DNA of 64,000 nt from Lysobacter helvus (GTDB lineage: Bacteria > Pseudomonadota > Gammaproteobacteria > Xanthomonadales > Xanthomonadaceae), in assembly GCF_018406645.1 (NCBI RefSeq), contig NZ_AP024546.1:2790001-2854000 (forward strand), written 5' to 3'. The notes under the pieces are model-generated. The model ran no database searches. It was not told the origin of the DNA and saw only the letters and a list, made by a program, of their open reading frames with translations. Positions within the stretch are counted from its first letter, which is position 1. Each line of letters opens with the position of its first letter. Position numbers and translations under genes: made by a program. Positions 1 through 64,000 of the stretch are shown one piece after another.

Positions 1-67
1 TCGCTGCGCGGCTCGACGTGATCCAAGCGGCCAAGATGGCGTGCGTGTCCTTGTGGAGGAGAGGCAA

Positions 68-397
68 ATGACGGATTGGTCCGTACCAAATTGGGGGGAG
101 CCTTGGGAGCCCGACATCGAGGTGCCATTGCTCCAGGCGTTGGCCGCCAAAGTCGCGGCCGCATGGCCGCACATAGAAGGCCGGCCCGATTTCTCCACGG
201 TTGGCGCAGCCGTCGTCGAGTTCTTCTCAGGCCCCGTCTGCATAGCGCGAGCGTGCGTCAGCGCCCTTGACCCATCCGCACCGCTGTTCAGTTGTTATCT
301 CGGCGCCCTGGAGGACGAGTTCCACGGCCACAACATCGAGGCGATCGCATCGCTCGTCGGGCACTACACAGACGCACTCCCGGATACCGAAATCTAG
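68..397 (+). CDS. Small hypothetical array protein (109 aa)
   Basis: I do not recognise this acidic cytosolic protein. It has no signal peptide or membrane segment, and begins MTDWSVPNWGEPWEPD. The ATG at 68 was chosen because GGAGGAG stands at ideal distance before it; an in-frame ATG at 41 lacks such a site. The stop is followed 5 bp later by the first repeat unit seen here, so it is the first complete gene module of the array. Confidence 0.6.
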   Translation: MTDWSVPNWGEPWEPDIEVPLLQALAAKVAAAWPHIEGRPDFSTVGAAVVEFFSGPVCIARACVSALDPSAPLFSCYLGALEDEFHGHNIEAIASLVGHYTDALPDTEI

Positions 398-402
398 CGG
401 AA

Positions 403-486
403 TGTGCGCTCATGGCCGATAGCAGACACCCGTCGGTACCTGCCCACCACGCGACAACAGTGTCTGCTTTCGATCCAAAGCGGACA
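403..486 (+). repeat. Array repeat unit 1 (L+R, 32-bp spacer)
   Basis: L half-site 403-428 is degenerate (TGTGCGCTCATGGCCGATAG); R half-site 461-486 is good. The 32-bp spacer belongs to the three-turn class. The unit lies 5 bp after the stop at 397 and 83 bp before the next start. Confidence 0.8.
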
Positions 487-569
487 TTCGGCCAGCGCGT
501 GCCTTCCCACCTTGGGGCGGTTATAAGGCACCACTGGACCTTGGGTCAGTCGATTAGGCGGTACCCCCT

Positions 570-905
570 TTGCGCAAGCTGATCACTCTTACCGTTGCGA
601 CGACTCTCATTGGATGCGCGACACAGACACCAGTGTCGACACACTCCTCGTCTGCTCGCGTAGATGACGAGGGCGTAGTGACTTACTACGACCGGAATCA
701 GGATGGCGCTATTGATTTCGAGTTCCACGATTTCGTGTGCTGCGATCGAAATTGGGCGCGGGTTGATACTGACTTCAACGGCCAATACGACTTGCTTGCC
801 CGATGGGGCTACAGCTTGACTCGGACACCGATAGATAGTCCCGTCCCAAGGTCCGTTCCGTTTACGACGATTACGAAGGGAGAACCGCCAATATCCGGCT
901 GGTAG
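570..905 (+). CDS. Small lipoprotein with EF-hand-like loops (111 aa)
   Basis: The protein begins at TTG 570 and carries a lipoprotein signal peptide ending in LIGC (Cys16). Two acidic stretches, DRNQDGAIDFEF and DTDFNGQYD, look like calcium-binding EF-hand or dockerin-type loops. This suggests an outer-membrane-anchored, possibly calcium-binding protein; no function is known to me. The TTG start is inferred because it gives the complete MRKLITLTV signal sequence and no upstream ATG fits. Confidence 0.65.
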   Translation: MRKLITLTVATTLIGCATQTPVSTHSSSARVDDEGVVTYYDRNQDGAIDFEFHDFVCCDRNWARVDTDFNGQYDLLARWGYSLTRTPIDSPVPRSVPFTTITKGEPPISGW

Positions 906-922
906 GCCTACGTGCAGACAAA

Positions 923-985
923 TGTCCGCTTCTGGCCGAAAGCGGACATGCCCGCCGAGTGACCGCTTTCGACCCAAAGCGGACA
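923..985 (+). repeat. Array repeat unit 2 (L+R, 11-bp spacer)
   Basis: L 923-948 and R 960-985 both match the consensus well. R ends 71 bp before the Tsi6-like gene. Confidence 0.9.
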
Positions 986-1056
986 TTCGGTGCGCCCCAA
1001 GCGCCACGCTCGCCAGCGCCGAATTACACTTCGATGCCAGGACCGCAGGGGCGAAA

Positions 1057-1338
1057 ATGAAGGCGAGAGACGTTGTGCAGAATGCGCTAAGTCTGGCGCG
1101 CAGCCGCCTAGGCGAGTCGCCGCAGTACCCGATATACGAATCCTGCGTGGCTCAGTTGGAGTACCTGCTGTCCACCTTGGATGGAAGTATTCCGGTTGAC
1201 CGCCCCAAGCTTCGTACTTTCACCATCGGGCACTATGCGGTGCGGGAGCTTGAAGAATCGGATGAAGAGTTGTCGCGTGTGCTCAAGGAGGCGTATCTCA
1301 TCGCGTCCAAGTTGGCCGACGGCCTAAAGATTTCCTAG
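1057..1338 (+). CDS. Tsi6-like immunity protein (93 aa), orphan
   Basis: This small helical cytosolic protein resembles Pseudomonas aeruginosa Tsi6, the immunity protein that neutralises the type VI secretion effector Tas1, an enzyme producing (p)ppApp. Shared features recalled from Tsi6 are the spacing of an N-terminal helix, the YP-Y segment, a QLEYL-like motif (residues about 33-37), a T-G--AV-E--E-D-ELSR motif (about residues 57-76) and LK-AY...GLK near the C-terminus. No effector or T6SS gene is next to it, so it would be an orphan immunity gene. ATG 1057 follows a GCAGGGG purine stretch. It reads away from R of unit 2. The family call is from memory, not a search. Confidence 0.7.
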   Translation: MKARDVVQNALSLARSRLGESPQYPIYESCVAQLEYLLSTLDGSIPVDRPKLRTFTIGHYAVRELEESDEELSRVLKEAYLIASKLADGLKIS

Positions 1339-1363
1339 TTCGGCTCTATTGCGGCTTTGTGCA

Positions 1364-1389
1364 TTTCCGCTGCTGGCCGACAGCGGACA
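1364..1389 (+). repeat. Array half-site L (unit 3)
   Basis: A lone L half-site (TTTCCGCTGCTGGCCGACAG, then CGGACA) stands 25 bp after the stop at 1338. No R follows before the next gene at 1411. Confidence 0.8.
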
Positions 1390-1410
1390 TTCGTTCTACG
1401 GAGGATTGAA

Positions 1411-1603
1411 GTGAACTCGCGATGCTACATCTGTAGCCGTCGACTCAACAACGCCGACGATCCGCTTTCCACTGATTGGGGATTGTTGGGGTTGCGTTGG
1501 ACCCATGGAAGACGGTTGGCCACAGTCAGCCGCGAAGGTCGCCGAAGAAATCGCTGCGGGGCTCCGGGAGCCGGACGGGAGGGCGAAACCACCGCCCCAG
1601 TGA
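1411..1603 (+). pseudogene. Frameshifted Cys-rich small protein gene, copy 1
   Basis: A GTG start with CGGAGG before it opens a frame reading VNSRCYICSRRLNNADDPLS. The expected continuation, STDCGGDCWGCVG, is damaged by a 5-bp net deletion near 1474-1490. After it, the true frame (MEDGWPQSAAKVAEEIAAGL) resumes out of phase and ends at TGA 1601-1603. The 193-bp length is one base more than a whole number of codons. A second copy at 15253-15451 is broken at a different place. Intact relatives, recalled from memory, have a CxxC pair plus a DCGGDCxxC motif, likely a zinc-binding fold. Confidence 0.7.
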
Positions 1604-1624
1604 TGTCCGCTTGGAATTCAACTG

Positions 1625-1750
1625 ATGCTGCTCGACGATGAGTTGGAGCTGGCTGTCCACGGCACCTTTGGTTCCGTGCAGGAAATCAGCCGCGACGTTC
1701 TTGCTGCACTCGCCGAGCACTCTCAGACTGCAACCCCTTCGTCGACGTGA
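1625..1750 (+). pseudogene. Gene fragment (41 codons) joined to a broken half-site
   Basis: A short frame starting MLLDDELELAVHGTFGS and ending ATPSST looks protein-like, with a regular acidic helix around ISRDVLAALAEH. It has no ribosome binding site. Its upstream part runs straight out of a repeat half-site truncated after TGTCCGCTT (1604-1612). I read it as the 3' end of an array gene whose front was lost by recombination at the repeat. A genuine tiny gene is possible. Confidence 0.35.
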
Positions 1751-1776
1751 CGGAACTGAAGACGTCGGCGCCAGCA

Positions 1777-1802
1777 TGTCCGCTTCTGGCCGATAGCGGA
1801 CA
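1777..1802 (+). repeat. Array half-site L (unit 4)
   Basis: A consensus L half-site 26 bp after the fragment stop at 1750. There is no R before the membrane protein gene at 1904, and the 100 bp between show nothing recognisable. Confidence 0.85.
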
Positions 1803-1903
1803 TCGAGCCCAGTTATCGTGCGGGCAATCAGCGTGCAACGCGATGTTGGCGACCGCGCCCGCGTTGACTATGCTCGGGGTCGGGCACCAGGGGTGGGCAG
1901 ACG

Positions 1904-2206
1904 ATGATCAAGATTCCGCGCGGGCTCGCGTTCGCCGGCACGGCCATGCTCGTCGCGAGCGTCGTGCAGTGGTGCATCACGGCGGAGTCATCGCCGGCCC
2001 GCGGCTATCTCCTTTATCACGTCGCGCTGCCGAATGCCTGGGCGACGATCAACCTGCTGCCTTTCCTTGCCGCGGGCGCCATGGGTGGAAACATCCACGC
2101 ACCGCCGACCTGGATGTATCTGTGTGCCTTCTTCATCCAGTGGGCCCTCGCCGGGGTGCTCGCCGCTCTCGTGTTCCAAAGGTTTCGCAGTGCCCGGGGG
2201 CGATGA
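1904..2206 (+). CDS. Small membrane protein (100 aa)
   Basis: The protein starts MIKIPRGLAFAGTAML and has about three hydrophobic segments (residues 7-26, 38-60 and 70-90), ending in the basic tail RFRSARGR. It is probably an inner-membrane protein of unknown function. GGGGTGGGCAG precedes ATG 1904. It is a single-gene module between units 4 and 5. Confidence 0.6.
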   Translation: MIKIPRGLAFAGTAMLVASVVQWCITAESSPARGYLLYHVALPNAWATINLLPFLAAGAMGGNIHAPPTWMYLCAFFIQWALAGVLAALVFQRFRSARGR

Positions 2207-2237
2207 CGGCACCATGCCGACAAGCACGCAATACGAA

Positions 2238-2311
2238 TGTCCGCTTATCGCCGAAAGCAGGCATTTGATCGGCCCCTTGGCTGAGTGACCGCTTTCGACC
2301 CAAAGCGGACG
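2238..2311 (+). repeat. Array repeat unit 5 (L+R, 22-bp spacer)
   Basis: L 2238-2263 and R 2286-2311. Its spacer is nearly identical to that of unit 7 (TTTGATCGGCCCCTTGGC, then GAG), so these two units share recent ancestry. Confidence 0.9.
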
Positions 2312-2380
2312 TTCGACGAGCCCTCACGCTGAGCGTCTGGCCGGCTTGTGAGTCGGACTCCGCCTGCATAAGCTCACGCC

Positions 2381-2719
2381 GTGAGCCAACTCGACAACAT
2401 TCCGCCACACCTTCGGATGCGATCAATTTCCCCGAGGGAAATCGTGCTTCCGCTCGCCGACGCACTGGAAGCAATCGACTACTTGGAGTCCCGATCGGCC
2501 CTTATCCTGGGCTGGGAGGGCTGGGTAAAGGCGGCTGATGGTCGCGTTGGGCATGGCAGCGCTGGCTACCTGAGTACATTCACCGAGCATCTCTCGGTGG
2601 CTGAGGCTGCCACCGACGCGCGCAAGACGATCCAAGCTGGCGCATTGGACTGGCAAGAAAAACATGGTGGCGGCACCGATGCTTTGCACTTCTGCATCAC
2701 GGTGAGGTTGCCTGGCTAG
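2381..2719 (+). CDS. Hypothetical cytosolic protein (112 aa)
   Basis: Begins at GTG 2381 (MSQLDNIPPHLRMRSISPRE) and has no signal or membrane segment. The pattern is alpha/beta, with GWEGWVKAADG near residues 47-57 and a C-terminal strand FCITVRLPG. I have a vague memory of similar uncharacterised proteins in soil bacteria, but no function. It lies between units 5 and 6. Confidence 0.6.
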   Translation: MSQLDNIPPHLRMRSISPREIVLPLADALEAIDYLESRSALILGWEGWVKAADGRVGHGSAGYLSTFTEHLSVAEAATDARKTIQAGALDWQEKHGGGTDALHFCITVRLPG

Positions 2720-2729
2720 CAGGACTGCC

Positions 2730-2803
2730 AAAGGTCTTCTGGCCGAAAGCGGACATTTGGTCGGCCCATCGGCGGAGTGACCGCTTTCGACCCAAAGCGG
2801 ACA
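2730..2803 (+). repeat. Array repeat unit 6 (L+R, 22-bp spacer)
   Basis: The 5' part of L (2730-2755) is decayed, while TCTGGCCGAAAGCGGACA is intact. R is 2778-2803. Confidence 0.85.
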
Positions 2804-2841
2804 TCGGCTAAATTCCACGCTCGTCGCGTGGACATGGAATT

Positions 2842-3090
2842 ATGATGCCTCGAAAGTTCTGGTCGGGTTTGCTCCTGGCGATCGGCATCTACCTTGCGCT
2901 GACGGGAGCTTTGTCCTTCAACGTCGCCATTTTCGGTGTGCATCCCATTCGCTTGTGGACATCCGCTGATCGCTATTACCAGATCGTCCCGCAAGAGAGC
3001 TCGCACGCGCTTGCAATCGGGGCAGGGTGCATCGTCGTAGCATTGCTCCTCGGCGCTGCCTCGATTCGGGTTTGGCGAACGAAACGCTAA
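2842..3090 (+). CDS. Small two-helix membrane protein (82 aa)
   Basis: Starts MMPRKFWSGLLLAIGIYLAL and has two hydrophobic helices (about residues 8-28 and 54-75) and a basic end (RVWRTKR). ATG 2842 and ATG 2845 are both possible starts. Just after the stop lies a repeat remnant (GGCCGATAGCGACAC, 3093-3107) but no full half-site. Function unknown. Confidence 0.55.
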   Translation: MMPRKFWSGLLLAIGIYLALTGALSFNVAIFGVHPIRLWTSADRYYQIVPQESSHALAIGAGCIVVALLLGAASIRVWRTKR

Positions 3091-3123
3091 TGGCCGATAG
3101 CGACACCAGACTGGAAGGCGCAC

Positions 3124-3507
3124 ATGCAGATCACTGACAGTCAATTGGATGTGGCCTCTCTGGCTGCCCTGGGAGCCGAAGCGCTTGCGCTTCTGGGCAG
3201 CGGCAACGTTGACGCCTTGGCACAGCGCTTTGGCTACGCGCTGGCGTATGGCGCCGACCCGGCGATTGCCATTCAAGCGGACCTGACGTCCTCGCTTGCC
3301 TCCGTGGGAGCAACGTCACTAGGGCAGGGAGGCGCTGCACACATCCCCACGGTCCGCTACTGCAACCCAAACGAGGCCGGACTGCTTGCCGTCGTCCAGG
3401 CGATGGCGCCGACCAATAACGGCAAGGCCATCCTCGTGGAGCTGGTAGTAACGGCTCGGGGAAATGACACGCACATCACCTTGGAGCAGATCAGCGACGC
3501 TGCGTGA
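3124..3507 (+). CDS. Hypothetical cytosolic protein (127 aa)
   Basis: Starts at ATG 3124 (MQITDSQLDVASLAALGAEA). The N-terminal half is helical and Ala-rich; the C-terminal half has alternating strands (AILVELVVTARG). No signal peptide. It has an alpha+beta look like the small immunity-like proteins elsewhere in this array, but I recognise no family. It follows the previous gene by 33 bp with only a repeat remnant between them. Confidence 0.55.
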   Translation: MQITDSQLDVASLAALGAEALALLGSGNVDALAQRFGYALAYGADPAIAIQADLTSSLASVGATSLGQGGAAHIPTVRYCNPNEAGLLAVVQAMAPTNNGKAILVELVVTARGNDTHITLEQISDAA

Positions 3508-3513
3508 TACGAA

Positions 3514-3587
3514 TTTCCGATTCTGGCCGAAAGCAGATATTTGATCGGCCCCTTGGCAGAGTGACCGCTTTCGACCCAAAGCAGACA
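3514..3587 (+). repeat. Array repeat unit 7 (L+R, 22-bp spacer)
   Basis: L 3514-3539 carries several substitutions; R 3562-3587 is close to consensus. L begins 6 bp after the stop. Confidence 0.85.
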
Positions 3588-3718
3588 TTCGGGCCGCTCG
3601 TTCGGAGCCGCTCAGTTCGGTAATGTGTCGGCTAGGCGTAGTTAGGCGATAGGCAACATGCAAGACAACTCACACTCGTCGTTGGCATTTCACGGGGCTG
3701 TGAACTCTTCTGCTCCAG

Positions 3719-3943
3719 GTGTGCGCTGGAGTGGCCGCCGGGCTATTTGCTTTCTATATCGCGCCCGAGATCGACATTGAACTCGACGGTCGCTCACTTG
3801 CGATTGGCTTTTCCACCTTGCTGACGCCTCTGATCTTTGTCTTCAGCCTGTGCTGCGTCATCGCATTCGCCATCGTTGGGTGGCGGCTATGGCTTCTCCA
3901 CATAAACCCTGGGCGGCGTCAGCGGACTGACGCCGAGCTTTAG
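3719..3943 (+). CDS. Small membrane protein (74 aa), start uncertain
   Basis: The frame opens at GTG 3719 and encodes two hydrophobic helices (residues about 2-14 and 33-57) and a basic tail (RRQRTDAEL). An ATG at 3658 opens another frame (MQDNSHSSLAFHGAV) that runs into this gene out of phase. Either the true start is GTG 3719 or the gene has a frameshift near 3718. No function recognised. Confidence 0.4.
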   Translation: MCAGVAAGLFAFYIAPEIDIELDGRSLAIGFSTLLTPLIFVFSLCCVIAFAIVGWRLWLLHINPGRRQRTDAEL

Positions 3944-3947
3944 CGTT

Positions 3948-4011
3948 TGTCTGCTTCTGGTCGAAAGCCGACATGCGGGCCGCGGTGACCGCTTACGACC
4001 TAACGCGGACG
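3948..4011 (+). repeat. Array repeat unit 8 (L+R, 12-bp spacer)
   Basis: L 3948-3973 and R 3986-4011, each with a few substitutions. L begins 4 bp after the stop at 3943. Confidence 0.85.
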
Positions 4012-4087
4012 CTCCGCCGGACCGCTTGTTCCGTGCTATCAGCCAGCTTGTTAGCCTGCCGCAGGTTGCATACGATTCGCCGCACAC

Positions 4088-4384
4088 ATGACTTCATCGG
4101 CTGGCACAAGCTCGATCCTCTCCACTGACAGCCTCGAAGCTGTCCGGCGGCACTTGGATTCGGTCGGCTTCATCTCGGTACTCCATTGGCATTTGGGTGG
4201 TGCCAGCCACCCCACGCCTCTCGCGTTCAGCGATTTCGACACGTTTCATGGGTATCTGTGCGAACGCGCAAGGCCAGGAGATGCGATCGATGTCTGGCCA
4301 TTTCCGACCGACTACGATCATCGACTCGCTCAGGGGAAGGTGCCCGATGCCGACGGGAATATCCATGCCGGCGGTGCCTACTAG
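4088..4384 (+). CDS. Conserved hypothetical protein (98 aa), GKVPDADG type
   Basis: A small soluble protein whose C-terminal signature GKVPDADGNIHAGGAY and central HWHLGGASHP / RARPGDAIDVWPF segments I recall from uncharacterised proteins of many soil bacteria. Function unknown. ATG 4088 follows R of unit 8 by 76 bp. Confidence 0.65.
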   Translation: MTSSAGTSSILSTDSLEAVRRHLDSVGFISVLHWHLGGASHPTPLAFSDFDTFHGYLCERARPGDAIDVWPFPTDYDHRLAQGKVPDADGNIHAGGAY

Positions 4385-4418
4385 ACTTCGCGAGCCGGCC
4401 TGATTGAAGTTTGGGGAA

Positions 4419-4444
4419 TGTCCGCTTCTGGCCGAAAGCGGACG
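4419..4444 (+). repeat. Array half-site L (unit 9)
   Basis: A near-consensus L half-site 34 bp after the stop at 4384. No R half-site follows. Confidence 0.85.
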
Positions 4445-4484
4445 CCGGAGACAACCGGACAATTCAGACAAGGACGCTGATGAA

Positions 4485-4703
4485 ATGGCAACTCGCGACT
4501 ATCAGGAAACCGACCGCGACGTGCTGGCAGAACTTCCGCTTGAACGACTCAACGCGGAAATCTCACGCTGCCTCCTCGGCTACCAGACAGGCGGATCGTC
4601 GCAGGGCCGCAAGGCGTTCTTTAAGCGCCTTGTGATGCTGGAAGACATCCGCGAGCAGGCCCACGGGGTTCCTGCCAAGCAACGGACTTTCAGTAGTCGG
4701 TAA
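4485..4703 (+). CDS. Small helical hypothetical protein (72 aa)
   Basis: ATG 4485 opens MATRDYQETDRDVLAELPLE; AAGGAC lies upstream at 4469-4474. The protein is charged and helical, with RLNAEISRCLLG and RKAFFKRLVMLEDIRE segments, and is likely cytosolic. I recognise no function. The reading frame extends upstream into the repeat, which is why 4485 is preferred over longer starts. Confidence 0.55.
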   Translation: MATRDYQETDRDVLAELPLERLNAEISRCLLGYQTGGSSQGRKAFFKRLVMLEDIREQAHGVPAKQRTFSSR

Positions 4704-4715
4704 GCCCGGCGGAAA

Positions 4716-4779
4716 TGTCCGCTTCTGGCCGATAGCGGACATTGGTCACCGGGTGACCGCTAACGACCCAAAACGGACA
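4716..4779 (+). repeat. Array repeat unit 10 (L+R, 12-bp spacer)
   Basis: L 4716-4741 is consensus. R 4754-4779 is slightly changed (GCTAACGACCCAAAACGG). Confidence 0.85.
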
Positions 4780-4848
4780 ATCGGACGCCTGCGCGCGGGC
4801 CAGTTGTTTCGGCGATGATTGTGGCCATCTGCCCCCGGGGACAGGCAA

Positions 4849-5343
4849 ATGCATAGATCTCAAAGGCTGATCCTGCTGGCGTCCCTGGCGTTGGCAGGAT
4901 GTTTGGGCGGAGGCGCAGACATGCGTGTGTACCAAGACTTCAGTGCCGATCCCGGGGCTGCTGTGCAGAAGTATCGTGAGGTGTGGAGCGCGTACCAGCC
5001 GGAGGACATTTCCGACGACCGAATGTTCATCGCGTCCGAAATGATGAGGCACGACCTGGATCGGCGTGAAGACTACTACCGCTTCATTGTTGCCCATGTT
5101 CGCAAAGAAGGCGGGGCCTATCGGACGTCCGCCCTTCGAGCGCTGGCGTATGCGACGGGTACCGAGTCACTTGAGATTTTGTTTGAAGCATACGAAAGCC
5201 GCGAGGACATGGCCGCGCGGGAGGCGCTCCAGAGCATCAAGCTTCGCTATGAGTACGCAAAGGCCGTAGGGGATTCGAACGAGATGGCGTTTGTGAAGAA
5301 GCGATCTTCGGAGGCGCTCAAGAGGCTTCAGGCGCCGCAATAA
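4849..5343 (+). CDS. Lipoprotein (164 aa), helical
   Basis: ATG 4849 gives a textbook lipoprotein signal peptide (MHRSQRLILLASLALAGC, Cys18). The mature part is strongly helical and charged; its paired helices around SALRALAYATGTESLEILFE suggest a short HEAT-like repeat, which is inference. Probably periplasm-facing. GGGGACAGG precedes the start. No function recognised. Confidence 0.65.
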   Translation: MHRSQRLILLASLALAGCLGGGADMRVYQDFSADPGAAVQKYREVWSAYQPEDISDDRMFIASEMMRHDLDRREDYYRFIVAHVRKEGGAYRTSALRALAYATGTESLEILFEAYESREDMAAREALQSIKLRYEYAKAVGDSNEMAFVKKRSSEALKRLQAPQ

Positions 5344-5390
5344 CGGTCGAAACGTGTTCGCAAACGAGCGGAATTAGGCGACCGAGAGAA

Positions 5391-5453
5391 TGTCCGCTTC
5401 TGGCCGAAAGCGGACATCGGGCCTGAGTGACCGCTTTCGACCCAAAGCGGACA
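5391..5453 (+). repeat. Array repeat unit 11 (L+R, 11-bp spacer)
   Basis: One of the most canonical units: L 5391-5416 and R 5428-5453. Confidence 0.95.
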
Positions 5454-5493
5454 TTGCGCGGGCACAATTGGCGTTAGCGAAGCTGGGGGTGCT

Positions 5494-5811
5494 GTGACTG
5501 ACGTTTCGGACGGCTCAGGGATTACCTTTGAGGCGGCGCGGCGCCTTGCGCTTGCAAGCTGCGACTCATTATGCGGCGAGTACCTGGAGGCAGAGCACTG
5601 CTGGATATTCTTTGCTGCTCGTCCCGGCGATTTCGCCACAGCCGTGTCTCGGACAGGTCAAGTGAGCATGGTGTATGACCTGCGGGATGACCCCATAAAA
5701 ATGCAGGAATACTTGGCTCTCTATTCCGCGTACTGCTCCGGAAATAAGCAGGAGACGGAGGTATTTTTGCAAAACTTCATGCGGAAACACTATTCCTCGT
5801 GGCGCCCGTGA
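5494..5811 (+). CDS. Hypothetical cytosolic protein (105 aa)
   Basis: Starts at GTG 5494 after a GGGGG stretch. Begins MTDVSDGSGITFEAARRLAL; the HCWIFFAARPGDFATAV segment suggests an alpha/beta fold. No signal peptide. Its TGA (5809-5811) lies one base before R half-site unit 12, with no L half-site left, so the 3' end may have been altered by recombination. Confidence 0.55.
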   Translation: MTDVSDGSGITFEAARRLALASCDSLCGEYLEAEHCWIFFAARPGDFATAVSRTGQVSMVYDLRDDPIKMQEYLALYSAYCSGNKQETEVFLQNFMRKHYSSWRP

Positions 5812-5812
5812 G

Positions 5813-5837
5813 TGACCGTTTCGACCCAAAGCGGACA
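5813..5837 (+). repeat. Array half-site R (unit 12), L missing
   Basis: An R half-site with one base missing (GACCGTTTCGACCC) abuts the stop codon at 5811. Confidence 0.8.
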
Positions 5838-5893
5838 TTGGAGCGACATAATCGGATCAGCGCCCAAACACGATTACTCGAACCGGCTCCCCG

Positions 5894-6166
5894 ATGAATA
5901 TCAAAACACTGCTGCCATCCGGATGCGCTCCCAGCGAGGCGTTCCGCATGCTTTTCGACCAAGGGCATGTTCGATCCGCAGCGGAGCTGGTGCACCTGCT
6001 TTACACCGAATTCGACGATCTTTCTGAATCGGTCATGCCGGCCGTGATGAGCTGGAACCGGGGAACGAAACCAGAGAATGCGGCAGTGGGTTTGAGTGAC
6101 GAGCGACTCGACGAAATCATCGGCGAATTTCTCGCGTTAGCGATGACGACCAGCCGCCGCGCCTAG
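5894..6166 (+). CDS. Hypothetical helical protein (90 aa)
   Basis: ATG 5894 opens MNIKTLLPSGCAPSEAFRML. The sequence is mostly helical and soluble, with LSDERLDEIIGEFLALAM near the C-terminus. No family recognised. Confidence 0.55.
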   Translation: MNIKTLLPSGCAPSEAFRMLFDQGHVRSAAELVHLLYTEFDDLSESVMPAVMSWNRGTKPENAAVGLSDERLDEIIGEFLALAMTTSRRA

Positions 6167-6173
6167 CCGCCGA

Positions 6174-6199
6174 TGTCCGCTTCTGGCCGATAGTGGAAA
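6174..6199 (+). repeat. Array half-site L (unit 13)
   Basis: Lone L half-site 7 bp after the stop at 6166; its last bases are mutated (AGTGGAAA). The next start follows only 26 bp later. Confidence 0.8.
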
Positions 6200-6225
6200 T
6201 CGCTGATTCGCTACAGTTGCCAACC

Positions 6226-6591
6226 ATGAGCCTCGATACCTCCCTCCCGTACTATCCAGAGCTGACCGACTGGCCGCATGAGCCGGTCCGGCCGATACAG
6301 ATTGCAGACTGCGGCTGGTATCGAGACGGTGGACCGCAAGGCGGTACGTACTACGCGGATTTGGTAGATAGCGAAGGCAACCGCTTTCCATTCTTCTTTG
6401 ATCGTTTTTTGGGACGCCTTTGCTTTGGCTCCGCGACCGAACCCGACAGAGATGCTGCCTTTTTGCGCCCGGGCAGCCGCGTAGAGCAGGAATCCATCGC
6501 GCTCATCGAAACCCTGGCACAGAACTCTCCGCAGTTCCCTGACTTGCTCGGCAAGATTCGCCACGCCAAGGTGTGGGCGGCGTCCGCATAA
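6226..6591 (+). CDS. Hypothetical cytosolic protein (121 aa)
   Basis: ATG 6226 opens MSLDTSLPYYPELTDWPHEP. The stretch ADCGWYRDGGPQGGTYYADL and the aromatic FPFFFDRFLGRLCFG suggest a beta-rich domain followed by helices. An in-frame ATG at 6193 lies inside the repeat and is rejected. No function recognised. Confidence 0.55.
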   Translation: MSLDTSLPYYPELTDWPHEPVRPIQIADCGWYRDGGPQGGTYYADLVDSEGNRFPFFFDRFLGRLCFGSATEPDRDAAFLRPGSRVEQESIALIETLAQNSPQFPDLLGKIRHAKVWAASA

Positions 6592-6603
6592 CGACTAGTC
6601 CAA

Positions 6604-6659
6604 TGTCCACTTCTAGCCGATAGCTCAAGCAGGGCGTCCGCTTTCGACCTAAGCGGACA
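6604..6659 (+). repeat. Array repeat unit 14 (decayed L + R, 7-bp spacer)
   Basis: L (6604-6627) has lost part of its 3' arm; R (6635-6659) is recognisable and touches the stop codon of the minus-strand gene at 6660. Because R resembles the reverse complement of L, R here may be that gene's own downstream half-site, turned round. Confidence 0.75.
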
Positions 6660-7160
6660 CTAGTCCGTGCACGCCGTTGAACCCATGAACATAGGTTGAG
6701 TGTACTTCCGGTAGTTGACGTTCATGGGTTGAGTCGAAAGCGGCAGCCCCGAATCGTTCGCTTCGTACACGAGAACGCCGCACGTGCGACTGCTCTCCAC
6801 CAACTTAATCAGGTAGTAATGGCTGGACTCAAAGGTATTCGTAAAAATGACATCGCAGGTGGTCGTTTCCGTGAGCCCCTGCGAGTGAATGCCGCGAATG
6901 TGGCTCGCTAGAGGGACATTTGATTCGATTGAATACGGCCCCACTAGCGAGTAAGGCGCCCGCTGCGTGATTTGAGTCTCGAGCGATACAAGATTAGTGC
7001 ACTTCGCGCTGTCCCTCGAAATGTACATCCAGGACTTAAGACTCGGACCGTCCTGGAGGAATACCGATGCTTTCGGTAGTCCCTCTTTGACCGTGTAGTC
7101 AGGCACACCACAGCCGGTCAGCACTATCGCGAGCGCGACCGTCGAAGTAATTCGAATCAT
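6660..7160 (-). CDS. Lipoprotein (166 aa), inverted module in the array
   Basis: This is the only well-supported minus-strand gene in the first 19 kb. Start ATG 7160 has GGGGA just upstream and gives a lipoprotein signal peptide (MIRITSTVALAIVLTGC, Cys17); a GTG at 7178 is an alternative. The mature protein is beta-rich with several cysteines (AKCTN, TTCDVI, TCGVL, TACTD). Function unknown. The gene ends directly against a repeat half-site, consistent with insertion of one module in reverse. Confidence 0.65.
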   Translation of the reverse strand: MIRITSTVALAIVLTGCGVPDYTVKEGLPKASVFLQDGPSLKSWMYISRDSAKCTNLVSLETQITQRAPYSLVGPYSIESNVPLASHIRGIHSQGLTETTTCDVIFTNTFESSHYYLIKLVESSRTCGVLVYEANDSGLPLSTQPMNVNYRKYTQPMFMGSTACTD

Positions 7161-7220
7161 AATTCCCCATGTGATCACATCCCGTAGGGAAGGTTAGCAC
7201 GCAGCATCGCAACGCTAGTC

Positions 7221-7265
7221 CGGGCGGACATTGGCCGAGTGACCGCTTTCGACCCAAAGCGGACA
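7221..7265 (+). repeat. Array repeat unit 15 (L remnant + R)
   Basis: Only GCGGACA (7224-7230) of L remains; R 7240-7265 is consensus. It lies between the inverted gene and the next plus-strand gene. Confidence 0.8.
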
Positions 7266-7329
7266 TTCGCCTGCAATCGCACGATCCGGTAAAACGGGCG
7301 GGTAGGCGTGCGCGCCGCAGAGACTCGTT

Positions 7330-7659
7330 ATGGAAACAGTCGAGGTACATCCGCATTCGTTTTCGTCGGAGTCCTGGCCCTTCGCGGATCCGATCAATAC
7401 GCTCGCCTATGCATCCAGTCAGGTCCTCAACGGCCGCCCGATACTGCTCGTGTTCCATGATCACGACGGGGAATGGCAGTTCCTGACTGGCGAGGATCGC
7501 GAGGAGTGCAAGATCATTTGCCTCGGTTGCGCATTTGAGCGGGATGCTGCCCTTGCAGGTCTTGCTGCCATGCCAATCGGCTGGATGGCTTACAGGGCTT
7601 CAATGGACAAGAGTTGGCAGTGCGAGCCATACGAGGATAGCGACGGGGTTGAGGACTAA
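7330..7659 (+). CDS. Conserved hypothetical protein (109 aa)
   Basis: ATG 7330 opens METVEVHPHSFSSESWPFAD. The sequence WPFADPINTLAYASSQVL, HDHDGEWQFL, an acidic stretch and a C-terminal LAAMPIGWMAYR match a pattern I recall in uncharacterised, possibly immunity-like, small proteins. No enzymatic motif is visible. The immunity idea is inference from size and company only. Confidence 0.6.
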   Translation: METVEVHPHSFSSESWPFADPINTLAYASSQVLNGRPILLVFHDHDGEWQFLTGEDREECKIICLGCAFERDAALAGLAAMPIGWMAYRASMDKSWQCEPYEDSDGVED

Positions 7660-7677
7660 CGGTTCGCGAATATCGAA

Positions 7678-7740
7678 TGTCCGCTTCTGGCCGGAAGCGG
7701 ACATCAAGCCTGGGCGTCCGCTATCGACCCAAAGCGGACA
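7678..7740 (+). repeat. Array repeat unit 16 (L+R, 11-bp spacer)
   Basis: L 7678-7703 and R 7715-7740 (R begins CGTCCGC). Confidence 0.9.
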
Positions 7741-7791
7741 TTCGCGGTCTCTCGTTTATCGTATGGGGCAGACGCTTTCGAGATTCGCCCA

Positions 7792-8070
7792 ATGCCAGAG
7801 GCAGAACAGGATTTGGAAAAGCGGCTGCTTGCTGCGGCCCTCTACGAGTTGCGCGTCCAGCTTTCTGGACATCTCGGGGAAGACGACACGCCAGCTGGCG
7901 CCGCCGCTCGATTTGCATACACATTTCACAACCAGGCCTTGGCGGTTCTTTCCGGCGAGAGGATTGATGTGCATGCGGCTCTCGATGCGCTCGACCAATG
8001 GGAGCCCATCTTCGGCGAGAAGTATTTGAGCCACTTTCGTCGCACGGTGCTTTCCGGCGACGGCAGCTAG
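7792..8070 (+). CDS. Hypothetical helical protein (92 aa)
   Basis: ATG 7792 opens MPEAEQDLEKRLLAAALYEL. The protein is predominantly helical and acidic with no membrane segment. No function recognised. A lone L half-site begins 3 bp after its stop. Confidence 0.55.
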   Translation: MPEAEQDLEKRLLAAALYELRVQLSGHLGEDDTPAGAAARFAYTFHNQALAVLSGERIDVHAALDALDQWEPIFGEKYLSHFRRTVLSGDGS

Positions 8071-8073
8071 CCA

Positions 8074-8099
8074 TGTCCGCTTTTGGCCGAAAGCGGACA
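8074..8099 (+). repeat. Array half-site L (unit 17)
   Basis: Good L half-site (TTTTGGCCGAAAG centre), with no R before the next gene at 8136. Confidence 0.85.
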
Positions 8100-8135
8100 C
8101 CGGAAGTCATCTGGCCAAGCACGAGGAAAGGATGG

Positions 8136-8393
8136 ATGCGCGCTGAAATCGAAGACTGGAAGAACGGTTGGTTCGGTATCGGCCTCGGCCTGTCCGTCCA
8201 TGACATCGAACGACTCATTGCACTGCTCACCGAACTCCGCGACGACCCGGATCAACATTTCCACCTCTCGAGCGACTACGCGGGTGCTGGCGGCGTCGGA
8301 GACATCGAGATCTACGTGCAGTCATCCGACGAGCCAAGCAACATGCATCTCTTCGGCATGGCGCTGGCGCCCGGCGAATTCGTCCAGGAGTGA
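8136..8393 (+). CDS. Small acidic hypothetical protein (85 aa)
   Basis: ATG 8136 follows GAGGAAAGG. It reads MRAEIEDWKNGWFGIGLGLS, then a helix and HFHLSSDYAGAGGVGDIEIY, ending ALAPGEFVQE. I recall similar stand-alone small proteins but no assigned role; the size and acidity would fit an immunity protein (inference). It is followed with almost no gap by the three genes up to 10183. Confidence 0.6.
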   Translation: MRAEIEDWKNGWFGIGLGLSVHDIERLIALLTELRDDPDQHFHLSSDYAGAGGVGDIEIYVQSSDEPSNMHLFGMALAPGEFVQE

Positions 8394-8401
8394 ATCCTTC
8401 C

Positions 8402-8992
8402 ATGACACGTTGGCTTTCGATCGTGTGCTTTGCCCTGTCCGCGGTCGGCTTTGCGCTGACGACCTATGTCTTCAGTGACTGGAACCAGGCGCCCGCCGAT
8501 CTACCCCTCCCGGGGCCTGGTTACTCGGTGGCGGAACCGTTCCACCTCGCGACGGGCGGCAAGTTCGAATTGCGGGCCAGCGTCCCGGTGATGGTTGCGG
8601 ACCGCGAGGTGGGCACGCCGCCATCGCCGCCCCCGATCCCTACGAACTTGCGGCTTGTCATCGAGCAAGGCGAGATCACCAAGGTCGACATGCCCATCGT
8701 GGAGATGGGACACATGGGTCGGTACGTCTTCGGCAAGGTGGACTCGTATGTGGCGCGACCGGTCGTGACATTGCCGCGAGGGGACTACGTCATCCGGCTG
8801 ACGGGGCTCGGGAATGCCGTCGCGCCACGGGGCGGCGCCATGCTGTCCCTGGAACGGGCAGGGGATCCGACGACGGCGGTCCTGCTGTCCGGTTTGACGC
8901 GGATGGCGAGTGCTTGCGCGTTTGTGCTCGGGCTTGGGTTGCTGCCGTGGCGTGCGTGGCGCGGGAAGGAAGGAGCACCTGCGCGTGTTTGA
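8402..8992 (+). CDS. Membrane-anchored hypothetical protein (196 aa)
   Basis: ATG 8402 opens MTRWLSIVCFALSAVGFALT, a signal anchor; a GTG at 8390 overlapping the previous stop is an alternative start. A beta-rich periplasmic domain follows (residues about 30-150), then a second membrane helix near residues 165-182 and a basic tail. It overlaps the next gene by 8 bp, so they are probably translated together. Confidence 0.6.
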   Translation: MTRWLSIVCFALSAVGFALTTYVFSDWNQAPADLPLPGPGYSVAEPFHLATGGKFELRASVPVMVADREVGTPPSPPPIPTNLRLVIEQGEITKVDMPIVEMGHMGRYVFGKVDSYVARPVVTLPRGDYVIRLTGLGNAVAPRGGAMLSLERAGDPTTAVLLSGLTRMASACAFVLGLGLLPWRAWRGKEGAPARV

Positions 8993-9725
8993 AGTGCTGC
9001 CAGGCCTTCCCCCTTACGGAGACCTGCCCACGCTGATCAGCGACACGGGCTCGACCGTTTACCGGGAGGGCTACGTGATCCGCTTCCTGGCGGGCACGCG
9101 CGAAGCGTGGGTCGGCAACTTCCAGCGCGGCTTGTGTTCCTTCGACCAGGTGGTCGCGTTTCCCGACGGGCAGCATGTGCTCGTCATCGCGGGTGGCTCG
9201 GCCTACCTCGTGCACCCTGCGACGAAATCCATCATCGCGTCGCTGGGAGGGCAGGTCGAATCCTGCACGCCCACGCCGGACGCCCGTGGCTTCGTGCTTT
9301 CGGACTTGACGGACATCGAGCTGGTGAACGGTTCGGGCCTGGTCTGGCGGAGCCGTCGGCTTGCGTGGGATGGCGTCCGCGTCCTGCAAGTCACGGGCGA
9401 CGACGTCCTCGGCGAGGCCAGGCACTACGACGACACCTGGCATCCATTCCGGGTCAGCCTCGCGAATGGCGAGGCAACGGGTGGTGCGTATGAAGAAGTG
9501 GCCAACGCTCCCTCGGGCATCTACCTGCGAGCTTCCTTGATGTTCAAGGCGGCCATCACCGGATGGATGATGGCCGCGATTTCCACCGCACTGCTTTTTG
9601 CGGGATACCCGCAAGCCAAGCCATTTGCCGTGCTGGGTGTCCTCCTGGGCTGTGGCGCAATCGCGGCTGGAGCGATCGCAAGCCTTGGAGGCGGGTTGAT
9701 CAACGATCTGAAGGGAAGGCAATGA
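8985..9725 (+). CDS. Membrane protein with beta-rich N-terminal domain (246 aa)
   Basis: GTG 8985, inside the end of the previous gene and after GAAGGAG, is the best start. The first 180 residues are beta-rich with recurring strand pairs (VIRFLAGTREAWVG, VLVIAGGSAYLVHP), suggesting a partial propeller-like or WD-type domain. Two membrane helices close the protein (residues about 186-205 and 211-232). Its TGA overlaps the ATG of the next gene. No family recognised. Confidence 0.55.
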   Translation: MFEVLPGLPPYGDLPTLISDTGSTVYREGYVIRFLAGTREAWVGNFQRGLCSFDQVVAFPDGQHVLVIAGGSAYLVHPATKSIIASLGGQVESCTPTPDARGFVLSDLTDIELVNGSGLVWRSRRLAWDGVRVLQVTGDDVLGEARHYDDTWHPFRVSLANGEATGGAYEEVANAPSGIYLRASLMFKAAITGWMMAAISTALLFAGYPQAKPFAVLGVLLGCGAIAAGAIASLGGGLINDLKGRQ

Positions 9726-10183
9726 AGTCGGCGGTCATGCTGGTTGCGTTGTTGCCTCTATTCGGATGCGCGAGGCACGAGGCGGATTCGAACGCAATCG
9801 CAGCGTTTGCCTTGCACCCGGCCGGGAGCATCGAGGGGCTCGCCGACGTTCCCGAGCAAGGCTTGTATGCGATCTCCCTTCGCTATGAGTTCGCCACGCC
9901 GGAAGCGCGCCAGGCGGCCTGGGAAGTCGCAAGCAGTCTCCGCGGCGGCGCGTCCTTCGATGTCGCGGTCACGTTGAAGACGCCGGTGGGCGGCACGGCC
10001 GTGGACGCCACGTTCAAATGCCCGCGGCTGACGTCGTGGAGCGAGCACGAACTTGAGGCGGAGTTGACGCGACTGGAATTGACCCCTGGTCGATACGAGG
10101 TCGTCGCGAGGATCCGGAACGGTCCTTCGCCCATGGGCGTTCCGATCAAGATCGCGATCGCTCCCGCGTACGTGGGCAAATAA
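9722..10183 (+). CDS. Lipoprotein (153 aa)
   Basis: ATG 9722 overlaps the preceding stop (ATGA). The signal peptide MKSAVMLVALLPLFGC ends in a lipobox Cys16. The mature domain is a beta sandwich by appearance (LYAISLRYEFATPEARQA, FDVAVTLKTPVGG, RYEVVARIRNG). It ends the four-gene overlapping set 8136-10183, suggesting a membrane/periplasm complex; that is inference. Confidence 0.6.
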   Translation: MKSAVMLVALLPLFGCARHEADSNAIAAFALHPAGSIEGLADVPEQGLYAISLRYEFATPEARQAAWEVASSLRGGASFDVAVTLKTPVGGTAVDATFKCPRLTSWSEHELEAELTRLELTPGRYEVVARIRNGPSPMGVPIKIAIAPAYVGK

Positions 10184-10196
10184 CTGCTCGAGGTAA

Positions 10197-10255
10197 TGTC
10201 CGCGCCTGGCCGACAGCGGACATATCGAGTGACCGCTTTCGACCCGAAGCGGACA
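10197..10255 (+). repeat. Array repeat unit 18 (L+R, 7-bp spacer)
   Basis: L 10197-10222 and R 10230-10255. The 7-bp spacer is one of the few that fall outside the 11/22/32 classes. Confidence 0.9.
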
Positions 10256-10310
10256 TTGCGCCTACTGGTCTGGCAGAGTTGCGACTTGGTCGAAGGCATG
10301 CAGGTCAAGA

Positions 10311-10607
10311 ATGAGCACTCTCGGGAAGGGGATGGCCGCGGCGAGCATCCTGGTCGTGGCGCTATGCGCCCCAGGCCTCTACAACCGCCATAAGGCCGAG
10401 TCGTTCTGCGGATCCGTTACTTCGACCGAAACGCGAAACACGATTGTTGCGCGGGCCAACGCGCGCGGCCTTTTCGTCAACCCGGTCGACACCGACGAGA
10501 AATCCGTTTGGGTGTTCAGTCACAGAGCGCCCATGTGGCGCTATGCCTGCATCCTTGAATTCAAAGCGGGTAGCGTTTCAAGCAAAAGTGTTTTCGCTGC
10601 CGACTGA
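10311..10607 (+). CDS. Small exported or membrane-anchored protein (98 aa)
   Basis: ATG 10311 opens MSTLGKGMAAASILVVALCA, a signal anchor. A short periplasmic domain follows with two cysteines (ESFCGS and YACIL) that could form a disulphide. The segment FVNPVDTDEKSVWVFSH is beta-like. Function unknown. Confidence 0.6.
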   Translation: MSTLGKGMAAASILVVALCAPGLYNRHKAESFCGSVTSTETRNTIVARANARGLFVNPVDTDEKSVWVFSHRAPMWRYACILEFKAGSVSSKSVFAAD

Positions 10608-10612
10608 GAAAA

Positions 10613-10638
10613 TGTCGGCTTCTGGCCGATAGCAGGCA
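10613..10638 (+). repeat. Array half-site L (unit 19)
   Basis: L half-site with TGTCGGCTTCTGG and a mutated 3' arm (AGCAGGCA), 5 bp after the stop. Confidence 0.8.
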
Positions 10639-10759
10639 CTGCGAGAGCCTCACGAGGGGAGCGGAACTCATGTCACCAACGAGGATAGGCGCCGATTTCA
10701 ACGGACTAGTCCCCGTCGTCGACTTTTTAGGCCGAGTCTGCTTGCATAGGCTTTGACTC

Positions 10760-11131
10760 ATGGATGGTCGGGGTAAAGACATGCCCATCTTGCGGTTTCG
10801 GGAACGAGTCCGCGCGGAAGGCCGGTTCATTCGTCAAATGGGCGCAGGTCGCTTTGCGATCATCAGCCTCGACGTCGAACCCATTTTGTCCGGGTTTGAG
10901 TTTTGTTGGGAAGTCGCGCCCGATCTTGTTCCGCCAGCCTATGCAGATGCCGCCCTTGCGGGTATCAATGGGTTGCTTGAGCGTTCCGGTCTCACATGCG
11001 ATCAGACCCGCGTCCGTGTCGTCGAAGGGGCGCATCACGCTGTCGATTCAAGCCCCATGTGCTACACGGTCGCAACGAGCATTGCTTTCCAGGATGCAAT
11101 CGATCGTGCCGGCATGACTTCCGACTACTAA
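10760..11131 (+). CDS. Stand-alone EF-G domain IV-like protein (123 aa)
   Basis: The whole protein resembles domain IV of elongation factor G. Visible correspondences are the opening RVRAEGRFIRQMGAGRFAII, like the EF-G stretch ending GGRGQYGHV; a GFEFCWEVAPDLVPPAYADA block, like EF-G GYEF...VIPGEYIPAV; and VVEGAHHAVDSSPMCYTVAT, like FGSYHDVDSSELAFKLAAS. GTPase domain I and the other domains are absent. Domain IV mimics a tRNA anticodon arm, so this could act at the ribosomal decoding site, perhaps as a protection factor (inference). Start ATG 10760; an internal ATG at 10781 is possible. Confidence 0.6.
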   Translation: MDGRGKDMPILRFRERVRAEGRFIRQMGAGRFAIISLDVEPILSGFEFCWEVAPDLVPPAYADAALAGINGLLERSGLTCDQTRVRVVEGAHHAVDSSPMCYTVATSIAFQDAIDRAGMTSDY

Positions 11132-11149
11132 CGGAGTCGCTTTCGCTGA

Positions 11150-11175
11150 TGTCCGCTTCTGGCCGAAAGCGGACA
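11150..11175 (+). repeat. Array half-site L (unit 20)
   Basis: A consensus L half-site 18 bp after the stop at 11131, with no R. Confidence 0.9.
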
Positions 11176-11213
11176 CTAGGCCCCTGTCCCACCAGACGAT
11201 GGCAATAGCAATG

Positions 11214-11603
11214 ATGACCCGTCTATTGTTTTTGACCGCATGGCTGGTGCTCCCAATCGGGCAGGCACATGCCTCCGGTCTGCCCTTGCCGAAGGATGCC
11301 AAGCGAACTATCGCTGCTGTCCATGCTGCGGCAGAAAGCAAGGACGTTCGCGCTCTGCGAAAGTTGATGAAAACGGACTTTGTCTGGAGCTTCGGCGGGT
11401 ACGGCAGCGCGGACCAGGCCATCCAAGCATGGCAAGAGTCACCAGCCCAACTGAAGGAACTCGCGCGAGTCACTTCGCTCGCCTGCTCCTACGTCGACCC
11501 CGGCATCGTTCAGTGCCCTCCCGACGCCGGCATGGATCCCCGCGCCGGCTTTGAGAAGGGCAAGAGTGGCTGGCGAATGACCTACTTTGTTGCTGGCGAT
11601 TAG
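11214..11603 (+). CDS. Secreted periplasmic protein (129 aa)
   Basis: ATG 11214 gives a clean signal peptide (MTRLLFLTAWLVLPIGQAHA); the ATG at 11199 would add five residues. The mature protein has LPLPKDAKRTIAAVHAAAES, a TDFVWSFGGYGSADQAIQAW core and a closing GWRMTYFVAGD, a pattern I recall from uncharacterised exported proteins. Two cysteines (LACSY, VQCPP) may pair. Possibly an NTF2-like fold; function unknown. Confidence 0.6.
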   Translation: MTRLLFLTAWLVLPIGQAHASGLPLPKDAKRTIAAVHAAAESKDVRALRKLMKTDFVWSFGGYGSADQAIQAWQESPAQLKELARVTSLACSYVDPGIVQCPPDAGMDPRAGFEKGKSGWRMTYFVAGD

Positions 11604-11634
11604 AAGAAGCTTGGCCCTCGTCCGACGTGGCGAG

Positions 11635-11698
11635 TGTCCGCTCCTGTCCAATAGCCGCCATGGGTCGCCGGGTGTCCGCTTCCGACCAAAAGCTGACA
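11635..11698 (+). repeat. Array repeat unit 21 (L+R, 12-bp spacer)
   Basis: Both halves are present but diverged: L 11635-11660 and R 11673-11698. Confidence 0.8.
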
Positions 11699-11748
11699 CT
11701 TCATTTCGGGCAGAATTGCGAGCGTCTAGCCGTTAGTCGGTGCACAGA

Positions 11749-11943
11749 ATGATTCGTCGGATTGTCCAAATTGCATCCAGCGCAGTGATCGTGCTTTGGG
11801 CCTGCGCTTGGCTGCCGCGAGAAGCGCTTCCTGAGGTGCTGTATTGGTTCCTCTTCTGGTTCGGAGGAGTTCTCACCTTGCTACTGGTGCCAGCTCTTAT
11901 CAGTTTCGTCTGGGCAGTCTGGCCGTCCGGTATCCGCGAATGA
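11749..11943 (+). CDS. Small two-helix membrane protein (64 aa)
   Basis: ATG 11749 opens MIRRIVQIASSAVIVLWACA. Two long hydrophobic helices (residues 4-22 and 30-56) and little else. Its TGA (11941-11943) is also the first three bases of the following L half-site (TGACCGCTTCTGG), so the repeat supplies the stop codon. GTG 11740 is an alternative start. Confidence 0.5.
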   Translation: MIRRIVQIASSAVIVLWACAWLPREALPEVLYWFLFWFGGVLTLLLVPALISFVWAVWPSGIRE

Positions 11944-11966
11944 CCGCTTCTGGCCGATAGCGGACA
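11941..11966 (+). repeat. Array half-site L (unit 22), supplies a stop codon
   Basis: L half-site beginning TGACCGC; its TGA terminates the preceding membrane protein frame. Confidence 0.85.
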
Positions 11967-12016
11967 TTGGTAGCCTTGGTTGCCGCTCGCCAATGCGGCG
12001 CTGCCATGGAGGCGTC

Positions 12017-12430
12017 ATGTTGCGTCGCATCGTTCTGCTTGGTTTCTTGGCTGGAATCGCGTCGCCGGTCTTGGCGGGGGAGGTTTGCCCGCGCGAGTTT
12101 CACGGCAGGATTCAACCCGTCGAAGGTTCTGGCTGGGAGGTCGTCTCTCCACCCGACAAGGCCAGTGTGCTGTCCCTCACGGGACTCTCGTTTTCCCGCG
12201 GGCATCCCCGGGACATGATGGTGCTGGCACCAGACAGGGTGATCGATCACAAGGGGGCCTCGGTCGAAGTTGTCAGCGTCCGCAAGGGCGACTGGGTGAC
12301 GTGCGTCTATACCGATCCCCGATCGAAGACGGGATTCTCGCTCGCGAAGAAACTCGACGTCGTTTCCTCTTGCGAAATCCAATTCCGCAGGGGCAAGCCA
12401 GGCGCGTTGGTTAGCAACGCATGCAAGTAA
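12017..12430 (+). CDS. Periplasmic protein, STY0301-like (137 aa)
   Basis: ATG 12017 has GGAGG before it and a signal peptide (MLRRIVLLGFLAGIASPVLA). The mature part starts with CPREF, has GWEVVSPPDKASVLSLTG and SFSRGHPRDMMVLAPD, a tryptophan before CVYTD and a closing SSCEIQFRRGKPGA. This order resembles the STY0301 family of small exported proteins as I remember it; their function is unknown. Four cysteines probably form two disulphides. Confidence 0.55.
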   Translation: MLRRIVLLGFLAGIASPVLAGEVCPREFHGRIQPVEGSGWEVVSPPDKASVLSLTGLSFSRGHPRDMMVLAPDRVIDHKGASVEVVSVRKGDWVTCVYTDPRSKTGFSLAKKLDVVSSCEIQFRRGKPGALVSNACK

Positions 12431-12470
12431 GCGGGCGTTCGTTGAAGTTGCCCTCTGGCACCTTGACGAA

Positions 12471-12550
12471 TGTCCGCTTCTGGCCGATAGCGGACGCCCA
12501 GCATCCCACTCGGTCGCGCAGTTCGGGACGACCGCTTCCGACCCAAAGCA
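12471..12550 (+). repeat. Array repeat unit 23 (L + truncated R, 32-bp spacer)
   Basis: L 12471-12496 is near consensus. R begins at 12529 and is cut short after CCCAAAGCA, 7 bp before the next start. Confidence 0.8.
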
Positions 12551-12556
12551 TGAGCG

Positions 12557-12961
12557 ATGAAAACAACTATTAGCTTGTCCGAAAAAGACCTCAAGGCAGG
12601 GACCTTTTCTCTTCACGTCACATTGGCCAACGACGAGGAAAGCGTGCAGTCATTGCCTATAGAGCGCCTCATCGCTGACGCGGAGCTTACGGCTCTGGAG
12701 TTGCGCGACAAAGATGACGCCCGACTTCAGCCAATAGAGTACAAGCTCGTGAACCCCGCGCATGCTGCGCCTAACCACCTGCTTTCCCCAGGCGAATCTG
12801 TGCAATTTGAGCTAAAGGGCAAGCTTGAAGAGATGCTGCCGGAAGTTCTTGCGCTCATCTTTCCGCGAGCCACCTATCGCTTGTCACGAGGTTCCAGATA
12901 CTCACTGGCACTGCGCTGGGGAGGCGTTGTTGAAACACCGCAAATTGGGTTTGTCGCCTAG
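12557..12961 (+). CDS. Hypothetical cytosolic beta-rich protein (134 aa)
   Basis: ATG 12557 opens MKTTISLSEKDLKAGTFSLH. The alternating strands (SLHVTLANDEESVQS, AELTALELRDKDDARL, SVQFELKGKLEE, YSLALRWGGVVETP) suggest an immunoglobulin-like sandwich without a signal peptide. No recognised family. Base composition here is visibly lower in GC than the core genes beyond 28 kb. Confidence 0.55.
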   Translation: MKTTISLSEKDLKAGTFSLHVTLANDEESVQSLPIERLIADAELTALELRDKDDARLQPIEYKLVNPAHAAPNHLLSPGESVQFELKGKLEEMLPEVLALIFPRATYRLSRGSRYSLALRWGGVVETPQIGFVA

Positions 12962-13045
12962 GCGTGCCGGCTGCTGTTGTGCCGCCGCACGTCTAACAGG
13001 GCATTGAGCCCGTTCGCGGCCCGGCCTAATTCAGGCGTTCGGGAA

Positions 13046-13119
13046 TGTCCGCTCCTGGCCGATAGCGGACACTGGTCGGGCCCCTCGGCCGAGTGGCCGC
13101 TTTCGACCCAAAGCGGACA
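13046..13119 (+). repeat. Array repeat unit 24 (L+R, 22-bp spacer)
   Basis: L 13046-13071 and R 13094-13119. Its spacer resembles those of units 5 to 7. Confidence 0.9.
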
Positions 13120-13198
13120 CTGGGTCCTCTAATCGTGCCGGGCCACTCGGTCCGGGTAGCCTGAGTCCCAGTACGAGAAAAGCCCCAGGGGACTGCAA

Positions 13199-13567
13199 AT
13201 GAAACTTGGAATCTTGTTGGCCACGGCCCTCCTGTCGCTGGGCTGCAGTGCTGCTCAACCGCCGGCAAAAACCTGCGCGTCCGTGAGCTCTGTCAAGGCG
13301 CATCCCGAGGGGTGTGTCAGGCGGGAAATTCGAATGACGGCGTACCTGATTTCGACGCGACATGGCGAATATCTGGTCGACACGCCCGACGGAACCGATG
13401 TGCTAAGCGCAGAAGTTTCGGGTGGCGCGTCGGAGCTCTTGGAAGATCTCGGCCGGGCGAATGCCGGGAACCCTTACGCTTCGATCTACGGCGTCTTTGA
13501 AGGCCGCCTCGTTACTGATGAGCGCGGAAAGCCGATCAAGCTGCTGATCAACTCACAAGTTCATTGA
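13199..13567 (+). CDS. Lipoprotein (122 aa)
   Basis: ATG 13199 opens MKLGILLATALLSLGC with lipobox Cys16. The mature domain has TCASVSSVKAHPEGCVRREI, then strands (RMTAYLISTRHGEYLVDTP) and YGVFEGRLVTDERGKPI, an order that suggests a small OB-like barrel (inference). Two cysteines may pair. No function recognised. Confidence 0.6.
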   Translation: MKLGILLATALLSLGCSAAQPPAKTCASVSSVKAHPEGCVRREIRMTAYLISTRHGEYLVDTPDGTDVLSAEVSGGASELLEDLGRANAGNPYASIYGVFEGRLVTDERGKPIKLLINSQVH

Positions 13568-13577
13568 CAGGGGCGAG

Positions 13578-13641
13578 TGCCCGCTTCTGGCCGATAGCGG
13601 TCATTTGCCGTAGACGTCTGCTTTCGACCCGAAGCGTGACA
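13578..13641 (+). repeat. Array repeat unit 25 (L+R, 11-bp spacer)
   Basis: L 13578-13603 and R 13615-13641, each with several changes. Confidence 0.8.
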
Positions 13642-13879
13642 CCACGCTCTAGCTGCGGCGCCCGCGCTCAAACCAGCGGCACGCGCCGTATCCAATTGCC
13701 AACCCGACAATCGGACGAACGAACAAGACAGGGAAAAACGCCGACAGTCGCAGGGTCCGCCGGGGCAAGCCGACCCTGGTAGCCTGGCCCTGGTTACGTC
13801 ATTCGACCCAAGAAATATTCCTACGGCGGGCGCACCAGGAACACGCTATCTGGTTCTCTGGCAACAGGGGGTCAAGCTG
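13642..13879 (+). other. Gap with a possible small minus-strand membrane ORF
   Basis: No supported gene. On the minus strand, a short frame ending at TAG near 13650 reads FFPVLFVRPIVGLAIGYGAC and then WFERGRRS, one membrane helix, but only a TTG could start it and no ribosome site is clear. It may be the tail of a lost gene. Confidence 0.3.
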
Positions 13880-14179
13880 GTGAAAAACGTCCTGATCCTT
13901 CTCCTCGTCGCCGGCATCGCCTGGCTCGGGTACGCAAAGTACAGCCCGAAACCTGCCAGCGGCTCCGCTGGGCAGCGCCTCGCAAGCGTTTCGTCCGCCT
14001 CGATTCCGCCGGCTCGCGACGATGAAGCCGTCGCCTCATTGTTCAAGTGCGACGGGCGCACCATGTGCTCCCAAATGACGTCATGCGCTGAAGCGACGTA
14101 CTTTGTCCAGCACTGTCCCAACACCAGGATGGACGGCAACAACGATGGCGTTCCATGCGAACGGCAGTGGTGCAACTGA
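13880..14179 (+). CDS. Excalibur-domain membrane-anchored protein (99 aa)
   Basis: GTG 13880 opens MKNVLILLLVAGIAWLGYAK, a signal anchor, followed by a linker and a C-terminal Excalibur domain (residues about 56-98). The domain has the expected cysteines and the calcium-loop signature DGNNDGVPCERQWC. Excalibur domains bind calcium and sit outside the membrane, sometimes beside nuclease domains; none is present here. The TGA is followed with no gap by an L half-site. Confidence 0.75.
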   Translation: MKNVLILLLVAGIAWLGYAKYSPKPASGSAGQRLASVSSASIPPARDDEAVASLFKCDGRTMCSQMTSCAEATYFVQHCPNTRMDGNNDGVPCERQWCN

Positions 14180-14260
14180 TGTCCGCTTCTCGCCAATAGT
14201 GGACCGGCACGATGTCGATCCATGCGTTTCGAAAACTCAGGCCGCGCCACCAAGCGGACA
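14180..14260 (+). repeat. Array repeat unit 26 (L + R remnant)
   Basis: L 14180-14205 starts immediately after the stop codon. Only the end of R survives (CCAAGCGGACATT around 14249-14261). Confidence 0.75.
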
Positions 14261-14291
14261 TTGAAGCCAATCCTTTCAGCAGCTAGCGTCG

Positions 14292-14675
14292 GTGTCTAAA
14301 TTCGTCAAGGAAAGCGCGAAGAGTATGGCGATGAATGACGAGAACAAGGCTGGAGCTGCGGCTGTTTGGATGCTAATGCCCACAGTCGGTGGCGTTCTGG
14401 GATTTACAGCAATCGGGTGGTACCCCTGGCTGGCATGTTCGGCAGTGACCGGGCTGATCACCTGGGACATGCTCAGCGAATGGCGCTCACGAAAGACATT
14501 CCTGGGCTGTCTTGGAGGCGCGGCAATTGCTGGGATTTCTTCTCACTGGATATTTCGGTTGCCAGATGGATCAGTCTCCGGCCGCGGCATCATGCTGATT
14601 GTTCTCCCCGCGTTGGTTGCCCTCAGTTTCTTTGCCATGAAGATTCATGCAATCGAGACTGGGGAAGACGACTAG
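14292..14675 (+). CDS. Hypothetical membrane protein (127 aa)
   Basis: GTG 14292 is the longest start; ATGs at 14325 and 14331 are alternatives. There are three to four hydrophobic helices (about residues 22-42, 45-60, 70-86 and 97-116) and an acidic C-terminus. No family recognised. Confidence 0.55.
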   Translation: MSKFVKESAKSMAMNDENKAGAAAVWMLMPTVGGVLGFTAIGWYPWLACSAVTGLITWDMLSEWRSRKTFLGCLGGAAIAGISSHWIFRLPDGSVSGRGIMLIVLPALVALSFFAMKIHAIETGEDD

Positions 14676-14715
14676 ATGCTGCCCTTGGTTCCTCTCCTCG
14701 TCAGTGGCTTTTAGA

Positions 14716-14741
14716 TGTCCGCTTTCGACCCAAAGCGGACA
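14716..14741 (+). repeat. Array half-site R (unit 27), L missing
   Basis: A perfect-arm version (TGTCCGCTTTCGACCC, then AAAGCGGACA) 40 bp after the stop at 14675. It may be an L/R hybrid. Confidence 0.85.
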
Positions 14742-14806
14742 TTCGGATTAGTTCCGGATCAACGCTACAGTGTCGCCGCAGGCAAGGAACGGGGGACAAA
14801 CAGGAA

Positions 14807-15169
14807 ATGAAACTTGGGCCTTTCTTGATCGTGCTTTTGGCGCTGCCATTAGCCGGATGCGCAGGCGGCACCCAGGAGCCTGTGGAAATTCGCAATGCCT
14901 GCAACACGTTCGTTTCCGAGGGCGCACCAAGACAGACGCCGGAATTACGGCATGGCAAGGGCGGGCTGGAGCTCATCGTGTCGTTCACACCTGCCAAGGA
15001 CCCCGAAGCCGATGCGGTCTTCAAGGCTGCAAAGCGCGGCCCTACAACTTTGATCGTTTTTCCGAGCAAAGAGCGCGTGCAGGCGCTCGGCGAGGAAGAC
15101 GGGTACCTCGTTCTCTCGGTGCAGTCGGAGGCCGACGCCAAGCGCGTGGAGCGCTTGCTCTGCTTTTAG
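14807..15169 (+). CDS. Lipoprotein (120 aa)
   Basis: ATG 14807, after CAGGAA, opens MKLGPFLIVLLALPLAGC with lipobox Cys18. The mature part is alpha/beta: GGLELIVSFTPAKDPEADAV, TTLIVFPSKERVQAL and YLVLSVQSEADAKRVE resemble a ferredoxin-like fold. A terminal CF pairs with RNACN as possible cysteines. Function unknown. Confidence 0.6.
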   Translation: MKLGPFLIVLLALPLAGCAGGTQEPVEIRNACNTFVSEGAPRQTPELRHGKGGLELIVSFTPAKDPEADAVFKAAKRGPTTLIVFPSKERVQALGEEDGYLVLSVQSEADAKRVERLLCF

Positions 15170-15205
15170 CAGTCGCACAGCAGTAGCACCTAAGACTCTT
15201 GCGGA

Positions 15206-15231
15206 TGTCCGCTTCTGGCCGATAGCGGACA
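15206..15231 (+). repeat. Array half-site L (unit 28)
   Basis: Consensus L half-site directly before copy 2 of the duplicated Cys-rich gene. Confidence 0.9.
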
Positions 15232-15252
15232 TTCGTTTTCCGGAGGATTGAA

Positions 15253-15451
15253 GTGAACTCGCGACGCAAGATCTGTGCCCGTCGACTCAACAACGACGAC
15301 GACCCGCTTTCCACTGATTGCGGCGGCGACTGCTGGGGTTGCGTTGGACCCCATGGAAGACGGTTGGCCACAGTCAGCCGCGAAGGTCGCCGAAGAAATC
15401 GTTGCGGGGCTCCGGGAGCCCGACGGGACCGCGAAACCACCGCCCCAGTGA
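15253..15451 (+). pseudogene. Frameshifted Cys-rich small protein gene, copy 2
   Basis: GTG 15253 after CGGAGG reads VNSRRKICARRLNNDDDPLS and STDCGGDCWGCVGP, then leaves frame at a CCCC run (about 15347-15350) that carries one extra C compared with copy 1. The other frame continues MEDGWPQSAAKVAEEIVAGL to TGA 15449-15451. So copy 2 keeps the DCGGDCWGC motif that copy 1 lost, but is broken elsewhere. Upstream bases, ribosome site and the downstream half-site also match copy 1, showing duplication of the whole module. Confidence 0.7.
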
Positions 15452-15514
15452 TGTCCGCTCCTGGCCGATAGCGGGCATCCAACCTGAGCGTCCGCTTCCG
15501 ACCCAAAGCGGACA
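15452..15514 (+). repeat. Array repeat unit 29 (L+R, 11-bp spacer)
   Basis: L 15452-15477 starts directly after the pseudogene stop; R 15489-15514. Confidence 0.85.
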
Positions 15515-15611
15515 TTCGAAGTGTCATAACTCCGTCGCCCTTGGCCCAGTCATGAGCTTGTTGGTCCGCCCCAGCTTGCATAAGCTCATTGGACCTATTG
15601 AGAGGGTTGCC

Positions 15612-16001
15612 ATGAAGTTCAAGTCGCCGGTGTCCAGCCGTTACGCAGCGATGCTGATGGTTCTTGCTGCAGTCATCCACTCGCTGGTGGCCTTTGATCT
15701 AGTGCTGCACTTCATTCCGGATACACCGGAGGCTCAAGCCTTGTGGGCAGTTGGACCGCTGGTTAAGTGCCTGTGGATCGCCTTTGTCATTCTGGGAGCG
15801 GCAACCGCCATCCTCCTGTACCGCGCTCCCCTGGCTGGCTTCTTGTCATCCCTGTTGGCGAGCGCGTGCCTCTACTTGGCCAGCGTCGGTCTCTGGCAAG
15901 GCGTGAAAGGAGGGTTCTGGATTGTCATGGCTGCCAACGTGCTGGCTGCATTTGGCGCGTGGCAGGCAATTCGCCCCAAGACGACTCGCGGCTCGGCTTG
16001 A
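15612..16001 (+). CDS. Four-helix membrane protein (129 aa)
   Basis: ATG 15612 follows GAGAGGG and opens MKFKSPVSSRYAAMLMVLAA. Four hydrophobic segments (about residues 12-32, 50-70, 75-95 and 100-118) predict an inner-membrane protein. No family recognised. A frame open further upstream is repeat-derived and ignored. Confidence 0.6.
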   Translation: MKFKSPVSSRYAAMLMVLAAVIHSLVAFDLVLHFIPDTPEAQALWAVGPLVKCLWIAFVILGAATAILLYRAPLAGFLSSLLASACLYLASVGLWQGVKGGFWIVMAANVLAAFGAWQAIRPKTTRGSA

Positions 16002-16012
16002 TTGTTGGCGAA

Positions 16013-16070
16013 TGTCCGCTTCTGGCCGAAAGCGGACATTCGCCCACCCGGCTTCGACCCATTGCAGACA
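16013..16070 (+). repeat. Array repeat unit 30 (L + diverged R, 6-bp spacer)
   Basis: L 16013-16038 is consensus; R 16045-16070 is recognisable by GGCTTCGACCC and GCAGACA. Confidence 0.75.
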
Positions 16071-16217
16071 TTCGATCGGTTCGGCCGCCTTCCGGCCGGC
16101 GATCACGAGACCAACGATGACCGCCATCGCCTGCGCTTGACGTAGAACCTACGGATGCCGGCCGCAACCGTTCGCGTCACTTGCACATCCAGAAGGTCGA
16201 CAGCGGGAGACTCGCTA

Positions 16218-18632
16218 ATGAGAGCTGGAACTGTCGCCCTGGTGGCAATGTGGCTAGCCGTGTCAATGATTTCGCGCGCCGCCGAGCCCCAGGCCAGGCC
16301 AACGTACTTGCAGAGCGAAAACCCGACCACGCCGATCGTGGCGCAATCCCGCGCAGTCTGGGACGCGTTGCCGAGCGGGTCGGTGCCTCCATCGACGCCA
16401 CTGAAGGTCGTGCGCCCCGGTCAGTTTTCCTACATGCCGCCCGTCACGGAAGTCGCGTCACCCGATCACCGGCAAGTGGCGGGCACGCAGGACGGCAACC
16501 TCTACGTCCGTCCGGCAACGAGCGATTCCGTTCGCGTGTTGGCAACGGCCGACGACGCCGGGCACTGGGACATCGAAGGTGCGCTCTGGTCGCCCGATGG
16601 CGCATCGCTGGCCGTCAAGAAGATCGACGACGCCCAGGTGCCGCTGACCACGCTGACGGGCGAACAATTCGGCCCGACGAAAATGCGGAAGGTGCGCTAT
16701 TCGCGCGTGGGCCAGCCGTTGCCGAAGACGCAACTGTACGTCGTCGACGCAAGTACGGGCCGGGCGACGCCCATCCTGCACGATCCTGCCCAACCTTATG
16801 TCCAATTGCTGGAGTGGCGCCACGATTCGCGCCAGTTGCGGCTGTTGCGCGCGGATCGTTACCAGACCCACCTGGACTTGCTGGTCGCCGATCCCCGCAA
16901 CGGACAAATTCGCGTGCTGCTGGCGGAACCCAAGCCGATCTCGCTGCTCGGTTTGAACATGCTCGATGGCTACACCCAACAATTGCTCGCGCAGAAGATC
17001 GTCACTTTTCTGCCCGACGACTCGTTCGTCTGGACCAGCGACCGCACGGGGTTCCGGCATCTGTATCACTACAACGCAGATGGCACGCTGCGCCGTGCAT
17101 TGACCGAACAACACATGGCAGGTTGGGTCGACCGCGTCATCGAAGTGGACGTGCCGAACCGGATCGTCTACGCGAAGGCCAATGGCCACGCCCGCAATCC
17201 CTATTTCGATCGACTGGTCCGCATCGAGCTCGACACCGGCAAGATCACCACGATCGCCGAAGCCGACCACATCCCGGCCATCAAGTTTTCAGCGGACAAG
17301 AGCAGGCTCTGGCTGATCCGGGCGGGATTTCCGCAAACGCGTCGCATCGAGGAGATCACCAGCACGGGCACCGCGGTCAGGACGGTGTGGGAAGCCGACT
17401 GGCGGGAGGCCGTCGCGAATGGATACGCGGCCCCCGAAACCGCGCTGGTGCCCGCGGCGGACGGCAAGACGCTGCTTCGCGCCATCGTGGTGGCCCCGCA
17501 TCCGCTCGAACCCGGCAAACGCTACCCGGTCATCCAGGACATCTACGGCGGCCCGAACGCCAGCGTCGTGCCGCCCAGCCCGACCAACCAGAACCTCGCC
17601 CAGATGCGCCGGATCGCACAGCAGGGCTTCGTGGTGGTGATGCTGGATGGCCGCGGCACGCCCGGGCGCGGGCGCGCATTCCAGAATTTCGGATATGGGC
17701 GTTTTGGGCAAGTCGAGCCGGCGGACCAGGTGGCTGGCCTGCGCAACCTGGCCAGGGACCGCCCGTACATGGATCTGTCGCGCGTTGGCGTCATGGGCGG
17801 AAGTTGGGGCGGCTACTTCGGATTGCGCACCATGCTGCTGGCACCGGAGCAGTACAAGGCGGGCGTGTTCGCTGCCGGTGCGTTCGAACTGTCGACGATG
17901 CGCGTCGCCGCCGAACCGTACATGGGCTGCGCGCCGGACGATTGCGCGGACGCGTATGCCGCCGGATCGAACCTGGCGTTGGTGGAGCGACTGCAGGCAC
18001 CGCTCCTGATCCTCCACGGCACCGCCGACGACGACGTGCTGATCGAAGAATCCAGGCAACTGGTCTCCGCACTCGAACGCGCCGGCAAGCCGCATACGTT
18101 CGTGGCATTGGACGGCGCGACCCACGCGATGTGGGAAGAACCGCAAGCCGACGAGGCGCGCATCGCGTTCTTCCGGCAGCACCTGGTGGAGACGAGCGGG
18201 CAGGCCAATGAATCCGCGACCGCAGCGCAGATCGCCGCCGGGATCACGACTGCAAACGCATTCTGGGCCGACGGGATCCGCAGGCAGGATCCGGCCATGC
18301 TTGCCCAGGTGATGGCGCCGGAGTATCGACTGACCTTCGAGAACAGCAGCAAGCGCGTCGACCTGGCGAGTTGGATGCGCAACTTCATGACAATGAAGAT
18401 GCATGGCTACAACCCGAGCATGACCGCCTTGCGCCTGATCGGTCCCGACACCGTCGTGGCAACCGTGGTTTCGGACTGGAACGCGACGCTCTCGAACGGC
18501 AATTCCGTGCGGGAGACGTTTGTTGCGCATGACACCTGGGCGTGGCGCGGGAATCGGTGGGTTGCGACGGGGCGCCATGTCGTCGAGCTGAAGGTGCTCG
18601 ACCAGCCGGATAAGCGGTCGAGTGGAAAGTAG
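16218..18632 (+). CDS. S9 family peptidase (DPP IV-like) with C-terminal DUF4440-like domain
   Basis: An exported serine peptidase of the prolyl oligopeptidase family (804 aa). ATG 16218 gives a signal peptide (MRAGTVALVAMWLAVSMISR). Residues about 40-430 form the N-terminal beta-propeller; the alpha/beta-hydrolase domain follows with nucleophile Ser529 in GGSWGGY, Asp604 in HGTADDDV and His636 in GATHAMW, all three catalytic residues present. Residues about 675-800 form an extra SnoaL/DUF4440-like domain (NAFWADGIRRQDPAMLAQVM, DTWAWRGNRWVATGRH), not usual for S9 enzymes. It would cleave dipeptides or small peptides in the periplasm. It is by far the largest gene within the array. Confidence 0.85.
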   Translation: MRAGTVALVAMWLAVSMISRAAEPQARPTYLQSENPTTPIVAQSRAVWDALPSGSVPPSTPLKVVRPGQFSYMPPVTEVASPDHRQVAGTQDGNLYVRPATSDSVRVLATADDAGHWDIEGALWSPDGASLAVKKIDDAQVPLTTLTGEQFGPTKMRKVRYSRVGQPLPKTQLYVVDASTGRATPILHDPAQPYVQLLEWRHDSRQLRLLRADRYQTHLDLLVADPRNGQIRVLLAEPKPISLLGLNMLDGYTQQLLAQKIVTFLPDDSFVWTSDRTGFRHLYHYNADGTLRRALTEQHMAGWVDRVIEVDVPNRIVYAKANGHARNPYFDRLVRIELDTGKITTIAEADHIPAIKFSADKSRLWLIRAGFPQTRRIEEITSTGTAVRTVWEADWREAVANGYAAPETALVPAADGKTLLRAIVVAPHPLEPGKRYPVIQDIYGGPNASVVPPSPTNQNLAQMRRIAQQGFVVVMLDGRGTPGRGRAFQNFGYGRFGQVEPADQVAGLRNLARDRPYMDLSRVGVMGGSWGGYFGLRTMLLAPEQYKAGVFAAGAFELSTMRVAAEPYMGCAPDDCADAYAAGSNLALVERLQAPLLILHGTADDDVLIEESRQLVSALERAGKPHTFVALDGATHAMWEEPQADEARIAFFRQHLVETSGQANESATAAQIAAGITTANAFWADGIRRQDPAMLAQVMAPEYRLTFENSSKRVDLASWMRNFMTMKMHGYNPSMTALRLIGPDTVVATVVSDWNATLSNGNSVRETFVAHDTWAWRGNRWVATGRHVVELKVLDQPDKRSSGK

Positions 18633-18763
18633 GGGCTGCGCGGATTGCCCTTGCATTGATGCTGGCCACGCTGGCTGGCTGCGGCGGGCAGGGGACGCCT
18701 CCCAGCGTCGCGCCCGACGCAGCTCACGTTCCGCCGCCGCCTGACGTTGGGGATACTGAGCCG
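18633..18763 (+). pseudogene. Remnant of a lipoprotein N-terminus
   Basis: In the frame of the following gene, the DNA reads RIALALMLATLAGCGGQGTP, a clear lipoprotein signal with lipobox, but the expected start is now GCG and no ribosome site is present. A Pro-rich linker (PPSVAPDAAHVPPPPD) runs into the next gene's own signal peptide. It looks like a decayed or fused lipoprotein start. Confidence 0.4.
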
Positions 18764-19252
18764 ATGAAACTGCATCGATTGATCTTTTGCGTCGGTTCGC
18801 TCCTGGCCGCCGGCCCTGCATTCGCAGGCCCGACCCGATGCGATCTGCACGAATTCACGAGCTCACGTGAATTGCATCAGTACCTGAGCCTTCGCGCCGT
18901 TGAAGTCGTCAAGCGGGCAGCAAATCCGGATGGCGGGCTCGCGACGCTGGTCTCCCCAACGGCAACGTTCAACCTCGGCGCTGGTGACGTGGGCCGCCCG
19001 TTGGGCACGGGCATCGATGGCGCTCGCGAGCTTGCGCGAACCATGAAGGCCGACACGTACCGCTTCCTGGGTTGGGACTACATGGACAGGTCGCCAGGTG
19101 CCTGCTCAAAGCCCGAGGTCGAAGTCGAGGTCGAGTTCATCGACAGCCAAGGCAAGCACGTGTCCCGCGTGAAGTTCACGTTCGAAACGGGCCACGTTCG
19201 CGTGGTTAGCGCCGTGGGCTGGGAACAATCGTTCGAAACAGGTCGGCTGTAA
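18764..19252 (+). CDS. Secreted hypothetical protein (162 aa)
   Basis: ATG 18764, after GTTGGGGA, opens MKLHRLIFCVGSLLAAGPAF and AGP, a Sec signal peptide. The mature protein has CDLHEFTSSRELHQYLSLRA, FNLGAGDVGRPLGTGIDGAR and a repeated-strand acidic stretch (PEVEVEVEFIDSQGK). Possibly an NTF2-like or cystatin-like fold; no family recognised. Confidence 0.6.
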   Translation: MKLHRLIFCVGSLLAAGPAFAGPTRCDLHEFTSSRELHQYLSLRAVEVVKRAANPDGGLATLVSPTATFNLGAGDVGRPLGTGIDGARELARTMKADTYRFLGWDYMDRSPGACSKPEVEVEVEFIDSQGKHVSRVKFTFETGHVRVVSAVGWEQSFETGRL

Positions 19253-19275
19253 GATCGAGTCGGACCCAACGCCAA

Positions 19276-19301
19276 CGTCCGCTCCTGGCCGATAGCGGAC
19301 A
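19276..19301 (+). repeat. Array half-site L (unit 31)
   Basis: L half-site (CGTCCGCTCCTGGCCGATAG) 23 bp after the stop at 19252. Confidence 0.85.
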
Positions 19302-19409
19302 CCTGGGTGCGTACGTGGTTCACGCGACAGGATCACCGAGACCGATGTGGAAATTCCTCAAAGCCAAATCTCCCGGGACCGGTCGACGACGCCCACCAAG
19401 AAGCCTGAA

Positions 19410-19706
19410 ATGAGTTATCGCTGCATTGCCCTGATCACGATGGCCGCGCTTGCTGCTTGCACGGCAGCGACGGAGTCGAAGGTCACGAGCGCGACATGGG
19501 TTTACGAGACGGAGGAGGAGGCCGCGTACGCGGGTGCGATCAACCGGCCCGAGCCGCGCCCGATTGCTGCGCTGGACCAGGGCGAAACCGTCGGTGTCCT
19601 CGACGACACGTATGGAAAGGACTATTGGGCTTGCCGCGTGCGGACGCCGGGCGGACAAACGGGTTGGGTGCTGTGCACGTCGCTGGACTATCGCGCCGAG
19701 GACTGA
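19410..19706 (+). CDS. Lipoprotein with SH3-like domain (98 aa)
   Basis: ATG 19410 opens MSYRCIALITMAALAAC with a lipobox. After a short linker, residues about 45-95 (PIAALDQGETVGVLDDTYGK, YWACRVRTPGGQTGWVLC) look like a bacterial SH3 domain, which often binds peptidoglycan. The TGA is the start of the following decayed L half-site (TGACCGCTTCCGGCCGA). Confidence 0.55.
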   Translation: MSYRCIALITMAALAACTAATESKVTSATWVYETEEEAAYAGAINRPEPRPIAALDQGETVGVLDDTYGKDYWACRVRTPGGQTGWVLCTSLDYRAED

Positions 19707-19999
19707 CCGCTTCCGGCCGACAGGACATCCGACGCAGCGCTTGCCACCTCAGGCGCTGTGCTGGAGGGCGTCGTGAGCAGCTCCGTGACCTGGAGCTGAC
19801 GGACGACGAGATGGTCGATTTCCAGTCGCTTGATGCGTGCCCGTCCGATGACCAGGCGACCGATGACCAGGGCACCGATGGCCGCCGCGCCAACGGCGAT
19901 CGCGCCCAGCGTCATCCCGCCCAGCGCCAGGGCGCCCGTGGACTGCGCACCGACCGCCTTTGCGGGGACTGCGCTGGAGCGTGTGTGTTCGCGTTTCAT
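19688..19999 (-). CDS. Hydrophobic-repeat protein (103 aa), beta-helix type
   Basis: ATG 19999 on the minus strand opens MKREHTRSSAVPAKAVGAQS. The core repeats a short unit: GALALGG-MTLGAIAV-GAAAIGAL-VIGRLVI-GRARIKRL-EIDHLVV-RQLQV, as in small right-handed beta-helix proteins I recall as conserved but uncharacterised. It converges on the SH3-like lipoprotein gene and overlaps it by 19 bp. Confidence 0.55.
   Translation of the reverse strand: MKREHTRSSAVPAKAVGAQSTGALALGGMTLGAIAVGAAAIGALVIGRLVIGRARIKRLEIDHLVVRQLQVTELLTTPSSTAPEVASAASDVLSAGSGQSSAR
19704..19727 (+). repeat. Array half-site L (unit 32), decayed
   Basis: TGACCGCTTCCGGCCGACAG with a shortened right arm; supplies the stop codon of the upstream lipoprotein. 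Confidence 0.7.
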
Positions 20000-20104
20000 G
20001 GTTTGAAGGTTGTCGGCGACTGTCTTAGCCGAGGGGACGGCGCAGGCGACGCAAATCGGCCAAGCATTCCGTGAAGCGCGCCTCCGTGATTGCAGGGCCA
20101 TGGG

Positions 20105-20130
20105 TGGCCGCTTTCGACCCAAAGCGGACA
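20105..20130 (+). repeat. Array half-site R (unit 33)
   Basis: R half-site beginning TGGCCGC, 80 bp before the next start. No L is next to it because a minus-strand gene occupies the space. Confidence 0.85.
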
Positions 20131-20209
20131 TTCGGCGCTCCCGTTCGTGTTGACTTGCGGGCCCGGTGATAATCGCCGGGATCAACCTATTCGTCGGGCG
20201 TCACACACC

Positions 20210-20635
20210 ATGTTCAAGCCTTGGAAGCCGCTGGAAGAATCCTTAGGGAACAATCCCGGCCTCGACGTGCGCGTCGAGGATCGAAGCGTGACAATCGTTT
20301 GGGAGGAAGGGCGGAACGGGCAATGCATTTTCAGAATGCGAATCGCATTTGAGCAATGCTTGGCGAGCCTGATGCTGTGGGATGAAAGCCCGATAGACTT
20401 CCCACCCGGTAGGTTGCCGCATGAATCGTTCGATCCGTCGCATTCCGATCCCTGCTCGGCGTGGGTGGAACGCTCCAGCGCCGTACGCGACCAATACGGG
20501 GAGTACGGCCAAATGCTCTACAAGCGAATCGACCGGTATTACTTCATTGGCCAGTCGACGGTGGTTCTTCTCGATGTTGCAGACGCGGAACCAACGGTCA
20601 CCATTGAGGTGCCTAGGACAGCCGCGGCCTGGTGA
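20210..20635 (+). CDS. Hypothetical cytosolic protein (141 aa)
   Basis: ATG 20210 opens MFKPWKPLEESLGNNPGLDV. A beta-rich start (VRVEDRSVTIVWEEGRNGQC) is followed by helices and YYFIGQSTVVLLDVADAEPT. No signal peptide. The fold pattern recalls Imm-type immunity proteins but no specific family; low-level inference. Confidence 0.55.
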   Translation: MFKPWKPLEESLGNNPGLDVRVEDRSVTIVWEEGRNGQCIFRMRIAFEQCLASLMLWDESPIDFPPGRLPHESFDPSHSDPCSAWVERSSAVRDQYGEYGQMLYKRIDRYYFIGQSTVVLLDVADAEPTVTIEVPRTAAAW

Positions 20636-20646
20636 GTAACACCAAG

Positions 20647-20743
20647 TGTCCGCTTTTGGCCGAAAGCGGACATTCAAGAAAACCAACTCCGCCGCCCGGT
20701 GACAGCCGGTCACCTAGTGACTGCTTTCGACCCAAAGCGGACA
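20647..20743 (+). repeat. Array repeat unit 34 (L+R, 45-bp spacer)
   Basis: L 20647-20672 and R 20718-20743; the longest spacer, about four helical turns. Confidence 0.85.
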
Positions 20744-20780
20744 TACGGTAGGGTGGGTCTATCCCAGGGAGCGGCAAGTA

Positions 20781-21320
20781 ATGAACGTTCGATTTCTGTT
20801 CGCGGGACTCTTGCTGGCGACCTCGGCTAGCGCCGGCGTTCCGAGCGTCAAGAGCTCCTATGTCAGTGCATCTCGTGCTGGTGTCGGAAGGGTTGTCGAG
20901 GCGGATGAAGTGTCACGCGCTGGGCTTCCGGCAGTTTTCGTGTACCGCATCGCGTCCCGTCAGGGGAGCAACCTTCGGATATGTACAGGGGAGAGGTTTG
21001 CGGTTGGTTCTCCGGTGCTTTTCGTGATCGAGAAAGCCAACAAGAGCAATGCTTGTCCGAGTGATGCGACATTCGTGCCTGTCGAAAGCATGCGCACGTT
21101 TGTGCTTGAAGGCGTGTCCTCTCCCTTGCATCGAAGGATTGCGATCAGAGCGAACTATCCGCAATCAGTGGCTTTGGGCTGCCCCCACATGAAGCTGGTA
21201 TCGGTAAGTTCGACGGCGCGGGATATCGCTACCAGGAGGACGATTGATTCGTTTCCGCTGTCCGATCCGGGGACGTATTTCTATCTGGACGATTTCATGC
21301 AGTGCGTGGGGCGGAAATAG
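20781..21320 (+). CDS. Secreted hypothetical protein (179 aa)
   Basis: ATG 20781, after CCAGGGAG, opens MNVRFLFAGLLLATSASAGV, a Sec signal peptide. The mature domain has GRVVEADEVSRAGLPAVFVY, then LRICTGERFAVGSPVLFVIE, cysteine pairs (ICTG/NACPS, LGCPH/MQCVG) and FPLSDPGTYFYLDDF, looking like an OB-type barrel. No function recognised. Confidence 0.6.
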   Translation: MNVRFLFAGLLLATSASAGVPSVKSSYVSASRAGVGRVVEADEVSRAGLPAVFVYRIASRQGSNLRICTGERFAVGSPVLFVIEKANKSNACPSDATFVPVESMRTFVLEGVSSPLHRRIAIRANYPQSVALGCPHMKLVSVSSTARDIATRRTIDSFPLSDPGTYFYLDDFMQCVGRK

Positions 21321-21401
21321 CGTGCGCGACGCGCCAAGCCGAACTCTGTCCGTCGTCCATCAAATGCCGACCGGTTCAACCTCGGTGCCGGTGCGCGAGC
21401 A

Positions 21402-21426
21402 TGCCGCCTCTGGCCGATAGCGGTTC
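21402..21426 (+). repeat. Array half-site L (unit 35), last in the window
   Basis: TGCCGCCTCTGGCCGATAGC with a damaged right arm. No further copies occur after this point. Confidence 0.7.
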
Positions 21427-21459
21427 AACCAATTCGCCACGCTGATCGTGCGATAGCAG

Positions 21460-21725
21460 CTTGGACCTGCTCCACACCACCTCCGAGCCGCTCCACACCA
21501 GCGCCCACCTGATGCATAGCACCTTCGACCTGCTGCATTGGAGCTGCGACCTCGAATACATGCGTCGCCACCCCCTCCATTGCAGGTCCGAACCCCTCCA
21601 CACCAGCCAATCGCTGCTCTGTAGGAATCCGAACCTGCTCGGCACCCATTGCCGACCCCTCGTCAGCAGGTCCAAGCCGCTCTGTATGACCCGCGACCTG
21701 CAAACGTCCAACTTCCAATCGCTAT
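21460..21725. repeat. Degenerate 21-bp tandem repeat (heptad tract)
   Basis: Twelve or more units of 21 bp can be aligned by a recurring C(T/C)(G/C)CTCCACACCA-type core. Read on the plus strand from 21461 the frame gives heptads LDLLHTT, SEPLHTS, AHLMHST, FDLLHWS and so on (ORF 21461-21859). Read on the minus strand from 21718 it gives heptads such as GAGVERL and GGGVEQV (ORF 21425-21718). Both frames stay open because the period is a multiple of three. Neither start has a convincing ribosome site, so I do not call a gene. Confidence 0.6.
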
Positions 21726-21741
21726 CGCGCCGTGCGCCGCC

Positions 21742-22215
21742 TCATTCGCCCTGCAGCAGCGCCTTCGCCTTGCGGCGCGACTTGGCGAACAGCGAGCCCA
21801 CGCCCTTGCGGAGTTCGTCCAGGCCCATGCTCTTGCCGAAGGCCTTCAGCAGCAGGTAGATGCCCAGGGCGGCGTCGTAGGCGTCGCTGCCCATGGCCAG
21901 GAGCGAATCTTCCCAGCACTGGTGGATGCGCGTGAGGCGGGAGAACAGCGGGAAGAGCCGGTCGTACGCGGCCATGTCGGCGATGGCGTCGCGCAGGCCG
22001 ACGGTCTCGGGCACCAGCTTCGGATTTTCCTGACCCACGATGAGGGTCTGCCGGGTGAACTGCTCCGACCGCGTCCCCATGCGCCGGATGCTGCGCCGGT
22101 CGTTGACGTCCAGCACGATGAAGTCCGGGAAGATGCGTTCGAGCACGTCCAGCGCGGCGGAGGCTTCGGCGATCTGCTCGTCGGTGATGATGGTCTGGAT
22201 GAGGTTCTGTGCCAT
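21742..22215 (-). CDS. Conserved hypothetical helical protein (157 aa)
   Basis: ATG 22215 on the minus strand opens MAQNLIQTIITDEQIAEASA. All-helical and soluble. Motifs VLDVNDRRSIRRMGTRSEQF, ENPKLVPETVGL and LGIYLLLKAFGKSMGLDELR match a widespread uncharacterised family I recall, with the order RR-MG-KSE-F-RQTL then NP--VP. Role unknown. Confidence 0.65.
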   Translation of the reverse strand: MAQNLIQTIITDEQIAEASAALDVLERIFPDFIVLDVNDRRSIRRMGTRSEQFTRQTLIVGQENPKLVPETVGLRDAIADMAAYDRLFPLFSRLTRIHQCWEDSLLAMGSDAYDAALGIYLLLKAFGKSMGLDELRKGVGSLFAKSRRKAKALLQGE

Positions 22216-22361
22216 TTCGGTGTCGCTCTTGCGGTGGTAGGGGAGCGAAATTTCCCTCCGCGGGATGGCCAGAAAAAATTGTTCCGTGGGGCATTTGCGC
22301 CAGAGGGCAATATGTGAGGCGAGGGCACCACGTTCCGGCTGGGGAGCCAAGGCATGGGCGG

Positions 22362-22679
22362 GTGGGGTTCTTGTGGTTCGGCATCGGGAGCGCATTGGCG
22401 CTCATGGTGGTTGGCGCGTTGGCCTGGAAGGGCTTGAGCGCGAATGCATGGGCCAAGGTGGCCTTCTTGTTCGCAGCTATCCCGGGAATGATCACGTACG
22501 CGGTGTCGGTGCTGGCGCTGGTGCGACGTCTCCGGTTCTGGAGCATAGCGGTTGCGTTGTTGCTTCCTTGGCCGAGGGTGTTCGTGCTCGTGGTGTGTGT
22601 TGCGCCGTTTGCGTACATGGCGTGGCTGTTGATCGACGGGAAGAATGTGCGCGCGGGCGCGGAAGAAGATGTGCATTGA
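22362..22679 (+). CDS. Four-helix membrane protein (105 aa)
   Basis: The best start is GTG 22362 (VGFLWFGIGSALALMVVGAL). Four hydrophobic stretches (about residues 5-22, 28-50, 58-72 and 74-90) and an acidic tail. The ribosome site is weak. Divergent from the preceding minus-strand gene. Function unknown. Confidence 0.5.
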   Translation: MGFLWFGIGSALALMVVGALAWKGLSANAWAKVAFLFAAIPGMITYAVSVLALVRRLRFWSIAVALLLPWPRVFVLVVCVAPFAYMAWLLIDGKNVRAGAEEDVH

Positions 22680-22741
22680 AGGTGCGAGACGAATCGAATG
22701 GGTTGTGCGTTGACCCGGTGATGCGTCGAAATGGACATTAC

Positions 22742-22931
22742 GTGTGCGGAGCCTAGAAGCTCGCACACAGTGGTCGCCACCCCGTCATCGGTGGCAAACG
22801 CGTTCCTTGAACGCGCCGACGCAAGGCCTCTGCGTCGGGAGGGCGGCTAATACAAGACCCGAAAGGGGAATACGCCCGCCGGCTGTGTGCGGCTTCTAGC
22901 CTCCCGACATCTCGCGTCGCAACGACGCGAG
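22742..22931 (+). ncRNA. Highly structured RNA-like element upstream of 22963
   Basis: A long closing stem pairs 22753-22770 with 22883-22899 (17 bp, one bulged T). Inside it are four hairpins: 22776-22781/22790-22795 (GCCACC/GGTGGC), 22799-22805/22809-22815 (CGCGTTC/GAACGCG), 22816-22823/22831-22838 (CCGACGCA/TGCGTCGG) and 22841-22845/22873-22877 with an inner CCC-GAAA-GGG. An alternative upstream hairpin (22742-22752 with 22759-22768) competes with the closing stem. After it stands a 9-bp hairpin (22911-22919/22923-22931) and then the gene at 22963. This fits a multi-branched RNA or a riboswitch-like leader. I recognise no known class. Confidence 0.55.
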
Positions 22932-22962
22932 CACCTCACGCAATGAGAGGGGAGGGCCCACG

Positions 22963-23217
22963 ATGTTCAATGAAGCCTGCGAAGCACACGACGTGCCGCC
23001 GAGTGTCTACATCAACCTGGTTGCCGCGCACGAACTGGTCGTGCGGATGCGCGACAACGTGCGATTCGTGTCGAGTCTTGTCGACGCGATCGGCGAGCCG
23101 CTGGAAGAGATCACGATTCGGCAGGAGGTTCTGGCCGCCTGCATGTCCTGCCTGGTCGATGAGCTGGAGGAAGTGGCGGAGGCGGTGCGGTGGTCCAAGG
23201 AGGCGTGCGTGGGATGA
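22963..23217 (+). CDS. Small helical protein (84 aa) downstream of structured RNA
   Basis: ATG 22963 follows GGGGAGGG. It reads MFNEACEAHDVPPSVYINLV, then helices (AAHELVVRMRDNVRFVSSLV, EEITIRQEVLAACMSCLVDE, LEEVAEAVRW). Cytosolic, all-helical, with three cysteines. I believe similar small proteins recur in xanthomonads, but no role is known to me. Its leader carries the structured element described at 22742-22931. Confidence 0.6.
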   Translation: MFNEACEAHDVPPSVYINLVAAHELVVRMRDNVRFVSSLVDAIGEPLEEITIRQEVLAACMSCLVDELEEVAEAVRWSKEACVG

Positions 23218-23284
23218 CGGCGCCCGCGCGCCGATACGTATCGACCGGCGCCCCGTTTACTGGGGCGCCCGGTAAGATTCCCCG

Positions 23285-23578
23285 ATGCCCGCTGCCTCGC
23301 CCGACGTCATCGCCGCCCACAAGCATTCCGCCAACCACCGGAGCGAGGTGGAAGCGAGTGCGTTGTGTGGTTGCTTCTACTGCGAGTCGGTATTCGATCC
23401 GCGCGAGATCGAGTTCTGGGTTGGGTGGCCGGACGGGACGCCCGATGACTTCGAGTTGAGCACTGGCAACAGTGCGCTCTGCCCAAGGTGCGGCATTGAT
23501 TCCGTCATCGGGTCCGCTTCCGGCTATCCGATCGATGCTGCGTTTTTGTCGGCAATGCACGCCTATTGGTTCGTATAA
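23285..23578 (+). CDS. Small zinc-binding cytoplasmic protein (97 aa)
   Basis: ATG 23285 opens MPAASPDVIAAHKHSANHRS. Two CxxC pairs (CGCFYC, residues 28-33, and CPRCGID, about 66-72) should bind one zinc ion. HKHSANHRSEVEASALCGCF and GIDSVIGSASGYPI are hallmarks of a widespread family annotated only as cytoplasmic protein. GTAAGA precedes the start. Confidence 0.75.
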   Translation: MPAASPDVIAAHKHSANHRSEVEASALCGCFYCESVFDPREIEFWVGWPDGTPDDFELSTGNSALCPRCGIDSVIGSASGYPIDAAFLSAMHAYWFV

Positions 23579-23639
23579 GAGCGGGCGCCAAGTCGCCTGC
23601 GAACGTTGATGAACTTTGTGCCGGGTGGACCACGTGCCG

Positions 23640-23915
23640 TTAGTCTTTGGCTTTAAAGATCAAACGGACGCGAATCGTTCCATCAGCCAGAAATACCGCG
23701 TGACCTGCATCGGATACGCGTATGACGTCATCCAGTACCGCACGCGCAGCGTCGAGCGCGTCGGCCTCTCCCATTGGAAGATCACCGGCGTACCCGACTT
23801 CAAATATCGCAGTCTTGACTCCTTTCGGACTGAAAATTTCAATGCCAGGTCGATACACGCCATCCCCAATAGCCACCGCGGTGGCGGACACTTGGAAACC
23901 ATCTACTTCCCTCAT
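23640..23915 (-). CDS. Hypothetical protein (91 aa)
   Basis: Minus-strand ATG 23915 follows AGGAG. It reads MREVDGFQVSATAVAIGDGV, then YRPGIEIFSPKGVKTAIFEV, with a helix (EADALDAARAVLDDVIRV) and a final strand: a small alpha+beta domain. Read downstream of 23947-24264, with a 31-bp gap, so they probably form an operon. No function recognised. Confidence 0.6.
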   Translation of the reverse strand: MREVDGFQVSATAVAIGDGVYRPGIEIFSPKGVKTAIFEVGYAGDLPMGEADALDAARAVLDDVIRVSDAGHAVFLADGTIRVRLIFKAKD

Positions 23916-23946
23916 TGGGGTCTCCTTCGGCTGAGGCACTCCTTCA

Positions 23947-24264
23947 TTACAAATCCTTCTTCGCGGCATTGACGAACGACACAACGTCACCGACTTTGAC
24001 GTCGTTGGAAGCGAGGCCCTTCTTGGTCCATAAGTCGATAAGCTCCCTCTCCGCCGGCTTGTACTCGCGAGGTTGGCCCTTGCGCCCGGAAAGTCCACAT
24101 CCGGCAGTCGCCAAGGTGAGAGAGGCAGCGTCCGTCTCTATCTTGATGATGATGCACGCGCCTGTGCCTTGCCCCTGCAACTGAGATGTCACCCATGCAG
24201 GATCTGCATCCCGCAGCAACTTATGCGCATTGCCAATCTGGATTGAACTGTCCCTGTCGGTCAT
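23947..24264 (-). CDS. Hypothetical protein (105 aa)
   Basis: Minus-strand ATG 24264 follows GGCGGGGACG. It reads MTDRDSSIQIGNAHKLLRDA and is alpha/beta with a basic middle (GLSGRKGQPREYKPAEREL) and C-terminal DVKVGDVVSFVNAAKKDL. No family recognised. An inverted repeat GGCCTAC/GTAGGCC (24294-24323) lies upstream and could be part of its leader. Confidence 0.55.
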   Translation of the reverse strand: MTDRDSSIQIGNAHKLLRDADPAWVTSQLQGQGTGACIIIKIETDAASLTLATAGCGLSGRKGQPREYKPAERELIDLWTKKGLASNDVKVGDVVSFVNAAKKDL

Positions 24265-24543
24265 CGTCCCCGCCTCAATGCATGTGTAAAAGAGGCCTAC
24301 GTGGTGTTCGACTGAGGTAGGCCAATTGGTGCAGTGCACATGTGCCATCGGCTACCGTCGGGGCACGTCTGGCGCCAAAGTTACCGAAGGTCAACCAGAC
24401 TATGCCGCCACAGTCTGGCAAGTTGGACACGGATCCTCGGCAACGGGGTAACGAATTGGGCTCAGAAATCTGTCGAGAATCCATACCAGCACGGGGTGGG
24501 TAGTGGCAGCCGTAGACTCCGGAAATAAAATACAGGTGGTGAT
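24265..24543. other. Divergent intergenic region before the SIR2 operon
   Basis: Contains the GGCCTAC...GTAGGCC hairpin (24294-24323) on the minus-gene side. Just before the DUF4062 gene there is a TAAAAT (24526-24531), a plausible -10 element, though close to the start. Nothing else is recognisable. Confidence 0.35.
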
Positions 24544-25683
24544 ATGAAGGTTTTTATCAGTTCCCTGATTACCGGTTTGGAAGCCGAGCGCGCCGCAGTC
24601 AAACAAGCCGTTGAGTTGCTTCGCCACGAAGCGGTTATGGCTGAGAATTTCGGTTCCCAGGCAAAATCACCACAGATTGCTTGCCTGACGGGGTTGCGCC
24701 AAGCCGATTTGGTTGTGCTCATTCTCGACACGCGATACGGCGCCAAGCAGGGCTCTGGCCTGTCGGCTACTCATGAGGAGTATCGCGAGGCTCGTGGTCG
24801 GAAGCCGATTCTCACCTTCATCAAGCAAGGCGAGGCAGAGCCCGATCAAGTGGCGCTTATCTCCGAGGCGGGGTCGTGGGAGAGCGGATTGTTTCGAGAA
24901 TCCTTCTCATCCCCCGAACAACTTCGTGACCTCGTCACGCGCGCGCTCCACGAATACACGCTCTCGCACGCAACGGGGCCACTCGATCCAAACGCAATGG
25001 CGCGTCGCGCGCAAGAGTTGCTACCTGGCAGCGAACATGGGCGACAGTCTGGAGTTGCACTGCAGTTGAGCATTGCCGCGGGGCCGGAGACAACGATCCT
25101 TAGACCCGCTGAACTTGAATCGGCGGCACTAGCGGAAGCAATGCAGGAACGAGCGCTGTTCGGCAGCGCAGCGGTGTTCGATCGCCGTATCGGAACGGAT
25201 AGTCGAGTTCAGTCGACGGCGCTGTCGATTTACCAGCAACGGAGCCATGAGTCGCTCGCAGAAGTGCGCGTGTGGGGCACGGGAGATATCCGCCTCATTC
25301 TGCCGGCGAGGGGAGAGGGCAGCAGCTCTGGGTTCTCCTTCGTAATCGAAGAGGAAGTTGCATCGAAACTTGCTAATGCAATCGGCTACGCCGCATGGTT
25401 GCTCGGCCATATCGATCCAACTGACCGGATCACGCATGTAACGCTTGCAGCGGCGCTGGTGGGTGAGGGCGCGATGGGCTGGCGAACGCGTGATGAGCAT
25501 GCCGCCAGTCCGAATTCTGGATCGTTCGGTGCATTCGGGCGCGAGCGAGAACGGGAAGCCCCCGTCATGCTTTCGCCGCAGCATCGCGTGCGCGCTGCGC
25601 TGTCGATGGACGCAGTGCGGATCGTTGAAGACTTGGTGGTGTTGCTGCGACGCCGCTGGAAAGACATGGATCGCGGCTGGTAA
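24544..25683 (+). CDS. DUF4062 domain protein (379 aa), candidate defence sensor
   Basis: Residues 1-100 form a DUF4062 domain: KVFISS at the N-terminus, LEAERAAVKQAVE, a D-RYG motif (LVVLILDTRYGAKQG) and SATHEEYREA. This fold is flavodoxin/TIR-like and is often found with NTPase or defence proteins. Residues about 190-370 are a separate, unrecognised domain with strands (VRVWGTGDIRLILPARGEGS) and a helical end. ATG 24544 follows AGGTGG. First gene of a three-gene operon with 25701 and the SIR2-like gene, by gaps of 17 and 26 bp. Likely role: sensing or signalling in anti-phage defence (inference). Confidence 0.7.
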   Translation: MKVFISSLITGLEAERAAVKQAVELLRHEAVMAENFGSQAKSPQIACLTGLRQADLVVLILDTRYGAKQGSGLSATHEEYREARGRKPILTFIKQGEAEPDQVALISEAGSWESGLFRESFSSPEQLRDLVTRALHEYTLSHATGPLDPNAMARRAQELLPGSEHGRQSGVALQLSIAAGPETTILRPAELESAALAEAMQERALFGSAAVFDRRIGTDSRVQSTALSIYQQRSHESLAEVRVWGTGDIRLILPARGEGSSSGFSFVIEEEVASKLANAIGYAAWLLGHIDPTDRITHVTLAAALVGEGAMGWRTRDEHAASPNSGSFGAFGREREREAPVMLSPQHRVRAALSMDAVRIVEDLVVLLRRRWKDMDRGW

Positions 25684-25700
25684 TCACGAGGGAGATGAAT

Positions 25701-26189
25701 ATGAAGTTTCCAGCGCAGGCATTTGGGCAATTGCATCCGAGTGAGATGCCGGCAGGCAGCTTGTTCAAGACTCGCGACTGCTGGTCGTTGCGCGTCTCTG
25801 GTGGCTCCGGCTTTGAAGGAGCTCTGATCCTGGAAGGCGAACGGGCCGGTTGGGTGGTTGAGGTGCGCGCGAGCATGGCGCCCGCGCTGGGCATCATCGC
25901 CCCATTCTCTTGGTTCCCAATGGTTTTGCGAGATGCGAAGCCGGCCTTGGACGCGGACCGCACAGTTACGCTAACACTGTCGGAAAGCGGGCCGATCTTG
26001 ATGGGGGCTGATGCTCGCAGAGACTGGGATCGGGACTACATTTCATTTGGAATCGATGGGCGCAGCGTCGAGTTGCAGGACGAGCACCGGGCCCTCCGGT
26101 TCGCCCAATGGACAGTTGAGCTTTGTCATAAGAGCCGCCCGTATTCGAGCCTTGGCACCCTGTGCGAAGTGGATCGCCGGGGAACTTGA
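25701..26189 (+). CDS. Unknown middle protein of the DUF4062-SIR2 operon (162 aa)
   Basis: ATG 25701 has GAGGGAG six bases upstream; ATG 25695 is a second choice. It reads MKFPAQAFGQLHPSEMPAGS and then beta strands (CWSLRVSGGSGFEGALILEG, GWVVEVRASMAPALGI), ending SSLGTLCEVDRRGT. Likely a beta-rich domain that could bind a partner or ligand. I recognise no family. Operon position suggests it works with its two neighbours. Confidence 0.6.
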   Translation: MKFPAQAFGQLHPSEMPAGSLFKTRDCWSLRVSGGSGFEGALILEGERAGWVVEVRASMAPALGIIAPFSWFPMVLRDAKPALDADRTVTLTLSESGPILMGADARRDWDRDYISFGIDGRSVELQDEHRALRFAQWTVELCHKSRPYSSLGTLCEVDRRGT

Positions 26190-26215
26190 GACAGATTCAA
26201 ACCTGAGAGGGGCGG

Positions 26216-27994
26216 ATGACTTTCCTAAAAGATGATGCGCTGACCCAGATTGCCTTTTCGGTCTTTGAGAACAAGGGCGTCTATGCCGTGCTTTTAGGGT
26301 CCGGGATGTCCCGTTCGGCTGACATTCCAACGGGTTGGGAGATCACCATTGATTTGATACGCCGCGTGGCTGCTGCCCGGGATGTTCCGCCGCAGCCGGA
26401 TTGGGCTCAGTGGTATCGCGACGAAGTGGGCGAAGAGCCGAACTATTCGAGGCTGCTTGAAGCGCTCGCCACGTCACCAGAGGAGCGGCGGTCAATCCTT
26501 CACAGTTACATCGAGCCAACTGCCGACGATCGAGAGCAGGGCAGGAAGTTGCCGACGGTAGCGCATCAGGCAATCGCAAAGCTGGTCGCGGCCGGCTACG
26601 TGCGAGTCATTCTCACCACAAATTTCGATCGGTTGATGGAGAACGCGCTTCGCGAGGCAGGCGTAGAACCAACGATTGTTTCGTCGGTGGACTCGATGAG
26701 CGGCGCAGAGCCGCTCACGCACAGTCAGTGCTATCTAGTGAAGCTGCACGGAGACTACAAGGACTCACGCATACTCAATACTGATCAGGAGCTTGAGGCC
26801 TACCCAAGGGAATATGACTTGCTCTTGGACCGCGTCTTTGACGAGCATGGGCTCATTGTCTGTGGCTGGTCTGGCGATTGGGACCACGCACTTCGTTCCG
26901 CGATGCTTCGTGCGCCGAGTAGGCGGTACAGTGTTTTCTGGGCAACCAGGGGGTCCATCAGCGAGAGCGCTACGCAATTGGTGGAACAACGTAGGGCGAG
27001 GACGTTTCAGATCATCGGCGCAGATGAGTTCTTTGTCAGCTTGCAAAGGTCAGTAGACACGCTTGAGCAAACTAGACGCAAACGCCCGGAAAGTCTGGAG
27101 CTCCTAGTCGCAAGCGCAAAGAAGTACCTTGCGAAACCTGAGTTTCGCATTTCACTTGATGACCTGGTTACAGGTGAGACAGAAAGTCTGCTTTCATCAT
27201 CGGACGCGCCTGAGTTTGCACTTGAGCGACCTTGGGACGAGGCGTCGTTTCGCTTAACCGTTGGACGCTATGAAGGGCTGGTCGAGCCCTTCGCTCGGGT
27301 GGCTGGAGTCTTGGGCAGGTGGGGAGATGGAAGTGAACTTCCGATGATGCAAGAGGCTGTTCGAGCTTTGCACCACAGCGCGTACCAACAAAGGAATGGA
27401 GTGGTCGTATGGGCACAGCTTCGCGCGTATCCGGCAGTTCTGCTTATGACGGCCTACGGTATCGGACTAACAAGGGCCGAGCGCTGGCGTGCGTTGCACA
27501 CGTTCATGACGACGACGCTGGCGTCGGATCGAGACGACGCGAAAAGCATCGTGTCAGAGCTCTTCTTGTGGGCGTGGGATTTGGGTCAAGACAAGGTCTT
27601 GTGGCAAAAGCTTGAAGGTCTAGAGAATCACAAGACTCCCTTGAGCGATCACCTCCTACAGGTAATGAACTCGTGGAAGTCAAGTTTTGTGGGCACGGTG
27701 CCCGATTTTGAACTCCTCTACGAACGGTTCGAAAGCCTAGCGTCGCTCGCGCACTTTGAGCGGAATAGTGAGGAGAGTTTGGAGGAGGCGGTAAAAGGCC
27801 AGGAACACTTGGCGTGGATGCCTGTCGGCCGCTCTGGATGGCACAGTCAGAACTGTCTAAAGCTCATTCGCGAGTTTGAATCGGAGCCGCGCGAATTAGA
27901 ACTTGTGTCTTCGGGTTTCGCTTCCGGCAGCAGGCGCAAGCTGAAGCTTTACCTCATCAACCTACAAAGATTGGCATCCAGAATGAGGTGGTAG
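26216..27994 (+). CDS. SIR2-like domain protein (592 aa), candidate NADase effector
   Basis: Residues 1-280 form a SIR2-like Rossmann domain: GSGMSRSADIPTGWE (28-42) for NAD binding, TTNFDRLME with Asn136, KLHGDYKD with His178 as the predicted catalytic pair, and VCGWSGDWDHAL (215-226). In Thoeris ThsA, DSR and related systems this domain hydrolyses NAD to starve infected cells. Residues 290-592 are helical and unrecognised, without an obvious SLOG domain. ATG 26216 follows GAGAGGGGCGG. Third gene of the operon. Base composition is less GC-rich than the core genes after 28 kb, consistent with acquisition. Confidence 0.8.
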   Translation: MTFLKDDALTQIAFSVFENKGVYAVLLGSGMSRSADIPTGWEITIDLIRRVAAARDVPPQPDWAQWYRDEVGEEPNYSRLLEALATSPEERRSILHSYIEPTADDREQGRKLPTVAHQAIAKLVAAGYVRVILTTNFDRLMENALREAGVEPTIVSSVDSMSGAEPLTHSQCYLVKLHGDYKDSRILNTDQELEAYPREYDLLLDRVFDEHGLIVCGWSGDWDHALRSAMLRAPSRRYSVFWATRGSISESATQLVEQRRARTFQIIGADEFFVSLQRSVDTLEQTRRKRPESLELLVASAKKYLAKPEFRISLDDLVTGETESLLSSSDAPEFALERPWDEASFRLTVGRYEGLVEPFARVAGVLGRWGDGSELPMMQEAVRALHHSAYQQRNGVVVWAQLRAYPAVLLMTAYGIGLTRAERWRALHTFMTTTLASDRDDAKSIVSELFLWAWDLGQDKVLWQKLEGLENHKTPLSDHLLQVMNSWKSSFVGTVPDFELLYERFESLASLAHFERNSEESLEEAVKGQEHLAWMPVGRSGWHSQNCLKLIREFESEPRELELVSSGFASGSRRKLKLYLINLQRLASRMRW

Positions 27995-28054
27995 CGGAGC
28001 GGGATCCTCGTAGGGGCTGATGTCGCGTCAAGATCAAGCGCGTGGACCGCAACA

Positions 28055-28085
28055 AACGAAAACGGCCACCCTCAGGGTGGCCGTA
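28055..28085 (-). terminator. Intrinsic terminator of tRNA-Val
   Basis: Perfect 10-bp stem ACGGCCACCC/GGGTGGCCGT (28062-28071 with 28075-28084), loop TCA, followed on the minus strand by TTTTCGTTTG. Confidence 0.85.
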
Positions 28086-28096
28086 GCGTCTAAACC

Positions 28097-28171
28097 TGGT
28101 GGGCGGTGCAGGGTTCGAACCTGCGACCCTTGCCGTGTGAAGGCAATGCTCTACCGCTGAGCTAACCGCCC
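28097..28171 (-). tRNA. tRNA-Val (CAC)
   Basis: Minus strand reads GGGCGGTTAGCTCAGCGGTA, a five-pair anticodon stem with loop TTCACAC (anticodon CAC), T arm GCAGGTTCGAACCCTGC and an encoded CCA end. All arms pair. It marks the junction between accessory DNA and core genes; no partial second copy of its 3' end was noticed. Confidence 0.95.
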
Positions 28172-28228
28172 GATGCAGGCGCGGCATTCTACGGAAGCGC
28201 TCCGGATCGGGCAACGCCTTTTTTGCGC

Positions 28229-29077
28229 CTACTCGATCTGGTCCCGCGCCCAGGCGGCGTCCAGCGCTTCCATCGCGTCCTTCGGCTTGGTCTTCGCGGC
28301 CTTCTCGAATGCGCCGGCGGCGGCATCCTCCTTCTTCTCCCCATGCAGCAACAGCAGCACGTTGCCGTGCTCGATGTGCGCGATGGGGGAGTCGGGCGTC
28401 AGTTTCAGCGCCGTCTTGATGTGCGTCTCGGCCTCGCTGGCCTTCGCGCCATACGTGAGGCCGCCGATCATGGCGCCGATCTTGCCGATGATCTCGGCGT
28501 GGTACAGGGCCAGGGCGGTGTGGGCTTCGGCGTGCTTGGGCGCCCGTTCCAGGGCGTTGTCGAGCGAGGCGCGCACCTTGCCGGCGATGCCCTGCTTGAG
28601 CGCCTTGGCGATCGACAGGCCCTGGCTGTAGCGGCCCAGCGCGAAGGCGTGGCGGTAGTGGCTGTTGGCGTCGTCGGGCAGGGCCTTGATGGCGGCCTCG
28701 GCCAGCTTGGCGGCCTGCTCGAAGCGCTTCAGCTTTTCGTCGTCGTCGTCCACCAAGTACGTGGCATGGATGCCGAGGGCCTTGGTGGCCACCGAGGCGC
28801 CGACCGGGCCGAGGGCGTCGCCGGCCTCGAACGCGGCCTGGAAGTCGCCGCGATGGAAGGCGCGCCAGGCGTCCTGCAGCGCGTCCGCCAATGCGTCGGC
28901 GTCCAGCTTCGGGGCAGCCTTGCCGGCCGCTTTCAGCAACGCGGCGGCGCGCTTGCTGTCGGGGAAGGGTTCGGCGTCGCCGGCGTGCAGCTGCGGCCAG
29001 GCTTTCTTCAATGCGTCGCCGGCGTAGGCGAACGCCTTGGCATCGTGCGGGAAGGGCGCCCACTTGGACTTGGCCAT
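28229..29077 (-). CDS. TPR-type repeat protein (282 aa)
   Basis: ATG 29077 opens MAKSKWAPFPHDAKAFAYAG. The protein is wholly helical with repeated Ala-rich pairs: ADALQDAWRAFHRGDFQAAF, AGKVRASLDNALERAPKHAE and ETHIKTALKLTPDSPIAHIE, in the tetratricopeptide pattern, so it is likely a scaffold. No signal peptide. It converges on the tRNA-Val terminator. Partners unknown. Confidence 0.75.
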   Translation of the reverse strand: MAKSKWAPFPHDAKAFAYAGDALKKAWPQLHAGDAEPFPDSKRAAALLKAAGKAAPKLDADALADALQDAWRAFHRGDFQAAFEAGDALGPVGASVATKALGIHATYLVDDDDEKLKRFEQAAKLAEAAIKALPDDANSHYRHAFALGRYSQGLSIAKALKQGIAGKVRASLDNALERAPKHAEAHTALALYHAEIIGKIGAMIGGLTYGAKASEAETHIKTALKLTPDSPIAHIEHGNVLLLLHGEKKEDAAAGAFEKAAKTKPKDAMEALDAAWARDQIE

Positions 29078-29236
29078 GCATGCCTCGATCCGTCGAAAGA
29101 AGCGGCAGCATTGCGCTGCGTGCGGCCCGAGGCAAGAGGCCGCGGCAGGCCCATGCATTTTTCACGTGGTTCTACATGGTGTGACTACTCTATTGGTGCG
29201 CTTGCACGCTACGCGCCGGATCAGGAGCCTTCCCCC

Positions 29237-29470
29237 ATGTCACATCGCGAAACCAACCTGCGTCATCTCTGGCTTGCGGGCCTTGGGCTCATGGCGCGGG
29301 TGCGGCGCAAGATTGAGTCGATTTCGGCGAACCCGACGAAGGAACCGCCTGCGGAATTCGTGACTACGCAGAAGGTGGCTAAACGGGCGGTGCGGAAGGT
29401 GGCTTCTTCGGGGTCGCGGAAGGCGGGTGAGACGGAGTCGCAGCGAAGGATTGCTGGGCGTGGGCGGTGA
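29237..29470 (+). CDS. Small basic phasin-like protein (77 aa)
   Basis: ATG 29237 opens MSHRETNLRHLWLAGLGLMA. The HLWLAGLG motif matches the IWLAGVGAFGR of the phasin at 33819-34370, after which comes a very basic, low-complexity tail. It may be a short phasin-family relative or nucleoid/granule-associated protein. It reads away from the TPR gene. Confidence 0.5.
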   Translation: MSHRETNLRHLWLAGLGLMARVRRKIESISANPTKEPPAEFVTTQKVAKRAVRKVASSGSRKAGETESQRRIAGRGR

Positions 29471-29484
29471 TTAGCGCAGCGTCG

Positions 29485-29525
29485 GGGCGTCCCCTCCCGG
29501 CCTCCCCGCGAGCGGGGAGGAGACA
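29485..29525 (+). repeat. Dispersed 40-bp palindromic repeat, copy A
   Basis: GGGCGTCCCCTCCCGGCCTC and then CCCGC-AGCGGGGAGGAGACA form a strong hairpin. A nearly identical element in reverse orientation lies at 45384-45425 after aroA. It could end transcription between the two convergent genes here. Confidence 0.8.
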
Positions 29526-29534
29526 GGCAAAAGC

Positions 29535-30161
29535 TTAGTCGCGGTAGGCCTGGATCAGGCCGTTGAGGTGCACGCGCTCTGCGTCTCGCAGGAACGGGGC
29601 CAGCAGCATCATCACTTGCACGATGCCGGCGCGGATGGACTGCTGTTCGTCCTTGTCGCCGCGCGCGGACGCGTAGTTGAGCCAGAACGTGGCGATCACC
29701 AGCACGTTCGTCGCGGCCGCATCCAGTTCGTCCGCCGAGGCGCGCATCACGCCGGCCTGCGACAACCCCCGCATCACTGCATGCGCCTGTTCGTCCGCGC
29801 GGCGCAGGATCCGTGCGAAGCGGATCCGCAAGCGGCGGTTGCGGCTCAGGATGTTCGCGAGGTCGCGGTACAGGAACCGGTAATCCCAGATGCACTCGAA
29901 CACCAGGTGCAGCTGCAGCCAGATGTCTTCCAGGCCGGGCAGGCGGCCTTCGGGGGCGCTCAGGGCGGCATCGATGCGCTCTTCGTAACGGCCGAAGAGG
30001 TGCTCGATGATGTCGTCCTTGTTACGGAAGTGGTAATACAAATTGCCGGGGCTGATCTCCAGCTCGTCGGCGATGTGGTTGGTGGTGACGTTGGGTTCGC
30101 CCTGCGCGTTGAACATCGCGAGCGACGCATCGAGGATGCGCTGTCGGGTCTGCCGCGCCAT
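29535..30161 (-). CDS. TetR/AcrR family regulator (208 aa)
   Basis: ATG 30161 opens MARQTRQRILDASLAMFNAQ. The HTH is at residues 25-45 (VTTNHIADELEISPGNLYYH), followed by the FRNKDDIIEHLF segment typical of TetR proteins. The C-terminal half is a helical ligand domain. It lies directly after the acyl-CoA-binding gene (16 bp), so it may sense acyl-CoA or fatty acid and control the reductase cluster (inference). Confidence 0.9.
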   Translation of the reverse strand: MARQTRQRILDASLAMFNAQGEPNVTTNHIADELEISPGNLYYHFRNKDDIIEHLFGRYEERIDAALSAPEGRLPGLEDIWLQLHLVFECIWDYRFLYRDLANILSRNRRLRIRFARILRRADEQAHAVMRGLSQAGVMRASADELDAAATNVLVIATFWLNYASARGDKDEQQSIRAGIVQVMMLLAPFLRDAERVHLNGLIQAYRD

Positions 30162-30177
30162 GGGGTCTCGCCTTGGG

Positions 30178-30435
30178 TCAGGCGGTGAGATTCTTCACCA
30201 GGTCGACGTACTTCTGCATCGCGTCGTCCTGCGAGGTGCCGCTCAACTTGGCCCAGGCCTCGTACTTGGCCGTGCCCACGAAGTCGAAGAAGCCGGGCTT
30301 GGGGCCGCTGACGTCGCCTTCCGAGCCCTGCTTGTAGAGCGCGTACAGGCGCAGCAGGGTGTCGTTGTCCGGGCGCTCGGCCAGGGACTGGATGTCTTTC
30401 GCGGCCTGGTCGAAGCGGGCTTTCAGATCGGACAT
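30178..30435 (-). CDS. Acyl-CoA-binding protein (85 aa)
   Basis: ATG 30435 opens MSDLKARFDQAAKDIQSLAE. Canonical ACBP features are visible: PDNDTLLRLYALYKQGSEGD, then KPGFFDFVGTAKYEAWAKLS and a final YVDLVKNL. It binds long-chain acyl-CoA in the cytosol and could deliver substrate to the divergent acyl-CoA reductase. Same operon as the TetR gene. Confidence 0.92.
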   Translation of the reverse strand: MSDLKARFDQAAKDIQSLAERPDNDTLLRLYALYKQGSEGDVSGPKPGFFDFVGTAKYEAWAKLSGTSQDDAMQKYVDLVKNLTA

Positions 30436-30595
30436 GGGGCCACCGTCGGTCGGGGGCCGCGCTCCGTGTGCGCGGCGAGGCGGCATCACAGCACGCGTCC
30501 GGAAGCCGGTCAATACGCAGGGGAATTGTCGAGGCGGCGGGTGTCTGGCAACGTAGCGCGTGAACACGGCGGCACCGTCGCCCGGGGAGCATGCA

Positions 30596-32587
30596 ATGAG
30601 CTACTTCGTCACCGGCGCCACCGGCTTCCTCGGTCGCTACCTGGTCAGTGCGCTGCTCAAGCGCAAGGGCCCCATCCACGTGCTGGTGCGCAAGGATTCG
30701 CGCAAGAAGCTCGATGCCATCGCCACCAAGATGGGCTGGGACATGAAGCGCATCTTCGTCGTCGAAGGCGACATGACCGCGCCCAGGTGCGGCGTGTCGG
30801 CCGCGCAGGTGAAAGCGCTCAACGGCAAGATCAAACACTTCTTCCACCTGGCCGCCATCTACGACCTCACGGCCGACGCCGCGTCGCAGCGCGCCGCCAA
30901 CGTGGATGGCACGCAACATGCGTTGGACTTCGCGGCCGCCATCGGCGCGGGCATCTTCCACCACACCTCGTCGATCGCGGCGGCCGGCATGTACCCGGGC
31001 GTGTTCCGCGAAGACATGTTCGCCGAGGCCGAAGGCCTGGACGATCCGTACCTGCGCACCAAGCACGACTCGGAAGGCCTGGTGCGCGAAGAGAAGCGCA
31101 TCAAGTGGCGCATCTATCGCCCGGGCATGGTGGTCGGTCATTCGAAGACCGGCGAGATGGACAAGATCGACGGCCCGTACTACTTCTTCTCCTTCATCAA
31201 GAAGCTGCGCGAGATGCTGCCGCAGTGGATGCCCACGCTCGGCATCGAAGGCGGGCGCATCAACATCGTGCCCGTGGACTTCGTGGTGGATGCGATGGAC
31301 CACATCGCGCACAAGCCGAAGCTCGACGGCCATACGTTCCATTTGACGGATCCGGAACCGATGCGCGTCGGCGAGGTGCTCAACACCTTCGCGCGCGCCG
31401 GCCACGCGCCGGAAATGACGCTGCGCATCGACGCGCGCATGTTCGCCTTCGTGCCCAGCGGCATCCGCAGCGCCGTGGGCAACCTGCCGCCGGTGCGGCG
31501 CTTCATCGGCATGCTGCTGCGCGACTTCAAGATCCCGAAGTCCACGCTCAAGTTCATCACCTATCCCACGCGCTTCGACAACCGCGAGACCGAGCGCGCG
31601 TTGAAGGGCAGCGGCATCTCGGTGCCGGCGCTCGACACGTACGCGTGGCGCCTGTGGGATTACTGGGAACGGCACCTGGATCCCGATCTCTTCATCGATC
31701 GCTCGCTGAAGGGCAAGGTGCGCGGCAAGGTCGTGCTGATCACCGGCGGGTCGTCGGGCATCGGTTTGTCGACGGCGCAACGCGTGGCCGAAGCCGGCGC
31801 GATCACCATCATCGTGGCGCGCGGCGAAACCGAACTGCACAAGGCGCGCGACGACATGAAGTCCCGCGGCGGCAAGGTGTTCGCCTACACGGCGGACCTG
31901 GCCGACATGGCCGACTGCGACCGCCTGGTCAAGACGGTGCTGGAGGAGCATGGGCACGTCGATGTGCTGATCAACAACGCCGGGCGGTCGATCCGCCGGT
32001 CGATCGAACTCAGCTACGACCGCTTCCATGATTTCGAGCGCACGATGCAGCTGAACTACTTCGGCAGCCTGCGCCTGATCATGGGCTTCCTGCCGACGAT
32101 GACGCATCGTCGCAAGGGCCACATCATCAACATCAGCTCGATCGGCGTGCTGGCCAATTCGCCGCGCTTCTCCGCCTACGTTGCGTCGAAGGCGGCGCTG
32201 GATGCGTGGTCGCGGTGCGCGCAGGGTGAGTTGTCGGGCCGCGGCATCGCGTTCACCACGATCAACATGCCGCTGGTCAAGACGCCGATGATCGCGCCGA
32301 CCAAGATGTACGACAGCGTGCCCACGCTGACGCCGGAAGAAGCCGCGGACTTGCTGGTGAAGGCGATCATCGAACGCCCGAGCCGCATCGCCACGCGCCT
32401 GGGCATCTTCGCCTCGGTGATCAACGCGCTGGCCCCGAAGGCCTACGAAGTGGTGATGAACACCGCGTTCGAGTTGTTCCCGGATTCGGCGGCGGCCAAG
32501 GGGGACAAGAAGGCGCTACGGGGGGAGACGGCGCCGAGCAACGAGCAGATTGCGTTTGCTTCGTTGATGCGGGGGGTGCATTGGTAG
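30596..32587 (+). CDS. Two-domain fatty acyl-CoA reductase, alcohol-forming (663 aa)
   Basis: The N-terminal extended SDR domain has TGATGFLGRYL (residues 6-16), HLAAIYD and Tyr152-x3-Lys156 (PYLRTKHDSE). A second, classical SDR domain starts near 375, with TGGSSGIG (383-390), NNAGRSIRRS and Tyr528-x3-Lys532 (AYVASK). The layout and many segments (YRPGMVVGHSKTGEMDK, FHDFERTMQLNYFGS, INMPLVKTPMIAPTK) match Marinobacter Maqu_2507, which reduces acyl-CoA via aldehyde to fatty alcohol with NADPH, as remembered. Wax-ester or alkyl-lipid production is therefore possible. Divergent from the ACBP-TetR operon. Confidence 0.82.
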   Translation: MSYFVTGATGFLGRYLVSALLKRKGPIHVLVRKDSRKKLDAIATKMGWDMKRIFVVEGDMTAPRCGVSAAQVKALNGKIKHFFHLAAIYDLTADAASQRAANVDGTQHALDFAAAIGAGIFHHTSSIAAAGMYPGVFREDMFAEAEGLDDPYLRTKHDSEGLVREEKRIKWRIYRPGMVVGHSKTGEMDKIDGPYYFFSFIKKLREMLPQWMPTLGIEGGRINIVPVDFVVDAMDHIAHKPKLDGHTFHLTDPEPMRVGEVLNTFARAGHAPEMTLRIDARMFAFVPSGIRSAVGNLPPVRRFIGMLLRDFKIPKSTLKFITYPTRFDNRETERALKGSGISVPALDTYAWRLWDYWERHLDPDLFIDRSLKGKVRGKVVLITGGSSGIGLSTAQRVAEAGAITIIVARGETELHKARDDMKSRGGKVFAYTADLADMADCDRLVKTVLEEHGHVDVLINNAGRSIRRSIELSYDRFHDFERTMQLNYFGSLRLIMGFLPTMTHRRKGHIINISSIGVLANSPRFSAYVASKAALDAWSRCAQGELSGRGIAFTTINMPLVKTPMIAPTKMYDSVPTLTPEEAADLLVKAIIERPSRIATRLGIFASVINALAPKAYEVVMNTAFELFPDSAAAKGDKKALRGETAPSNEQIAFASLMRGVHW

Positions 32588-32598
32588 CCGACCCGCTC

Positions 32599-32666
32599 GT
32601 CATTCCCGCGAAGGCGGGAATCCAGAGCGACGGCAAAAGCTGGATTCCCGCCTACGCGGGAATGAC
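32599..32666. repeat. REP-like inverted pair between convergent genes
   Basis: CATTCCCGCGAAGGCGGGAA (32601-32620) plus TCCAG is followed by its inverse CTGGATTCCCGCCTACGCGG at 32640. Related sequences lie at 34470-34491 and 49590-49618. It probably ends transcription from both sides. Confidence 0.85.
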
Positions 32667-32677
32667 GGCGATGCGCG

Positions 32678-33667
32678 TCAGAACGTCGCGCATTGCTTGA
32701 ACCTGACCTGCTGCGTACTACCTTCCGGCGGCTGCAAATGCACGCGCGACGTCCGCAAATTCGCGAACCGCGTCAGCACCGTGCACACCTCGTCGAAGCG
32801 CTCCGTGCTCGTCTCGTCCACGTGCACCATCAGCGTGGACTTGGTCGTCCATTCCGCGCGCTCGATGCCGGGCAGCGTCGAGACGATGCGCGCGACTTCC
32901 ACGCGCTGGCGCTCTTCTTCCGCGGGCGTGGATGCGACGTTGTCTTCCGGCAGCGTCACGCCGATCGGGGAGGCCGTGGCGACGGCTGCCGCGGACACTG
33001 CTGGGGCTTCCATCACCGACGCGGGCGTTGCGGCGAGCGGCGTCGCTTCCGCCACGGATTCATGCGTGCGCGAGTTGCCGTAGAACACGGCGACCGCCAA
33101 ACCCGCGACCAGCGCGCCCATCCACGCCAGCGTGACCTGCCGGCGCGCGCGATGCGCGGCTTCGCCACGCACTTCGTCGGTCAGCGAGGCGGGCAGCAGC
33201 GGGCGGATTTCCGGCCACAGCTTGCCGCCGTCGATCAGTTCGATGGAGTTCTGCTGCGCAGGCTTGCGCGCGTCCGGGTCGACGTTGCCGCCGGTGACCA
33301 GCAGGCCGTGGCGCGCGCCCTGGAATTTCATGGCGGCTACGAACTCCGCCACCGTCTGCTGCGTGAGGCGATACGCCGAGCCGTGCTTGGCGCTGAGCAG
33401 CGTGCGTTCGTTGTCGCGCATCAGCAGGAATTCGGTCTGCTGGCCGCGGTCGGCTTCATCTTCGAAGGTGAGCACGTCGTAGCCGCGGTGGCGCATCGCG
33501 TCGAGCACGAAGTGCGAGAACTCGCGCCAGCGCATCGCCGACAACGCGCGCACGCCGGTCTCCGCTTCGTCCTGGCGACGGCGGATGGTCCAGAAATAGA
33601 GGGTGCCGAGGGTGCCCAGCGCGATGGCGACGACCAGGGCGAGCAGGAGCGTGGGCGCTTCGAACAT
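32678..33667 (-). CDS. Membrane-anchored Mrr-like nuclease-fold protein (329 aa)
   Basis: ATG 33667 opens MFEAPTLLLALVVAIALGTL, one membrane helix. Residues about 45-150 form a restriction-endonuclease-like (Mrr_cat) domain: FSHFVLDAMRHRGYDVLTFE, QTEFLLMRDNERTLLSAKHG with the conserved Lys, and HGLLVTGGNVDPDARKPAQQ. A second helix is near 182-197, followed by a Pro/Ala linker and a small C-terminal domain. Such proteins are common in xanthomonads and their substrate is unclear. The acidic metal ligands look incomplete, so activity is uncertain. Confidence 0.65.
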   Translation of the reverse strand: MFEAPTLLLALVVAIALGTLGTLYFWTIRRRQDEAETGVRALSAMRWREFSHFVLDAMRHRGYDVLTFEDEADRGQQTEFLLMRDNERTLLSAKHGSAYRLTQQTVAEFVAAMKFQGARHGLLVTGGNVDPDARKPAQQNSIELIDGGKLWPEIRPLLPASLTDEVRGEAAHRARRQVTLAWMGALVAGLAVAVFYGNSRTHESVAEATPLAATPASVMEAPAVSAAAVATASPIGVTLPEDNVASTPAEEERQRVEVARIVSTLPGIERAEWTTKSTLMVHVDETSTERFDEVCTVLTRFANLRTSRVHLQPPEGSTQQVRFKQCATF

Positions 33668-33744
33668 TCGGCTCAGGCATGGGGCGGGAGGCGCGAATCA
33701 TACGCCACGGCCCGCGCACGCCTGCGTGCGCTGCTGCTAGGAAA

Positions 33745-33815
33745 CGTAAGGGGCCCGCCGGCCCGGAACCATAAGGGGAGGGGAACTACGGTCGGAGTGG
33801 ACCGGCGGGCCTGGA
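33745..33815 (-). terminator. Long-range GC hairpin after the phasin gene
   Basis: GGGCCCGCCGGCC (33751-33763) pairs with GGACCGGCGGGCC (33799-33811) right after the phasin stop, followed on the minus strand by CTTACGTTTCC. Likely an intrinsic terminator despite the long loop. Confidence 0.55.
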
Positions 33816-33818
33816 GCG

Positions 33819-34370
33819 TTACGCGACGGGCGGCTTCTTCGTCGCTTTCTTCGTGGCGCGCCTGGCGGCGGGCTTCTTCGCCGGCGCGGCGGACGCGGTG
33901 CTGCGACGGGCCTTCGGCGCCGGCGAACCACCGACGCGACGCAGCTCAGCCGTCAGCCTATCGACGCGATCGGCGAGCGAGGCCAGGTCGTCGCGGCCGG
34001 GCACGCCCAGCTTCACGAGGGCGCGCTGCACGCGATCCTCGAACACCTTCTCGAGGCGATCCCACGTATCCACGGCGCGTTCGCGCGCCTGGCCCACGCG
34101 GCTCTCGACGGCGTCGCGCACGACGTCGGCGCGGTTGCCGGCGAGCTTGCGCGCGGTCTGTTCCAGGTTGAGGCCTTCCTTGACCAGGCCTTCGAAGAGC
34201 TTGGTGCCCTCCGCCTGCGCGCGACCGAAGGCGCCCACGCCCGCGAGCCAGATCTGCTGGGCCGATTCGCTGAGGGACTTGGACAGGCGCTCGGCCTGCG
34301 CCTGGGCGCTGGCGTCACTGGCCTTCGTGCGCGACGACGTCTTGCGTGCGGTCTTCTTGAGCTTGGCCAT
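33819..34370 (-). CDS. Phasin family / PHA granule-associated protein (183 aa)
   Basis: ATG 34370 opens MAKLKKTARKTSSRTKASDA. The phasin core (residues about 25-140) contains SAQQIWLAGVGAFGRAQAEG, KLFEGLVKEG, then a long helix and VQRALVKLGVPGRDDLASL. The C-terminus is a Lys/Ala/Pro tail like the histone-like end of PhaF, which can bind DNA. It would coat lipid or polyhydroxyalkanoate granules. Confidence 0.85.
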   Translation of the reverse strand: MAKLKKTARKTSSRTKASDASAQAQAERLSKSLSESAQQIWLAGVGAFGRAQAEGTKLFEGLVKEGLNLEQTARKLAGNRADVVRDAVESRVGQARERAVDTWDRLEKVFEDRVQRALVKLGVPGRDDLASLADRVDRLTAELRRVGGSPAPKARRSTASAAPAKKPAARRATKKATKKPPVA

Positions 34371-35206
34371 GTGCCCTCCGCGGGCGGGGATCGGTGGAGT
34401 AGGGGATGGAGAATCGGCGCGACGTCTAGAGCAATCACACGACCCTGTGTACTCGCGCCCGGGTGAGTACGTTGTCCCCGCGAAGGCGGGGACACCCAGT
34501 GAGGGCGTTCCGCCACGTCCCGCCGCATGTCTCTTTTCCGCTGTCACAGCAGAAAAGAGACACGCGACGTGACGCGTCGGACCTCGTCGCGGTTTTGTTT
34601 TCGCCAACACGTCGTAGTAGTGCCTCGCACCGCGTCGGATGGCCGCTGGCGAACACACCTTCTCCGGAGGGAGGCGCTCGCCCACCTCGAGCCCTCGCAT
34701 CTGAAATGCCTCACTGCTCTCTGGCAGGCGATGCGCCAGTCCAAGTCTGTGCCTCGCACACATTAGGAAGGAGGGCCGAGACACCGCGCTTTTGCTGCTG
34801 CTTTCGAAAGAAGGAATTGCAGCAAGCAAAGTTTCGGTGAGGCGCACCGCACGCCGAGCCAATCCCGCGCAGCCGTCCATGGATGGACGGCGCCGATGCT
34901 CGCAGCCAGGGATGGCGAGGCAGCGGAGCGGGATTGGCTGGGCGTGCAGTGCGCCGTCGGTCCGAGTGCAGCTGTTCGCCAGCGACCCAGAGATGCGGTG
35001 CCAGGGTCTACCCCTACGCAGCGTCGCAACGACCCGGTCGCGAAGCGCTTCGACGTGATGAGGGCCTATAGGTCCGTACAGTGCGCCATGGATGGCGCAC
35101 GGCCGGCGTCTTGCGGCTGGACGCATCGCAAAACGACGGGGGAGGACCTATAGGCCCTCATCGCGGCGGAGCGCCGGGCCGGAGGCGGTTGAACCCGCTT
35201 TTGACC
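34371..35206. other. Long non-coding region rich in palindromes
   Basis: No convincing gene in about 830 bp. It contains: a REP-like TCCCCGCGAAGGCGGGGA (34473-34490); a 33-nt hairpin 34529-34561 (GTCTCTTTTC/GAAAAGAGAC with inner GCTG/CAGC); a pair of 20-bp inverted arms 34849-34868/34928-34947 (19 of 20 match) enclosing GCCGTCCAT-GG-ATGGACGGC (34872-34891); and 19-bp perfect inverted arms 35057-35075/35144-35162 enclosing GTGCGCCAT-GG-ATGGCGCAC (35081-35100). Confidence 0.75.
35057..35162. repeat. 106-bp nested inverted repeat
   Basis: GATGAGGGCCTATAGGTCC (35057-35075) and its exact inverse at 35144-35162 flank a second perfect palindrome (35081-35100). The same nested plan is seen at 34849-34947, so two related elements are present. 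They may be small mobile-type elements (MITE-like) or RNA processing structures. Confidence 0.75.
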
Positions 35207-36439
35207 TCAACGCTGCCCGATCAAGTGCTCGACATCATCCAGCGCCCGGCGCAACCGCGCGGTGGTTTCCGTCGCCCTCGGCGGCTTCGGCAAACCATCG
35301 AGGATCGACCGCGTTTCGTCGTTGATGATCTCCTCGCGCAACGCCAACCCGTGCGCCGCCAGCACCGGCTTCAGTTCCGCCGCACGCTTGCGCAGGTCGT
35401 CCATCGTGTTGCGGTACGCCAGCTCGCACACGCGCCGGCGCGCCGCGAAGCTGAAGACATTCGTGAAGAACAACTCGCCGTCGTCGCTGTTGGGCTCGAA
35501 CACCAGCTGGTCGATGTCCGGGTACGTCTGCGCGTAACGCGCCAGGCCCACCTGCATGCGCGATTGCAACAGCGTGCGGAACGTCTGCGACAGCACCACC
35601 GGCAGGCCGCCTTCCGACAAACGCTGGTCGATGCCGCCCGGCGTGCGCACCGCGTTGCCGGAATCGAACGGCACCAGCGGATTGATGCCGATCAGCAAAT
35701 CCACGCCGCGCTCGAGCAGCAACGACGCATGCATCGTGCGGCGCAACGCGCCATCGACGAAATGCTTGCCGCGTACTTCCACTGGCGCATAGAGACCCGG
35801 CAACGCCGCACTGGCCTGCACCGCGCGCGAGATCGGCACGTCGTCCCAGCCTTCGTCGCCGAAGCGCACGGCCTTGCCGCTGTCCAGCTCCACCGCAATC
35901 ACGTACAGCGGCGCGGCCAGTTCGCGGAAATCGTTGCTGCGCCCGCGGCGGGTGAACACTTCGCGCAGGAAGCGTTCGATTTCCGTGCTGTCGAACAAGC
36001 CCGTCGGCACCAGCCCGCCGAAGCGCGCGATCGCGTCGGACCAGCGCGAATCGCCGCGGCGGAACAGCATGTCGCGCCACCATTCCATCGCCAGGCGCGG
36101 CGCGTTGGACGCGCGGCGCATGTATTCGAAGAACGCCGGGCGCAGGAACGTCTCCGGCCGGAACTGCACGTCGTCGCTGTCGCCGGTGATGAAGATGCGG
36201 CACATCTCCGCCGTGCCCATGCGGTTGGCCAGGCCCGCGGCGAGGAACGCGCCGGAGCTCACGCCCACGTAGCAATCCAGGCGAGTGAGGTCGAGGCCTT
36301 CGATGGCTTCGTCCATCGCGCGCAGCGCGCCGAGTTCGTACATGCCGCCGATGGGGCCGCCGCCGGCGACGGCCAGGCCGATCTTCGGCGTCGTGGAAGC
36401 GGGGGTCGGCCTTGAACGGGCAGGGTGCAGGGAAAGCAT
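35207..36439 (-). CDS. Patatin-like phospholipase (410 aa)
   Basis: ATG 36439 opens MLSLHPARSRPTPASTTPKI. The oxyanion-hole loop is GGGPIGG (26-32); nucleophile Ser61 is in GVSSG; the Asp of the catalytic dyad is in FVDGALRR. The SSGAFLAAGLANRMG helix is typical. It would hydrolyse acyl esters of phospholipids or granule lipids. No signal peptide is clear, so it is probably cytosolic or peripheral. Divergent from the FFLEELY protein gene. Confidence 0.9.
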   Translation of the reverse strand: MLSLHPARSRPTPASTTPKIGLAVAGGGPIGGMYELGALRAMDEAIEGLDLTRLDCYVGVSSGAFLAAGLANRMGTAEMCRIFITGDSDDVQFRPETFLRPAFFEYMRRASNAPRLAMEWWRDMLFRRGDSRWSDAIARFGGLVPTGLFDSTEIERFLREVFTRRGRSNDFRELAAPLYVIAVELDSGKAVRFGDEGWDDVPISRAVQASAALPGLYAPVEVRGKHFVDGALRRTMHASLLLERGVDLLIGINPLVPFDSGNAVRTPGGIDQRLSEGGLPVVLSQTFRTLLQSRMQVGLARYAQTYPDIDQLVFEPNSDDGELFFTNVFSFAARRRVCELAYRNTMDDLRKRAAELKPVLAAHGLALREEIINDETRSILDGLPKPPRATETTARLRRALDDVEHLIGQR

Positions 36440-36526
36440 CGAGTGAAGGGCGTTGCGGTGGAGTCGGCGGACTATACGGCGTCGAATGTCACCGCTGCGC
36501 TCACCGGTCCCGCAGAATCACGCCCC

Positions 36527-37234
36527 ATGTCCGCCCCGCAAACCCCGCTGCTGCGCCGGCTGGCCTGCCACCAGGCCCTGCACGACCCGGCCCGCGAACC
36601 CCGCAACCGCCTGCGCTGGCTGCCGGAACTGCGCCGCTGGCAGGCCGCGCGGCTCGAACGCAGCTTCGCCGGTTACCTGGCCGATCCCGAAGTCGCCCCG
36701 GCCGCGCACTTCTTCCTCACCGATGTCTACGGCGACCACGACTTCAGCCGCCGCGACGCCGACATCGCCCGCGTCATCCCGACCATGCAGCGCGTGCTGC
36801 CGGCCTCCCTGCTGGCGACGGTGAGCGACGGCATCGCGCTCGGGGCGCTGACGCATGCCTTCGACCTGCGCATGGCCGAAGCGCTGCATTCGCTGTTCCC
36901 CGACGGGCGCCGCCTGGACGACAAGCGCTACGCGCAGGCGTATCGGCGCGTCGGATTGCCGCGCCTGCGCGACAAGCAGATCGCCCTGATCGAACAGGTC
37001 GGCCACGGCCTGGCCGCGGCGCTGCGCTTGCCGGGCGTGGGGATGCTGTTGCGGATCTCGCGCGGGCCGGCGCATGCGGCCGGCTTCGGCGAGCTGCAGG
37101 CGTTCCTCGAACGGGGCGTGGCGGCGTTCCGCGAACTCGGGGACGCCGATGCGTTCCTGGACGACATCGCGCTGCGCGAACGGGCGCTGGCGGCCCGTCT
37201 ATTCGAGGGCGTGGCCGACCCGTTCGCGGTCTGA
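36527..37234 (+). CDS. FFLEELY family protein (235 aa)
   Basis: ATG 36527 opens MSAPQTPLLRRLACHQALHD. The name-giving motif appears as HFFLTDVYGDHDFSRRDADI (residues about 64-83), followed by helices. Family members are conserved in gammaproteobacteria with unknown role. Longer upstream starts lie in the divergent promoter region and are less likely. It converges on the PHA-system protein gene with a 1-bp gap. Confidence 0.75.
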   Translation: MSAPQTPLLRRLACHQALHDPAREPRNRLRWLPELRRWQAARLERSFAGYLADPEVAPAAHFFLTDVYGDHDFSRRDADIARVIPTMQRVLPASLLATVSDGIALGALTHAFDLRMAEALHSLFPDGRRLDDKRYAQAYRRVGLPRLRDKQIALIEQVGHGLAAALRLPGVGMLLRISRGPAHAAGFGELQAFLERGVAAFRELGDADAFLDDIALRERALAARLFEGVADPFAV

Positions 37235-37235
37235 C

Positions 37236-37511
37236 TCAGGCGAAGCGTTCGCCCAGCACGCGGCGGATTTCCTGTTCGATCGGGCCCTTCATCGCCGACA
37301 GCAGGAACCCCAGCTTCGCGGTGACGTGCAATTCCTTCGGCATCAGTGCGATGTGGCCATCCACGCCCGAGCGCGAGAAATGCAGCGTGTCGCCTTCCCA
37401 GCGGCTTTCCATCCCGAACCGCGCGTCCAGCTTGTCCGCGACTTCCTGCACGGCCTTGCGTGCCTGGGCCGTCGGCAGTGCGTGGGGATGGCGGATATCG
37501 ATCTGGGACAT
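37236..37511 (-). CDS. Polyhydroxyalkanoic acid system family protein (91 aa)
   Basis: ATG 37511 opens MSQIDIRHPHALPTAQARKA. The order HPH-L---ARKAV-EVADKL, RWEGDTLHFSRSGVDGHIAL and ELHVTAKLGFLLSAMKGPIE matches the small PHA granule-associated family (TIGR02610 type). It may bind granule surfaces. Its promoter is shared with the divergent FHA protein gene. Confidence 0.8.
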   Translation of the reverse strand: MSQIDIRHPHALPTAQARKAVQEVADKLDARFGMESRWEGDTLHFSRSGVDGHIALMPKELHVTAKLGFLLSAMKGPIEQEIRRVLGERFA

Positions 37512-37562
37512 GGCGGGCTCCGGGGAAATTGTTGGCAACTAGAGTGGACGCATTGTGCACGC

Positions 37563-38387
37563 ATGCTAGATTCCCGCGCGGTGGATACCTTGCGATTGCG
37601 CTTCACGAACTCGAACCAGCCCGACCTCGCGGTCGGCCCGGGCCTGCATGGCATCGGGCGCGCCGCGGACGGCACGCTCGCGCCCGTGCCCGACAAGGGC
37701 GCAGCGATGGCGCAGTTGTGCATCGATCGCCGCGGCGTCTGGCTGACGCTGGGCGAGGGCGCGCGCACCGTGCACGTCAATGGCCGCCCGGTGCGGCGCA
37801 TGGCGATGCTGCGCGTCGGCGATGCGATCTACGTCGACGGCAACGAATTGCTGCTGCTCGGCCCGAAGGGCGATCGCGCGCTGCCGCCGGCCGCCAACGG
37901 CGTCGGTGACGCAGGCGATCCGCGCATCCTGTTGCGCGGCGTGGGCGGCCAGTACCACGGCCGCAGCTTCACCCTCGAACGCCCGCGCATCATCGGCCGC
38001 GGCGTCGAAGCCGACATCCGCATCGACGACCCCGCCTTCGCCGAACGCCACGCCCGCATCGAAGTGCAGGGCGGCAACGTGCTGCTGCGCAGCCTGCCGG
38101 GCGCGGAGCCGAGCGTCGTCAACGGCGAATCGGTGCGCGACGCCGTGCTGCGCACCGGCGACCAGATCGTGTTCGATGCGCACCAGCGGTTCGTCGTCGA
38201 AGCACCGGGCCGGCCCAACATTCCGCACGACGCGATGGCGCCGGAGTTACCGGACGACATCGACTTCGCGCAGACGAGTGCGACGCGCAACCGGAATACC
38301 GCGCGGCGCTTGCCGTGGTTGTTGCTGGCGGCGTTGCTGCTGGCGGGGGCGATCAGTGCGATTCTGTGGTTCGGGTCGCCGGGGTGA
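37563..38387 (+). CDS. FHA domain protein with C-terminal membrane helix (274 aa)
   Basis: ATG 37563 opens MLDSRAVDTLRLRFTNSNQP. Two FHA-like segments are visible: residues about 10-100, and a clearer one at about 125-220 with RIIGRGVEADIRIDDPAFAE and RHARIEVQGGN, the GR...S/H pattern that binds phosphothreonine. A single membrane helix (about 248-270) ends the protein, so it is probably tail-anchored. Likely a signalling adaptor for a Ser/Thr kinase not in this window. Confidence 0.8.
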   Translation: MLDSRAVDTLRLRFTNSNQPDLAVGPGLHGIGRAADGTLAPVPDKGAAMAQLCIDRRGVWLTLGEGARTVHVNGRPVRRMAMLRVGDAIYVDGNELLLLGPKGDRALPPAANGVGDAGDPRILLRGVGGQYHGRSFTLERPRIIGRGVEADIRIDDPAFAERHARIEVQGGNVLLRSLPGAEPSVVNGESVRDAVLRTGDQIVFDAHQRFVVEAPGRPNIPHDAMAPELPDDIDFAQTSATRNRNTARRLPWLLLAALLLAGAISAILWFGSPG

Positions 38388-38399
38388 GGCAAGAGCGGG

Positions 38400-38870
38400 A
38401 TGACCGAACTTCCGCCGCCCGGCGAACCAGACAAGCTCGATACCCTTCCGCGTCGTAGGCTGCCTGGGCCGTTGCGCGCTGGCGCGGCGCTTCTGCGTGT
38501 GTGTGCGGGGTTGTTCGTGGCCTTCGTCGCGCTCTTTTGCTTCGCGGTGTCGCTGCTGAAGGTGCTCTTTGATCGTGACAACGGCCGCGGCTTGATCGGC
38601 GGTCTGATCCTTGGCGCGACGAGCCTGTGGGTGGTCACGTTGGGCGTGCGACTTGTTTTCAACCGTCGCAGCTACGGCGGATTGCTGCCGCCTTGGTTCT
38701 TGCGCTTGTTTGCCGTGTACCTGGTGTCCTTTCCGATCTTCTTGCTCGTCACTCAGCAGAACACGTCCTGGCCTTGGTGGCGCTACCTGTTAGCCGGGGC
38801 AATGATGTTGTCAGGCGTGTCGTACTGGTCAGTGGCGGCGTACCGAAAGGCAAGCCACCTCCGCGCCTGA
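38400..38870 (+). CDS. Four-helix membrane protein (156 aa)
   Basis: ATG 38400 begins 12 bp after the FHA gene stop, so the two are probably cotranscribed. It reads MTELPPPGEPDKLDTLPRRR, then hydrophobic helices at about 30-55, 65-85, 95-115 and 125-145. No family recognised. Confidence 0.6.
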   Translation: MTELPPPGEPDKLDTLPRRRLPGPLRAGAALLRVCAGLFVAFVALFCFAVSLLKVLFDRDNGRGLIGGLILGATSLWVVTLGVRLVFNRRSYGGLLPPWFLRLFAVYLVSFPIFLLVTQQNTSWPWWRYLLAGAMMLSGVSYWSVAAYRKASHLRA

Positions 38871-38886
38871 AGGTGGTCCACCCACC

Positions 38887-38930
38887 CGATTCCGGCCCTT
38901 TCCCTGTTCCCTATTCCCCGTTCCCGCTCT
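38887..38930. repeat. GGGAA-type microsatellite at the msrQ 3' end
   Basis: On the minus strand the DNA reads GAGCGGGAACGGGGAATAGG and then GAACAGGGAAAGGG. Units of about 10 bp recur. The TAG stop of msrQ lies inside it. Similar GGGACC repeats are at 47461-47592. Confidence 0.7.
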
Positions 38931-39609
38931 TCAAGGGCATCACCCCCGCCCGCGAAACCGACGGCGTCGTCACCCGCCCAACCCGCGCCGCCCCCCACTT
39001 CTTCCACACCCGCCACCCCAGCAACACCGCCAGGATCCCCGCATACAACGCGGGCTCGCGGATGTCCGATTTCACCAGCCACCAGAAATGCAGCACCGCG
39101 AGCACGCCGATCGCGTAGACGAGCTTGTGCAGGCGCGCCCAGTTGCGGCCGAGGCGCTTGATCCACCCGGTGGTGGAGGTGATCGCGAGCGGCAGCAGCA
39201 ACAACCACGCGGTGAAGCCGACGGTGATGTAGGGCCGCTTCACGATCTCCGCGAAGATCTGCGTCCAGTAACCGCGCAGGTCCAGGCCGAGGTACGCGCT
39301 GAAATGCAGGGTCGCGTAGAAGAATGCGTACAGGCCGAGCATGCGGCGGAAGCGCACCAGCACGGCCTGGCCCGTGAGTTGCCGCAACGGCGTGACCGCG
39401 AGCGCGAGCATCAGGAAGCGCAGCGCCCACAGGCCGAGGCGATGTTCGATTTCGGCGACGGGATCGGCGCCCAGTGCGTCGCTGCCGGTCTGCGAAACCG
39501 TCCACACCTGCCAGCCCAGCCACGCGGCCGGCGTCAGCGCGAGCGCATGCACGACGGTCTTCGCCGCGATGATCCCCGCCGGCGTGCGGCGCTTCGCGCT
39601 CAGAACCAC
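38911..39609 (-). CDS. msrQ: MsrQ, haem membrane subunit of the MsrPQ methionine sulfoxide reductase
   Basis: MsrQ is the inner-membrane haem b protein that passes electrons from the quinone pool to MsrP in the periplasm. The sequence (232 aa from GTG 39609) has about six helices, with [20 protein letters not shown], a haem-ligand region ([16 protein letters not shown]) and [20 protein letters not shown]. The GTG start overlaps the msrP stop by 10 bp. The last residues, KSGNGE, come from a repeat tract that supplies the stop. Confidence 0.88.
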
Positions 39610-40568
39610 TTCCTCAGGTCCATGCCCGCGTACAGCGATGCGACCTGCGGGTAGCCGTTGAACAGCTTCGTCGGGATGCGTTCTGCAAACAGCTTGCTCG
39701 CGGTGCCGGCGATGCGGCGCTCGGTCTTCTGGCTCCAGCGCGGATGGTCGACGTTCGGATTGACGTTGGAGAAGAAGCCGTACTCGCTCGGCTGCGAGGC
39801 GTGCCACGCGGTCTCCGGCATCTTCTCGACGAACTCGATGCGCACGATCGACTTGATCCCCTTGAACCCGTACTTCCACGGCACGAGCAGTCGCAGCGGC
39901 GCACCGTTCTGCTGCGGCAACGCCTTGCCGTAGAGCCCGGTGGCCAGGAACGCGAGCGGATGCATGGCCTCGTCGATGCGCAGGCCTTCGCGGTACGGCC
40001 AGTCGAGGATCGGATAGCGGATGCCCGGCATCTGCACCGGATCGCCCAGCGTCACGAAGGCCACGTACTTCGCCTTCGAGGTGGGCTCGAATCGCTTGAG
40101 CACCGGGCCCAGCGGCACGCCGAGCCACGGGATCACCATCGACCAGCCTTCCACGCAGCGCAGCCGGTAGATGCGTTCCTCGGGCTTGAAGCCCTTCAGC
40201 AGGTCGTCGAGCGACAGGCGGCCGGGCTTGGCGCATTCGCCGCCGACCAGGACGGTCCAGGGTTTGGTGCGCAGGGTTTTCTTCGCCTGCGACGGGTCGG
40301 CCTTGCCGCTGCCGAACTCGTAGAAGTTGTTGTAGCTGGTGGCGTCTTCGAAACGCGTCAGCTCTTCCGTGGTGCGGAAGCCGGAACTCGCCTGTGCCGG
40401 GGTCACGATGGTCTTCGACGGCGGCGGCGGGGGCGCGGCATCGCTGCAGCCCGACAGCGCCAGGGTGGGCATCGCGGCGAAGGCAGCCAGCAGCCGTCGG
40501 CGATCGGCGTAGACCGCCTCGTCGGTGATCTGCGAAGCGGGGATGTTGAGGGCGTCGCGCAGGCTCAT
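39600..40568 (-). CDS. msrP: MsrP, periplasmic protein-methionine-sulfoxide reductase catalytic subunit
   Basis: A molybdopterin enzyme of the sulfite-oxidase fold (322 aa) that repairs oxidised methionine in envelope proteins. ATG 40568 opens [21 protein letters not shown] twin-arginine type region ([20 protein letters not shown]) leads export. The molybdenum ligand is Cys138 in [19 protein letters not shown]-like [20 protein letters not shown] and NFYEFGSGK are family hallmarks. It precedes msrQ in one operon. Confidence 0.92.
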
Positions 40569-40708
40569 GTCGGGCTCCTTTGGTAGAGCAATTCGCCCGA
40601 GGGCACCGGAAGGTTACGTGCGAAAGCATCCAGCGGATGCGAAGAGTGCTTCCACTCCAATTCTCCTGTTGCATACTGGCCCGCCACCATTCAGGAGCTT
40701 TCGCCGAC

Positions 40709-41794
40709 ATGTCCCGCGCCTACAACTTCAGCGCCGGTCCGGCGACCCTTCCCGAACCGGTGTTGCGCCAGGCGCAGTCGGAAATGCTGGAGTGGCGCGA
40801 CGCGGGTGCGTCGATCGTCGAGATCAGCCATCGCGGGCCGGAGTTCCTCGAAGTCGCCACCAGCGCCGAGCGCGCGTTGCGCGCGCTGCTCTCCATCCCC
40901 GACGACTACGCGGTCCTGTTCACCCAGGGCGGCGCCACCACGCAGCAGGCGCTGATCCCGCTCAACTTCGCGCAGCCGGGCCAGCCGGCCGATTACGTCG
41001 TGACCGGGCACTGGGGCAAGACGGCGCTGAAGCAGGCCGGGCCGTACGTGGCCACGCATGTCGCGGCCAGCAGCGAGGCCGACGGCTATCGCAACATTCC
41101 CGCGCGCAGCACCTGGCAGTTCGCCGCCGATGCGGCGTACGTGCACATCACCGCCAACGAAACCATCCACGGCGTCGAGTTCCGCGAGATCCCGGACGTC
41201 GGCGACGTGCCGCTGGTCGCGGACTTCAGCTCCTCGATCGCCAGCGAACCGTTGGACATCGGCAAGTTCGGCGTGATCTACGCCGGCGCGCAGAAGAACC
41301 TGGGGCCGGTCGGCATCAGCGTCACCATCGTCCGCCGCGACCTGCTGGAACGCGCCGGCCAGCCGCGCGCCGACATCTTCGACTACCGCTCGCAGCTCAA
41401 GGGCGAGTCGATGCTCAACACGCCGCCCACCTGGAACTGGTACATGCTCGGCCTCACCGTGCAGTGGATGCTGGACGAAGGCGGCGTGGCCGAGTTCGCG
41501 CAGCGCAACGCGCGCAAGTCGGCGCTGCTGTATTCGGCGATCGACGAGAGCGGCGGCTTCTATCGCAACGAAGTCGACCCGGCCGTCCGGTCGCGCATGA
41601 ACGTGCCGTTCTTCCTCAAGGATGAAGCGCTCGACAAACCCTTCCTGTCCGAAGCCAAGGACGCCGGCTTGATCGCGCTCAAGGGCCACCGCGTGATCGG
41701 CGGCATGCGCGCGTCGATCTACAACGCGATGCCCGAGGCGGGCGTGCAGGCGCTGGCCGATTTCATGCGGGACTTCATGCGGCGCCATGGCTAA
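40709..41794 (+). CDS. serC: Phosphoserine aminotransferase
   Basis: SerC makes 3-phosphoserine from 3-phosphohydroxypyruvate and also serves pyridoxal phosphate synthesis. The 361-aa protein opens [20 protein letters not shown]. The PLP lysine is Lys196 in [12 protein letters not shown], with HRGPEF and [10 protein letters not shown] at expected places and RASIYNAMP near the end. AGGAG lies at 40693-40697. It overlaps pheA by 8 bp and starts the serC-pheA-hisC-aroA operon. Confidence 0.97.
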
Positions 41795-42950
41795 GGCGAA
41801 ACCGCCGTCGAAGGCGAAACCCGCGCCGCGCACCAAACGCGTGGCTGCGGCGGTGCCGGAGTCGCTGGGCGCGCAACCGGATCTTGCGGCGGTGCGCGCG
41901 CAGATCGATGGCATCGATCGCGAGATCCAATCCCTGATCGCCGAACGCGCCCTGTGGGCGCGGCAGGTCGGCAAGGCGAAGGGCAAGCTCGCCGCCGCGG
42001 TGGATTACTACCGGCCCGAACGCGAAGCGCAGGTACTGCGCCGCGTGGTGGACCGCAACGAAGGCCCGCTGGCCGACGACGTGCTGGTGCGGCTGTTCCG
42101 CGAAATCATGTCCGCGTGCCTGGCGCAGCAGGAACCGCTGAAAGTCGGTTACCTCGGGCCGGAAGGCACGTTCTCGCAGCAGGCGGTGCACAAGCACTTC
42201 GGCCATTCGGCGAAAGGGCTGCCGCTGGCGAGCGTGGAGGAAGTGTTCGACGAGGTCGCCGCGGGGCACGCCGATTTCGGCGTGGTGCCGGTGGAGAACT
42301 CGGGGCAGGGCACCATCCAGTCGACGCTCGACATGTTCATCACCTCGCCGCTGAAGATTTGCGGCGAAGTGGAATTGCGCGTCCATCAATACTTGCTGTC
42401 GCGCACGGGGCATATCGAAGACATCGAACGCGTGTATTCGCACGGGTTGTCGCTCGCGCAGTGCCGCGGGTGGTTGCGGCAGCACCTGCCGCAGGCGGAG
42501 AAGCATGCGGTGGCCAGCAATGCGGAAGCGGCGCGGCGTGCGCGCAACGCGGATGACTCGGCGGCGATCGCCGGCGAGAACGCGGGGCACGTGTACGGAT
42601 TGAAAGTGGTGGCGGGGCCGATCGAGGATCGCCCGGACAACACGACGCGGTTCCTGGTGATCGGGCGGGCGCTGTTCCCGCCGTCCGGACATGACCGCAC
42701 GTCGATCATGGTGTTCGTGCGCGACCAGCCGGGCGCGCTGTTCAAGGTGCTGGAACCGCTGGCGCGTCGCGGCATCAGCATGAACCGCATCGAGTCGCGG
42801 CCCGCGCATACCGGGCTGTGGCAGTACGCGTTCTTCATCGATGCGGGCGGGCACGTGGAAGAGTCGCCGTTGCGCGATGCGCTGGCGGACCTGGAAGACT
42901 TTGCCGAGAACGTCACCGTGCTGGGGTCGTATCCGGTGGCCGTGCCATGA
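41787..42950 (+). CDS. pheA: Bifunctional chorismate mutase/prephenate dehydratase (P-protein)
   Basis: This enzyme converts chorismate to prephenate and then phenylpyruvate for phenylalanine (387 aa). A basic, Pro/Lys-rich leader of about 30 residues precedes the chorismate mutase domain (32-115). Prephenate dehydratase begins at [13 protein letters not shown] (121-133) and includes NTTRFLVIG; the ACT domain (about 310-387) carries [13 protein letters not shown] for feedback by phenylalanine. The long leader is unusual; a later start is possible, but no better ribosome site is seen. Confidence 0.95.
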
Positions 42951-44062
42951 CTTCAGACGGTGTGGGTTTCGAAGCGCTGGCGCAGCCCGGCATTCGTGGA
43001 TTGCGCGCCTACGATCCCGGCCACGATCTCGTGGCGTGGCGGCGGCGCGTGGGGCCGGGGTTGATCGAACTCGGGTCGAATGAAAATCCCTGGGGCCCAT
43101 CGGCGGCCGCCCGCGATGCGGTGCTGGATTGTTTGCACTCGCTGCATCGGTATCCCGATCCGCTGGGCGGCGACTTGAAACGCGCCCTGGCCGCGAAACT
43201 CGGCGTCGAAGTCCCGCAACTCCTGCTTGGCAACGGCTCGCATGAATTGCTGATGCAGGTGGGGCAGGTGTTCGCGGGTGCGGGCGATGAGATCGTGGCG
43301 TCGGAGTTCGGCTTCGCGGTGTATGCGTTGGCGGCGCAAGCCGCGGGTGCGACGCTCGTGCGCGCGCCGGCATTGCCGCGATCGCATGCGATGCCGCGCG
43401 GACATGACCTCGACGCATTGGCCGACGCGATCACGCCGCGCACGCGCGTGGTGTATCTCGCCAATCCCAACAATCCGACGGGCACATGGTTCGCCATCGA
43501 CGCGCTCGCCGCGTTCCTGGCGCGCGTGCCCGACACGGTGATCGTCGTGGTCGACGAGGCGTACGCGGAATTCGTCGACGATGGCGCGACCGCGTTGTCG
43601 CTGCTTCCTTCGCATCCCAACCTCGTGGTCACGCGCACCTTCAGCAAGGCGCATGCGCTGGCGGGCTTGCGCGTGGGGTATGCGGTCGCGCATCCCGGCT
43701 GGGTCGCGGTGATGGAGCGCGTGCGTGAAAGCTTCAACGTGAACCTGGTGGGCCTGGCGGCGGCGGAAGCCGCGCTGGCCGACGACGCGCACATGCGCTG
43801 GGCACTCGCGCGCAACGCCGAGGAGCGTGCGAAGCTCAGCGAGGCGTTGTCGTCGCGCGGGTGGTTCGTGCATCCGTCGATGACCAATTTCCTGCTGGTC
43901 GAATTCGGCGCCGACACGCCGATGTTCGAAGCCGGCCTGCTCGAACGTGGCCTCGTGCTGCGCCCCATGGGCGGGTATGGTCTGCCGCAGTGCCTGCGCA
44001 TCACGGTGGGCGATCGCGACGAAAACCGGCGGCTCCTCGCCGCCCTGGATGAGATGCGATGA
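42947..44062 (+). CDS. hisC: Histidinol-phosphate aminotransferase family (HisC-like)
   Basis: A PLP aminotransferase (371 aa) of the HisC family: NENPWGPS, LANPNNPTGTWF, DEAYAEF and PLP Lys234 in RTFSKAHALAGLRVGY. In this position, between pheA and aroA, such enzymes often act on aromatic keto acids as well as imidazole-acetol phosphate; which one applies cannot be told here. ATG 42947 overlaps the pheA stop (ATGA), indicating coupled translation. Confidence 0.9.
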   Translation: MTSDGVGFEALAQPGIRGLRAYDPGHDLVAWRRRVGPGLIELGSNENPWGPSAAARDAVLDCLHSLHRYPDPLGGDLKRALAAKLGVEVPQLLLGNGSHELLMQVGQVFAGAGDEIVASEFGFAVYALAAQAAGATLVRAPALPRSHAMPRGHDLDALADAITPRTRVVYLANPNNPTGTWFAIDALAAFLARVPDTVIVVVDEAYAEFVDDGATALSLLPSHPNLVVTRTFSKAHALAGLRVGYAVAHPGWVAVMERVRESFNVNLVGLAAAEAALADDAHMRWALARNAEERAKLSEALSSRGWFVHPSMTNFLLVEFGADTPMFEAGLLERGLVLRPMGGYGLPQCLRITVGDRDENRRLLAALDEMR

Positions 44063-45378
44063 ACGCGAAGGACCCGCTGCAACAGGACTGGATCGCCGCA
44101 CGCGGGACGCCGTTGCACGGCGTGCTGGACGTGCCGGGCGACAAGTCCGTCTCGCACCGCGCGATCATGCTGGCGGCGCTGGCCGATGGCACGTCGCAGA
44201 TCGATGGGTTCCTCGAAGGCGAAGACACGCGCGCGACCGCGGCGATCTTCGAACGGCTCGGCGTGAAGATCGAAGTGCCGGCCTCGCGCACGCGCATCGT
44301 GCATGGCGTGGGCCTGGATGGTTTGAGCGCACCGCATTCGCCGCTGGATTGCGGCAACGCGGGGACGGGCATGCGCTTGCTGGCGGGCTTGTTCGCCGCG
44401 CAGGCGTTCGACAGCGTGCTGATCGGCGATTCGTCGCTGACGCGGCGGCCGATGCGGCGCGTGCTGGATCCGCTGTCGCGCATGGGCGCGAAGATCGCCG
44501 CGCACGATGGTTTCCCGCCGCTGCGCATCACCGGCGGCCAGGAACTGCAGGGCATCGTATACAGCTCGGAGATCGCGAGCGCGCAGGTGAAGTCTGCGGT
44601 GCTGCTGGCGGGCCTGTACGCGAAGGGCGAAACGCGCGTGCAGGAGCCGCATCCCACGCGCGACTACACCGAGCGGATGCTGCAGGCGTTCGGCTGGCCG
44701 GTGGAATTCTCGCCGGGCCTGGTGCGCCTGCCGGGAGGGCATCGGTTGACGGCGGCGCATGTGTCGGTGCCGGCGGATTTCTCGTCGGCGGCGTTCTTCC
44801 TCGTGGCTGCGAGCCTGATCCCGGAATCGGACGTCACCTTGCGTCGCGTCGGCATGAACCCGCGGCGCACCGGGTTGCTGCGCGTGTTGCGCGAGATGGG
44901 CGCGCAGATCGAGGAAACCGATGCAGGCGAGGAGGGCGGTGAAGCGCTCGCCGACCTGCGCGTGCGCCACGCCCCGTTGCATGGCATCGAAATTCCGCGC
45001 GACGCAGTGCCGGACATGATCGACGAGTTCCCCGCGTTGTTCGTCGCGGCCGCATGCGCGAAAGGCGCGACGGTGGTGCGTGGCGCCGCCGAGTTGCGCG
45101 TCAAGGAATCCGATCGCATCGCCACGATGGCCGCAGGCTTGCGCGCACTGGGCATCGAAATCGAAGAAGCCGCCGATGGCGCGACGATCCATGGCGGCAC
45201 GCTGCGCGGCGGCAGCCTGGCCTCGCAGGGCGATCATCGCGTGGCCATGGCGTTCGCGATCGCGGGCCAGTTGGCGGAGGACGAAGTGCGGATCGCGGAT
45301 GTGGCGAATGTGGCGACGTCGTTCCCGGCGTTCGATTCGCTGGCGCGCAAGTCCGGTTTCAACCTCCGCGCCGCATAA
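44059..45378 (+). CDS. aroA: 3-phosphoshikimate 1-carboxyvinyltransferase (EPSP synthase)
   Basis: AroA joins phosphoenolpyruvate to shikimate-3-phosphate in aromatic amino acid synthesis (439 aa). Visible motifs: GDKSVSHRAIMLAALADGTS, LDCGNAGTGMRLL, SSLTRRPMRRVLDPL, RVKESDRIATMAAGLRALG and GDHRVAMAFAIAG. The start overlaps the hisC stop (ATGA). Last gene of the operon; a strong hairpin repeat follows. Confidence 0.97.
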   Translation: MNAKDPLQQDWIAARGTPLHGVLDVPGDKSVSHRAIMLAALADGTSQIDGFLEGEDTRATAAIFERLGVKIEVPASRTRIVHGVGLDGLSAPHSPLDCGNAGTGMRLLAGLFAAQAFDSVLIGDSSLTRRPMRRVLDPLSRMGAKIAAHDGFPPLRITGGQELQGIVYSSEIASAQVKSAVLLAGLYAKGETRVQEPHPTRDYTERMLQAFGWPVEFSPGLVRLPGGHRLTAAHVSVPADFSSAAFFLVAASLIPESDVTLRRVGMNPRRTGLLRVLREMGAQIEETDAGEEGGEALADLRVRHAPLHGIEIPRDAVPDMIDEFPALFVAAACAKGATVVRGAAELRVKESDRIATMAAGLRALGIEIEEAADGATIHGGTLRGGSLASQGDHRVAMAFAIAGQLAEDEVRIADVANVATSFPAFDSLARKSGFNLRAA

Positions 45379-45383
45379 CCGCT

Positions 45384-45425
45384 TGTCTCCTCCCCGCTCC
45401 GCGGGGAGGCCGGGAGGGGACGCCC
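45384..45425 (-). repeat. Dispersed 40-bp palindromic repeat, copy B
   Basis: TGTCTCCTCCCCGCTCCGCG and GGGAGGCCGGGAGGGGACGC form the reverse complement of the element at 29485-29525 with about one base difference. It lies between the convergent aroA and TonB-family genes and probably acts as a terminator. Confidence 0.8.
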
Positions 45426-45440
45426 AGATCGCGTCGATCC

Positions 45441-47458
<2,018 letters not shown>

Positions 47459-47460
47459 AT

Positions 47461-47592
47461 CGGGACCGGGGACCGGGGACCAGGGACCGGGGACCAGGGA
47501 CCAGGGACCGGGGAAAAACAGAAAGCCGCGCATCGCTGCGCGGCTTTTTGCGTTTGACGTTCCTGGTCCCTCGTCCCTGGTCCCCGGTCCCG
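47461..47592. repeat. Inverted GGGACC microsatellites around a terminator
   Basis: The left arm (47461-47512) is a run of GGGACCGGGGACC/GGGACCAGGGACC units of about 10 bp. The right arm (47561-47592) is the inverse (CCTGGTCCCTCGTCCCTGGT and on). Together they can fold as a long stem enclosing the terminator at 47521-47548. Confidence 0.8.
47521..47548 (+). terminator. Intrinsic terminator after serS
   Basis: AAAGCCGCGC (47521-47530), loop ATCGCT, GCGCGGCTTT (47537-47546) and further T residues. The stem also starts with A residues, so it can work in both directions between convergent serS and azoR. Confidence 0.9.
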
Positions 47593-47596
47593 GCCT

Positions 47597-48178
47597 TTAC
47601 GCAGCTTCGCGCAACGGCACCGGAATGGCCGCATGTGCTGCCTTCAACGCATCCTCGCGATGCTGCGGCGAATACGCCACGCCTTCGGCACGCACGAAGG
47701 TGATGTCGGTGACGCCCAGGAATCCGAACACCTGACGCAGGTAGGCTTCCTGGAAATCCGCCGGGCTCGTGTCGCCGTACATGCCGCCGCGACCGCTGGC
47801 GATCACCAGCGTCTTGCCACCGGCCAGGCCTTCGGGCCCGTTCTCGGTGTAGCGGAACGTCTTGCCGGCCACCGCCACGCGGTCGATCCAGGCCTTCAGC
47901 GTCGACGGGATACCGAAGTTGTACATGGGCGCCCCGATCACGATGACGTCGCTGGCGAGGAACTGGTCCATCGTCGCGTCGCCGTCGGCCTTGGCGGCCA
48001 CGTCGGCGCCGGTGAGGACCTCGCCGGTGAGGTGGGGGAGGGGATTGTTGTCGAGATCGCGATAATCGACCGTCAGACCCGGGACAGCATCCTGCCAACG
48101 CGCGACAATCGCCGCGCTCAGCTCGCGGGTGACGGAGTTCGCGCCCAGGGCGCTGGAGTCGAGATGGAGGAGCTTCAT
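47597..48178 (-). CDS. azoR: FMN-dependent NADH-azoreductase
   Basis: A flavodoxin-fold quinone/azo reductase (193 aa), ATG 48178, opening [23 protein letters not shown]-binding features are [13 protein letters not shown] (9-21), [20 protein letters not shown] and ASGRGGMYG. It detoxifies quinones using NADH and likely responds to thiol or quinone stress. Divergent from the LysR gene, which probably controls it. Confidence 0.93.
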
Positions 48179-48254
48179 GGCGGTGCCTCGATGCAAGGCA
48201 GCGGGGTTGCTGCGTTGGGACGTAAGGTAGGCCGTTGCATCCATGGAATAAAGG

Positions 48255-48300
48255 CGGCCTAGCATCACGTATTGTTGCAATTGTAGGATGATGGCTGTCC
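48255..48300. promoter_or_regulatory. Probable LysR-type operator/promoter between azoR and its regulator
   Basis: The 166-bp divergent region holds an AT-rich island CACGTATTGTTGCAATTGTA (48266-48285). It includes the inverted repeat ATTG-TTG-CAAT (48271-48281). LysR proteins usually bind such T-n11-A sites between divergent genes; the exact site is inference. Confidence 0.45.
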
Positions 48301-48344
48301 AAGCTCAGCCATACGGACCGCCTTTCACGGTTAAAGGGAGCGCC

Positions 48345-49349
48345 ATGCAGGACCTCAACGATCTCTATTACTTCTCCGCCGTCGTCGACAACGGCGGTTT
48401 CGCCGCGGCCGAACGCGCGCTCGGCATCCCGAAGTCGCGCCTCTCGCGCCGCATCAGCGCGCTGGAGAACGAACTCGGCGTGCGCCTGCTGCAGCGTTCG
48501 ACGCGCCGCTTCGCCGTCACCGACGTCGGCAACGCCGTGCACCGGCATGCGCAATCGATGCTGGAAGAAGCGAAGGCCGCGCGCGAAGTCGTGGATCGCC
48601 TGAGCTCCGAACCGCGCGGCGTGATCCGCCTGAGCCTGCCCGTGAGCATCGCGCAGCAAATGGTGCCGCAGCTGATGCCCGAGTTCCTGGCCAAGTACCC
48701 GCAGGTGCGCGTGCAACTGCACGTGAGCAACCGCCGCGTGGACGTGATCAACGAAGGCTTCGACCTCGCCATCCGCGTGCGCAACAAACTCGACGACGAC
48801 GGCAGCCTGGTGCTGCGCACCTTCGGCCAGATCCAGGAACTGCTGGTCGCCAGCCCCGCGTACCTCGATCGCGCCGGCCGCCCGACCGCCCCCGAAGAAC
48901 TGAAAGACCACGTCACGCTCAGCATGAACGAAGACGAGGCGCGTCAGCGCTGGGAACTGCAGGACGCCAGCGGCGAATCGCGCCGCATCGAGTTGAAGCC
49001 GCGCCTCTCCGGCTTCGACTTCCCGATGCTCATGGCCCTCGCACGCCAGGGCATGGGCATCACCATGCTGCCGGAAACCCTGTGCGCCGAAGCCATCCGC
49101 GCCGGCGAACTCGAAGTCGTCCTCCCCGCATGGCGCCTCCCGCAAGGCATCGCCCACCTCGTCTTCGCCTCGCGCCGCGGCCTGCTCCCCGCCGTGCGCG
49201 CCATGATCGACTACCTCGCCGAACGCATGCCCGCGTTGATCGAAGAATCCAGCCTCCACTGCCGCAACTGCGCCCCCGCAGACAAGGCCAACGGCAACGG
49301 AAAAGAACGCCGCAAACCCGCGCCCCCCATCGTCGCCCCCGCACGCTAA
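48345..49349 (+). CDS. LysR family transcriptional regulator (334 aa)
   Basis: ATG 48345 follows AAAGGGAG and opens MQDLNDLYYFSAVVDNGGFA. The winged HTH covers residues 5-63 (AAAERALGIPKSRLSRRISA); the effector domain follows from about 90 to 300. A Cys pair near the end (LHCRNC) and a basic, Pro-rich tail are extra. By position it should regulate azoR, probably in response to quinone-like compounds. Confidence 0.92.
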   Translation: MQDLNDLYYFSAVVDNGGFAAAERALGIPKSRLSRRISALENELGVRLLQRSTRRFAVTDVGNAVHRHAQSMLEEAKAAREVVDRLSSEPRGVIRLSLPVSIAQQMVPQLMPEFLAKYPQVRVQLHVSNRRVDVINEGFDLAIRVRNKLDDDGSLVLRTFGQIQELLVASPAYLDRAGRPTAPEELKDHVTLSMNEDEARQRWELQDASGESRRIELKPRLSGFDFPMLMALARQGMGITMLPETLCAEAIRAGELEVVLPAWRLPQGIAHLVFASRRGLLPAVRAMIDYLAERMPALIEESSLHCRNCAPADKANGNGKERRKPAPPIVAPAR

Positions 49350-49482
49350 CGACGCGCTGCTCTTGCTTGCCGCGAAAGCAATGATTGGGTTGCGCGTGCG
49401 TCACACGCACGCCAGCGACCTCGAATCAAGGTCGGCCCCTTGATCGAAAAGGCTCGAATGGTGATGCCCCAGCCCGTGGTGG

Positions 49483-49523
49483 GGTGAGAATTTTCGCCGC
49501 CACGTCGGCGAGAAATTCTTACC
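49483..49523 (+). other. Long hairpin in the convergent gap after the LysR gene
   Basis: GGTGAGAATTTTCGCCG (49483-49499) pairs with CGGCGAGAAATTCTTACC (49506-49523): 17 aligned pairs with one G-bulge and one mismatch, loop CCACGT. It lacks a T tract, so it could be a 3' UTR structure or part of a small RNA. The rest of 49350-49622 contains a REP-like CCCCGCCTTCGCGGGAATGA (49593-49612). Confidence 0.6.
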
Positions 49524-49622
49524 ACGCCGCGGGTTCGGGCGACGCGGACTTCACCTCTAGCGGGCTTTTGCAGTGATGCTGAGCGAAGAGCCGGATCCCC
49601 GCCTTCGCGGGAATGACGAGCG

Positions 49623-49928
49623 TCAACCCGACGCAGCCACCTCGTAATGCACGACCTTCGTCTCGTACTCGAGCAAGAACGCCGCATCCTCCTCGTAATA
49701 CTTCGCCCGCTCCACATCCTCCCCCGCAAACGCCGCGATCGCCTCCATCGACGCCCAATGCGTCAACGTAATGAAGTGCGTCACATCCCCATCCTCGCGC
49801 CGCAACAACTGCACCCCAACGTTGCCCGGCACGCTGCGATAGTCGGCAATCGCCCGCGCCTCCAGGAACGCCAGGTACGCATCCGCCTGCGAAGCAAGCA
49901 CACGCCCATGCCACATGCGAACGATCAT
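49623..49928 (-). CDS. Antibiotic biosynthesis monooxygenase (ABM) domain protein (101 aa)
   Basis: ATG 49928 opens MIVRMWHGRVLASQADAYLA. The ferredoxin-like ABM pattern is visible: MWHGRV, then GNVGVQLLRREDGDVTHFIT, then LTHWASMEAIAAFAGED. Such small proteins act as monooxygenases or haem-degrading or quinol enzymes; the substrate is unknown. A 32-bp gap separates it from the next operon. Confidence 0.8.
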   Translation of the reverse strand: MIVRMWHGRVLASQADAYLAFLEARAIADYRSVPGNVGVQLLRREDGDVTHFITLTHWASMEAIAAFAGEDVERAKYYEEDAAFLLEYETKVVHYEVAASG

Positions 49929-49960
49929 GACGGAAGACTCGTAGGGGAATCGCGCGAAAC

Positions 49961-50533
49961 TTAGCGCGCCGGCTGCACGATCGCTACCTGCATCGAATCC
50001 GGCGTCTGCTTCGCCGTCACCTGCAGCGTCCGCGTCTGTCCGCCCGCGCTCGCCACCAGTTCCGTGCGCCCCGGCTTGCGGACCTCGATCGTCACCACCC
50101 CATCGGCCTCGCGCGTCAGCGCCACCATCTCCGGATCGCGCGACGCCCAGTTGCCGCTGAGGTCCAGCGGATCACTGCCTTCATCGTCGATCGCCTGCAT
50201 CTTCGCCTGCACGACGAACTTGGTCCCTTCCTGCGCGAACGCATAACGCTCGGGTGTCACCCAGCGATCGCCCATGAACAGCCCGCTGGTGACGCTCGGG
50301 TCCAGGCGATAGGCCACGACCATGCGCGACTTCGGCACGCCGGCGATCACGCCTGGCGTCGTGCGTTGCGCTTCAGTCTGGACGTCGGCGTCGCTGCCCG
50401 CGGCAGCCGTCCCCGCCATCACCGCCCGCGCACTCGCCGTCGCTGCATGCGCGCGCTCGCGCTGCACCGTCGTCAATCCGAGCGCTGCAATCACCGCGAT
50501 GCCGACCAGCAGCGCCGTCGTGCGGGTGTTCAC
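49961..50533 (-). CDS. Exported Ig-like (Big-type) domain protein (190 aa)
   Basis: GTG 50533 overlaps the stop of the large peroxidase gene by 4 bp, so the two are coupled. It opens MNTRTTALLVGIAVIAALGL, a signal peptide or anchor. Residues about 70-185 have DPEMVALTREADGVVTIEVR and KPGRTELVASAGGQTRTLQV, typical of bacterial Ig-like domains. It may be a structural partner of the peroxidase. Confidence 0.65.
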   Translation of the reverse strand: MNTRTTALLVGIAVIAALGLTTVQRERAHAATASARAVMAGTAAAGSDADVQTEAQRTTPGVIAGVPKSRMVVAYRLDPSVTSGLFMGDRWVTPERYAFAQEGTKFVVQAKMQAIDDEGSDPLDLSGNWASRDPEMVALTREADGVVTIEVRKPGRTELVASAGGQTRTLQVTAKQTPDSMQVAIVQPAR

Positions 50534-53500
50534 TGGTCGAAGTGATCGTTGTTGTCGCCCGCGGTGACGACGTTGGCGACGTTGAGGAACGCCGGCAATC
50601 GCGTCGCATGGCCCGCCGCACCCACCGCGGTGAGCCGACGGAAGCAGATCGCAGTGCCGCACGCGCTGACGGCCGTGGTCTGCGAGAGCATGTTCTGCCG
50701 GCCGACCGTGTTGTCCGGCGCGCGCCCGTCGACCGGGATGATCAGCTCGGGGCGATCGAACGGCGCCTGTTCGCGCGCGACGCGTTCGTCGGTGAGCGTG
50801 AGCAGGAACGCCGTCACCGCGATGCGATCCGCGGACGTCATGACGAGCTGGTTGTCGTGGTCCAGGTCCACCACGTTGAAGTCCTTGTGCGCGGCGTTGG
50901 TGACGGGGAAGTCGCCGCCGTGCGCATAGAAGTTCACGACCTGGCGCAGCGTGAGCTTGCCGCCGTTGTGGAAGTAGGGCCCGGTGAGTTCGACGTTGCG
51001 CAGGCCCGGTACCTTCGCACCGCCCGTGCGCGCGACGCGGTTGATCTGCGGCGCGGTGCCCATCAGCGGCCCATCGCCGTTGTTGAATTGCTGGTTGAGG
51101 CGGGCGCTAGGATTGAACGGACCGAGCACATCGAGATAGCCGTCCTGGATCGGCACGCTGGTGCGCGTGTTCAAGCCGCCGGCGATTTCGCCGACCTGTG
51201 GGTGCGTGGTGCCCACGTTGACGTTGCTCGCCCACGGCGCCAGCGTCGGCGGCAGGCGCGGCGTGATCGGCACGGCGCGGAAGCCCGGGTTGATGCGCGG
51301 ATCCTGGGCGGTGCGCGGGAACAGGTTGCCGGTGGTGCAATTGGGTGCGCACGACGGATCGCCATCGGGATCGAACGCGGCCAGCGTGCCGCCCGGGATC
51401 ATCGCGGTGCCGCCGACGTTCTTCAGCATCAGGCTCGCCAGCGCGAGCGGCCAGCCCCATCCGTCGTTGCCGCCGCGGATCGAATCCTCCGCGATCGGAC
51501 GCACGCCGATGTTGTACATGCCCGCGTCGAAGAACGACGCGCCTTCCGGCCGCGAGTTGCCCTGCGCATCCGCGCGCGCCGCATCGAACAGGTCGCGCCG
51601 GATCGCGCCCACCGAGTTGTCGTTGACCAGCGCTTCGAGCGCGAAGCCCGACGCCAGGCGCGGCTTGCCGATCGGCTTGACCGGGAGCTTGGTGCCCGGC
51701 GTGCTGAACTCGCGGTTGAAGTCCTCTTGCGTCAGGCGCCCGACGAGATCCACCGCATTGGCGGACATCAGCCCACCGGCGTGGCAACTGCCGCAACGTG
51801 CGGCACGGAAGTTCGGATTGCGACCCGTGAGGTTGGTGCCATAGAACAGATCCATGCCGAACAGCCGATCCGGTTGCCCGGCGACGATCGCGCGCGTGAA
51901 GCCCTGCGTTTCGGTGAGGCAGGGCTGGCGATTGACCGGCGTGGTCGCCGTGCACAACGGCAGCGTGCCGTTGAAGCCGCGCATCGCTTGCGGATTGCGG
52001 TCGAGGAAGCGGTCGAACGGCGTGTCGTCGGAGATCAGGATCTCCACGTACGCCTGCATGCCCAGGCCCGCGAACAACGACAGGTTCGCTTCCATCTGGT
52101 TGAAGCTGGAGCGGCTCGTCGTCGGCGGGCCCGCGCCGATGTTCAGCACGAATCCATCGAACGGATCGCAGCCGGCGGGCGTCACCACGCCGTTGGTCGC
52201 GCTGGTGCACACCGCGGCGACGCCGTCGAGATGGTTGGTGGTGTTCTGCCACAGCGTCGGGAAGAACGCTTGCTGGATCATTTCCTTGTACGTCAGGCAC
52301 AGGCCCGGACGATTGGCCGCCGTGGGCCGCCCGAGCGCGATGCAACGCGAGCCGCCCTGGTTGGAGAACGGGCCGAGCACGCTGTCGGTCGTCGCGACCA
52401 GTTGCCCGGCGAGCGGCGTGACGTTCGGATTGGTCGCGGTGCCGGTGCCCTGCAGCAGCTTCTTGCCGATCTTGGGCCAGCTGCGGCCCTGGAACGACAT
52501 TTCGAAATTCGACAGCGCGGGCCCGACGATCTGCGAGGCGATGCTCGAGAAGCGGATCAACTGCCGCGTGCGCACCAGCGTGCCGCCGTTGTTGACGTAC
52601 ACGTGGCCCTGCGGATCGGACGCACCGAACACGCTGCCGCCGTTGAAATCGTGGCGGCCGCGGCCGTCCCAGAAATTGTCGTAGTAGAACGCCGCGTTGA
52701 TCATCGTCGGTGTGTTGCGCGGTTCGACGCGGCGCTTGCCCGCGTACAGCGCGATCGGATCGGTGATCACCGTGCCGAGGTCGGGCAGGAGCGGTCGCAC
52801 GCCGTTGTCGGCGGTGCCGAACGCGGCCGTACCGGGCGTACGGATGTTGTCGAAGCGGCGCAGGCGCACGCCCATCGAGGCGAGCACGTCGTTGGTGTCG
52901 CGCGTGACGTTGGTGGGATTGAGCAGCGGTTCGCCGGGGATGCCTTCGTTGGCGAGGCGATGCGTGGGGAAGTCGCTCGCGGCGATGTCGCGGTTGACGT
53001 CCTGGTCGGTTGCGTTCTCCGGCGTGGTGAGGTGGCGGTTGCGGAACAGTTCGAGGTCGGTGTCGCCGCCGAGCACGTTCGGGTTGAGCTGGTTGCGGAT
53101 GCGTGTGTCGGCGCCGGCGGAGAAATGGCACGAGCCGCACGACTGCACGCCATCGCTGCCCAGCTGCATGTCCCAGAACAGCGCCTTGCCCAGCGCCGTG
53201 GCCATGTCGCGGTCCTGGATGTAGTCATTCGGGTTCGACGGGCGCAGCGCCTGCGCGCGGCCGGCGAGGGCGGCGTCGGAATTCACCAGGTAGTTCTGGC
53301 CGATGCTCGGCTTGCGTAGCGCCAGCACGATGCCGCGCGGCTGCGCGTTGGCGAGCGGCGTCGGATCGAACAGGCGCCCGGTGTTGCCGACGCATTGCGG
53401 TCGCGTTTCCACCCAGCCGCTCAAGGTGTCGTTGCCGCACACCGCTGCGCCGGAGTAGTTGGCGGGCTCGCCCGGATCGCTGCCGTCGGACACGAGCGGG

Positions 53501-54033
53501 CTGTTGTAGTCGATCGCGGGTGCATCGCCCGGGCGGATGCGCGTGCTGCCGGCGGAGATCGCACCGCGCCCTGCGAAATTCGCGACGCCCGCGAACGCGG
53601 GATTGAGCAGGCGGAACTGTTCGCCGGTGAGCGCGTTGTAGTTCAACGGCTGCACGGTGAAGCGCGGCAGCAGCGCGTCGTTGCACGGCGGCAGGCCGGT
53701 CGACGGATCGTAGGTGCAGCCCGGTGGCAGGTACGCGCGCCGGCGCACGATCGTGGTGCAGCGCGCCGCGAATCCCTGTGCGTTGCCGAGCGCGGCCTGG
53801 CCCGACGCATCGTTGGGGCACGTCGTCGTCGCGTAAGGGTTGTCGAGCATGCGTTCGAGTTCGCTCCACGTCGGCACTTCCTTCAACGACTGGAAGGGCA
53901 CTTCGGGACGGAAGCGGAAATCGGCGGGAACGGTCGTCGACTCGGCGGGCGTGGTGATGACTTCGCCTGCGGCGGCAATCACCCCGCCGGCGGCCAGGCC
54001 ACCTGCGAACAACAGCATGAGACGTGCGTTCAT
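50530..54033 (-). CDS. Very large di-haem cytochrome c peroxidase-like protein (1167 aa)
   Basis: ATG 54033 opens MNARLMLLFAGGLAAGGVIA, a signal peptide. Two CxxCH haem motifs are present: CGSCHFSAGADTRIRNQLNP near residue 298 and CGSCHAGGLMSANAVDLVGR near 746. Family hallmarks include LGKALFWDMQLGSDG, NTPTMINAAFYYDNFWDGR and VPGLRNVELTGPYFHNGGKL. Usual di-haem peroxidases have about 350 residues; here long insertions separate the haem domains. A MauG/MbnH-type oxidation of a partner protein is as likely as peroxide removal. The overlapping Ig-like gene follows. Confidence 0.8.
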   Translation of the reverse strand: MNARLMLLFAGGLAAGGVIAAAGEVITTPAESTTVPADFRFRPEVPFQSLKEVPTWSELERMLDNPYATTTCPNDASGQAALGNAQGFAARCTTIVRRRAYLPPGCTYDPSTGLPPCNDALLPRFTVQPLNYNALTGEQFRLLNPAFAGVANFAGRGAISAGSTRIRPGDAPAIDYNSPLVSDGSDPGEPANYSGAAVCGNDTLSGWVETRPQCVGNTGRLFDPTPLANAQPRGIVLALRKPSIGQNYLVNSDAALAGRAQALRPSNPNDYIQDRDMATALGKALFWDMQLGSDGVQSCGSCHFSAGADTRIRNQLNPNVLGGDTDLELFRNRHLTTPENATDQDVNRDIAASDFPTHRLANEGIPGEPLLNPTNVTRDTNDVLASMGVRLRRFDNIRTPGTAAFGTADNGVRPLLPDLGTVITDPIALYAGKRRVEPRNTPTMINAAFYYDNFWDGRGRHDFNGGSVFGASDPQGHVYVNNGGTLVRTRQLIRFSSIASQIVGPALSNFEMSFQGRSWPKIGKKLLQGTGTATNPNVTPLAGQLVATTDSVLGPFSNQGGSRCIALGRPTAANRPGLCLTYKEMIQQAFFPTLWQNTTNHLDGVAAVCTSATNGVVTPAGCDPFDGFVLNIGAGPPTTSRSSFNQMEANLSLFAGLGMQAYVEILISDDTPFDRFLDRNPQAMRGFNGTLPLCTATTPVNRQPCLTETQGFTRAIVAGQPDRLFGMDLFYGTNLTGRNPNFRAARCGSCHAGGLMSANAVDLVGRLTQEDFNREFSTPGTKLPVKPIGKPRLASGFALEALVNDNSVGAIRRDLFDAARADAQGNSRPEGASFFDAGMYNIGVRPIAEDSIRGGNDGWGWPLALASLMLKNVGGTAMIPGGTLAAFDPDGDPSCAPNCTTGNLFPRTAQDPRINPGFRAVPITPRLPPTLAPWASNVNVGTTHPQVGEIAGGLNTRTSVPIQDGYLDVLGPFNPSARLNQQFNNGDGPLMGTAPQINRVARTGGAKVPGLRNVELTGPYFHNGGKLTLRQVVNFYAHGGDFPVTNAAHKDFNVVDLDHDNQLVMTSADRIAVTAFLLTLTDERVAREQAPFDRPELIIPVDGRAPDNTVGRQNMLSQTTAVSACGTAICFRRLTAVGAAGHATRLPAFLNVANVVTAGDNNDHFDQ

Positions 54034-54291
54034 TGCCGAGCCACCCTGTAGCTTCGCTGCCGACGAAGCTTTCTCTCCTCGATCATTGCAACGTGCGCGT
54101 GAGTGTCGCGCGGACAAAAAACGCACGAATTCCCGTGTGTTTTTCGATCGCGCATTCAATAACGTGCAGTGCGCGTGCACGTGCCGGGAATGCTGCGCGC
54201 ATCCGCGAAAAATGCACGTGATCGGCGCGTGACGACGGCCGTTCGCGCCCGCTGCTAGCGTTTCGATTCGACGCCACCCAAGGAGTCCGCC
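54034..54291. promoter_or_regulatory. Divergent promoter region, peroxidase operon / EF-hand gene
   Basis: About 260 bp between divergent starts. It includes an A-rich island (GACAAAAAACGCACGAATTC near 54112) and AATAACG at 54158, less GC-rich than the surroundings, where promoters should lie. No operator recognised. Confidence 0.4.
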
Positions 54292-54729
54292 ATGACCGTT
54301 TCGCGCACCGTCTCTGCCGTATCGCTCACCGTGGGGCTGCTGCTGGCGGGTGCCGGCGTGGCGCAGGTGGCGCATCCGGCCGCCAGCCACGACGCCAAGA
54401 GCCGCTTCGCCGCCTTCGACACCAATCGCGATGGCAAGGTGAGCGAAGACGAGTACGGCAACGAGAAGACGTTCGATGCCATCGACACCAACCACGACAA
54501 CAGCATCTCCGCCGCCGAAGTGCAGGCGATCCTCGGCCCGCAGCAGGATGGCCAGCCGTCCGCCGCCGACCGCATCCGCAACGCCGATCGCAACGGCGAC
54601 GGCGTGCTGAGCGACGAAGAACTGCGCCGCGGCGGCGAGACCCGCTTCCAGTGGCTGGACACCAACAAGGACGGCAACCTGGACGAAGCCGAGTTCCGCG
54701 CGGGCTTCGGCGTGCCGTTGATCCACTGA
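54292..54729 (+). CDS. Exported EF-hand calcium-binding protein (145 aa)
   Basis: ATG 54292, after AAGGAG, opens MTVSRTVSAVSLTVGLLLAG, a signal peptide. Four EF-hand loops follow: DTNRDGKVSEDE, DTNHDNSISAAE, DRNGDGVLSDEE and DTNKDGNLDEAE. All four keep the key Asp/Asn and Glu ligands, so it should bind up to four calcium ions in the periplasm or outside the cell. Confidence 0.9.
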   Translation: MTVSRTVSAVSLTVGLLLAGAGVAQVAHPAASHDAKSRFAAFDTNRDGKVSEDEYGNEKTFDAIDTNHDNSISAAEVQAILGPQQDGQPSAADRIRNADRNGDGVLSDEELRRGGETRFQWLDTNKDGNLDEAEFRAGFGVPLIH

Positions 54730-54789
54730 GGCTGCGCGTCCCTCCGGATTTGTCGCTGGGCAGGGGAGCCCGTAAAGTGCGCGCGATCC

Positions 54790-54879
54790 GGAGGGATGGC
54801 CGAGTGGTTTAAGGCACCGGTCTTGAAAACCGGCGTTGTCGAGAGACAACCGTGGGTTCGAATCCCACTCCCTCCGCCA
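54790..54879 (+). tRNA. tRNA-Ser (UGA)
   Basis: GGAGGGATGGCCGAGTGGTT begins the gene; anticodon loop CTTGAAA gives UGA. The long variable arm (GTTGTCGAGAGACAAC) is typical of class II tRNA-Ser. The T arm GTGGGTTCGAATCCCAC and acceptor pair well, and CCA is encoded. Confidence 0.96.
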
Positions 54880-54905
54880 TCTCCCACACGTTTCGGTCCG
54901 CCTCG

Positions 54906-54921
54906 TTGGGCCAATGCCCAA
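54906..54921 (+). promoter_or_regulatory. Palindrome upstream of ccoN
   Basis: TTGGGC-CAAT-GCCCAA, 68 bp before the ccoN start. It is not the FNR/Anr consensus (TTGAT-n4-ATCAA), which I do not find here. Operator or hairpin role is uncertain. Confidence 0.3.
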
Positions 54922-54988
54922 TTGAACCCCCGCCTCCCGCGGACCTAGTGTCCCCCCGTGCATTCCCGCGCGCCGGTGGACCGATGCC

Positions 54989-56467
54989 GTGCCGAACGCT
55001 GAAACCTACGATGACCAGGTCATCCGGCTGTTCCTGCTCGCCGCGGCACTGTGGGGCGTCGTGGGCATGTCGCTCGGGGTGTACGTCGCTTCGGAGCTCG
55101 TCTGGCCGGCGCTGAATTTCGACACGCCGTGGCTGTCGTTCGGGCGGCTGCGCCCCGACCACACCTTCGCCATCATCTTCGCCTTCGGCGGTTCGGCGCT
55201 GATGGGCACGTGCTTCTACGTCGTGCAGCGCACCGGGCACGTGCGCCTCGCGCTCGGTCGGCTGGCGACGTTCGTGTTCTGGGGTTGGCAAACCGCGATG
55301 GTGCTGGCGCTGGTGACCATCCCGCTCGGGTACACGCAGAGCAAGGAATATGCCGAACCCGAATGGACCATCGACCTGCTCATCGCCGTGGTGTGGGTGA
55401 GCTTCGCGGTGGTGTTCTTCGCGACGCTGGCGAAGCGGCGCATCCGCCACATCTACGTGGCCAACTGGTACTACGGCGCGTTCATCATCGCCGTGGCGTT
55501 GCTGCACATCGTCAACAACCTGGTGATCCCGGTGTCGATCGGCAAGTCGTATCCGATCTATTCGGGCGGCGTCGACGCGATGGTGCAGTGGTGGTACGGC
55601 CACAACGCCGTGGCGTTCTTCCTGACCGCCGGGTTCCTGGCGATGATGTATTACTTCGTGCCGCGCCAGGCCCAGCAGCCGCTGTGGAGCTACCGCTTCT
55701 CGATCATCAATTTCTGGGCGCTGATCTCGGTGTACATGTGGGCCGGTTCCCACCACCTGCTGTACACCTCGCTGCCGGACTGGGTGCAGTCGGTCGGCAT
55801 GGCGTTCTCGCTGCTGCTGCTGATGCCCAGCCTGGGCTCGGCCGCCAACGGCCTGATGACGTTCAACGGGTCGTGGCACCAGGTGCGCGTGGACCCCGCG
55901 GCCAAGTTCATGGTGCTGGCGCTGGTCTGCTACGCGGGCACGACGTTCGAAGGCTCGATGATGGCCATCAAGTCGGTCAACTCGCTCACGCACGACACGG
56001 ACTGGACGGTGGCGCACGTGCATTTCGGCGCGATCGGGTGGGTGGCGATGATCGCGATCGGCTCGCTGTACGCGATGGCGCCGAAGGCCCTGGGCCGGCC
56101 CCAGATGCATTCGGTCCGCGCGATGAACGTGCACTTCTGGCTGCACACCGTCGGGCTGCTCATCTACATCGTGTCGATGTGGTCCTCCGGGCTCACCGCG
56201 GGCCTGATGTGGCGCGAAACCAACGCCGACGGCCAGCTCGTCCACAGCTTCCTCGACAGCCTCGTCGCGATCCGCCCGTTCTACATCGCGCGGTTGTTCG
56301 GCGGCGTGCTGGTGCTCAGCGGCATGGTGATCATGGTGTGGAACCTGTGGTGCACCGCCGCGCAGGCGCGCAAACGCACCATCAAGGCCGTGCTGGTGCC
56401 GATCCCGCAGGACATCCACGAGCCCACGCCGTTGCAGGTGCCCCCACCGTTGCCGGCGAAGGGGTGA
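54989..56467 (+). CDS. ccoN: cbb3-type cytochrome c oxidase subunit I
   Basis: CcoN is the catalytic, 12-helix haem-copper subunit of the high-affinity terminal oxidase (492 aa). GTG 54989 opens MPNAETYDDQVIRLFLLAAA. Metal-site histidines are visible in RPDHTFAIIFAFGG (haem b), WWYGHNAVAFFL and WAGSHHLLYT (CuB) and VAHVHFGAIGW (haem b3/b). It heads ccoNOQP; the ccoO gene begins 6 bp later. Confidence 0.96.
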   Translation: MPNAETYDDQVIRLFLLAAALWGVVGMSLGVYVASELVWPALNFDTPWLSFGRLRPDHTFAIIFAFGGSALMGTCFYVVQRTGHVRLALGRLATFVFWGWQTAMVLALVTIPLGYTQSKEYAEPEWTIDLLIAVVWVSFAVVFFATLAKRRIRHIYVANWYYGAFIIAVALLHIVNNLVIPVSIGKSYPIYSGGVDAMVQWWYGHNAVAFFLTAGFLAMMYYFVPRQAQQPLWSYRFSIINFWALISVYMWAGSHHLLYTSLPDWVQSVGMAFSLLLLMPSLGSAANGLMTFNGSWHQVRVDPAAKFMVLALVCYAGTTFEGSMMAIKSVNSLTHDTDWTVAHVHFGAIGWVAMIAIGSLYAMAPKALGRPQMHSVRAMNVHFWLHTVGLLIYIVSMWSSGLTAGLMWRETNADGQLVHSFLDSLVAIRPFYIARLFGGVLVLSGMVIMVWNLWCTAAQARKRTIKAVLVPIPQDIHEPTPLQVPPPLPAKG

Positions 56468-56473
56468 CCGACC

Positions 56474-57118
56474 ATGGGCCTGAAATACCGCCACATCGAA
56501 ACGGTCGAGAAGCACGCGGGCCTGCTGGGCGTGCTGATCGCGATCATGGTGTCGTTCGGCGGCCTGGCGGAAATCACGCCGCTCTTCATCAAGGCCAATT
56601 CGATCAAGCCGTCACCGGGCGTCAAGCCCTACGATGCATTGCGCCTGGTCGGGCGCGACATCTACGTGCGCGAAGGCTGCTACACCTGCCATTCGCAGAT
56701 GATCCGGACGTTGCGCTTCGAGACGCAACGCTACGGCGAGTATTCGACGCTCGGCGACTCGGTGTACGACCGCCCGTTCCAGTGGGGCTCCAAGCGCACT
56801 GGGCCGGACCTCGCACGCATCGGCGGCAAGTATTCGGATGCGTGGCATCGCGTGCACCTGGAAGCGCCGCGCAGCGTCGTGCCGCAATCGAACATGCCGG
56901 ACTACCCGTGGCTCTCGCACACGTACATCAACGGCGAGGAGGTGCAGGCCAGGATGCGCGTACTGCGCACGCTCGGGGATCCCTACACCGACGCGCAGAT
57001 CGCGGGTGCGCCGGACATGGTCCTGCACAAGACCGAACTGGACGCCGTCGTGGCGTACCTGCAGGGCCTGGGCGTGCATCCGGCGTCCGGCAGCGGCATC
57101 GCGGCGAAAGCGCCATGA
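56474..57118 (+). CDS. ccoO: cbb3-type cytochrome c oxidase subunit II
   Basis: CcoO is the membrane-anchored mono-haem cytochrome c subunit (214 aa). ATG 56474 opens MGLKYRHIETVEKHAGLLGV with one helix (about 16-36). The haem c site is Cys69-Tyr-Thr-Cys72-His73 (EGCYTCHSQMIRTL), and WGSKRTGPDLARIGGKYSD and QSNMPDYPWL hold the axial Met region. It passes electrons to CcoN. Confidence 0.96.
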   Translation: MGLKYRHIETVEKHAGLLGVLIAIMVSFGGLAEITPLFIKANSIKPSPGVKPYDALRLVGRDIYVREGCYTCHSQMIRTLRFETQRYGEYSTLGDSVYDRPFQWGSKRTGPDLARIGGKYSDAWHRVHLEAPRSVVPQSNMPDYPWLSHTYINGEEVQARMRVLRTLGDPYTDAQIAGAPDMVLHKTELDAVVAYLQGLGVHPASGSGIAAKAP

Positions 57119-57273
57119 ATCCGATCTGGGGCAATTTGATCGGCGCCGGCATCGTGCTGATGACGGTGGTGTTCGTGGCCATCTGGTACTGGGCGTGGCG
57201 CCCGCGCCACAAGCGCAAATTCGACGCGATGGCGCGGCTGCCGATGCACGACACGGACGAGGACGACCGATGA
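57115..57273 (+). CDS. ccoQ: cbb3-type cytochrome oxidase subunit 3 (CcoQ)
   Basis: A 52-aa single-helix protein: MNPIWGNLIGAGIVLMTVVF, then WYWAWRPRHKRKFDAMARLP. The W-P--K--FD-A motif after the helix is typical of CcoQ, which stabilises the complex. ATG 57115 overlaps the ccoO stop (ATGA). Confidence 0.9.
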   Translation: MNPIWGNLIGAGIVLMTVVFVAIWYWAWRPRHKRKFDAMARLPMHDTDEDDR

Positions 57274-58175
57274 GCGGATTCTGGTCGGGTTGGGTGGTCG
57301 TGCTGGCCGTGGTGACGATCGGCGTGAGCCTGTTCCTGTTCGCGTGGGGGCTGCGCGTGCACATCCCCGTGCAGGACGACGGCACCACCGGGCACAACTG
57401 GGATGGCATCCGCGAAGGCCTGCACAAGCTGCCGTGGTGGTGGGTGGCGGTGTCGATCGGGGCCTTCGCGTGGGCGATCGGCTACCTCGTGCTGTATCCC
57501 GGGCTCGGCAACTTCGCGGGCGTGCTGGGGTGGAGTTCGCCCGAACAACACCAGCGGGACACCGCGGCCAATACGGCGAAGCGCGCCTCGCAGAACAACC
57601 CGTGGCGCGCGATGACCATCGCGCAGCTGGCGAAGGATCGCAACGCGATCGACGTCGGCGGGCGCCTGTTCCAGGACAACTGCGCGGCCTGCCATGGCAA
57701 GGGCGCGCGCGGGAATCCGCACGTGGGCGCACCCGATCTCACCGACGCCGTGTGGCAATTCGGCGGCAGCGAGGACGCGATCCTGGCAAGCATCCTCGAT
57801 GGCCGCAGCGCGGTGATGCCGCCGTGGGGCCAGGCGCTGCAGAAGGACGGTGTCGAAGAAGTGGCGTCGTACCTGCAGAGCCTGAGCGGCAACGCGAGTC
57901 GCGACTGGCAGGTCAAGGCCGGGCACGAGCGTTACGACATGTTCTGCGTGTCGTGCCACGGGCCGGGCGGCGTGGGCCGCGCGACGATCGCGCCGAGCCT
58001 CGCGGACCAGACCTGGTTGTACGGCAACGATTGGTCGGACATCACGACGAGCATCCGTGACGGTCGCACCGGCGTCATGCCGGCCTGGCGCACGCGACTG
58101 GGCGTGGATCAATCGCGCCTCGTCGCGGCCTGGGTGGTGGCGCAAGCGGCGCACGGACGCCCGGCAGGAAAGTAG
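57270..58175 (+). CDS. ccoP: cbb3-type cytochrome c oxidase subunit III (di-haem)
   Basis: CcoP carries two c-type haems and receives electrons from cytochrome c (301 aa). ATG 57270 overlaps the ccoQ stop. Two membrane helices (about 7-27 and 57-78), then haem sites Cys138-Ala-Ala-Cys141-His142 and Cys226-Val-Ser-Cys229-His230. The usual N-terminal DGI-E--N/PLP-WW signature appears as WDGIREGLHKLPWWWV. Confidence 0.96.
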   Translation: MSGFWSGWVVVLAVVTIGVSLFLFAWGLRVHIPVQDDGTTGHNWDGIREGLHKLPWWWVAVSIGAFAWAIGYLVLYPGLGNFAGVLGWSSPEQHQRDTAANTAKRASQNNPWRAMTIAQLAKDRNAIDVGGRLFQDNCAACHGKGARGNPHVGAPDLTDAVWQFGGSEDAILASILDGRSAVMPPWGQALQKDGVEEVASYLQSLSGNASRDWQVKAGHERYDMFCVSCHGPGGVGRATIAPSLADQTWLYGNDWSDITTSIRDGRTGVMPAWRTRLGVDQSRLVAAWVVAQAAHGRPAGK

Positions 58176-58177
58176 GC

Positions 58178-58369
58178 ATGGCCGCCCCGGGCGAGCGCTG
58201 GTACCAGCAGCCCGTGCTCTGGCTCGCGTTGTCGATCCTGCTGGCCTCGGTCACCGGCTGCATCGGATTGATCGTGTTCGCCTCCCGGCTTCCCGCCGAC
58301 CCGGGGCCTGTCGCCGAAGACACCGTGCTGCGCGTACCGGTCGCGCGGGAAACGCCGCCGCCGCCATGA
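58178..58369 (+). CDS. Short FixH-like membrane protein (63 aa)
   Basis: ATG 58178, 2 bp after ccoP, opens MAAPGERWYQQPVLWLALSI with one helix (13-36). Position between ccoP and ccoI, and the W-Y-QP--WL start, fit a FixH/CcoH-type assembly protein. FixH is usually about 150 residues, so this lacks the periplasmic domain. Its stop overlaps the ccoI start. Confidence 0.55.
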   Translation: MAAPGERWYQQPVLWLALSILLASVTGCIGLIVFASRLPADPGPVAEDTVLRVPVARETPPPP

Positions 58370-60807
58370 ACCTGCCAGAGCGACGCTGCTGGCATTGCGG
58401 CGAAGCGTTGCCACCGGGGATCGACCTCCAGGTGCGGATCGCGGGGCAGATGCGCGCGATGTGCTGCATGGGGTGCCGGGCCGCCGCGGAATGGATCGAA
58501 CACCTCGGGCTGGAGAAGTACTACACGTTGCGCACGGCGCCCGGCATCGCGTTGTCCGATGCCGCCACCGACGCCGTCGACACGGCGTGGCTCGAAGGCG
58601 AGAACGCGCGCCATGTCGTGCGCGACCTCGGCGCCGGCCTGCGCGAAAGCCTGCTGCTTGTCGAAGGGATCCATTGCACGGCGTGCGTCTGGCTGATCGA
58701 GCGCGCGCTCGGCGCCATGCCGGGCATCGTGGCCATCCAGGTCAACGCCGCTTCGCGCCGCGCGCGCGTGGTGTGGCGCGAACCGGAGACGACGCTCGCG
58801 CGGATCGTGGCAGCGTTGCCCCGGATCGGATTCCGTGCGCGTCCGCTGGATGCGAAGGGGCTCGACGATGCGCGCCGCGACGAATCGCGCACCGCGCTCA
58901 AGCGCTTGCTGGTCGCGGCCTTCGGCGCGATGCAGGCGATGATGTATGCGCCGACGCTTTACCTCGGCGCCGCCGCCGATGCGCCCACGCGCGACCTGCT
59001 GCGCTGGTTCGGCTTCCTGGTCGCCACGCCCGTCGTGTTCTATTCGGCCAAGCCGTTCCTTGCGGGTGCCTTGCGTTCGCTCAGGGCAGGGCAGTTGGGC
59101 ATGGACGTGCCGGTCGCGTTCGCAATCATCACCGTGTACGCGGCCAGCCTGCTCGAAGCGCTCCGCGGCAGCGGCGAGGTGTACTTCGATTCGATTTCGA
59201 TGTTCGTGTTCTTCCTGCTGGCAGGCCGCTATCTCGAGATGCGTGCGCGGCACCGCGCCGGTGATCTCACCGATGCGTTGGCGCGCCTGGCGCCGCCGTT
59301 CGCCGAGCGGCAGGAGGCGGACGGGACATTGCGTCGCGTCGCGGTGCACACGCTGCGGATCGGCGACTGCGTGCACGTGGCGGAAGGCGGCATCGTGCCC
59401 GCCGACGGGACGCTGCTCGATGCGCAGTGCAGCGCCAACGAGGCCTTGCTCAGCGGCGAATCCGCGCCGGTGCGCAAGCAGCGCGGCGACGTGCTCATCG
59501 CCGGGTCCATCCTCGAACGCGGACCGGTGCGCATGCGCGTGGCGCGCGTGGGCGCCGACACGGCACTCGCCTGCGTCACCGCGTTGGTGGGCCGCGCGCA
59601 AGCGGAACGGCCACGACTGGCGCGTGTCGGCGAACGTGCGGCGGGGCGCTTCGTCGCCTGCGTGCTCGCGTTGACGACGGTGGTCGCCATCGCGTGGAGC
59701 GTCGTCGATCCTTCGCGTGCGTTGACGGCATCGGTCGCCGTGCTGGTGATTTCGTGTCCGTGCGCCTTCGCGCTGGCGGTGCCGGTGGCCATCACGCGCG
59801 CGGTCGCGGCGTTGGCGCAGCACGGCGTGCTGGTGGTGAAACCGGACGCGATCCAGGACCTGGCAGGGTGCACGCATGTGTTGTTCGACAAGACGGGCAC
59901 GCTGACGGACACGACGTTGTCGCTCTCCGATGTCGTGCCGTTGAACGGCATCGCGCGCGATGACGCGCTGCGCATGGCCGCAGCGCTCGCGCGTCGCAGC
60001 CGTCATCCGATTGCGCGGGCCATCGCGGCGGCGCATGCCGATCAGGTCGACGATGCCCTCGGCGATGTGGTGTCGCACGCGGGCCTGGGCATCAGCGCCA
60101 CGTTGGATGGCCGGACTGTGCGGCTCGGGCGCAGTGACTTCGCGCTCGGTGGGCTGCCCGTGCCCATGGCTTGCGACGATGCAGTGGTGCTCGCCGACGA
60201 CGCGGGTGCGATCGCGGCCTTCCGGTTGTCGGAATCCGTGCGCGCCGATGCACGTGCCGCGATCGCGGCCTTGCAGCAGCAGGGCATGACGGTCTCGATC
60301 GCGAGCGGCGATGCCCCGGAGCGCGTCGCGGAGATCGCGCAGCGCCTCGGGGTGTCCGAATGGCGCGCGCGCCAATCGCCGGCCGACAAGGTGGCCTGGA
60401 TGGCGGCGTTGCGTGCCACGGGTGCGCGTGTGGTGGCGGTCGGCGACGGCGTCAACGATGCGCCGGTGCTGGCAGGCGCGGACGTCGGCATCGCGCTCGC
60501 CGAAGGCGCCGAGCTGGCACAGGCCAGCAGCGACATCGTGCTCGCGCGCGGACGCCTGGATGTGATCGCACCGGCGCGCGACATGGCGCGACAGACCCTC
60601 GCGATCGTCCGCCAGAACCAGCGATGGGCGCTGTTCTACAACTTCGCCGCGATGCCGTTGGCGGCGCTCGGCTTCGTGCCGCCGTGGCTGGCGGCGTTCG
60701 GCATGGCGTTGAGTTCGTTCGGCGTGGTGCTGAACACGTGGCGCATCGATGCGATCAACCCGCCTGCCCATGACGCACGCGCGGCGTTGCGGAGGCGGTG
60801 GGCATGA
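58366..60807 (+). CDS. ccoI: Copper-translocating P-type ATPase for cbb3 assembly
   Basis: CcoI/FixI exports copper for the CuB centre of the oxidase (813 aa). The N-terminus has CWHCGEALP and CCMGC metal-binding cysteines; an HMA domain carries GIHCTAC (Cys104, Cys107). The membrane CPC motif is Cys464-Pro-Cys466; phosphorylated Asp508 lies in DKTGT; SGES and GDGVNDAPVLAGADVGIA are also present. Start ATG 58366 overlaps the upstream stop, and the stop overlaps ccoS. Confidence 0.95.
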   Translation: MNLPERRCWHCGEALPPGIDLQVRIAGQMRAMCCMGCRAAAEWIEHLGLEKYYTLRTAPGIALSDAATDAVDTAWLEGENARHVVRDLGAGLRESLLLVEGIHCTACVWLIERALGAMPGIVAIQVNAASRRARVVWREPETTLARIVAALPRIGFRARPLDAKGLDDARRDESRTALKRLLVAAFGAMQAMMYAPTLYLGAAADAPTRDLLRWFGFLVATPVVFYSAKPFLAGALRSLRAGQLGMDVPVAFAIITVYAASLLEALRGSGEVYFDSISMFVFFLLAGRYLEMRARHRAGDLTDALARLAPPFAERQEADGTLRRVAVHTLRIGDCVHVAEGGIVPADGTLLDAQCSANEALLSGESAPVRKQRGDVLIAGSILERGPVRMRVARVGADTALACVTALVGRAQAERPRLARVGERAAGRFVACVLALTTVVAIAWSVVDPSRALTASVAVLVISCPCAFALAVPVAITRAVAALAQHGVLVVKPDAIQDLAGCTHVLFDKTGTLTDTTLSLSDVVPLNGIARDDALRMAAALARRSRHPIARAIAAAHADQVDDALGDVVSHAGLGISATLDGRTVRLGRSDFALGGLPVPMACDDAVVLADDAGAIAAFRLSESVRADARAAIAALQQQGMTVSIASGDAPERVAEIAQRLGVSEWRARQSPADKVAWMAALRATGARVVAVGDGVNDAPVLAGADVGIALAEGAELAQASSDIVLARGRLDVIAPARDMARQTLAIVRQNQRWALFYNFAAMPLAALGFVPPWLAAFGMALSSFGVVLNTWRIDAINPPAHDARAALRRRWA

Positions 60808-60962
60808 TCATCCTGCTGCTGATGATCCCGTTGTCGCTGTTGTTCGTGGGCGCGGCGGTGGCGGTGTTCTTCTGGGCCGTCGACCACGATCAGTTCGACG
60901 ACATGGACACGCCGGCGCTGCTGCCGCTCGACGATCCGCCGGGAGAGGAGCGGCCGCCGTGA
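60804..60962 (+). CDS. ccoS: cbb3-type oxidase assembly protein CcoS
   Basis: A 52-aa protein: MIILLLMIPLSLLFVGAAVA, then FFWAVDHDQFDDMDTPALLP. The helix followed by FFWAV--DQFDD-D-PA is the CcoS signature. It helps insert cofactors into CcoN. ATG 60804 overlaps the ccoI stop (ATGA). Confidence 0.93.
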   Translation: MIILLLMIPLSLLFVGAAVAVFFWAVDHDQFDDMDTPALLPLDDPPGEERPP

Positions 60963-61687
60963 CCGGCCTGCTGACGTTGAGCGCGGCGTTGCTGCTAGGG
61001 CTGGCTGCGAGCGGGCATTGCCTGGCGATGTGCGGCGGCATCACGGCGGCGCTGGGCATGGCGACGGCGAAGGACGCACGCGGTCGCACGCGCCCGGTGC
61101 TGCTCGTGGGGTACCAGGTGGGCCGCATCAGTTCCTACATGCTGGCCGGCGTGCTGGTCGCCAGCGCATTGGGAGCGCTGGTGGGCCTGCTCGACATCGA
61201 AGCCGTGCGCCGCACGCTCCGCGTGCTCACGGCGCTCGTGTTGTTGCTGACGGCGTTGGTCGCCTTCGGGGGCTTGCGCGAACCGGGCCGCGTGATCGGC
61301 GGGAATGTCTGGCGCCATCTCGCGCCCGTTGGCCGGAAACTGTTGCCGGTCAGCTCGCTCCCGCGCGCCATCGCCTTCGGCATGGTGTGGGGCTGGATGC
61401 CGTGCGGCCTCGTCTACACCGTCCTGCTGCTCGCCACGGTGCAGCAGGACGCCGCGAGTGGCGCCGCGACGATGCTGGTGTTCGGCCTCGGCACCGTGCC
61501 GGCGATGTTGATCGCCGCGTTCGGTGCGCATCGGCTCGCGCGGTTCGCCGCACTCCCGCACGCGCGTTACATCGCCGGTGCCATGCTCCTGCTGGCGGCG
61601 ATCCTCACGTGCGCCGCGCCGTGGATGGAGCACGCGATGCCGTCGCTGTACGCCTGGCTCCCGATGTTGTGCAGCACGCGGATCTGA
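60959..61687 (+). CDS. TauE/SafE- or DsbD-like membrane protein of the cco cluster (242 aa)
   Basis: GTG 60959 overlaps the ccoS stop. It opens MTGLLTLSAALLLGLAASGH; the motif SGHCLAMCGGI (residues 19-29) and later GWMPCGLVYTVLL define the UreH/DsbD-like transmembrane family usually annotated as sulfite exporter TauE/SafE. About six helices. In cco clusters it is thought to help copper or redox handling during oxidase assembly. Confidence 0.85.
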   Translation: MTGLLTLSAALLLGLAASGHCLAMCGGITAALGMATAKDARGRTRPVLLVGYQVGRISSYMLAGVLVASALGALVGLLDIEAVRRTLRVLTALVLLLTALVAFGGLREPGRVIGGNVWRHLAPVGRKLLPVSSLPRAIAFGMVWGWMPCGLVYTVLLLATVQQDAASGAATMLVFGLGTVPAMLIAAFGAHRLARFAALPHARYIAGAMLLLAAILTCAAPWMEHAMPSLYAWLPMLCSTRI

Positions 61688-61759
61688 CGCGCCATGCGCG
61701 AGATCCTGGACGGCAGCTGGAAATTCCCGGTGGCGGCGCCGATGGGGTGAGCCGCGCGC

Positions 61760-62545
61760 TCAGCGCGCACTCCCGCGGATGAACGTCTGCAGGTCGATCA
61801 ACGGCTGCTGCGTCACCGTGGCTTCGCTCGGTCGATCCAGTTTCGCGATCACCAGCACCACCGCGGCGAACGCGATCGCCAGGATCGGCATGGCCTTGGA
61901 GCGTCGCGATCCCGCGATGCCGGTGAAGTAGCCGATGCTCACCATGCCGAGCACCATCAGCGCGAGCAGCAGGGCCCACACGCCGAACGGCACGCGCGCC
62001 TGCAGGCCGATCGCCATGCGCTGCGCGTCGACGTCGTACAGCGTGTTGAGGGCTTCGACGTACAACGCGCCGATGTCGGAGTTCATGTCGCGCGCGGCGT
62101 TGGCGCGGGCGAGTTCCCACAGGCGGCGCTGGATTCGTTGGGTTTCCGCGCGCGCATCGCGCAGGTGTGCCGGGTCCATGCTGGCGCCCTGCACGAACGA
62201 CAGGCGCACATCGAGGTAGCGGGCGGTGAGGCGGCGCGCTTCGGTGCGTTCGGGCTCCGGCAGGAAATCGGCGCGCAGGTAGGCGCCGCGGATCGCGCTC
62301 GCGTCGTCGCGCACGAGTTCCTTGCGGGCATCGAAGCGCTGCGCAACGATCCCGAAGGTGAAGGCCAGCATGAAGGCGGTGAGCCCGAGGATCGCGCCCG
62401 ACACGCCGGAGGCCGAGGATTCCTTCTCGTGGTCGGCGCGTTGCAATGACCACAGGCCCAGGCGCACGCCGGCTTCAGCCGAGGCCATCACGACCAGGAT
62501 CGTGCCGAAGAAGAACCCCCAGATGGGGATCGAATCCATGCTCAT
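61760..62545 (-). CDS. DUF4239 (bestrophin-like) membrane protein (261 aa)
   Basis: ATG 62545 opens MSMDSIPIWGFFFGTILVVM. Two N-terminal helices with SASGVSGAILGLTAFMLAFT, a soluble helical middle (YLRADFLPEPERTEARRLTA) and two C-terminal helices (VWALLLALMVLGMVSIGYFT and on) match the DUF4239 pattern. Possibly a channel-like protein; role unknown. Confidence 0.8.
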   Translation of the reverse strand: MSMDSIPIWGFFFGTILVVMASAEAGVRLGLWSLQRADHEKESSASGVSGAILGLTAFMLAFTFGIVAQRFDARKELVRDDASAIRGAYLRADFLPEPERTEARRLTARYLDVRLSFVQGASMDPAHLRDARAETQRIQRRLWELARANAARDMNSDIGALYVEALNTLYDVDAQRMAIGLQARVPFGVWALLLALMVLGMVSIGYFTGIAGSRRSKAMPILAIAFAAVVLVIAKLDRPSEATVTQQPLIDLQTFIRGSAR

Positions 62546-62630
62546 GGCCGATGCTCGCAGCGCCGCACAGGCGCCGAATCTAGCACCGCGCCGGCGTCCG
62601 GGTTTTCACGGTTCCCCCGTGGAAAACGGC

Positions 62631-63044
62631 ATGGCGACGCCGGCGACCCACACCACCACGCACCGCATCCGGTTCTCCGACCTGGACCCGTACAGGCACA
62701 TGCGCACCGCGATGTATCCGGCGTACTACGTCGACCACCGCATGGAGGCGCTGCGCGAACAGGCAGGGTGGGACCTGCGCACGCTCGAAGGGCTGCCCTT
62801 CATGACGTTCGTGAAGCGCATCGAGGTCGATTTCATCCGTCCCGTCGTCGGCGACCAGGTCGTCACCATCGCGTCGTTCGTCCGCGCGTTCGTCGGCGCC
62901 GATGCGCTGATCGATTGCACGATGACGGATGCGCGCGGGGCGATCGCGTCGAAGTGCCGCATGGTGGTGGCCTACGTCGACAAGGCGACGCAGCGGTCGG
63001 CGGACTGGCCGGCCGACGTGCGGGCGTTGTTCGACGAACGCTAG
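62631..63044 (+). CDS. Acyl-CoA thioesterase, hotdog fold (137 aa)
   Basis: ATG 62631 opens MATPATHTTTHRIRFSDLDP; GTG 62619 is an alternative. The 4HBT signature RIRFSDLDPYRHMRTAMYPA (Asp in the usual catalytic place) is followed by EVDFIRPVVGDQVVTIASFV. It hydrolyses acyl-CoA or acyl-ACP thioesters. Its 3' end overlaps the convergent secreted-protein gene by 4 bp. Confidence 0.85.
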   Translation: MATPATHTTTHRIRFSDLDPYRHMRTAMYPAYYVDHRMEALREQAGWDLRTLEGLPFMTFVKRIEVDFIRPVVGDQVVTIASFVRAFVGADALIDCTMTDARGAIASKCRMVVAYVDKATQRSADWPADVRALFDER

Positions 63045-63490
63045 TACTGCTGCAGGTGGATGATCGTGCAGCCCGCCGATTGCATCGCGGCGGAAAACAC
63101 GACGCCGCCGCCGGGCATCGGGCATTGGTAGAGCACGAGGTAACCCGGCTCCCCGGGGCGCTTGCTTTGTTCTTCCAGGATCGTCTTGCCGACGTCCACG
63201 CCCTTGCGCCATGAATCCGGATCCAGCGGCGTGCCGAACGGCGCCGGCGGCGGGGGCAGGGTGGTGACTTTTGCTGGCGGGGTGACGTCGGTGTCGCGCG
63301 GCGGCGGCGTGGGCAGCACTTCCGGGTTCGCGAGGCACTGGCCGCGGGTTTCGAGCAGCGTGCGTTCGCAGGCCGCGAGCGTGGTGTAGCGGCAGTCCAT
63401 CGTGGTGGGCGTGACCGAACAGAAGTTCGCCGCGAGCGCGCCACCGCTCGTGCAGGCCAACGCTACGCCGATCAGGAGGTGCCTTGCCAT
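63041..63490 (-). CDS. Secreted Cys-containing hypothetical protein (149 aa)
   Basis: ATG 63490 opens MARHLLIGVALACTSGGALA, a signal peptide. The mature part has NFCSVTPTTMDCRYTTLAAC and ETRGQCLANPEVLP, a Pro-rich linker and YLVLYQCPMPGGGVVFSAAM plus QSAGC. Cysteines probably pair. I recognise no family. Confidence 0.6.
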   Translation of the reverse strand: MARHLLIGVALACTSGGALAANFCSVTPTTMDCRYTTLAACERTLLETRGQCLANPEVLPTPPPRDTDVTPPAKVTTLPPPPAPFGTPLDPDSWRKGVDVGKTILEEQSKRPGEPGYLVLYQCPMPGGGVVFSAAMQSAGCTIIHLQQY

Positions 63491-63611
63491 CGCGGGAAGC
63501 ATGCGCCCGGTCGTGTATCGGTGGTGCGAGTGACCGCCCACGGCCACCGACGGCGTTGGCTTCAATGACAGGGCGGATCGATCGGAGATCCGGCAAGCAG
63601 GGGGAAGTGCC

Positions 63612-63839
63612 ATGTGGCTGATGAACGTCTATCGCGGGCGAGGAGGGGACTACATCCTGGTCCCACATCCGAAGAAGTATTCCGGCAGCGACGCGGGGCT
63701 GTACCTGGGCGTCGTGGCAGGCACGAGCCTGGGTGCCGAGATCTGCACGAAGATCGCGTTGCAGCTGACCGAACATCCCTGTGCCCGGCTCACGCCGACA
63801 CAGTTCTTCTACGGCCAGCCCCGGGACATGGTGGGCTGA
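63612..63839 (+). CDS. Small hypothetical protein (75 aa)
   Basis: ATG 63612, after CAGGGGGAAG, opens MWLMNVYRGRGGDYILVPHP. Small soluble alpha/beta protein ending YGQPRDMVG. No function recognised. Confidence 0.55.
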   Translation: MWLMNVYRGRGGDYILVPHPKKYSGSDAGLYLGVVAGTSLGAEICTKIALQLTEHPCARLTPTQFFYGQPRDMVG

Positions 63840-63882
63840 AGCGTTGCGCGGTCGGCGACATCCCATGCACTAGACTCGCCGG

Positions 63883-64000
63883 GTGCCGCCTTCCGACGAA
63901 CACGCGATCGACCCGACCTCCCGCCTCGCAGCCGACCTGCGCGGCGTGGGCCGCCTCGCGATCGACGGCGTCACCGGCGCGACCGACATCGTTGAAGCGA
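63883..64000 (+). CDS. Probable alpha/beta hydrolase, N-terminal part only
   Basis: A GTG-started frame runs off the window: MPPSDEHAIDPTSRLAADLR, then GVGRLAIDGVTGATDIVEA. The RLAIDGVTGATDIVEA helix resembles the N-terminus of lipase/esterase-like hydrolases seen in this group. Only 39 codons are visible, so the call is weak. Confidence 0.4.
   Translation, partial: MPPSDEHAIDPTSRLAADLRGVGRLAIDGVTGATDIVEA

Follow-up and report, generated by a model that had tools for sequence, protein, structure and literature searches.

Integrons are a well-known platform that gathers single genes into bacterial arrays, and a cluster of attC sites without an integrase is called a CALIN. In mobile insertion cassettes (MIC/tIS), a passenger gene is framed by mobile-element ends and is moved in trans. 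The dif site of XerC/XerD, present in single copy, consists of inverted arms around a short (6-bp) centre. Chromosomal integrons are described as common in Xanthomonadales (PMC12444791, PMC8352920).

Here we analyzed a stretch of 64,000 nucleotides of Lysobacter helvus (GCF_018406645.1, contig NZ_AP024546.1, positions 2,790,001 to 2,854,000; "the window") in which small genes alternate with a two-part inverted site. The locus most likely represents orphaned mobile gene cassettes in an array, from a system that resembles integrons but has another recombinase and another site, rather than an integron. Searches of PMC full text with words of the site sequence returned no paper that, by its title and the start of its abstract, pointed to these sites. 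No such system appeared in the titles and abstract starts of the topic literature either, a coverage outside which subscription papers and preprints fall.

A one-way array of small genes and two-part sites

The site array is real and far above chance. Across the whole genome, at up to three mismatches, the R word had 25 matches and the L word 31 (one palindromic site being counted on both strands, and two being R sites), compared to 0 for the reversed pattern in each case. The cassette array occupies about 2,772.7-2,811.4 kb of the genome, nearly 40 kb in total, of which 17 kb lie left of the window; a second small array is found on the opposite strand at 269.1-271.6 kb (L010). The window portion runs from 402 to 21427 (+ strand). 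The position 403-21426 given in the initial annotation holds for the window, but the array continues leftwards to about 2,772,741 (stretch L008).

Between 402 and 21427, the + strand holds 31 L-like and 20 R-like copies when weak ones are included, and 29 L and 18 R at a threshold of at least 20 of 28 matches. Only two calls fell on the reverse strand, both weak, and the one at 13614 was read as a weak R. All array copies with at least 20 matches point in a single direction. The junctions in the window comprise 17 with two halves (three with a weak R), plus 14 L and 4 R sites that stand alone; the array of 35 repeat units proposed initially was real, but the count was slightly high, since only 17 junctions hold both halves. 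The locus is a one-way array of single genes with a two-part inverted site. In a 43-kb stretch, 27 of the 39 L copies began -12 to +20 bp from a stop codon on the same strand (random positions, 15%), which bears out the close 3' placement of L behind stops. Likewise, the agreement of L with the reverse complement of R at 22 of 26 positions held when the consensus words were compared by eye.

All sites listed here lie on the + strand. Among the two-half junctions, spacers of 4 and 5 bp occur at 16012..16072 (weak R) and 10196..10257, respectively. Spacers of 9 bp occur at 922..987, where both halves are exact reference words, 5390..5455, 7677..7742, 15451..15516 and 13577..13641, whose weak R was initially called as a reverse-strand L; spacers of 10 bp occur at 3947..4013, 4715..4781 and 11634..11700. 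A 20-bp spacer was found at 2237..2313, 2729..2805 (with a degenerate left arm of L), 3513..3589 and 13045..13121, a 30-bp spacer at 402..488 and 12470..12556 (weak R), and a 43-bp spacer at 20646..20745. Solo L sites lie at 1363..1390, 1776-1803, 4418-4445, 6173-6200, 6603-6630, 8073-8100, 10612-10639, 11149-11176, 11940-11967, 14179-14206, 15205-15232 and 19275-19302, with weak ones at 19703-19730 and 21400-21427. Solo R sites are located at 5811-5839, 7239..7267, 14715-14743 and 20104-20132.

The genes of the array are small, and 30 of the 34 window array ORFs scanned (picked by eye, a few overlapping) had no Pfam match. The Pfam search identified a Tsi6-like gene (PF18660, 1057..1338, +), an ORF matching EF-G domain IV (10760..11131, +), a gene with an Excalibur domain (13880..14179, +) and a long cassette gene of the prolyl oligopeptidase/DPP IV family (16155..18632, +).

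Each half-site is itself a palindrome, in which a 10-bp inverted arm pair flanks an 8-bp centre; this 10-8-10 layout is typical of tyrosine-recombinase sites. L and R have distinct conserved centres and are arranged as phased pairs. An L-R unit was counted only if both halves reached at least 20 of 28 matches and the spacer did not exceed 60 bp, and folding and spacers were analyzed on the 80 L-R units that remained of 105 after removal of opposite-strand duplicates. Spacer lengths clustered near 10, 20, 31 and 42 bp, with none of the 80 between the peaks, and after clustering to 29 sequence clusters none of 5000 null draws matched the observed periodicity. This helical phasing of the spacers suggests that the sites are recognized as duplex DNA.

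A single long L:R hairpin was predicted for 62 of the 80 units on the top strand and 67 of the 80 on the bottom strand. The single long hairpin proposed initially is predicted for most units, but each half also forms a palindrome of its own. Self-pairing of the spacer was weak (mean z -0.31, sem 0.11, n = 51), and no compensatory covariation beyond that of shuffles was detected in the site arms. An attC-like mechanism acting through the long hairpin could not be established, as compensatory changes are absent and the phasing favors duplex DNA. The motif GTTRRRY followed R in 0 of 29 cases and RYYYAAC preceded L in 1 of 39, both as in shuffled sequence. At the gathering threshold no Rfam family matched the sites or the array part of the window; elsewhere in the window, only sRNA-Xcc1 and two tRNAs did.

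Segment borders and probable turnover of cassettes

Considering aligned segments of at least 150 bp, 49 of the 316 borders of 79 segments lay no more than 16 bp from the centre of a site, while 6.6 were expected from site coverage. Within the genome itself this held for 12 of 20 borders (0.9 expected), and between the genome and its congeners for 10 of 24 (0.8 expected). Some bias of borders towards sites is expected because conserved sites lengthen alignments, and 59 of the 79 segments overall, as well as 2 of the 6 shared with congeners, had no border at a site. The type of border varied among segments and included L, R and half-sites.

The array shares little with other species. In 16 stretches of four congeners (264 kb, 134 sites), six common segments of at least 150 bp were found, with 73-89% identity. 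The left host flank of the array gave only short matches, of about 140 bp or less, to the four congeners. The cassette at 2338..2804 (+) is common to genome G004 at an orthologous locus (89%). In the comparison with G004 (L179), both segment ends fell within about 2 bp of the junction between centre and right arm, leaving half-sites behind.

Six duplicated segments of at least 124 bp were found within the genome, all on the + strand of the window. An R-gene-L cassette (7245..7704) has a copy at L008 16259-16718 with 97.6% identity, which stops at the right edge of L, so that the spacer differs. The cassette at 11655..11965 recurs in the second array (271 kb, 96%); the unusual right arm of its R is common to both copies, but the left arm and centre are not. 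A third cassette (15199..15459) has its copy within the window at 1357-1611 (89.7%), and a half site, ATGTCCGCTT, without centre or right arm, ends a duplicated segment at 1602..1611 (+). In two of the six, one end lies off a site: an L-R-gene segment (4716..5364; copy L008 17957-18602, 97.7%) at its right end and a gene-R segment (19749..20131; copy L008 8285-8666, 89.6%) at its left end. The remaining one, a 124-bp stretch (18638..18761; copy L008 7382-7505, 96%), has no site border, and since both its ends lie away from sites it is not an instance of site-bounded movement.

A small tyrosine recombinase bracketed by the sites

The system was initially expected to have a recombinase of its own, and a distinct candidate was indeed found in other genomes: a tyrosine recombinase of about 200 aa without an N-terminal core-binding domain, encoded between inverted copies of L/R-type sites. 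The linked enzyme matches PF00589 with 67.0 and 73.1 bits (cut-off 27.1) and carries the R, K, HxxR, H and Y of the tyrosine recombinase superfamily; R54, K82, H151, R154, H177 and Y186, which we take to be the catalytic residues, are invariant in three sequences. The AlphaFold model of the enzyme, built with three sequences, was of low confidence (mean pLDDT 51.7). The two members scanned remained below every NCBIfam cut-off matched. The protein of locus L061 scored 22.3 and 19.5 bits with NF007370 and NF007371 (cut-offs 221 and 222), presumably the FimB/FimE models, and is not a FimB/FimE member by these scores. The candidate enzyme reached 53.1 bits with TIGR02224 (cut-off 335), and one member 22.8 bits with the IntI model (cut-off 265).

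The enzyme gene is placed between inverted sites in three Sphingomonadales loci, and in G001 it lies inside that genome's own array. Enzyme genes of this kind include the one at L161 1474-2088 and those of Sphingomonas and of Noviluteimonas dokdonensis, where the gene is located within the array. We kept 71 enzyme loci (70 in one scan) after dropping partial matches (query start >40 or end <170) and short flanks. In 39 of the 71, one or both flanks held a site with at least 14 of 17 matches (family 23/30, outside 16/41); among windows placed 500 bp away the count was 1 of 135, among shuffles it was 0 of 426, and the reversed control gave 1 and 0. The other 32 of the 71 showed no site at this cut-off. 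Scans in the wrong orientation also matched, in 5 and 9 of 30 and in 3 and 3 of 41 loci. Among the best 48 of the 71 loci, the recombinase gene lies in antisense orientation, with an R-type site on one side and an L-type site on the other. The centre of the bracketing sites is TTTCCACCC (the local type) in the Sphingomonadales loci and mostly TTGGGTCG or TCTGGCCG in those of Lysobacteraceae, again among the best 48 of 71. Several loci of this subset have sites with a variable inner arm adjoining the recombinase, and by analogy these might correspond to attI.

The initial annotation placed the recombinase outside the window. Elsewhere in the genome it was not found: none of the six PF00589 matches was judged to belong to this family, and it was likewise not found in G004, which is also rich in sites. 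Judged by eye, the six are XerC, XerD and four longer phage-type integrases. Since the enzyme was not found in this genome, the array is an orphan here. IntI (TIGR02249) stayed below its cut-off in this genome and in the genus (0 of 5 genomes above it; best 73.8 bits, cut-off 265).

At the level of genomes, enzyme and site co-occur weakly, and the association is not convincing. Of 25 genomes with sites in the phylum sample, 6 had the enzyme (about 4.7 expected); in the family it was present in 5 of 13 genomes with at least 10 site matches (one of them partial), compared to 31 of 284 others. Only 3 of 120 site loci (up to 8 kb) carried the enzyme, and in several genomes the sites occur in many scattered small groups. 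Relatives of the enzyme were detected in 75 of the 398 genomes sampled from the phylum (counting partial matches), in 429 of 72,556 plasmids and in 3 of 50,697 phage records; none in viral contigs was confirmed by tblastn. Among the 40 plasmid matches listed, names were generic (integrase or recombinase) or missing.

Explanations of the array and comparison with known systems

If the locus is an orphan cassette array, its junctions would be L-spacer-R with helically phased spacers, each half serving as a 10-8-10 "simple site". The enzyme would most likely belong to the family of about 200 aa without the core-binding domain. Cleavage by it would fall at the border of the 8-bp centre, and recombination, probably on duplex DNA, would pair like sites (L to L, or R to R), so that R-gene-L or gene-L-R units would be excised and inserted, presumably through circular intermediates. 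The enzyme-less array described here would then be CALIN-like.

An unlikely explanation is that the L-spacer-R units are MITEs, derived from an L-recombinase-R element and lying behind ordinary genes that are not themselves mobile. The antisense gene sits between its two sites as if replacing the spacer of a unit (best 48 of 71 loci), L and the reverse complement of R resemble terminal inverted repeats, and the scattered small site groups would fit as well. However, the well-matched array copies (at least 20 matches) are uniform in direction and lie 3' of stop codons, the intervening genes are small and mostly without Pfam match (30/34), and gene-plus-site segments were duplicated and exchanged with borders on sites. 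We consider it quite improbable that the sites are other hairpin repeats (Y1-transposase REP-like repeats, terminators or uptake signals) whose genes were shuffled by homologous recombination. Each half is a GC-rich palindrome 3' of a stop codon, and homologous recombination would also place borders inside repeats, but the array portion of the window holds no Rfam match at the gathering threshold, L and R form phased pairs with distinct conserved centres, and the sites are strongly linked to a tyrosine recombinase gene. A classical integron or CALIN with strongly diverged attC sites formerly served by IntI, a reading to which the attC-like layout (two inverted simple sites, a variable middle, one-way small genes), the long L:R hairpins and the described frequency of chromosomal integrons in Xanthomonadales (PMC12444791, PMC8352920) would lend themselves, is largely refuted and scarcely probable, as no IntI exceeded its cut-off in five genomes of the genus, attC core boxes at the outer ends were no commoner than in shuffled sequence, spacers are phased and the sites bracket another recombinase family. 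Gene capture by something other than a plain integron, as initially suggested, is supported by the borders on sites, the small number of segments common to the congener stretches compared, the sub-threshold IntI scores, the absent attC core and the distinct small tyrosine recombinase that the sites bracket.

Whether the cassette array represents another platform for gene capture, independent of integrons and distributed across Pseudomonadota (including Sphingomonadales and Caulobacterales), with a minimal recombinase lacking the core-binding domain, paired phased duplex sites and a recombinase gene nested antisense in a site pair, is in our view evenly balanced. If a second cassette system with a different enzyme and site exists, the capture of cassettes evolved at least twice. 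Many small genes and intergenic palindromes of Lysobacter, Sphingomonas, Caulobacter and others that now lack an explanation would then be explained by it, and the system would offer a recombinase of very small size whose site can be defined.

As in integrons and CALINs, small one-way genes are each followed by a pair of inverted simple sites whose middle part varies, and a tyrosine recombinase, cassette turnover and arrays without a local enzyme are shared features (PMC12444791). Unlike in integrons, there is no IntI above the cut-off, no GTTRRRY/RYYYAAC core and no compensatory pairing, the spacers are phased, and the linked enzyme, unlike IntI, lacks the N-terminal core-binding domain and has a site on either side. 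RIT elements (recombinases in trio) also carry their recombinase genes within inverted, partly palindromic repeats of about 28 bp; here a single recombinase of about 200 aa takes the place of three, and the sites also build gene-cassette arrays. FimB/FimE-type invertases are similar in size (about 200 aa, catalytic domain only) and weakly similar to the L061 protein, but they act on a single promoter switch, while the enzyme described here is linked to cassette arrays and scores far below their cut-off. Mobile insertion cassettes share the passenger between ends, moved in trans; here the ends are those of a tyrosine-recombinase element, and many one-way cassettes follow one another in tandem. 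XerC/XerD belong to the same catalytic family, whereas the sites of this array differ from dif in sequence, have an 8-bp centre and occur in many copies.

Organization of the array and its sites

The genome of L. helvus consists of one contig of 3.27 Mb, of which the window covers 2,790,001–2,854,000. Small genes alternate with the half-sites L and R on the forward strand at positions 402–21427 of the window; the array continues leftward beyond the window to about 2,772,741. Scanning the genome at up to 3 mismatches, we recovered 25 copies of R and 31 of L, with none in the reversed control. Array copies with at least 20 matches were on the forward strand without exception, and the three other-strand calls within the array stretch were all weaker. 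A second, smaller array was observed on the opposite strand at 269.1–271.6 kb, and isolated site copies occurred outside both arrays. A same-strand stop codon lay within −12 to 20 bp of the L start in 27 of 39 cases, compared to 15% for random positions. Pfam matches were obtained for four of the 34 array ORFs scanned (Tsi6, EF-G IV, Excalibur, and prolyl oligopeptidase).

Both half-sites comprise a 10-bp arm, an 8-bp centre and an inverted 10-bp arm (L, ATGTCCGCTT-CTGGCCGA-AAGCGGACAT; R, GTGACCGCTT-TCGACCCA-AAGCGGACATT), the centre of L being unlike that of R. Integron attC boxes were absent from the sites (0/29 and 1/39). In 80 distinct L-spacer-R units, for the most part from Lysobacter-type genomes, spacers measured 5–11, 17–21, 28–32, or 40–43 bp, plus one of 54 bp; lengths of 12–16, 22–27, or 33–39 bp did not occur in any of the 80. 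This periodicity (R = 0.71 near 11 bp, 29 sequence clusters) was matched by none of 5000 uniform draws, and such phasing would be expected of duplex sites whose two halves lie on the same side of the helix. The initial annotation had read each unit as one long hairpin. While single-strand folding into one L:R hairpin was indeed predicted for 62 (top strand) and 67 (bottom strand) of the 80 units, compensatory changes at arm positions showed no excess over shuffles, and the fold therefore carries no sign of selection; a single-stranded L:R structure is possible. At four alphaproteobacterial site loci (L061, L093, L120, L134; Sphingomonadales and Brevundimonas) the two half-sites, with centres TTTCCACCC and TTTCGACCC, form a direct repeat and are closely spaced judging from site positions, whereas in Lysobacter they are an inverted pair.

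Borders of duplicated and shared segments

Six segments of at least 124 bp were duplicated within the genome. Window 7245–7704 and positions 16259–16718 of L008, the stretch holding the leftward part of the array, have an R-gene-L module in common; the similarity stops where L ends on the right, and the spacers that follow are unlike. The unusual right arm of R is common to window 11655–11965 and the 271-kb array, but its left arm and centre differ between them. A half-site at window 1602–1611 terminates one copy of another duplicated segment. The 4716–5364 pair had no recognisable site at its right ends, nor did the 19749 pair at its left ends, and the 124-bp pair (window 18638–18761) had none at either end. 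Comparing the array stretch with 16 stretches of four congeners (134 sites) gave six common segments of at least 150 bp at 73–89% identity. Own L008 3012–3493 and L179, a stretch of the congener G004, share the right arm of L, a gene, and the left arm and centre of R (to about 2 bp), either copy ending in a half-site on one side.

Of the 316 borders of the 79 aligned segments, 49 lay no more than 16 bp from the centre of a site (6.6 expected); some of this surplus is inherent in the method, because conserved sites lengthen alignments. In 59 of the 79 segments no border coincided with a site. For own-own and own-congener borders the counts were 12/20 (0.9 expected) and 10/24 (0.8 expected). The pattern fits cutting where the centre meets an arm, in L and R alike; homologous recombination between repeats could account for part of it.

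A small tyrosine recombinase between inverted sites

A species-collection scan with a 24-mer R core (two free positions) returned at least 120 loci, the matches listed including Lysobacter, Dyella, Rhodanobacter, Sphingomonas, Caulobacter, Brevundimonas, Phenylobacterium, Pseudomonas, Methylophaga, Kiloniella, Nitrospinaceae, and others. The 120 listed loci (0.9 Mb) contained 453 site-like words, of which at least 120 were the matches by which the loci had been chosen; shuffled sequence gave 12. At three of them (two Sphingomonas, one Sphingosinicella) a tyrosine recombinase of 193–203 aa lay between inverted sites. This candidate enzyme is a PF00589 protein for which no NCBIfam model exceeded its cut-off, and its alignment with XerD begins within the XerD catalytic half, indicating that it lacks a core-binding domain. 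Counting partial matches, relatives were present in 36/297 family and 75/398 phylum genomes; in the congener G001 the gene lies within an array, the downstream site about 25 bp beyond it. Relatives also occurred on 429 of 72,556 plasmids, including an E. coli IncY plasmid (L189), and a Pantoea plasmid (NZ_CP143420.1) carries a site about 4.4 kb from the recombinase gene.

At 71 enzyme loci, requiring at least 14/17 matches to the outer arm plus centre, sites were found upstream at 30, downstream inverted at 26, and on both sides at 17; reversed patterns matched at 1 and 0. Most of the centres found upstream were R-type (22/30) and most of those downstream L-type (20/26), so the gene mostly lies antisense between L and R. 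At least one side carried a site at 23/30 family and 16/41 other loci. Control windows 500 bp away had sites in 0/27, 0/30, 0/40, and 1/38, and shuffles in 0/426; wrong-orientation scans matched at 5 and 9 of 30 and at 3 and 3 of 41 loci, as expected from palindromic sites.

Against a link between enzyme and site, the small recombinase was not found at E 1e-15 in the L. helvus genome or in G004. Genome-level co-occurrence was weak: in the phylum sample 6 of 25 site-bearing genomes had the enzyme (about 4.7 expected), and in the family 5/13 site-rich genomes versus 31/284 others. In four of the six phylum genomes with both, site and enzyme were at most about 3 kb apart, and the enzyme was fragmentary in two of these four.

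Genomic neighbourhood and comparison with integrons

The right host flank (window 32000–36000) is conserved across the genus; the left gave only short matches in the four congeners. G004 has seven sites (about four cassettes, one in common with the L. helvus array at 89%) 2.7 kb from the right flank and six more about 14 kb further left. In G003 there are sites 18–27 kb from this flank, and by their positions none were near it in G001 or G002. Degenerate 21-bp tandem repeats (family D17) occupy window 21465–21670, immediately beyond the array's right end. A ~75-bp palindromic repeat at about 32595–32670 has many own-genome copies on both strands and few in relatives, and a ~720-bp repeat at about 34470–35195 recurs, whole or partial, at 12 or more other places in the genome (80–95% identity). 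Between the array and the tRNA at 28100, genes for a DUF4062 protein, an unknown protein, and a SIR2_2 protein (PADLOC PDC-S65, 726 bits) at 24544–27994 are likely an anti-phage defence locus.

At 1.4 kb right of the array lies sRNA-Xcc1 (Rfam RF02221, 77 bits; window 22834–22916), followed by an ORF (22943–23275) with no match in the Pfam scan. In Xanthomonas, sRNA-Xcc1 with symE is described as the most widespread integron cassette (PMC12444791). We found no description of a cassette system like the present one in the literature searched, which covered sources outside subscription. The L. helvus array resembles an integron array in its mode of working, but differs from an integron in two defining features, the integrase IntI and the attC core (RYYYAAC/GTTRRRY). 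We classify it as an orphan array of an integron-like cassette system with a different, very small candidate tyrosine recombinase.
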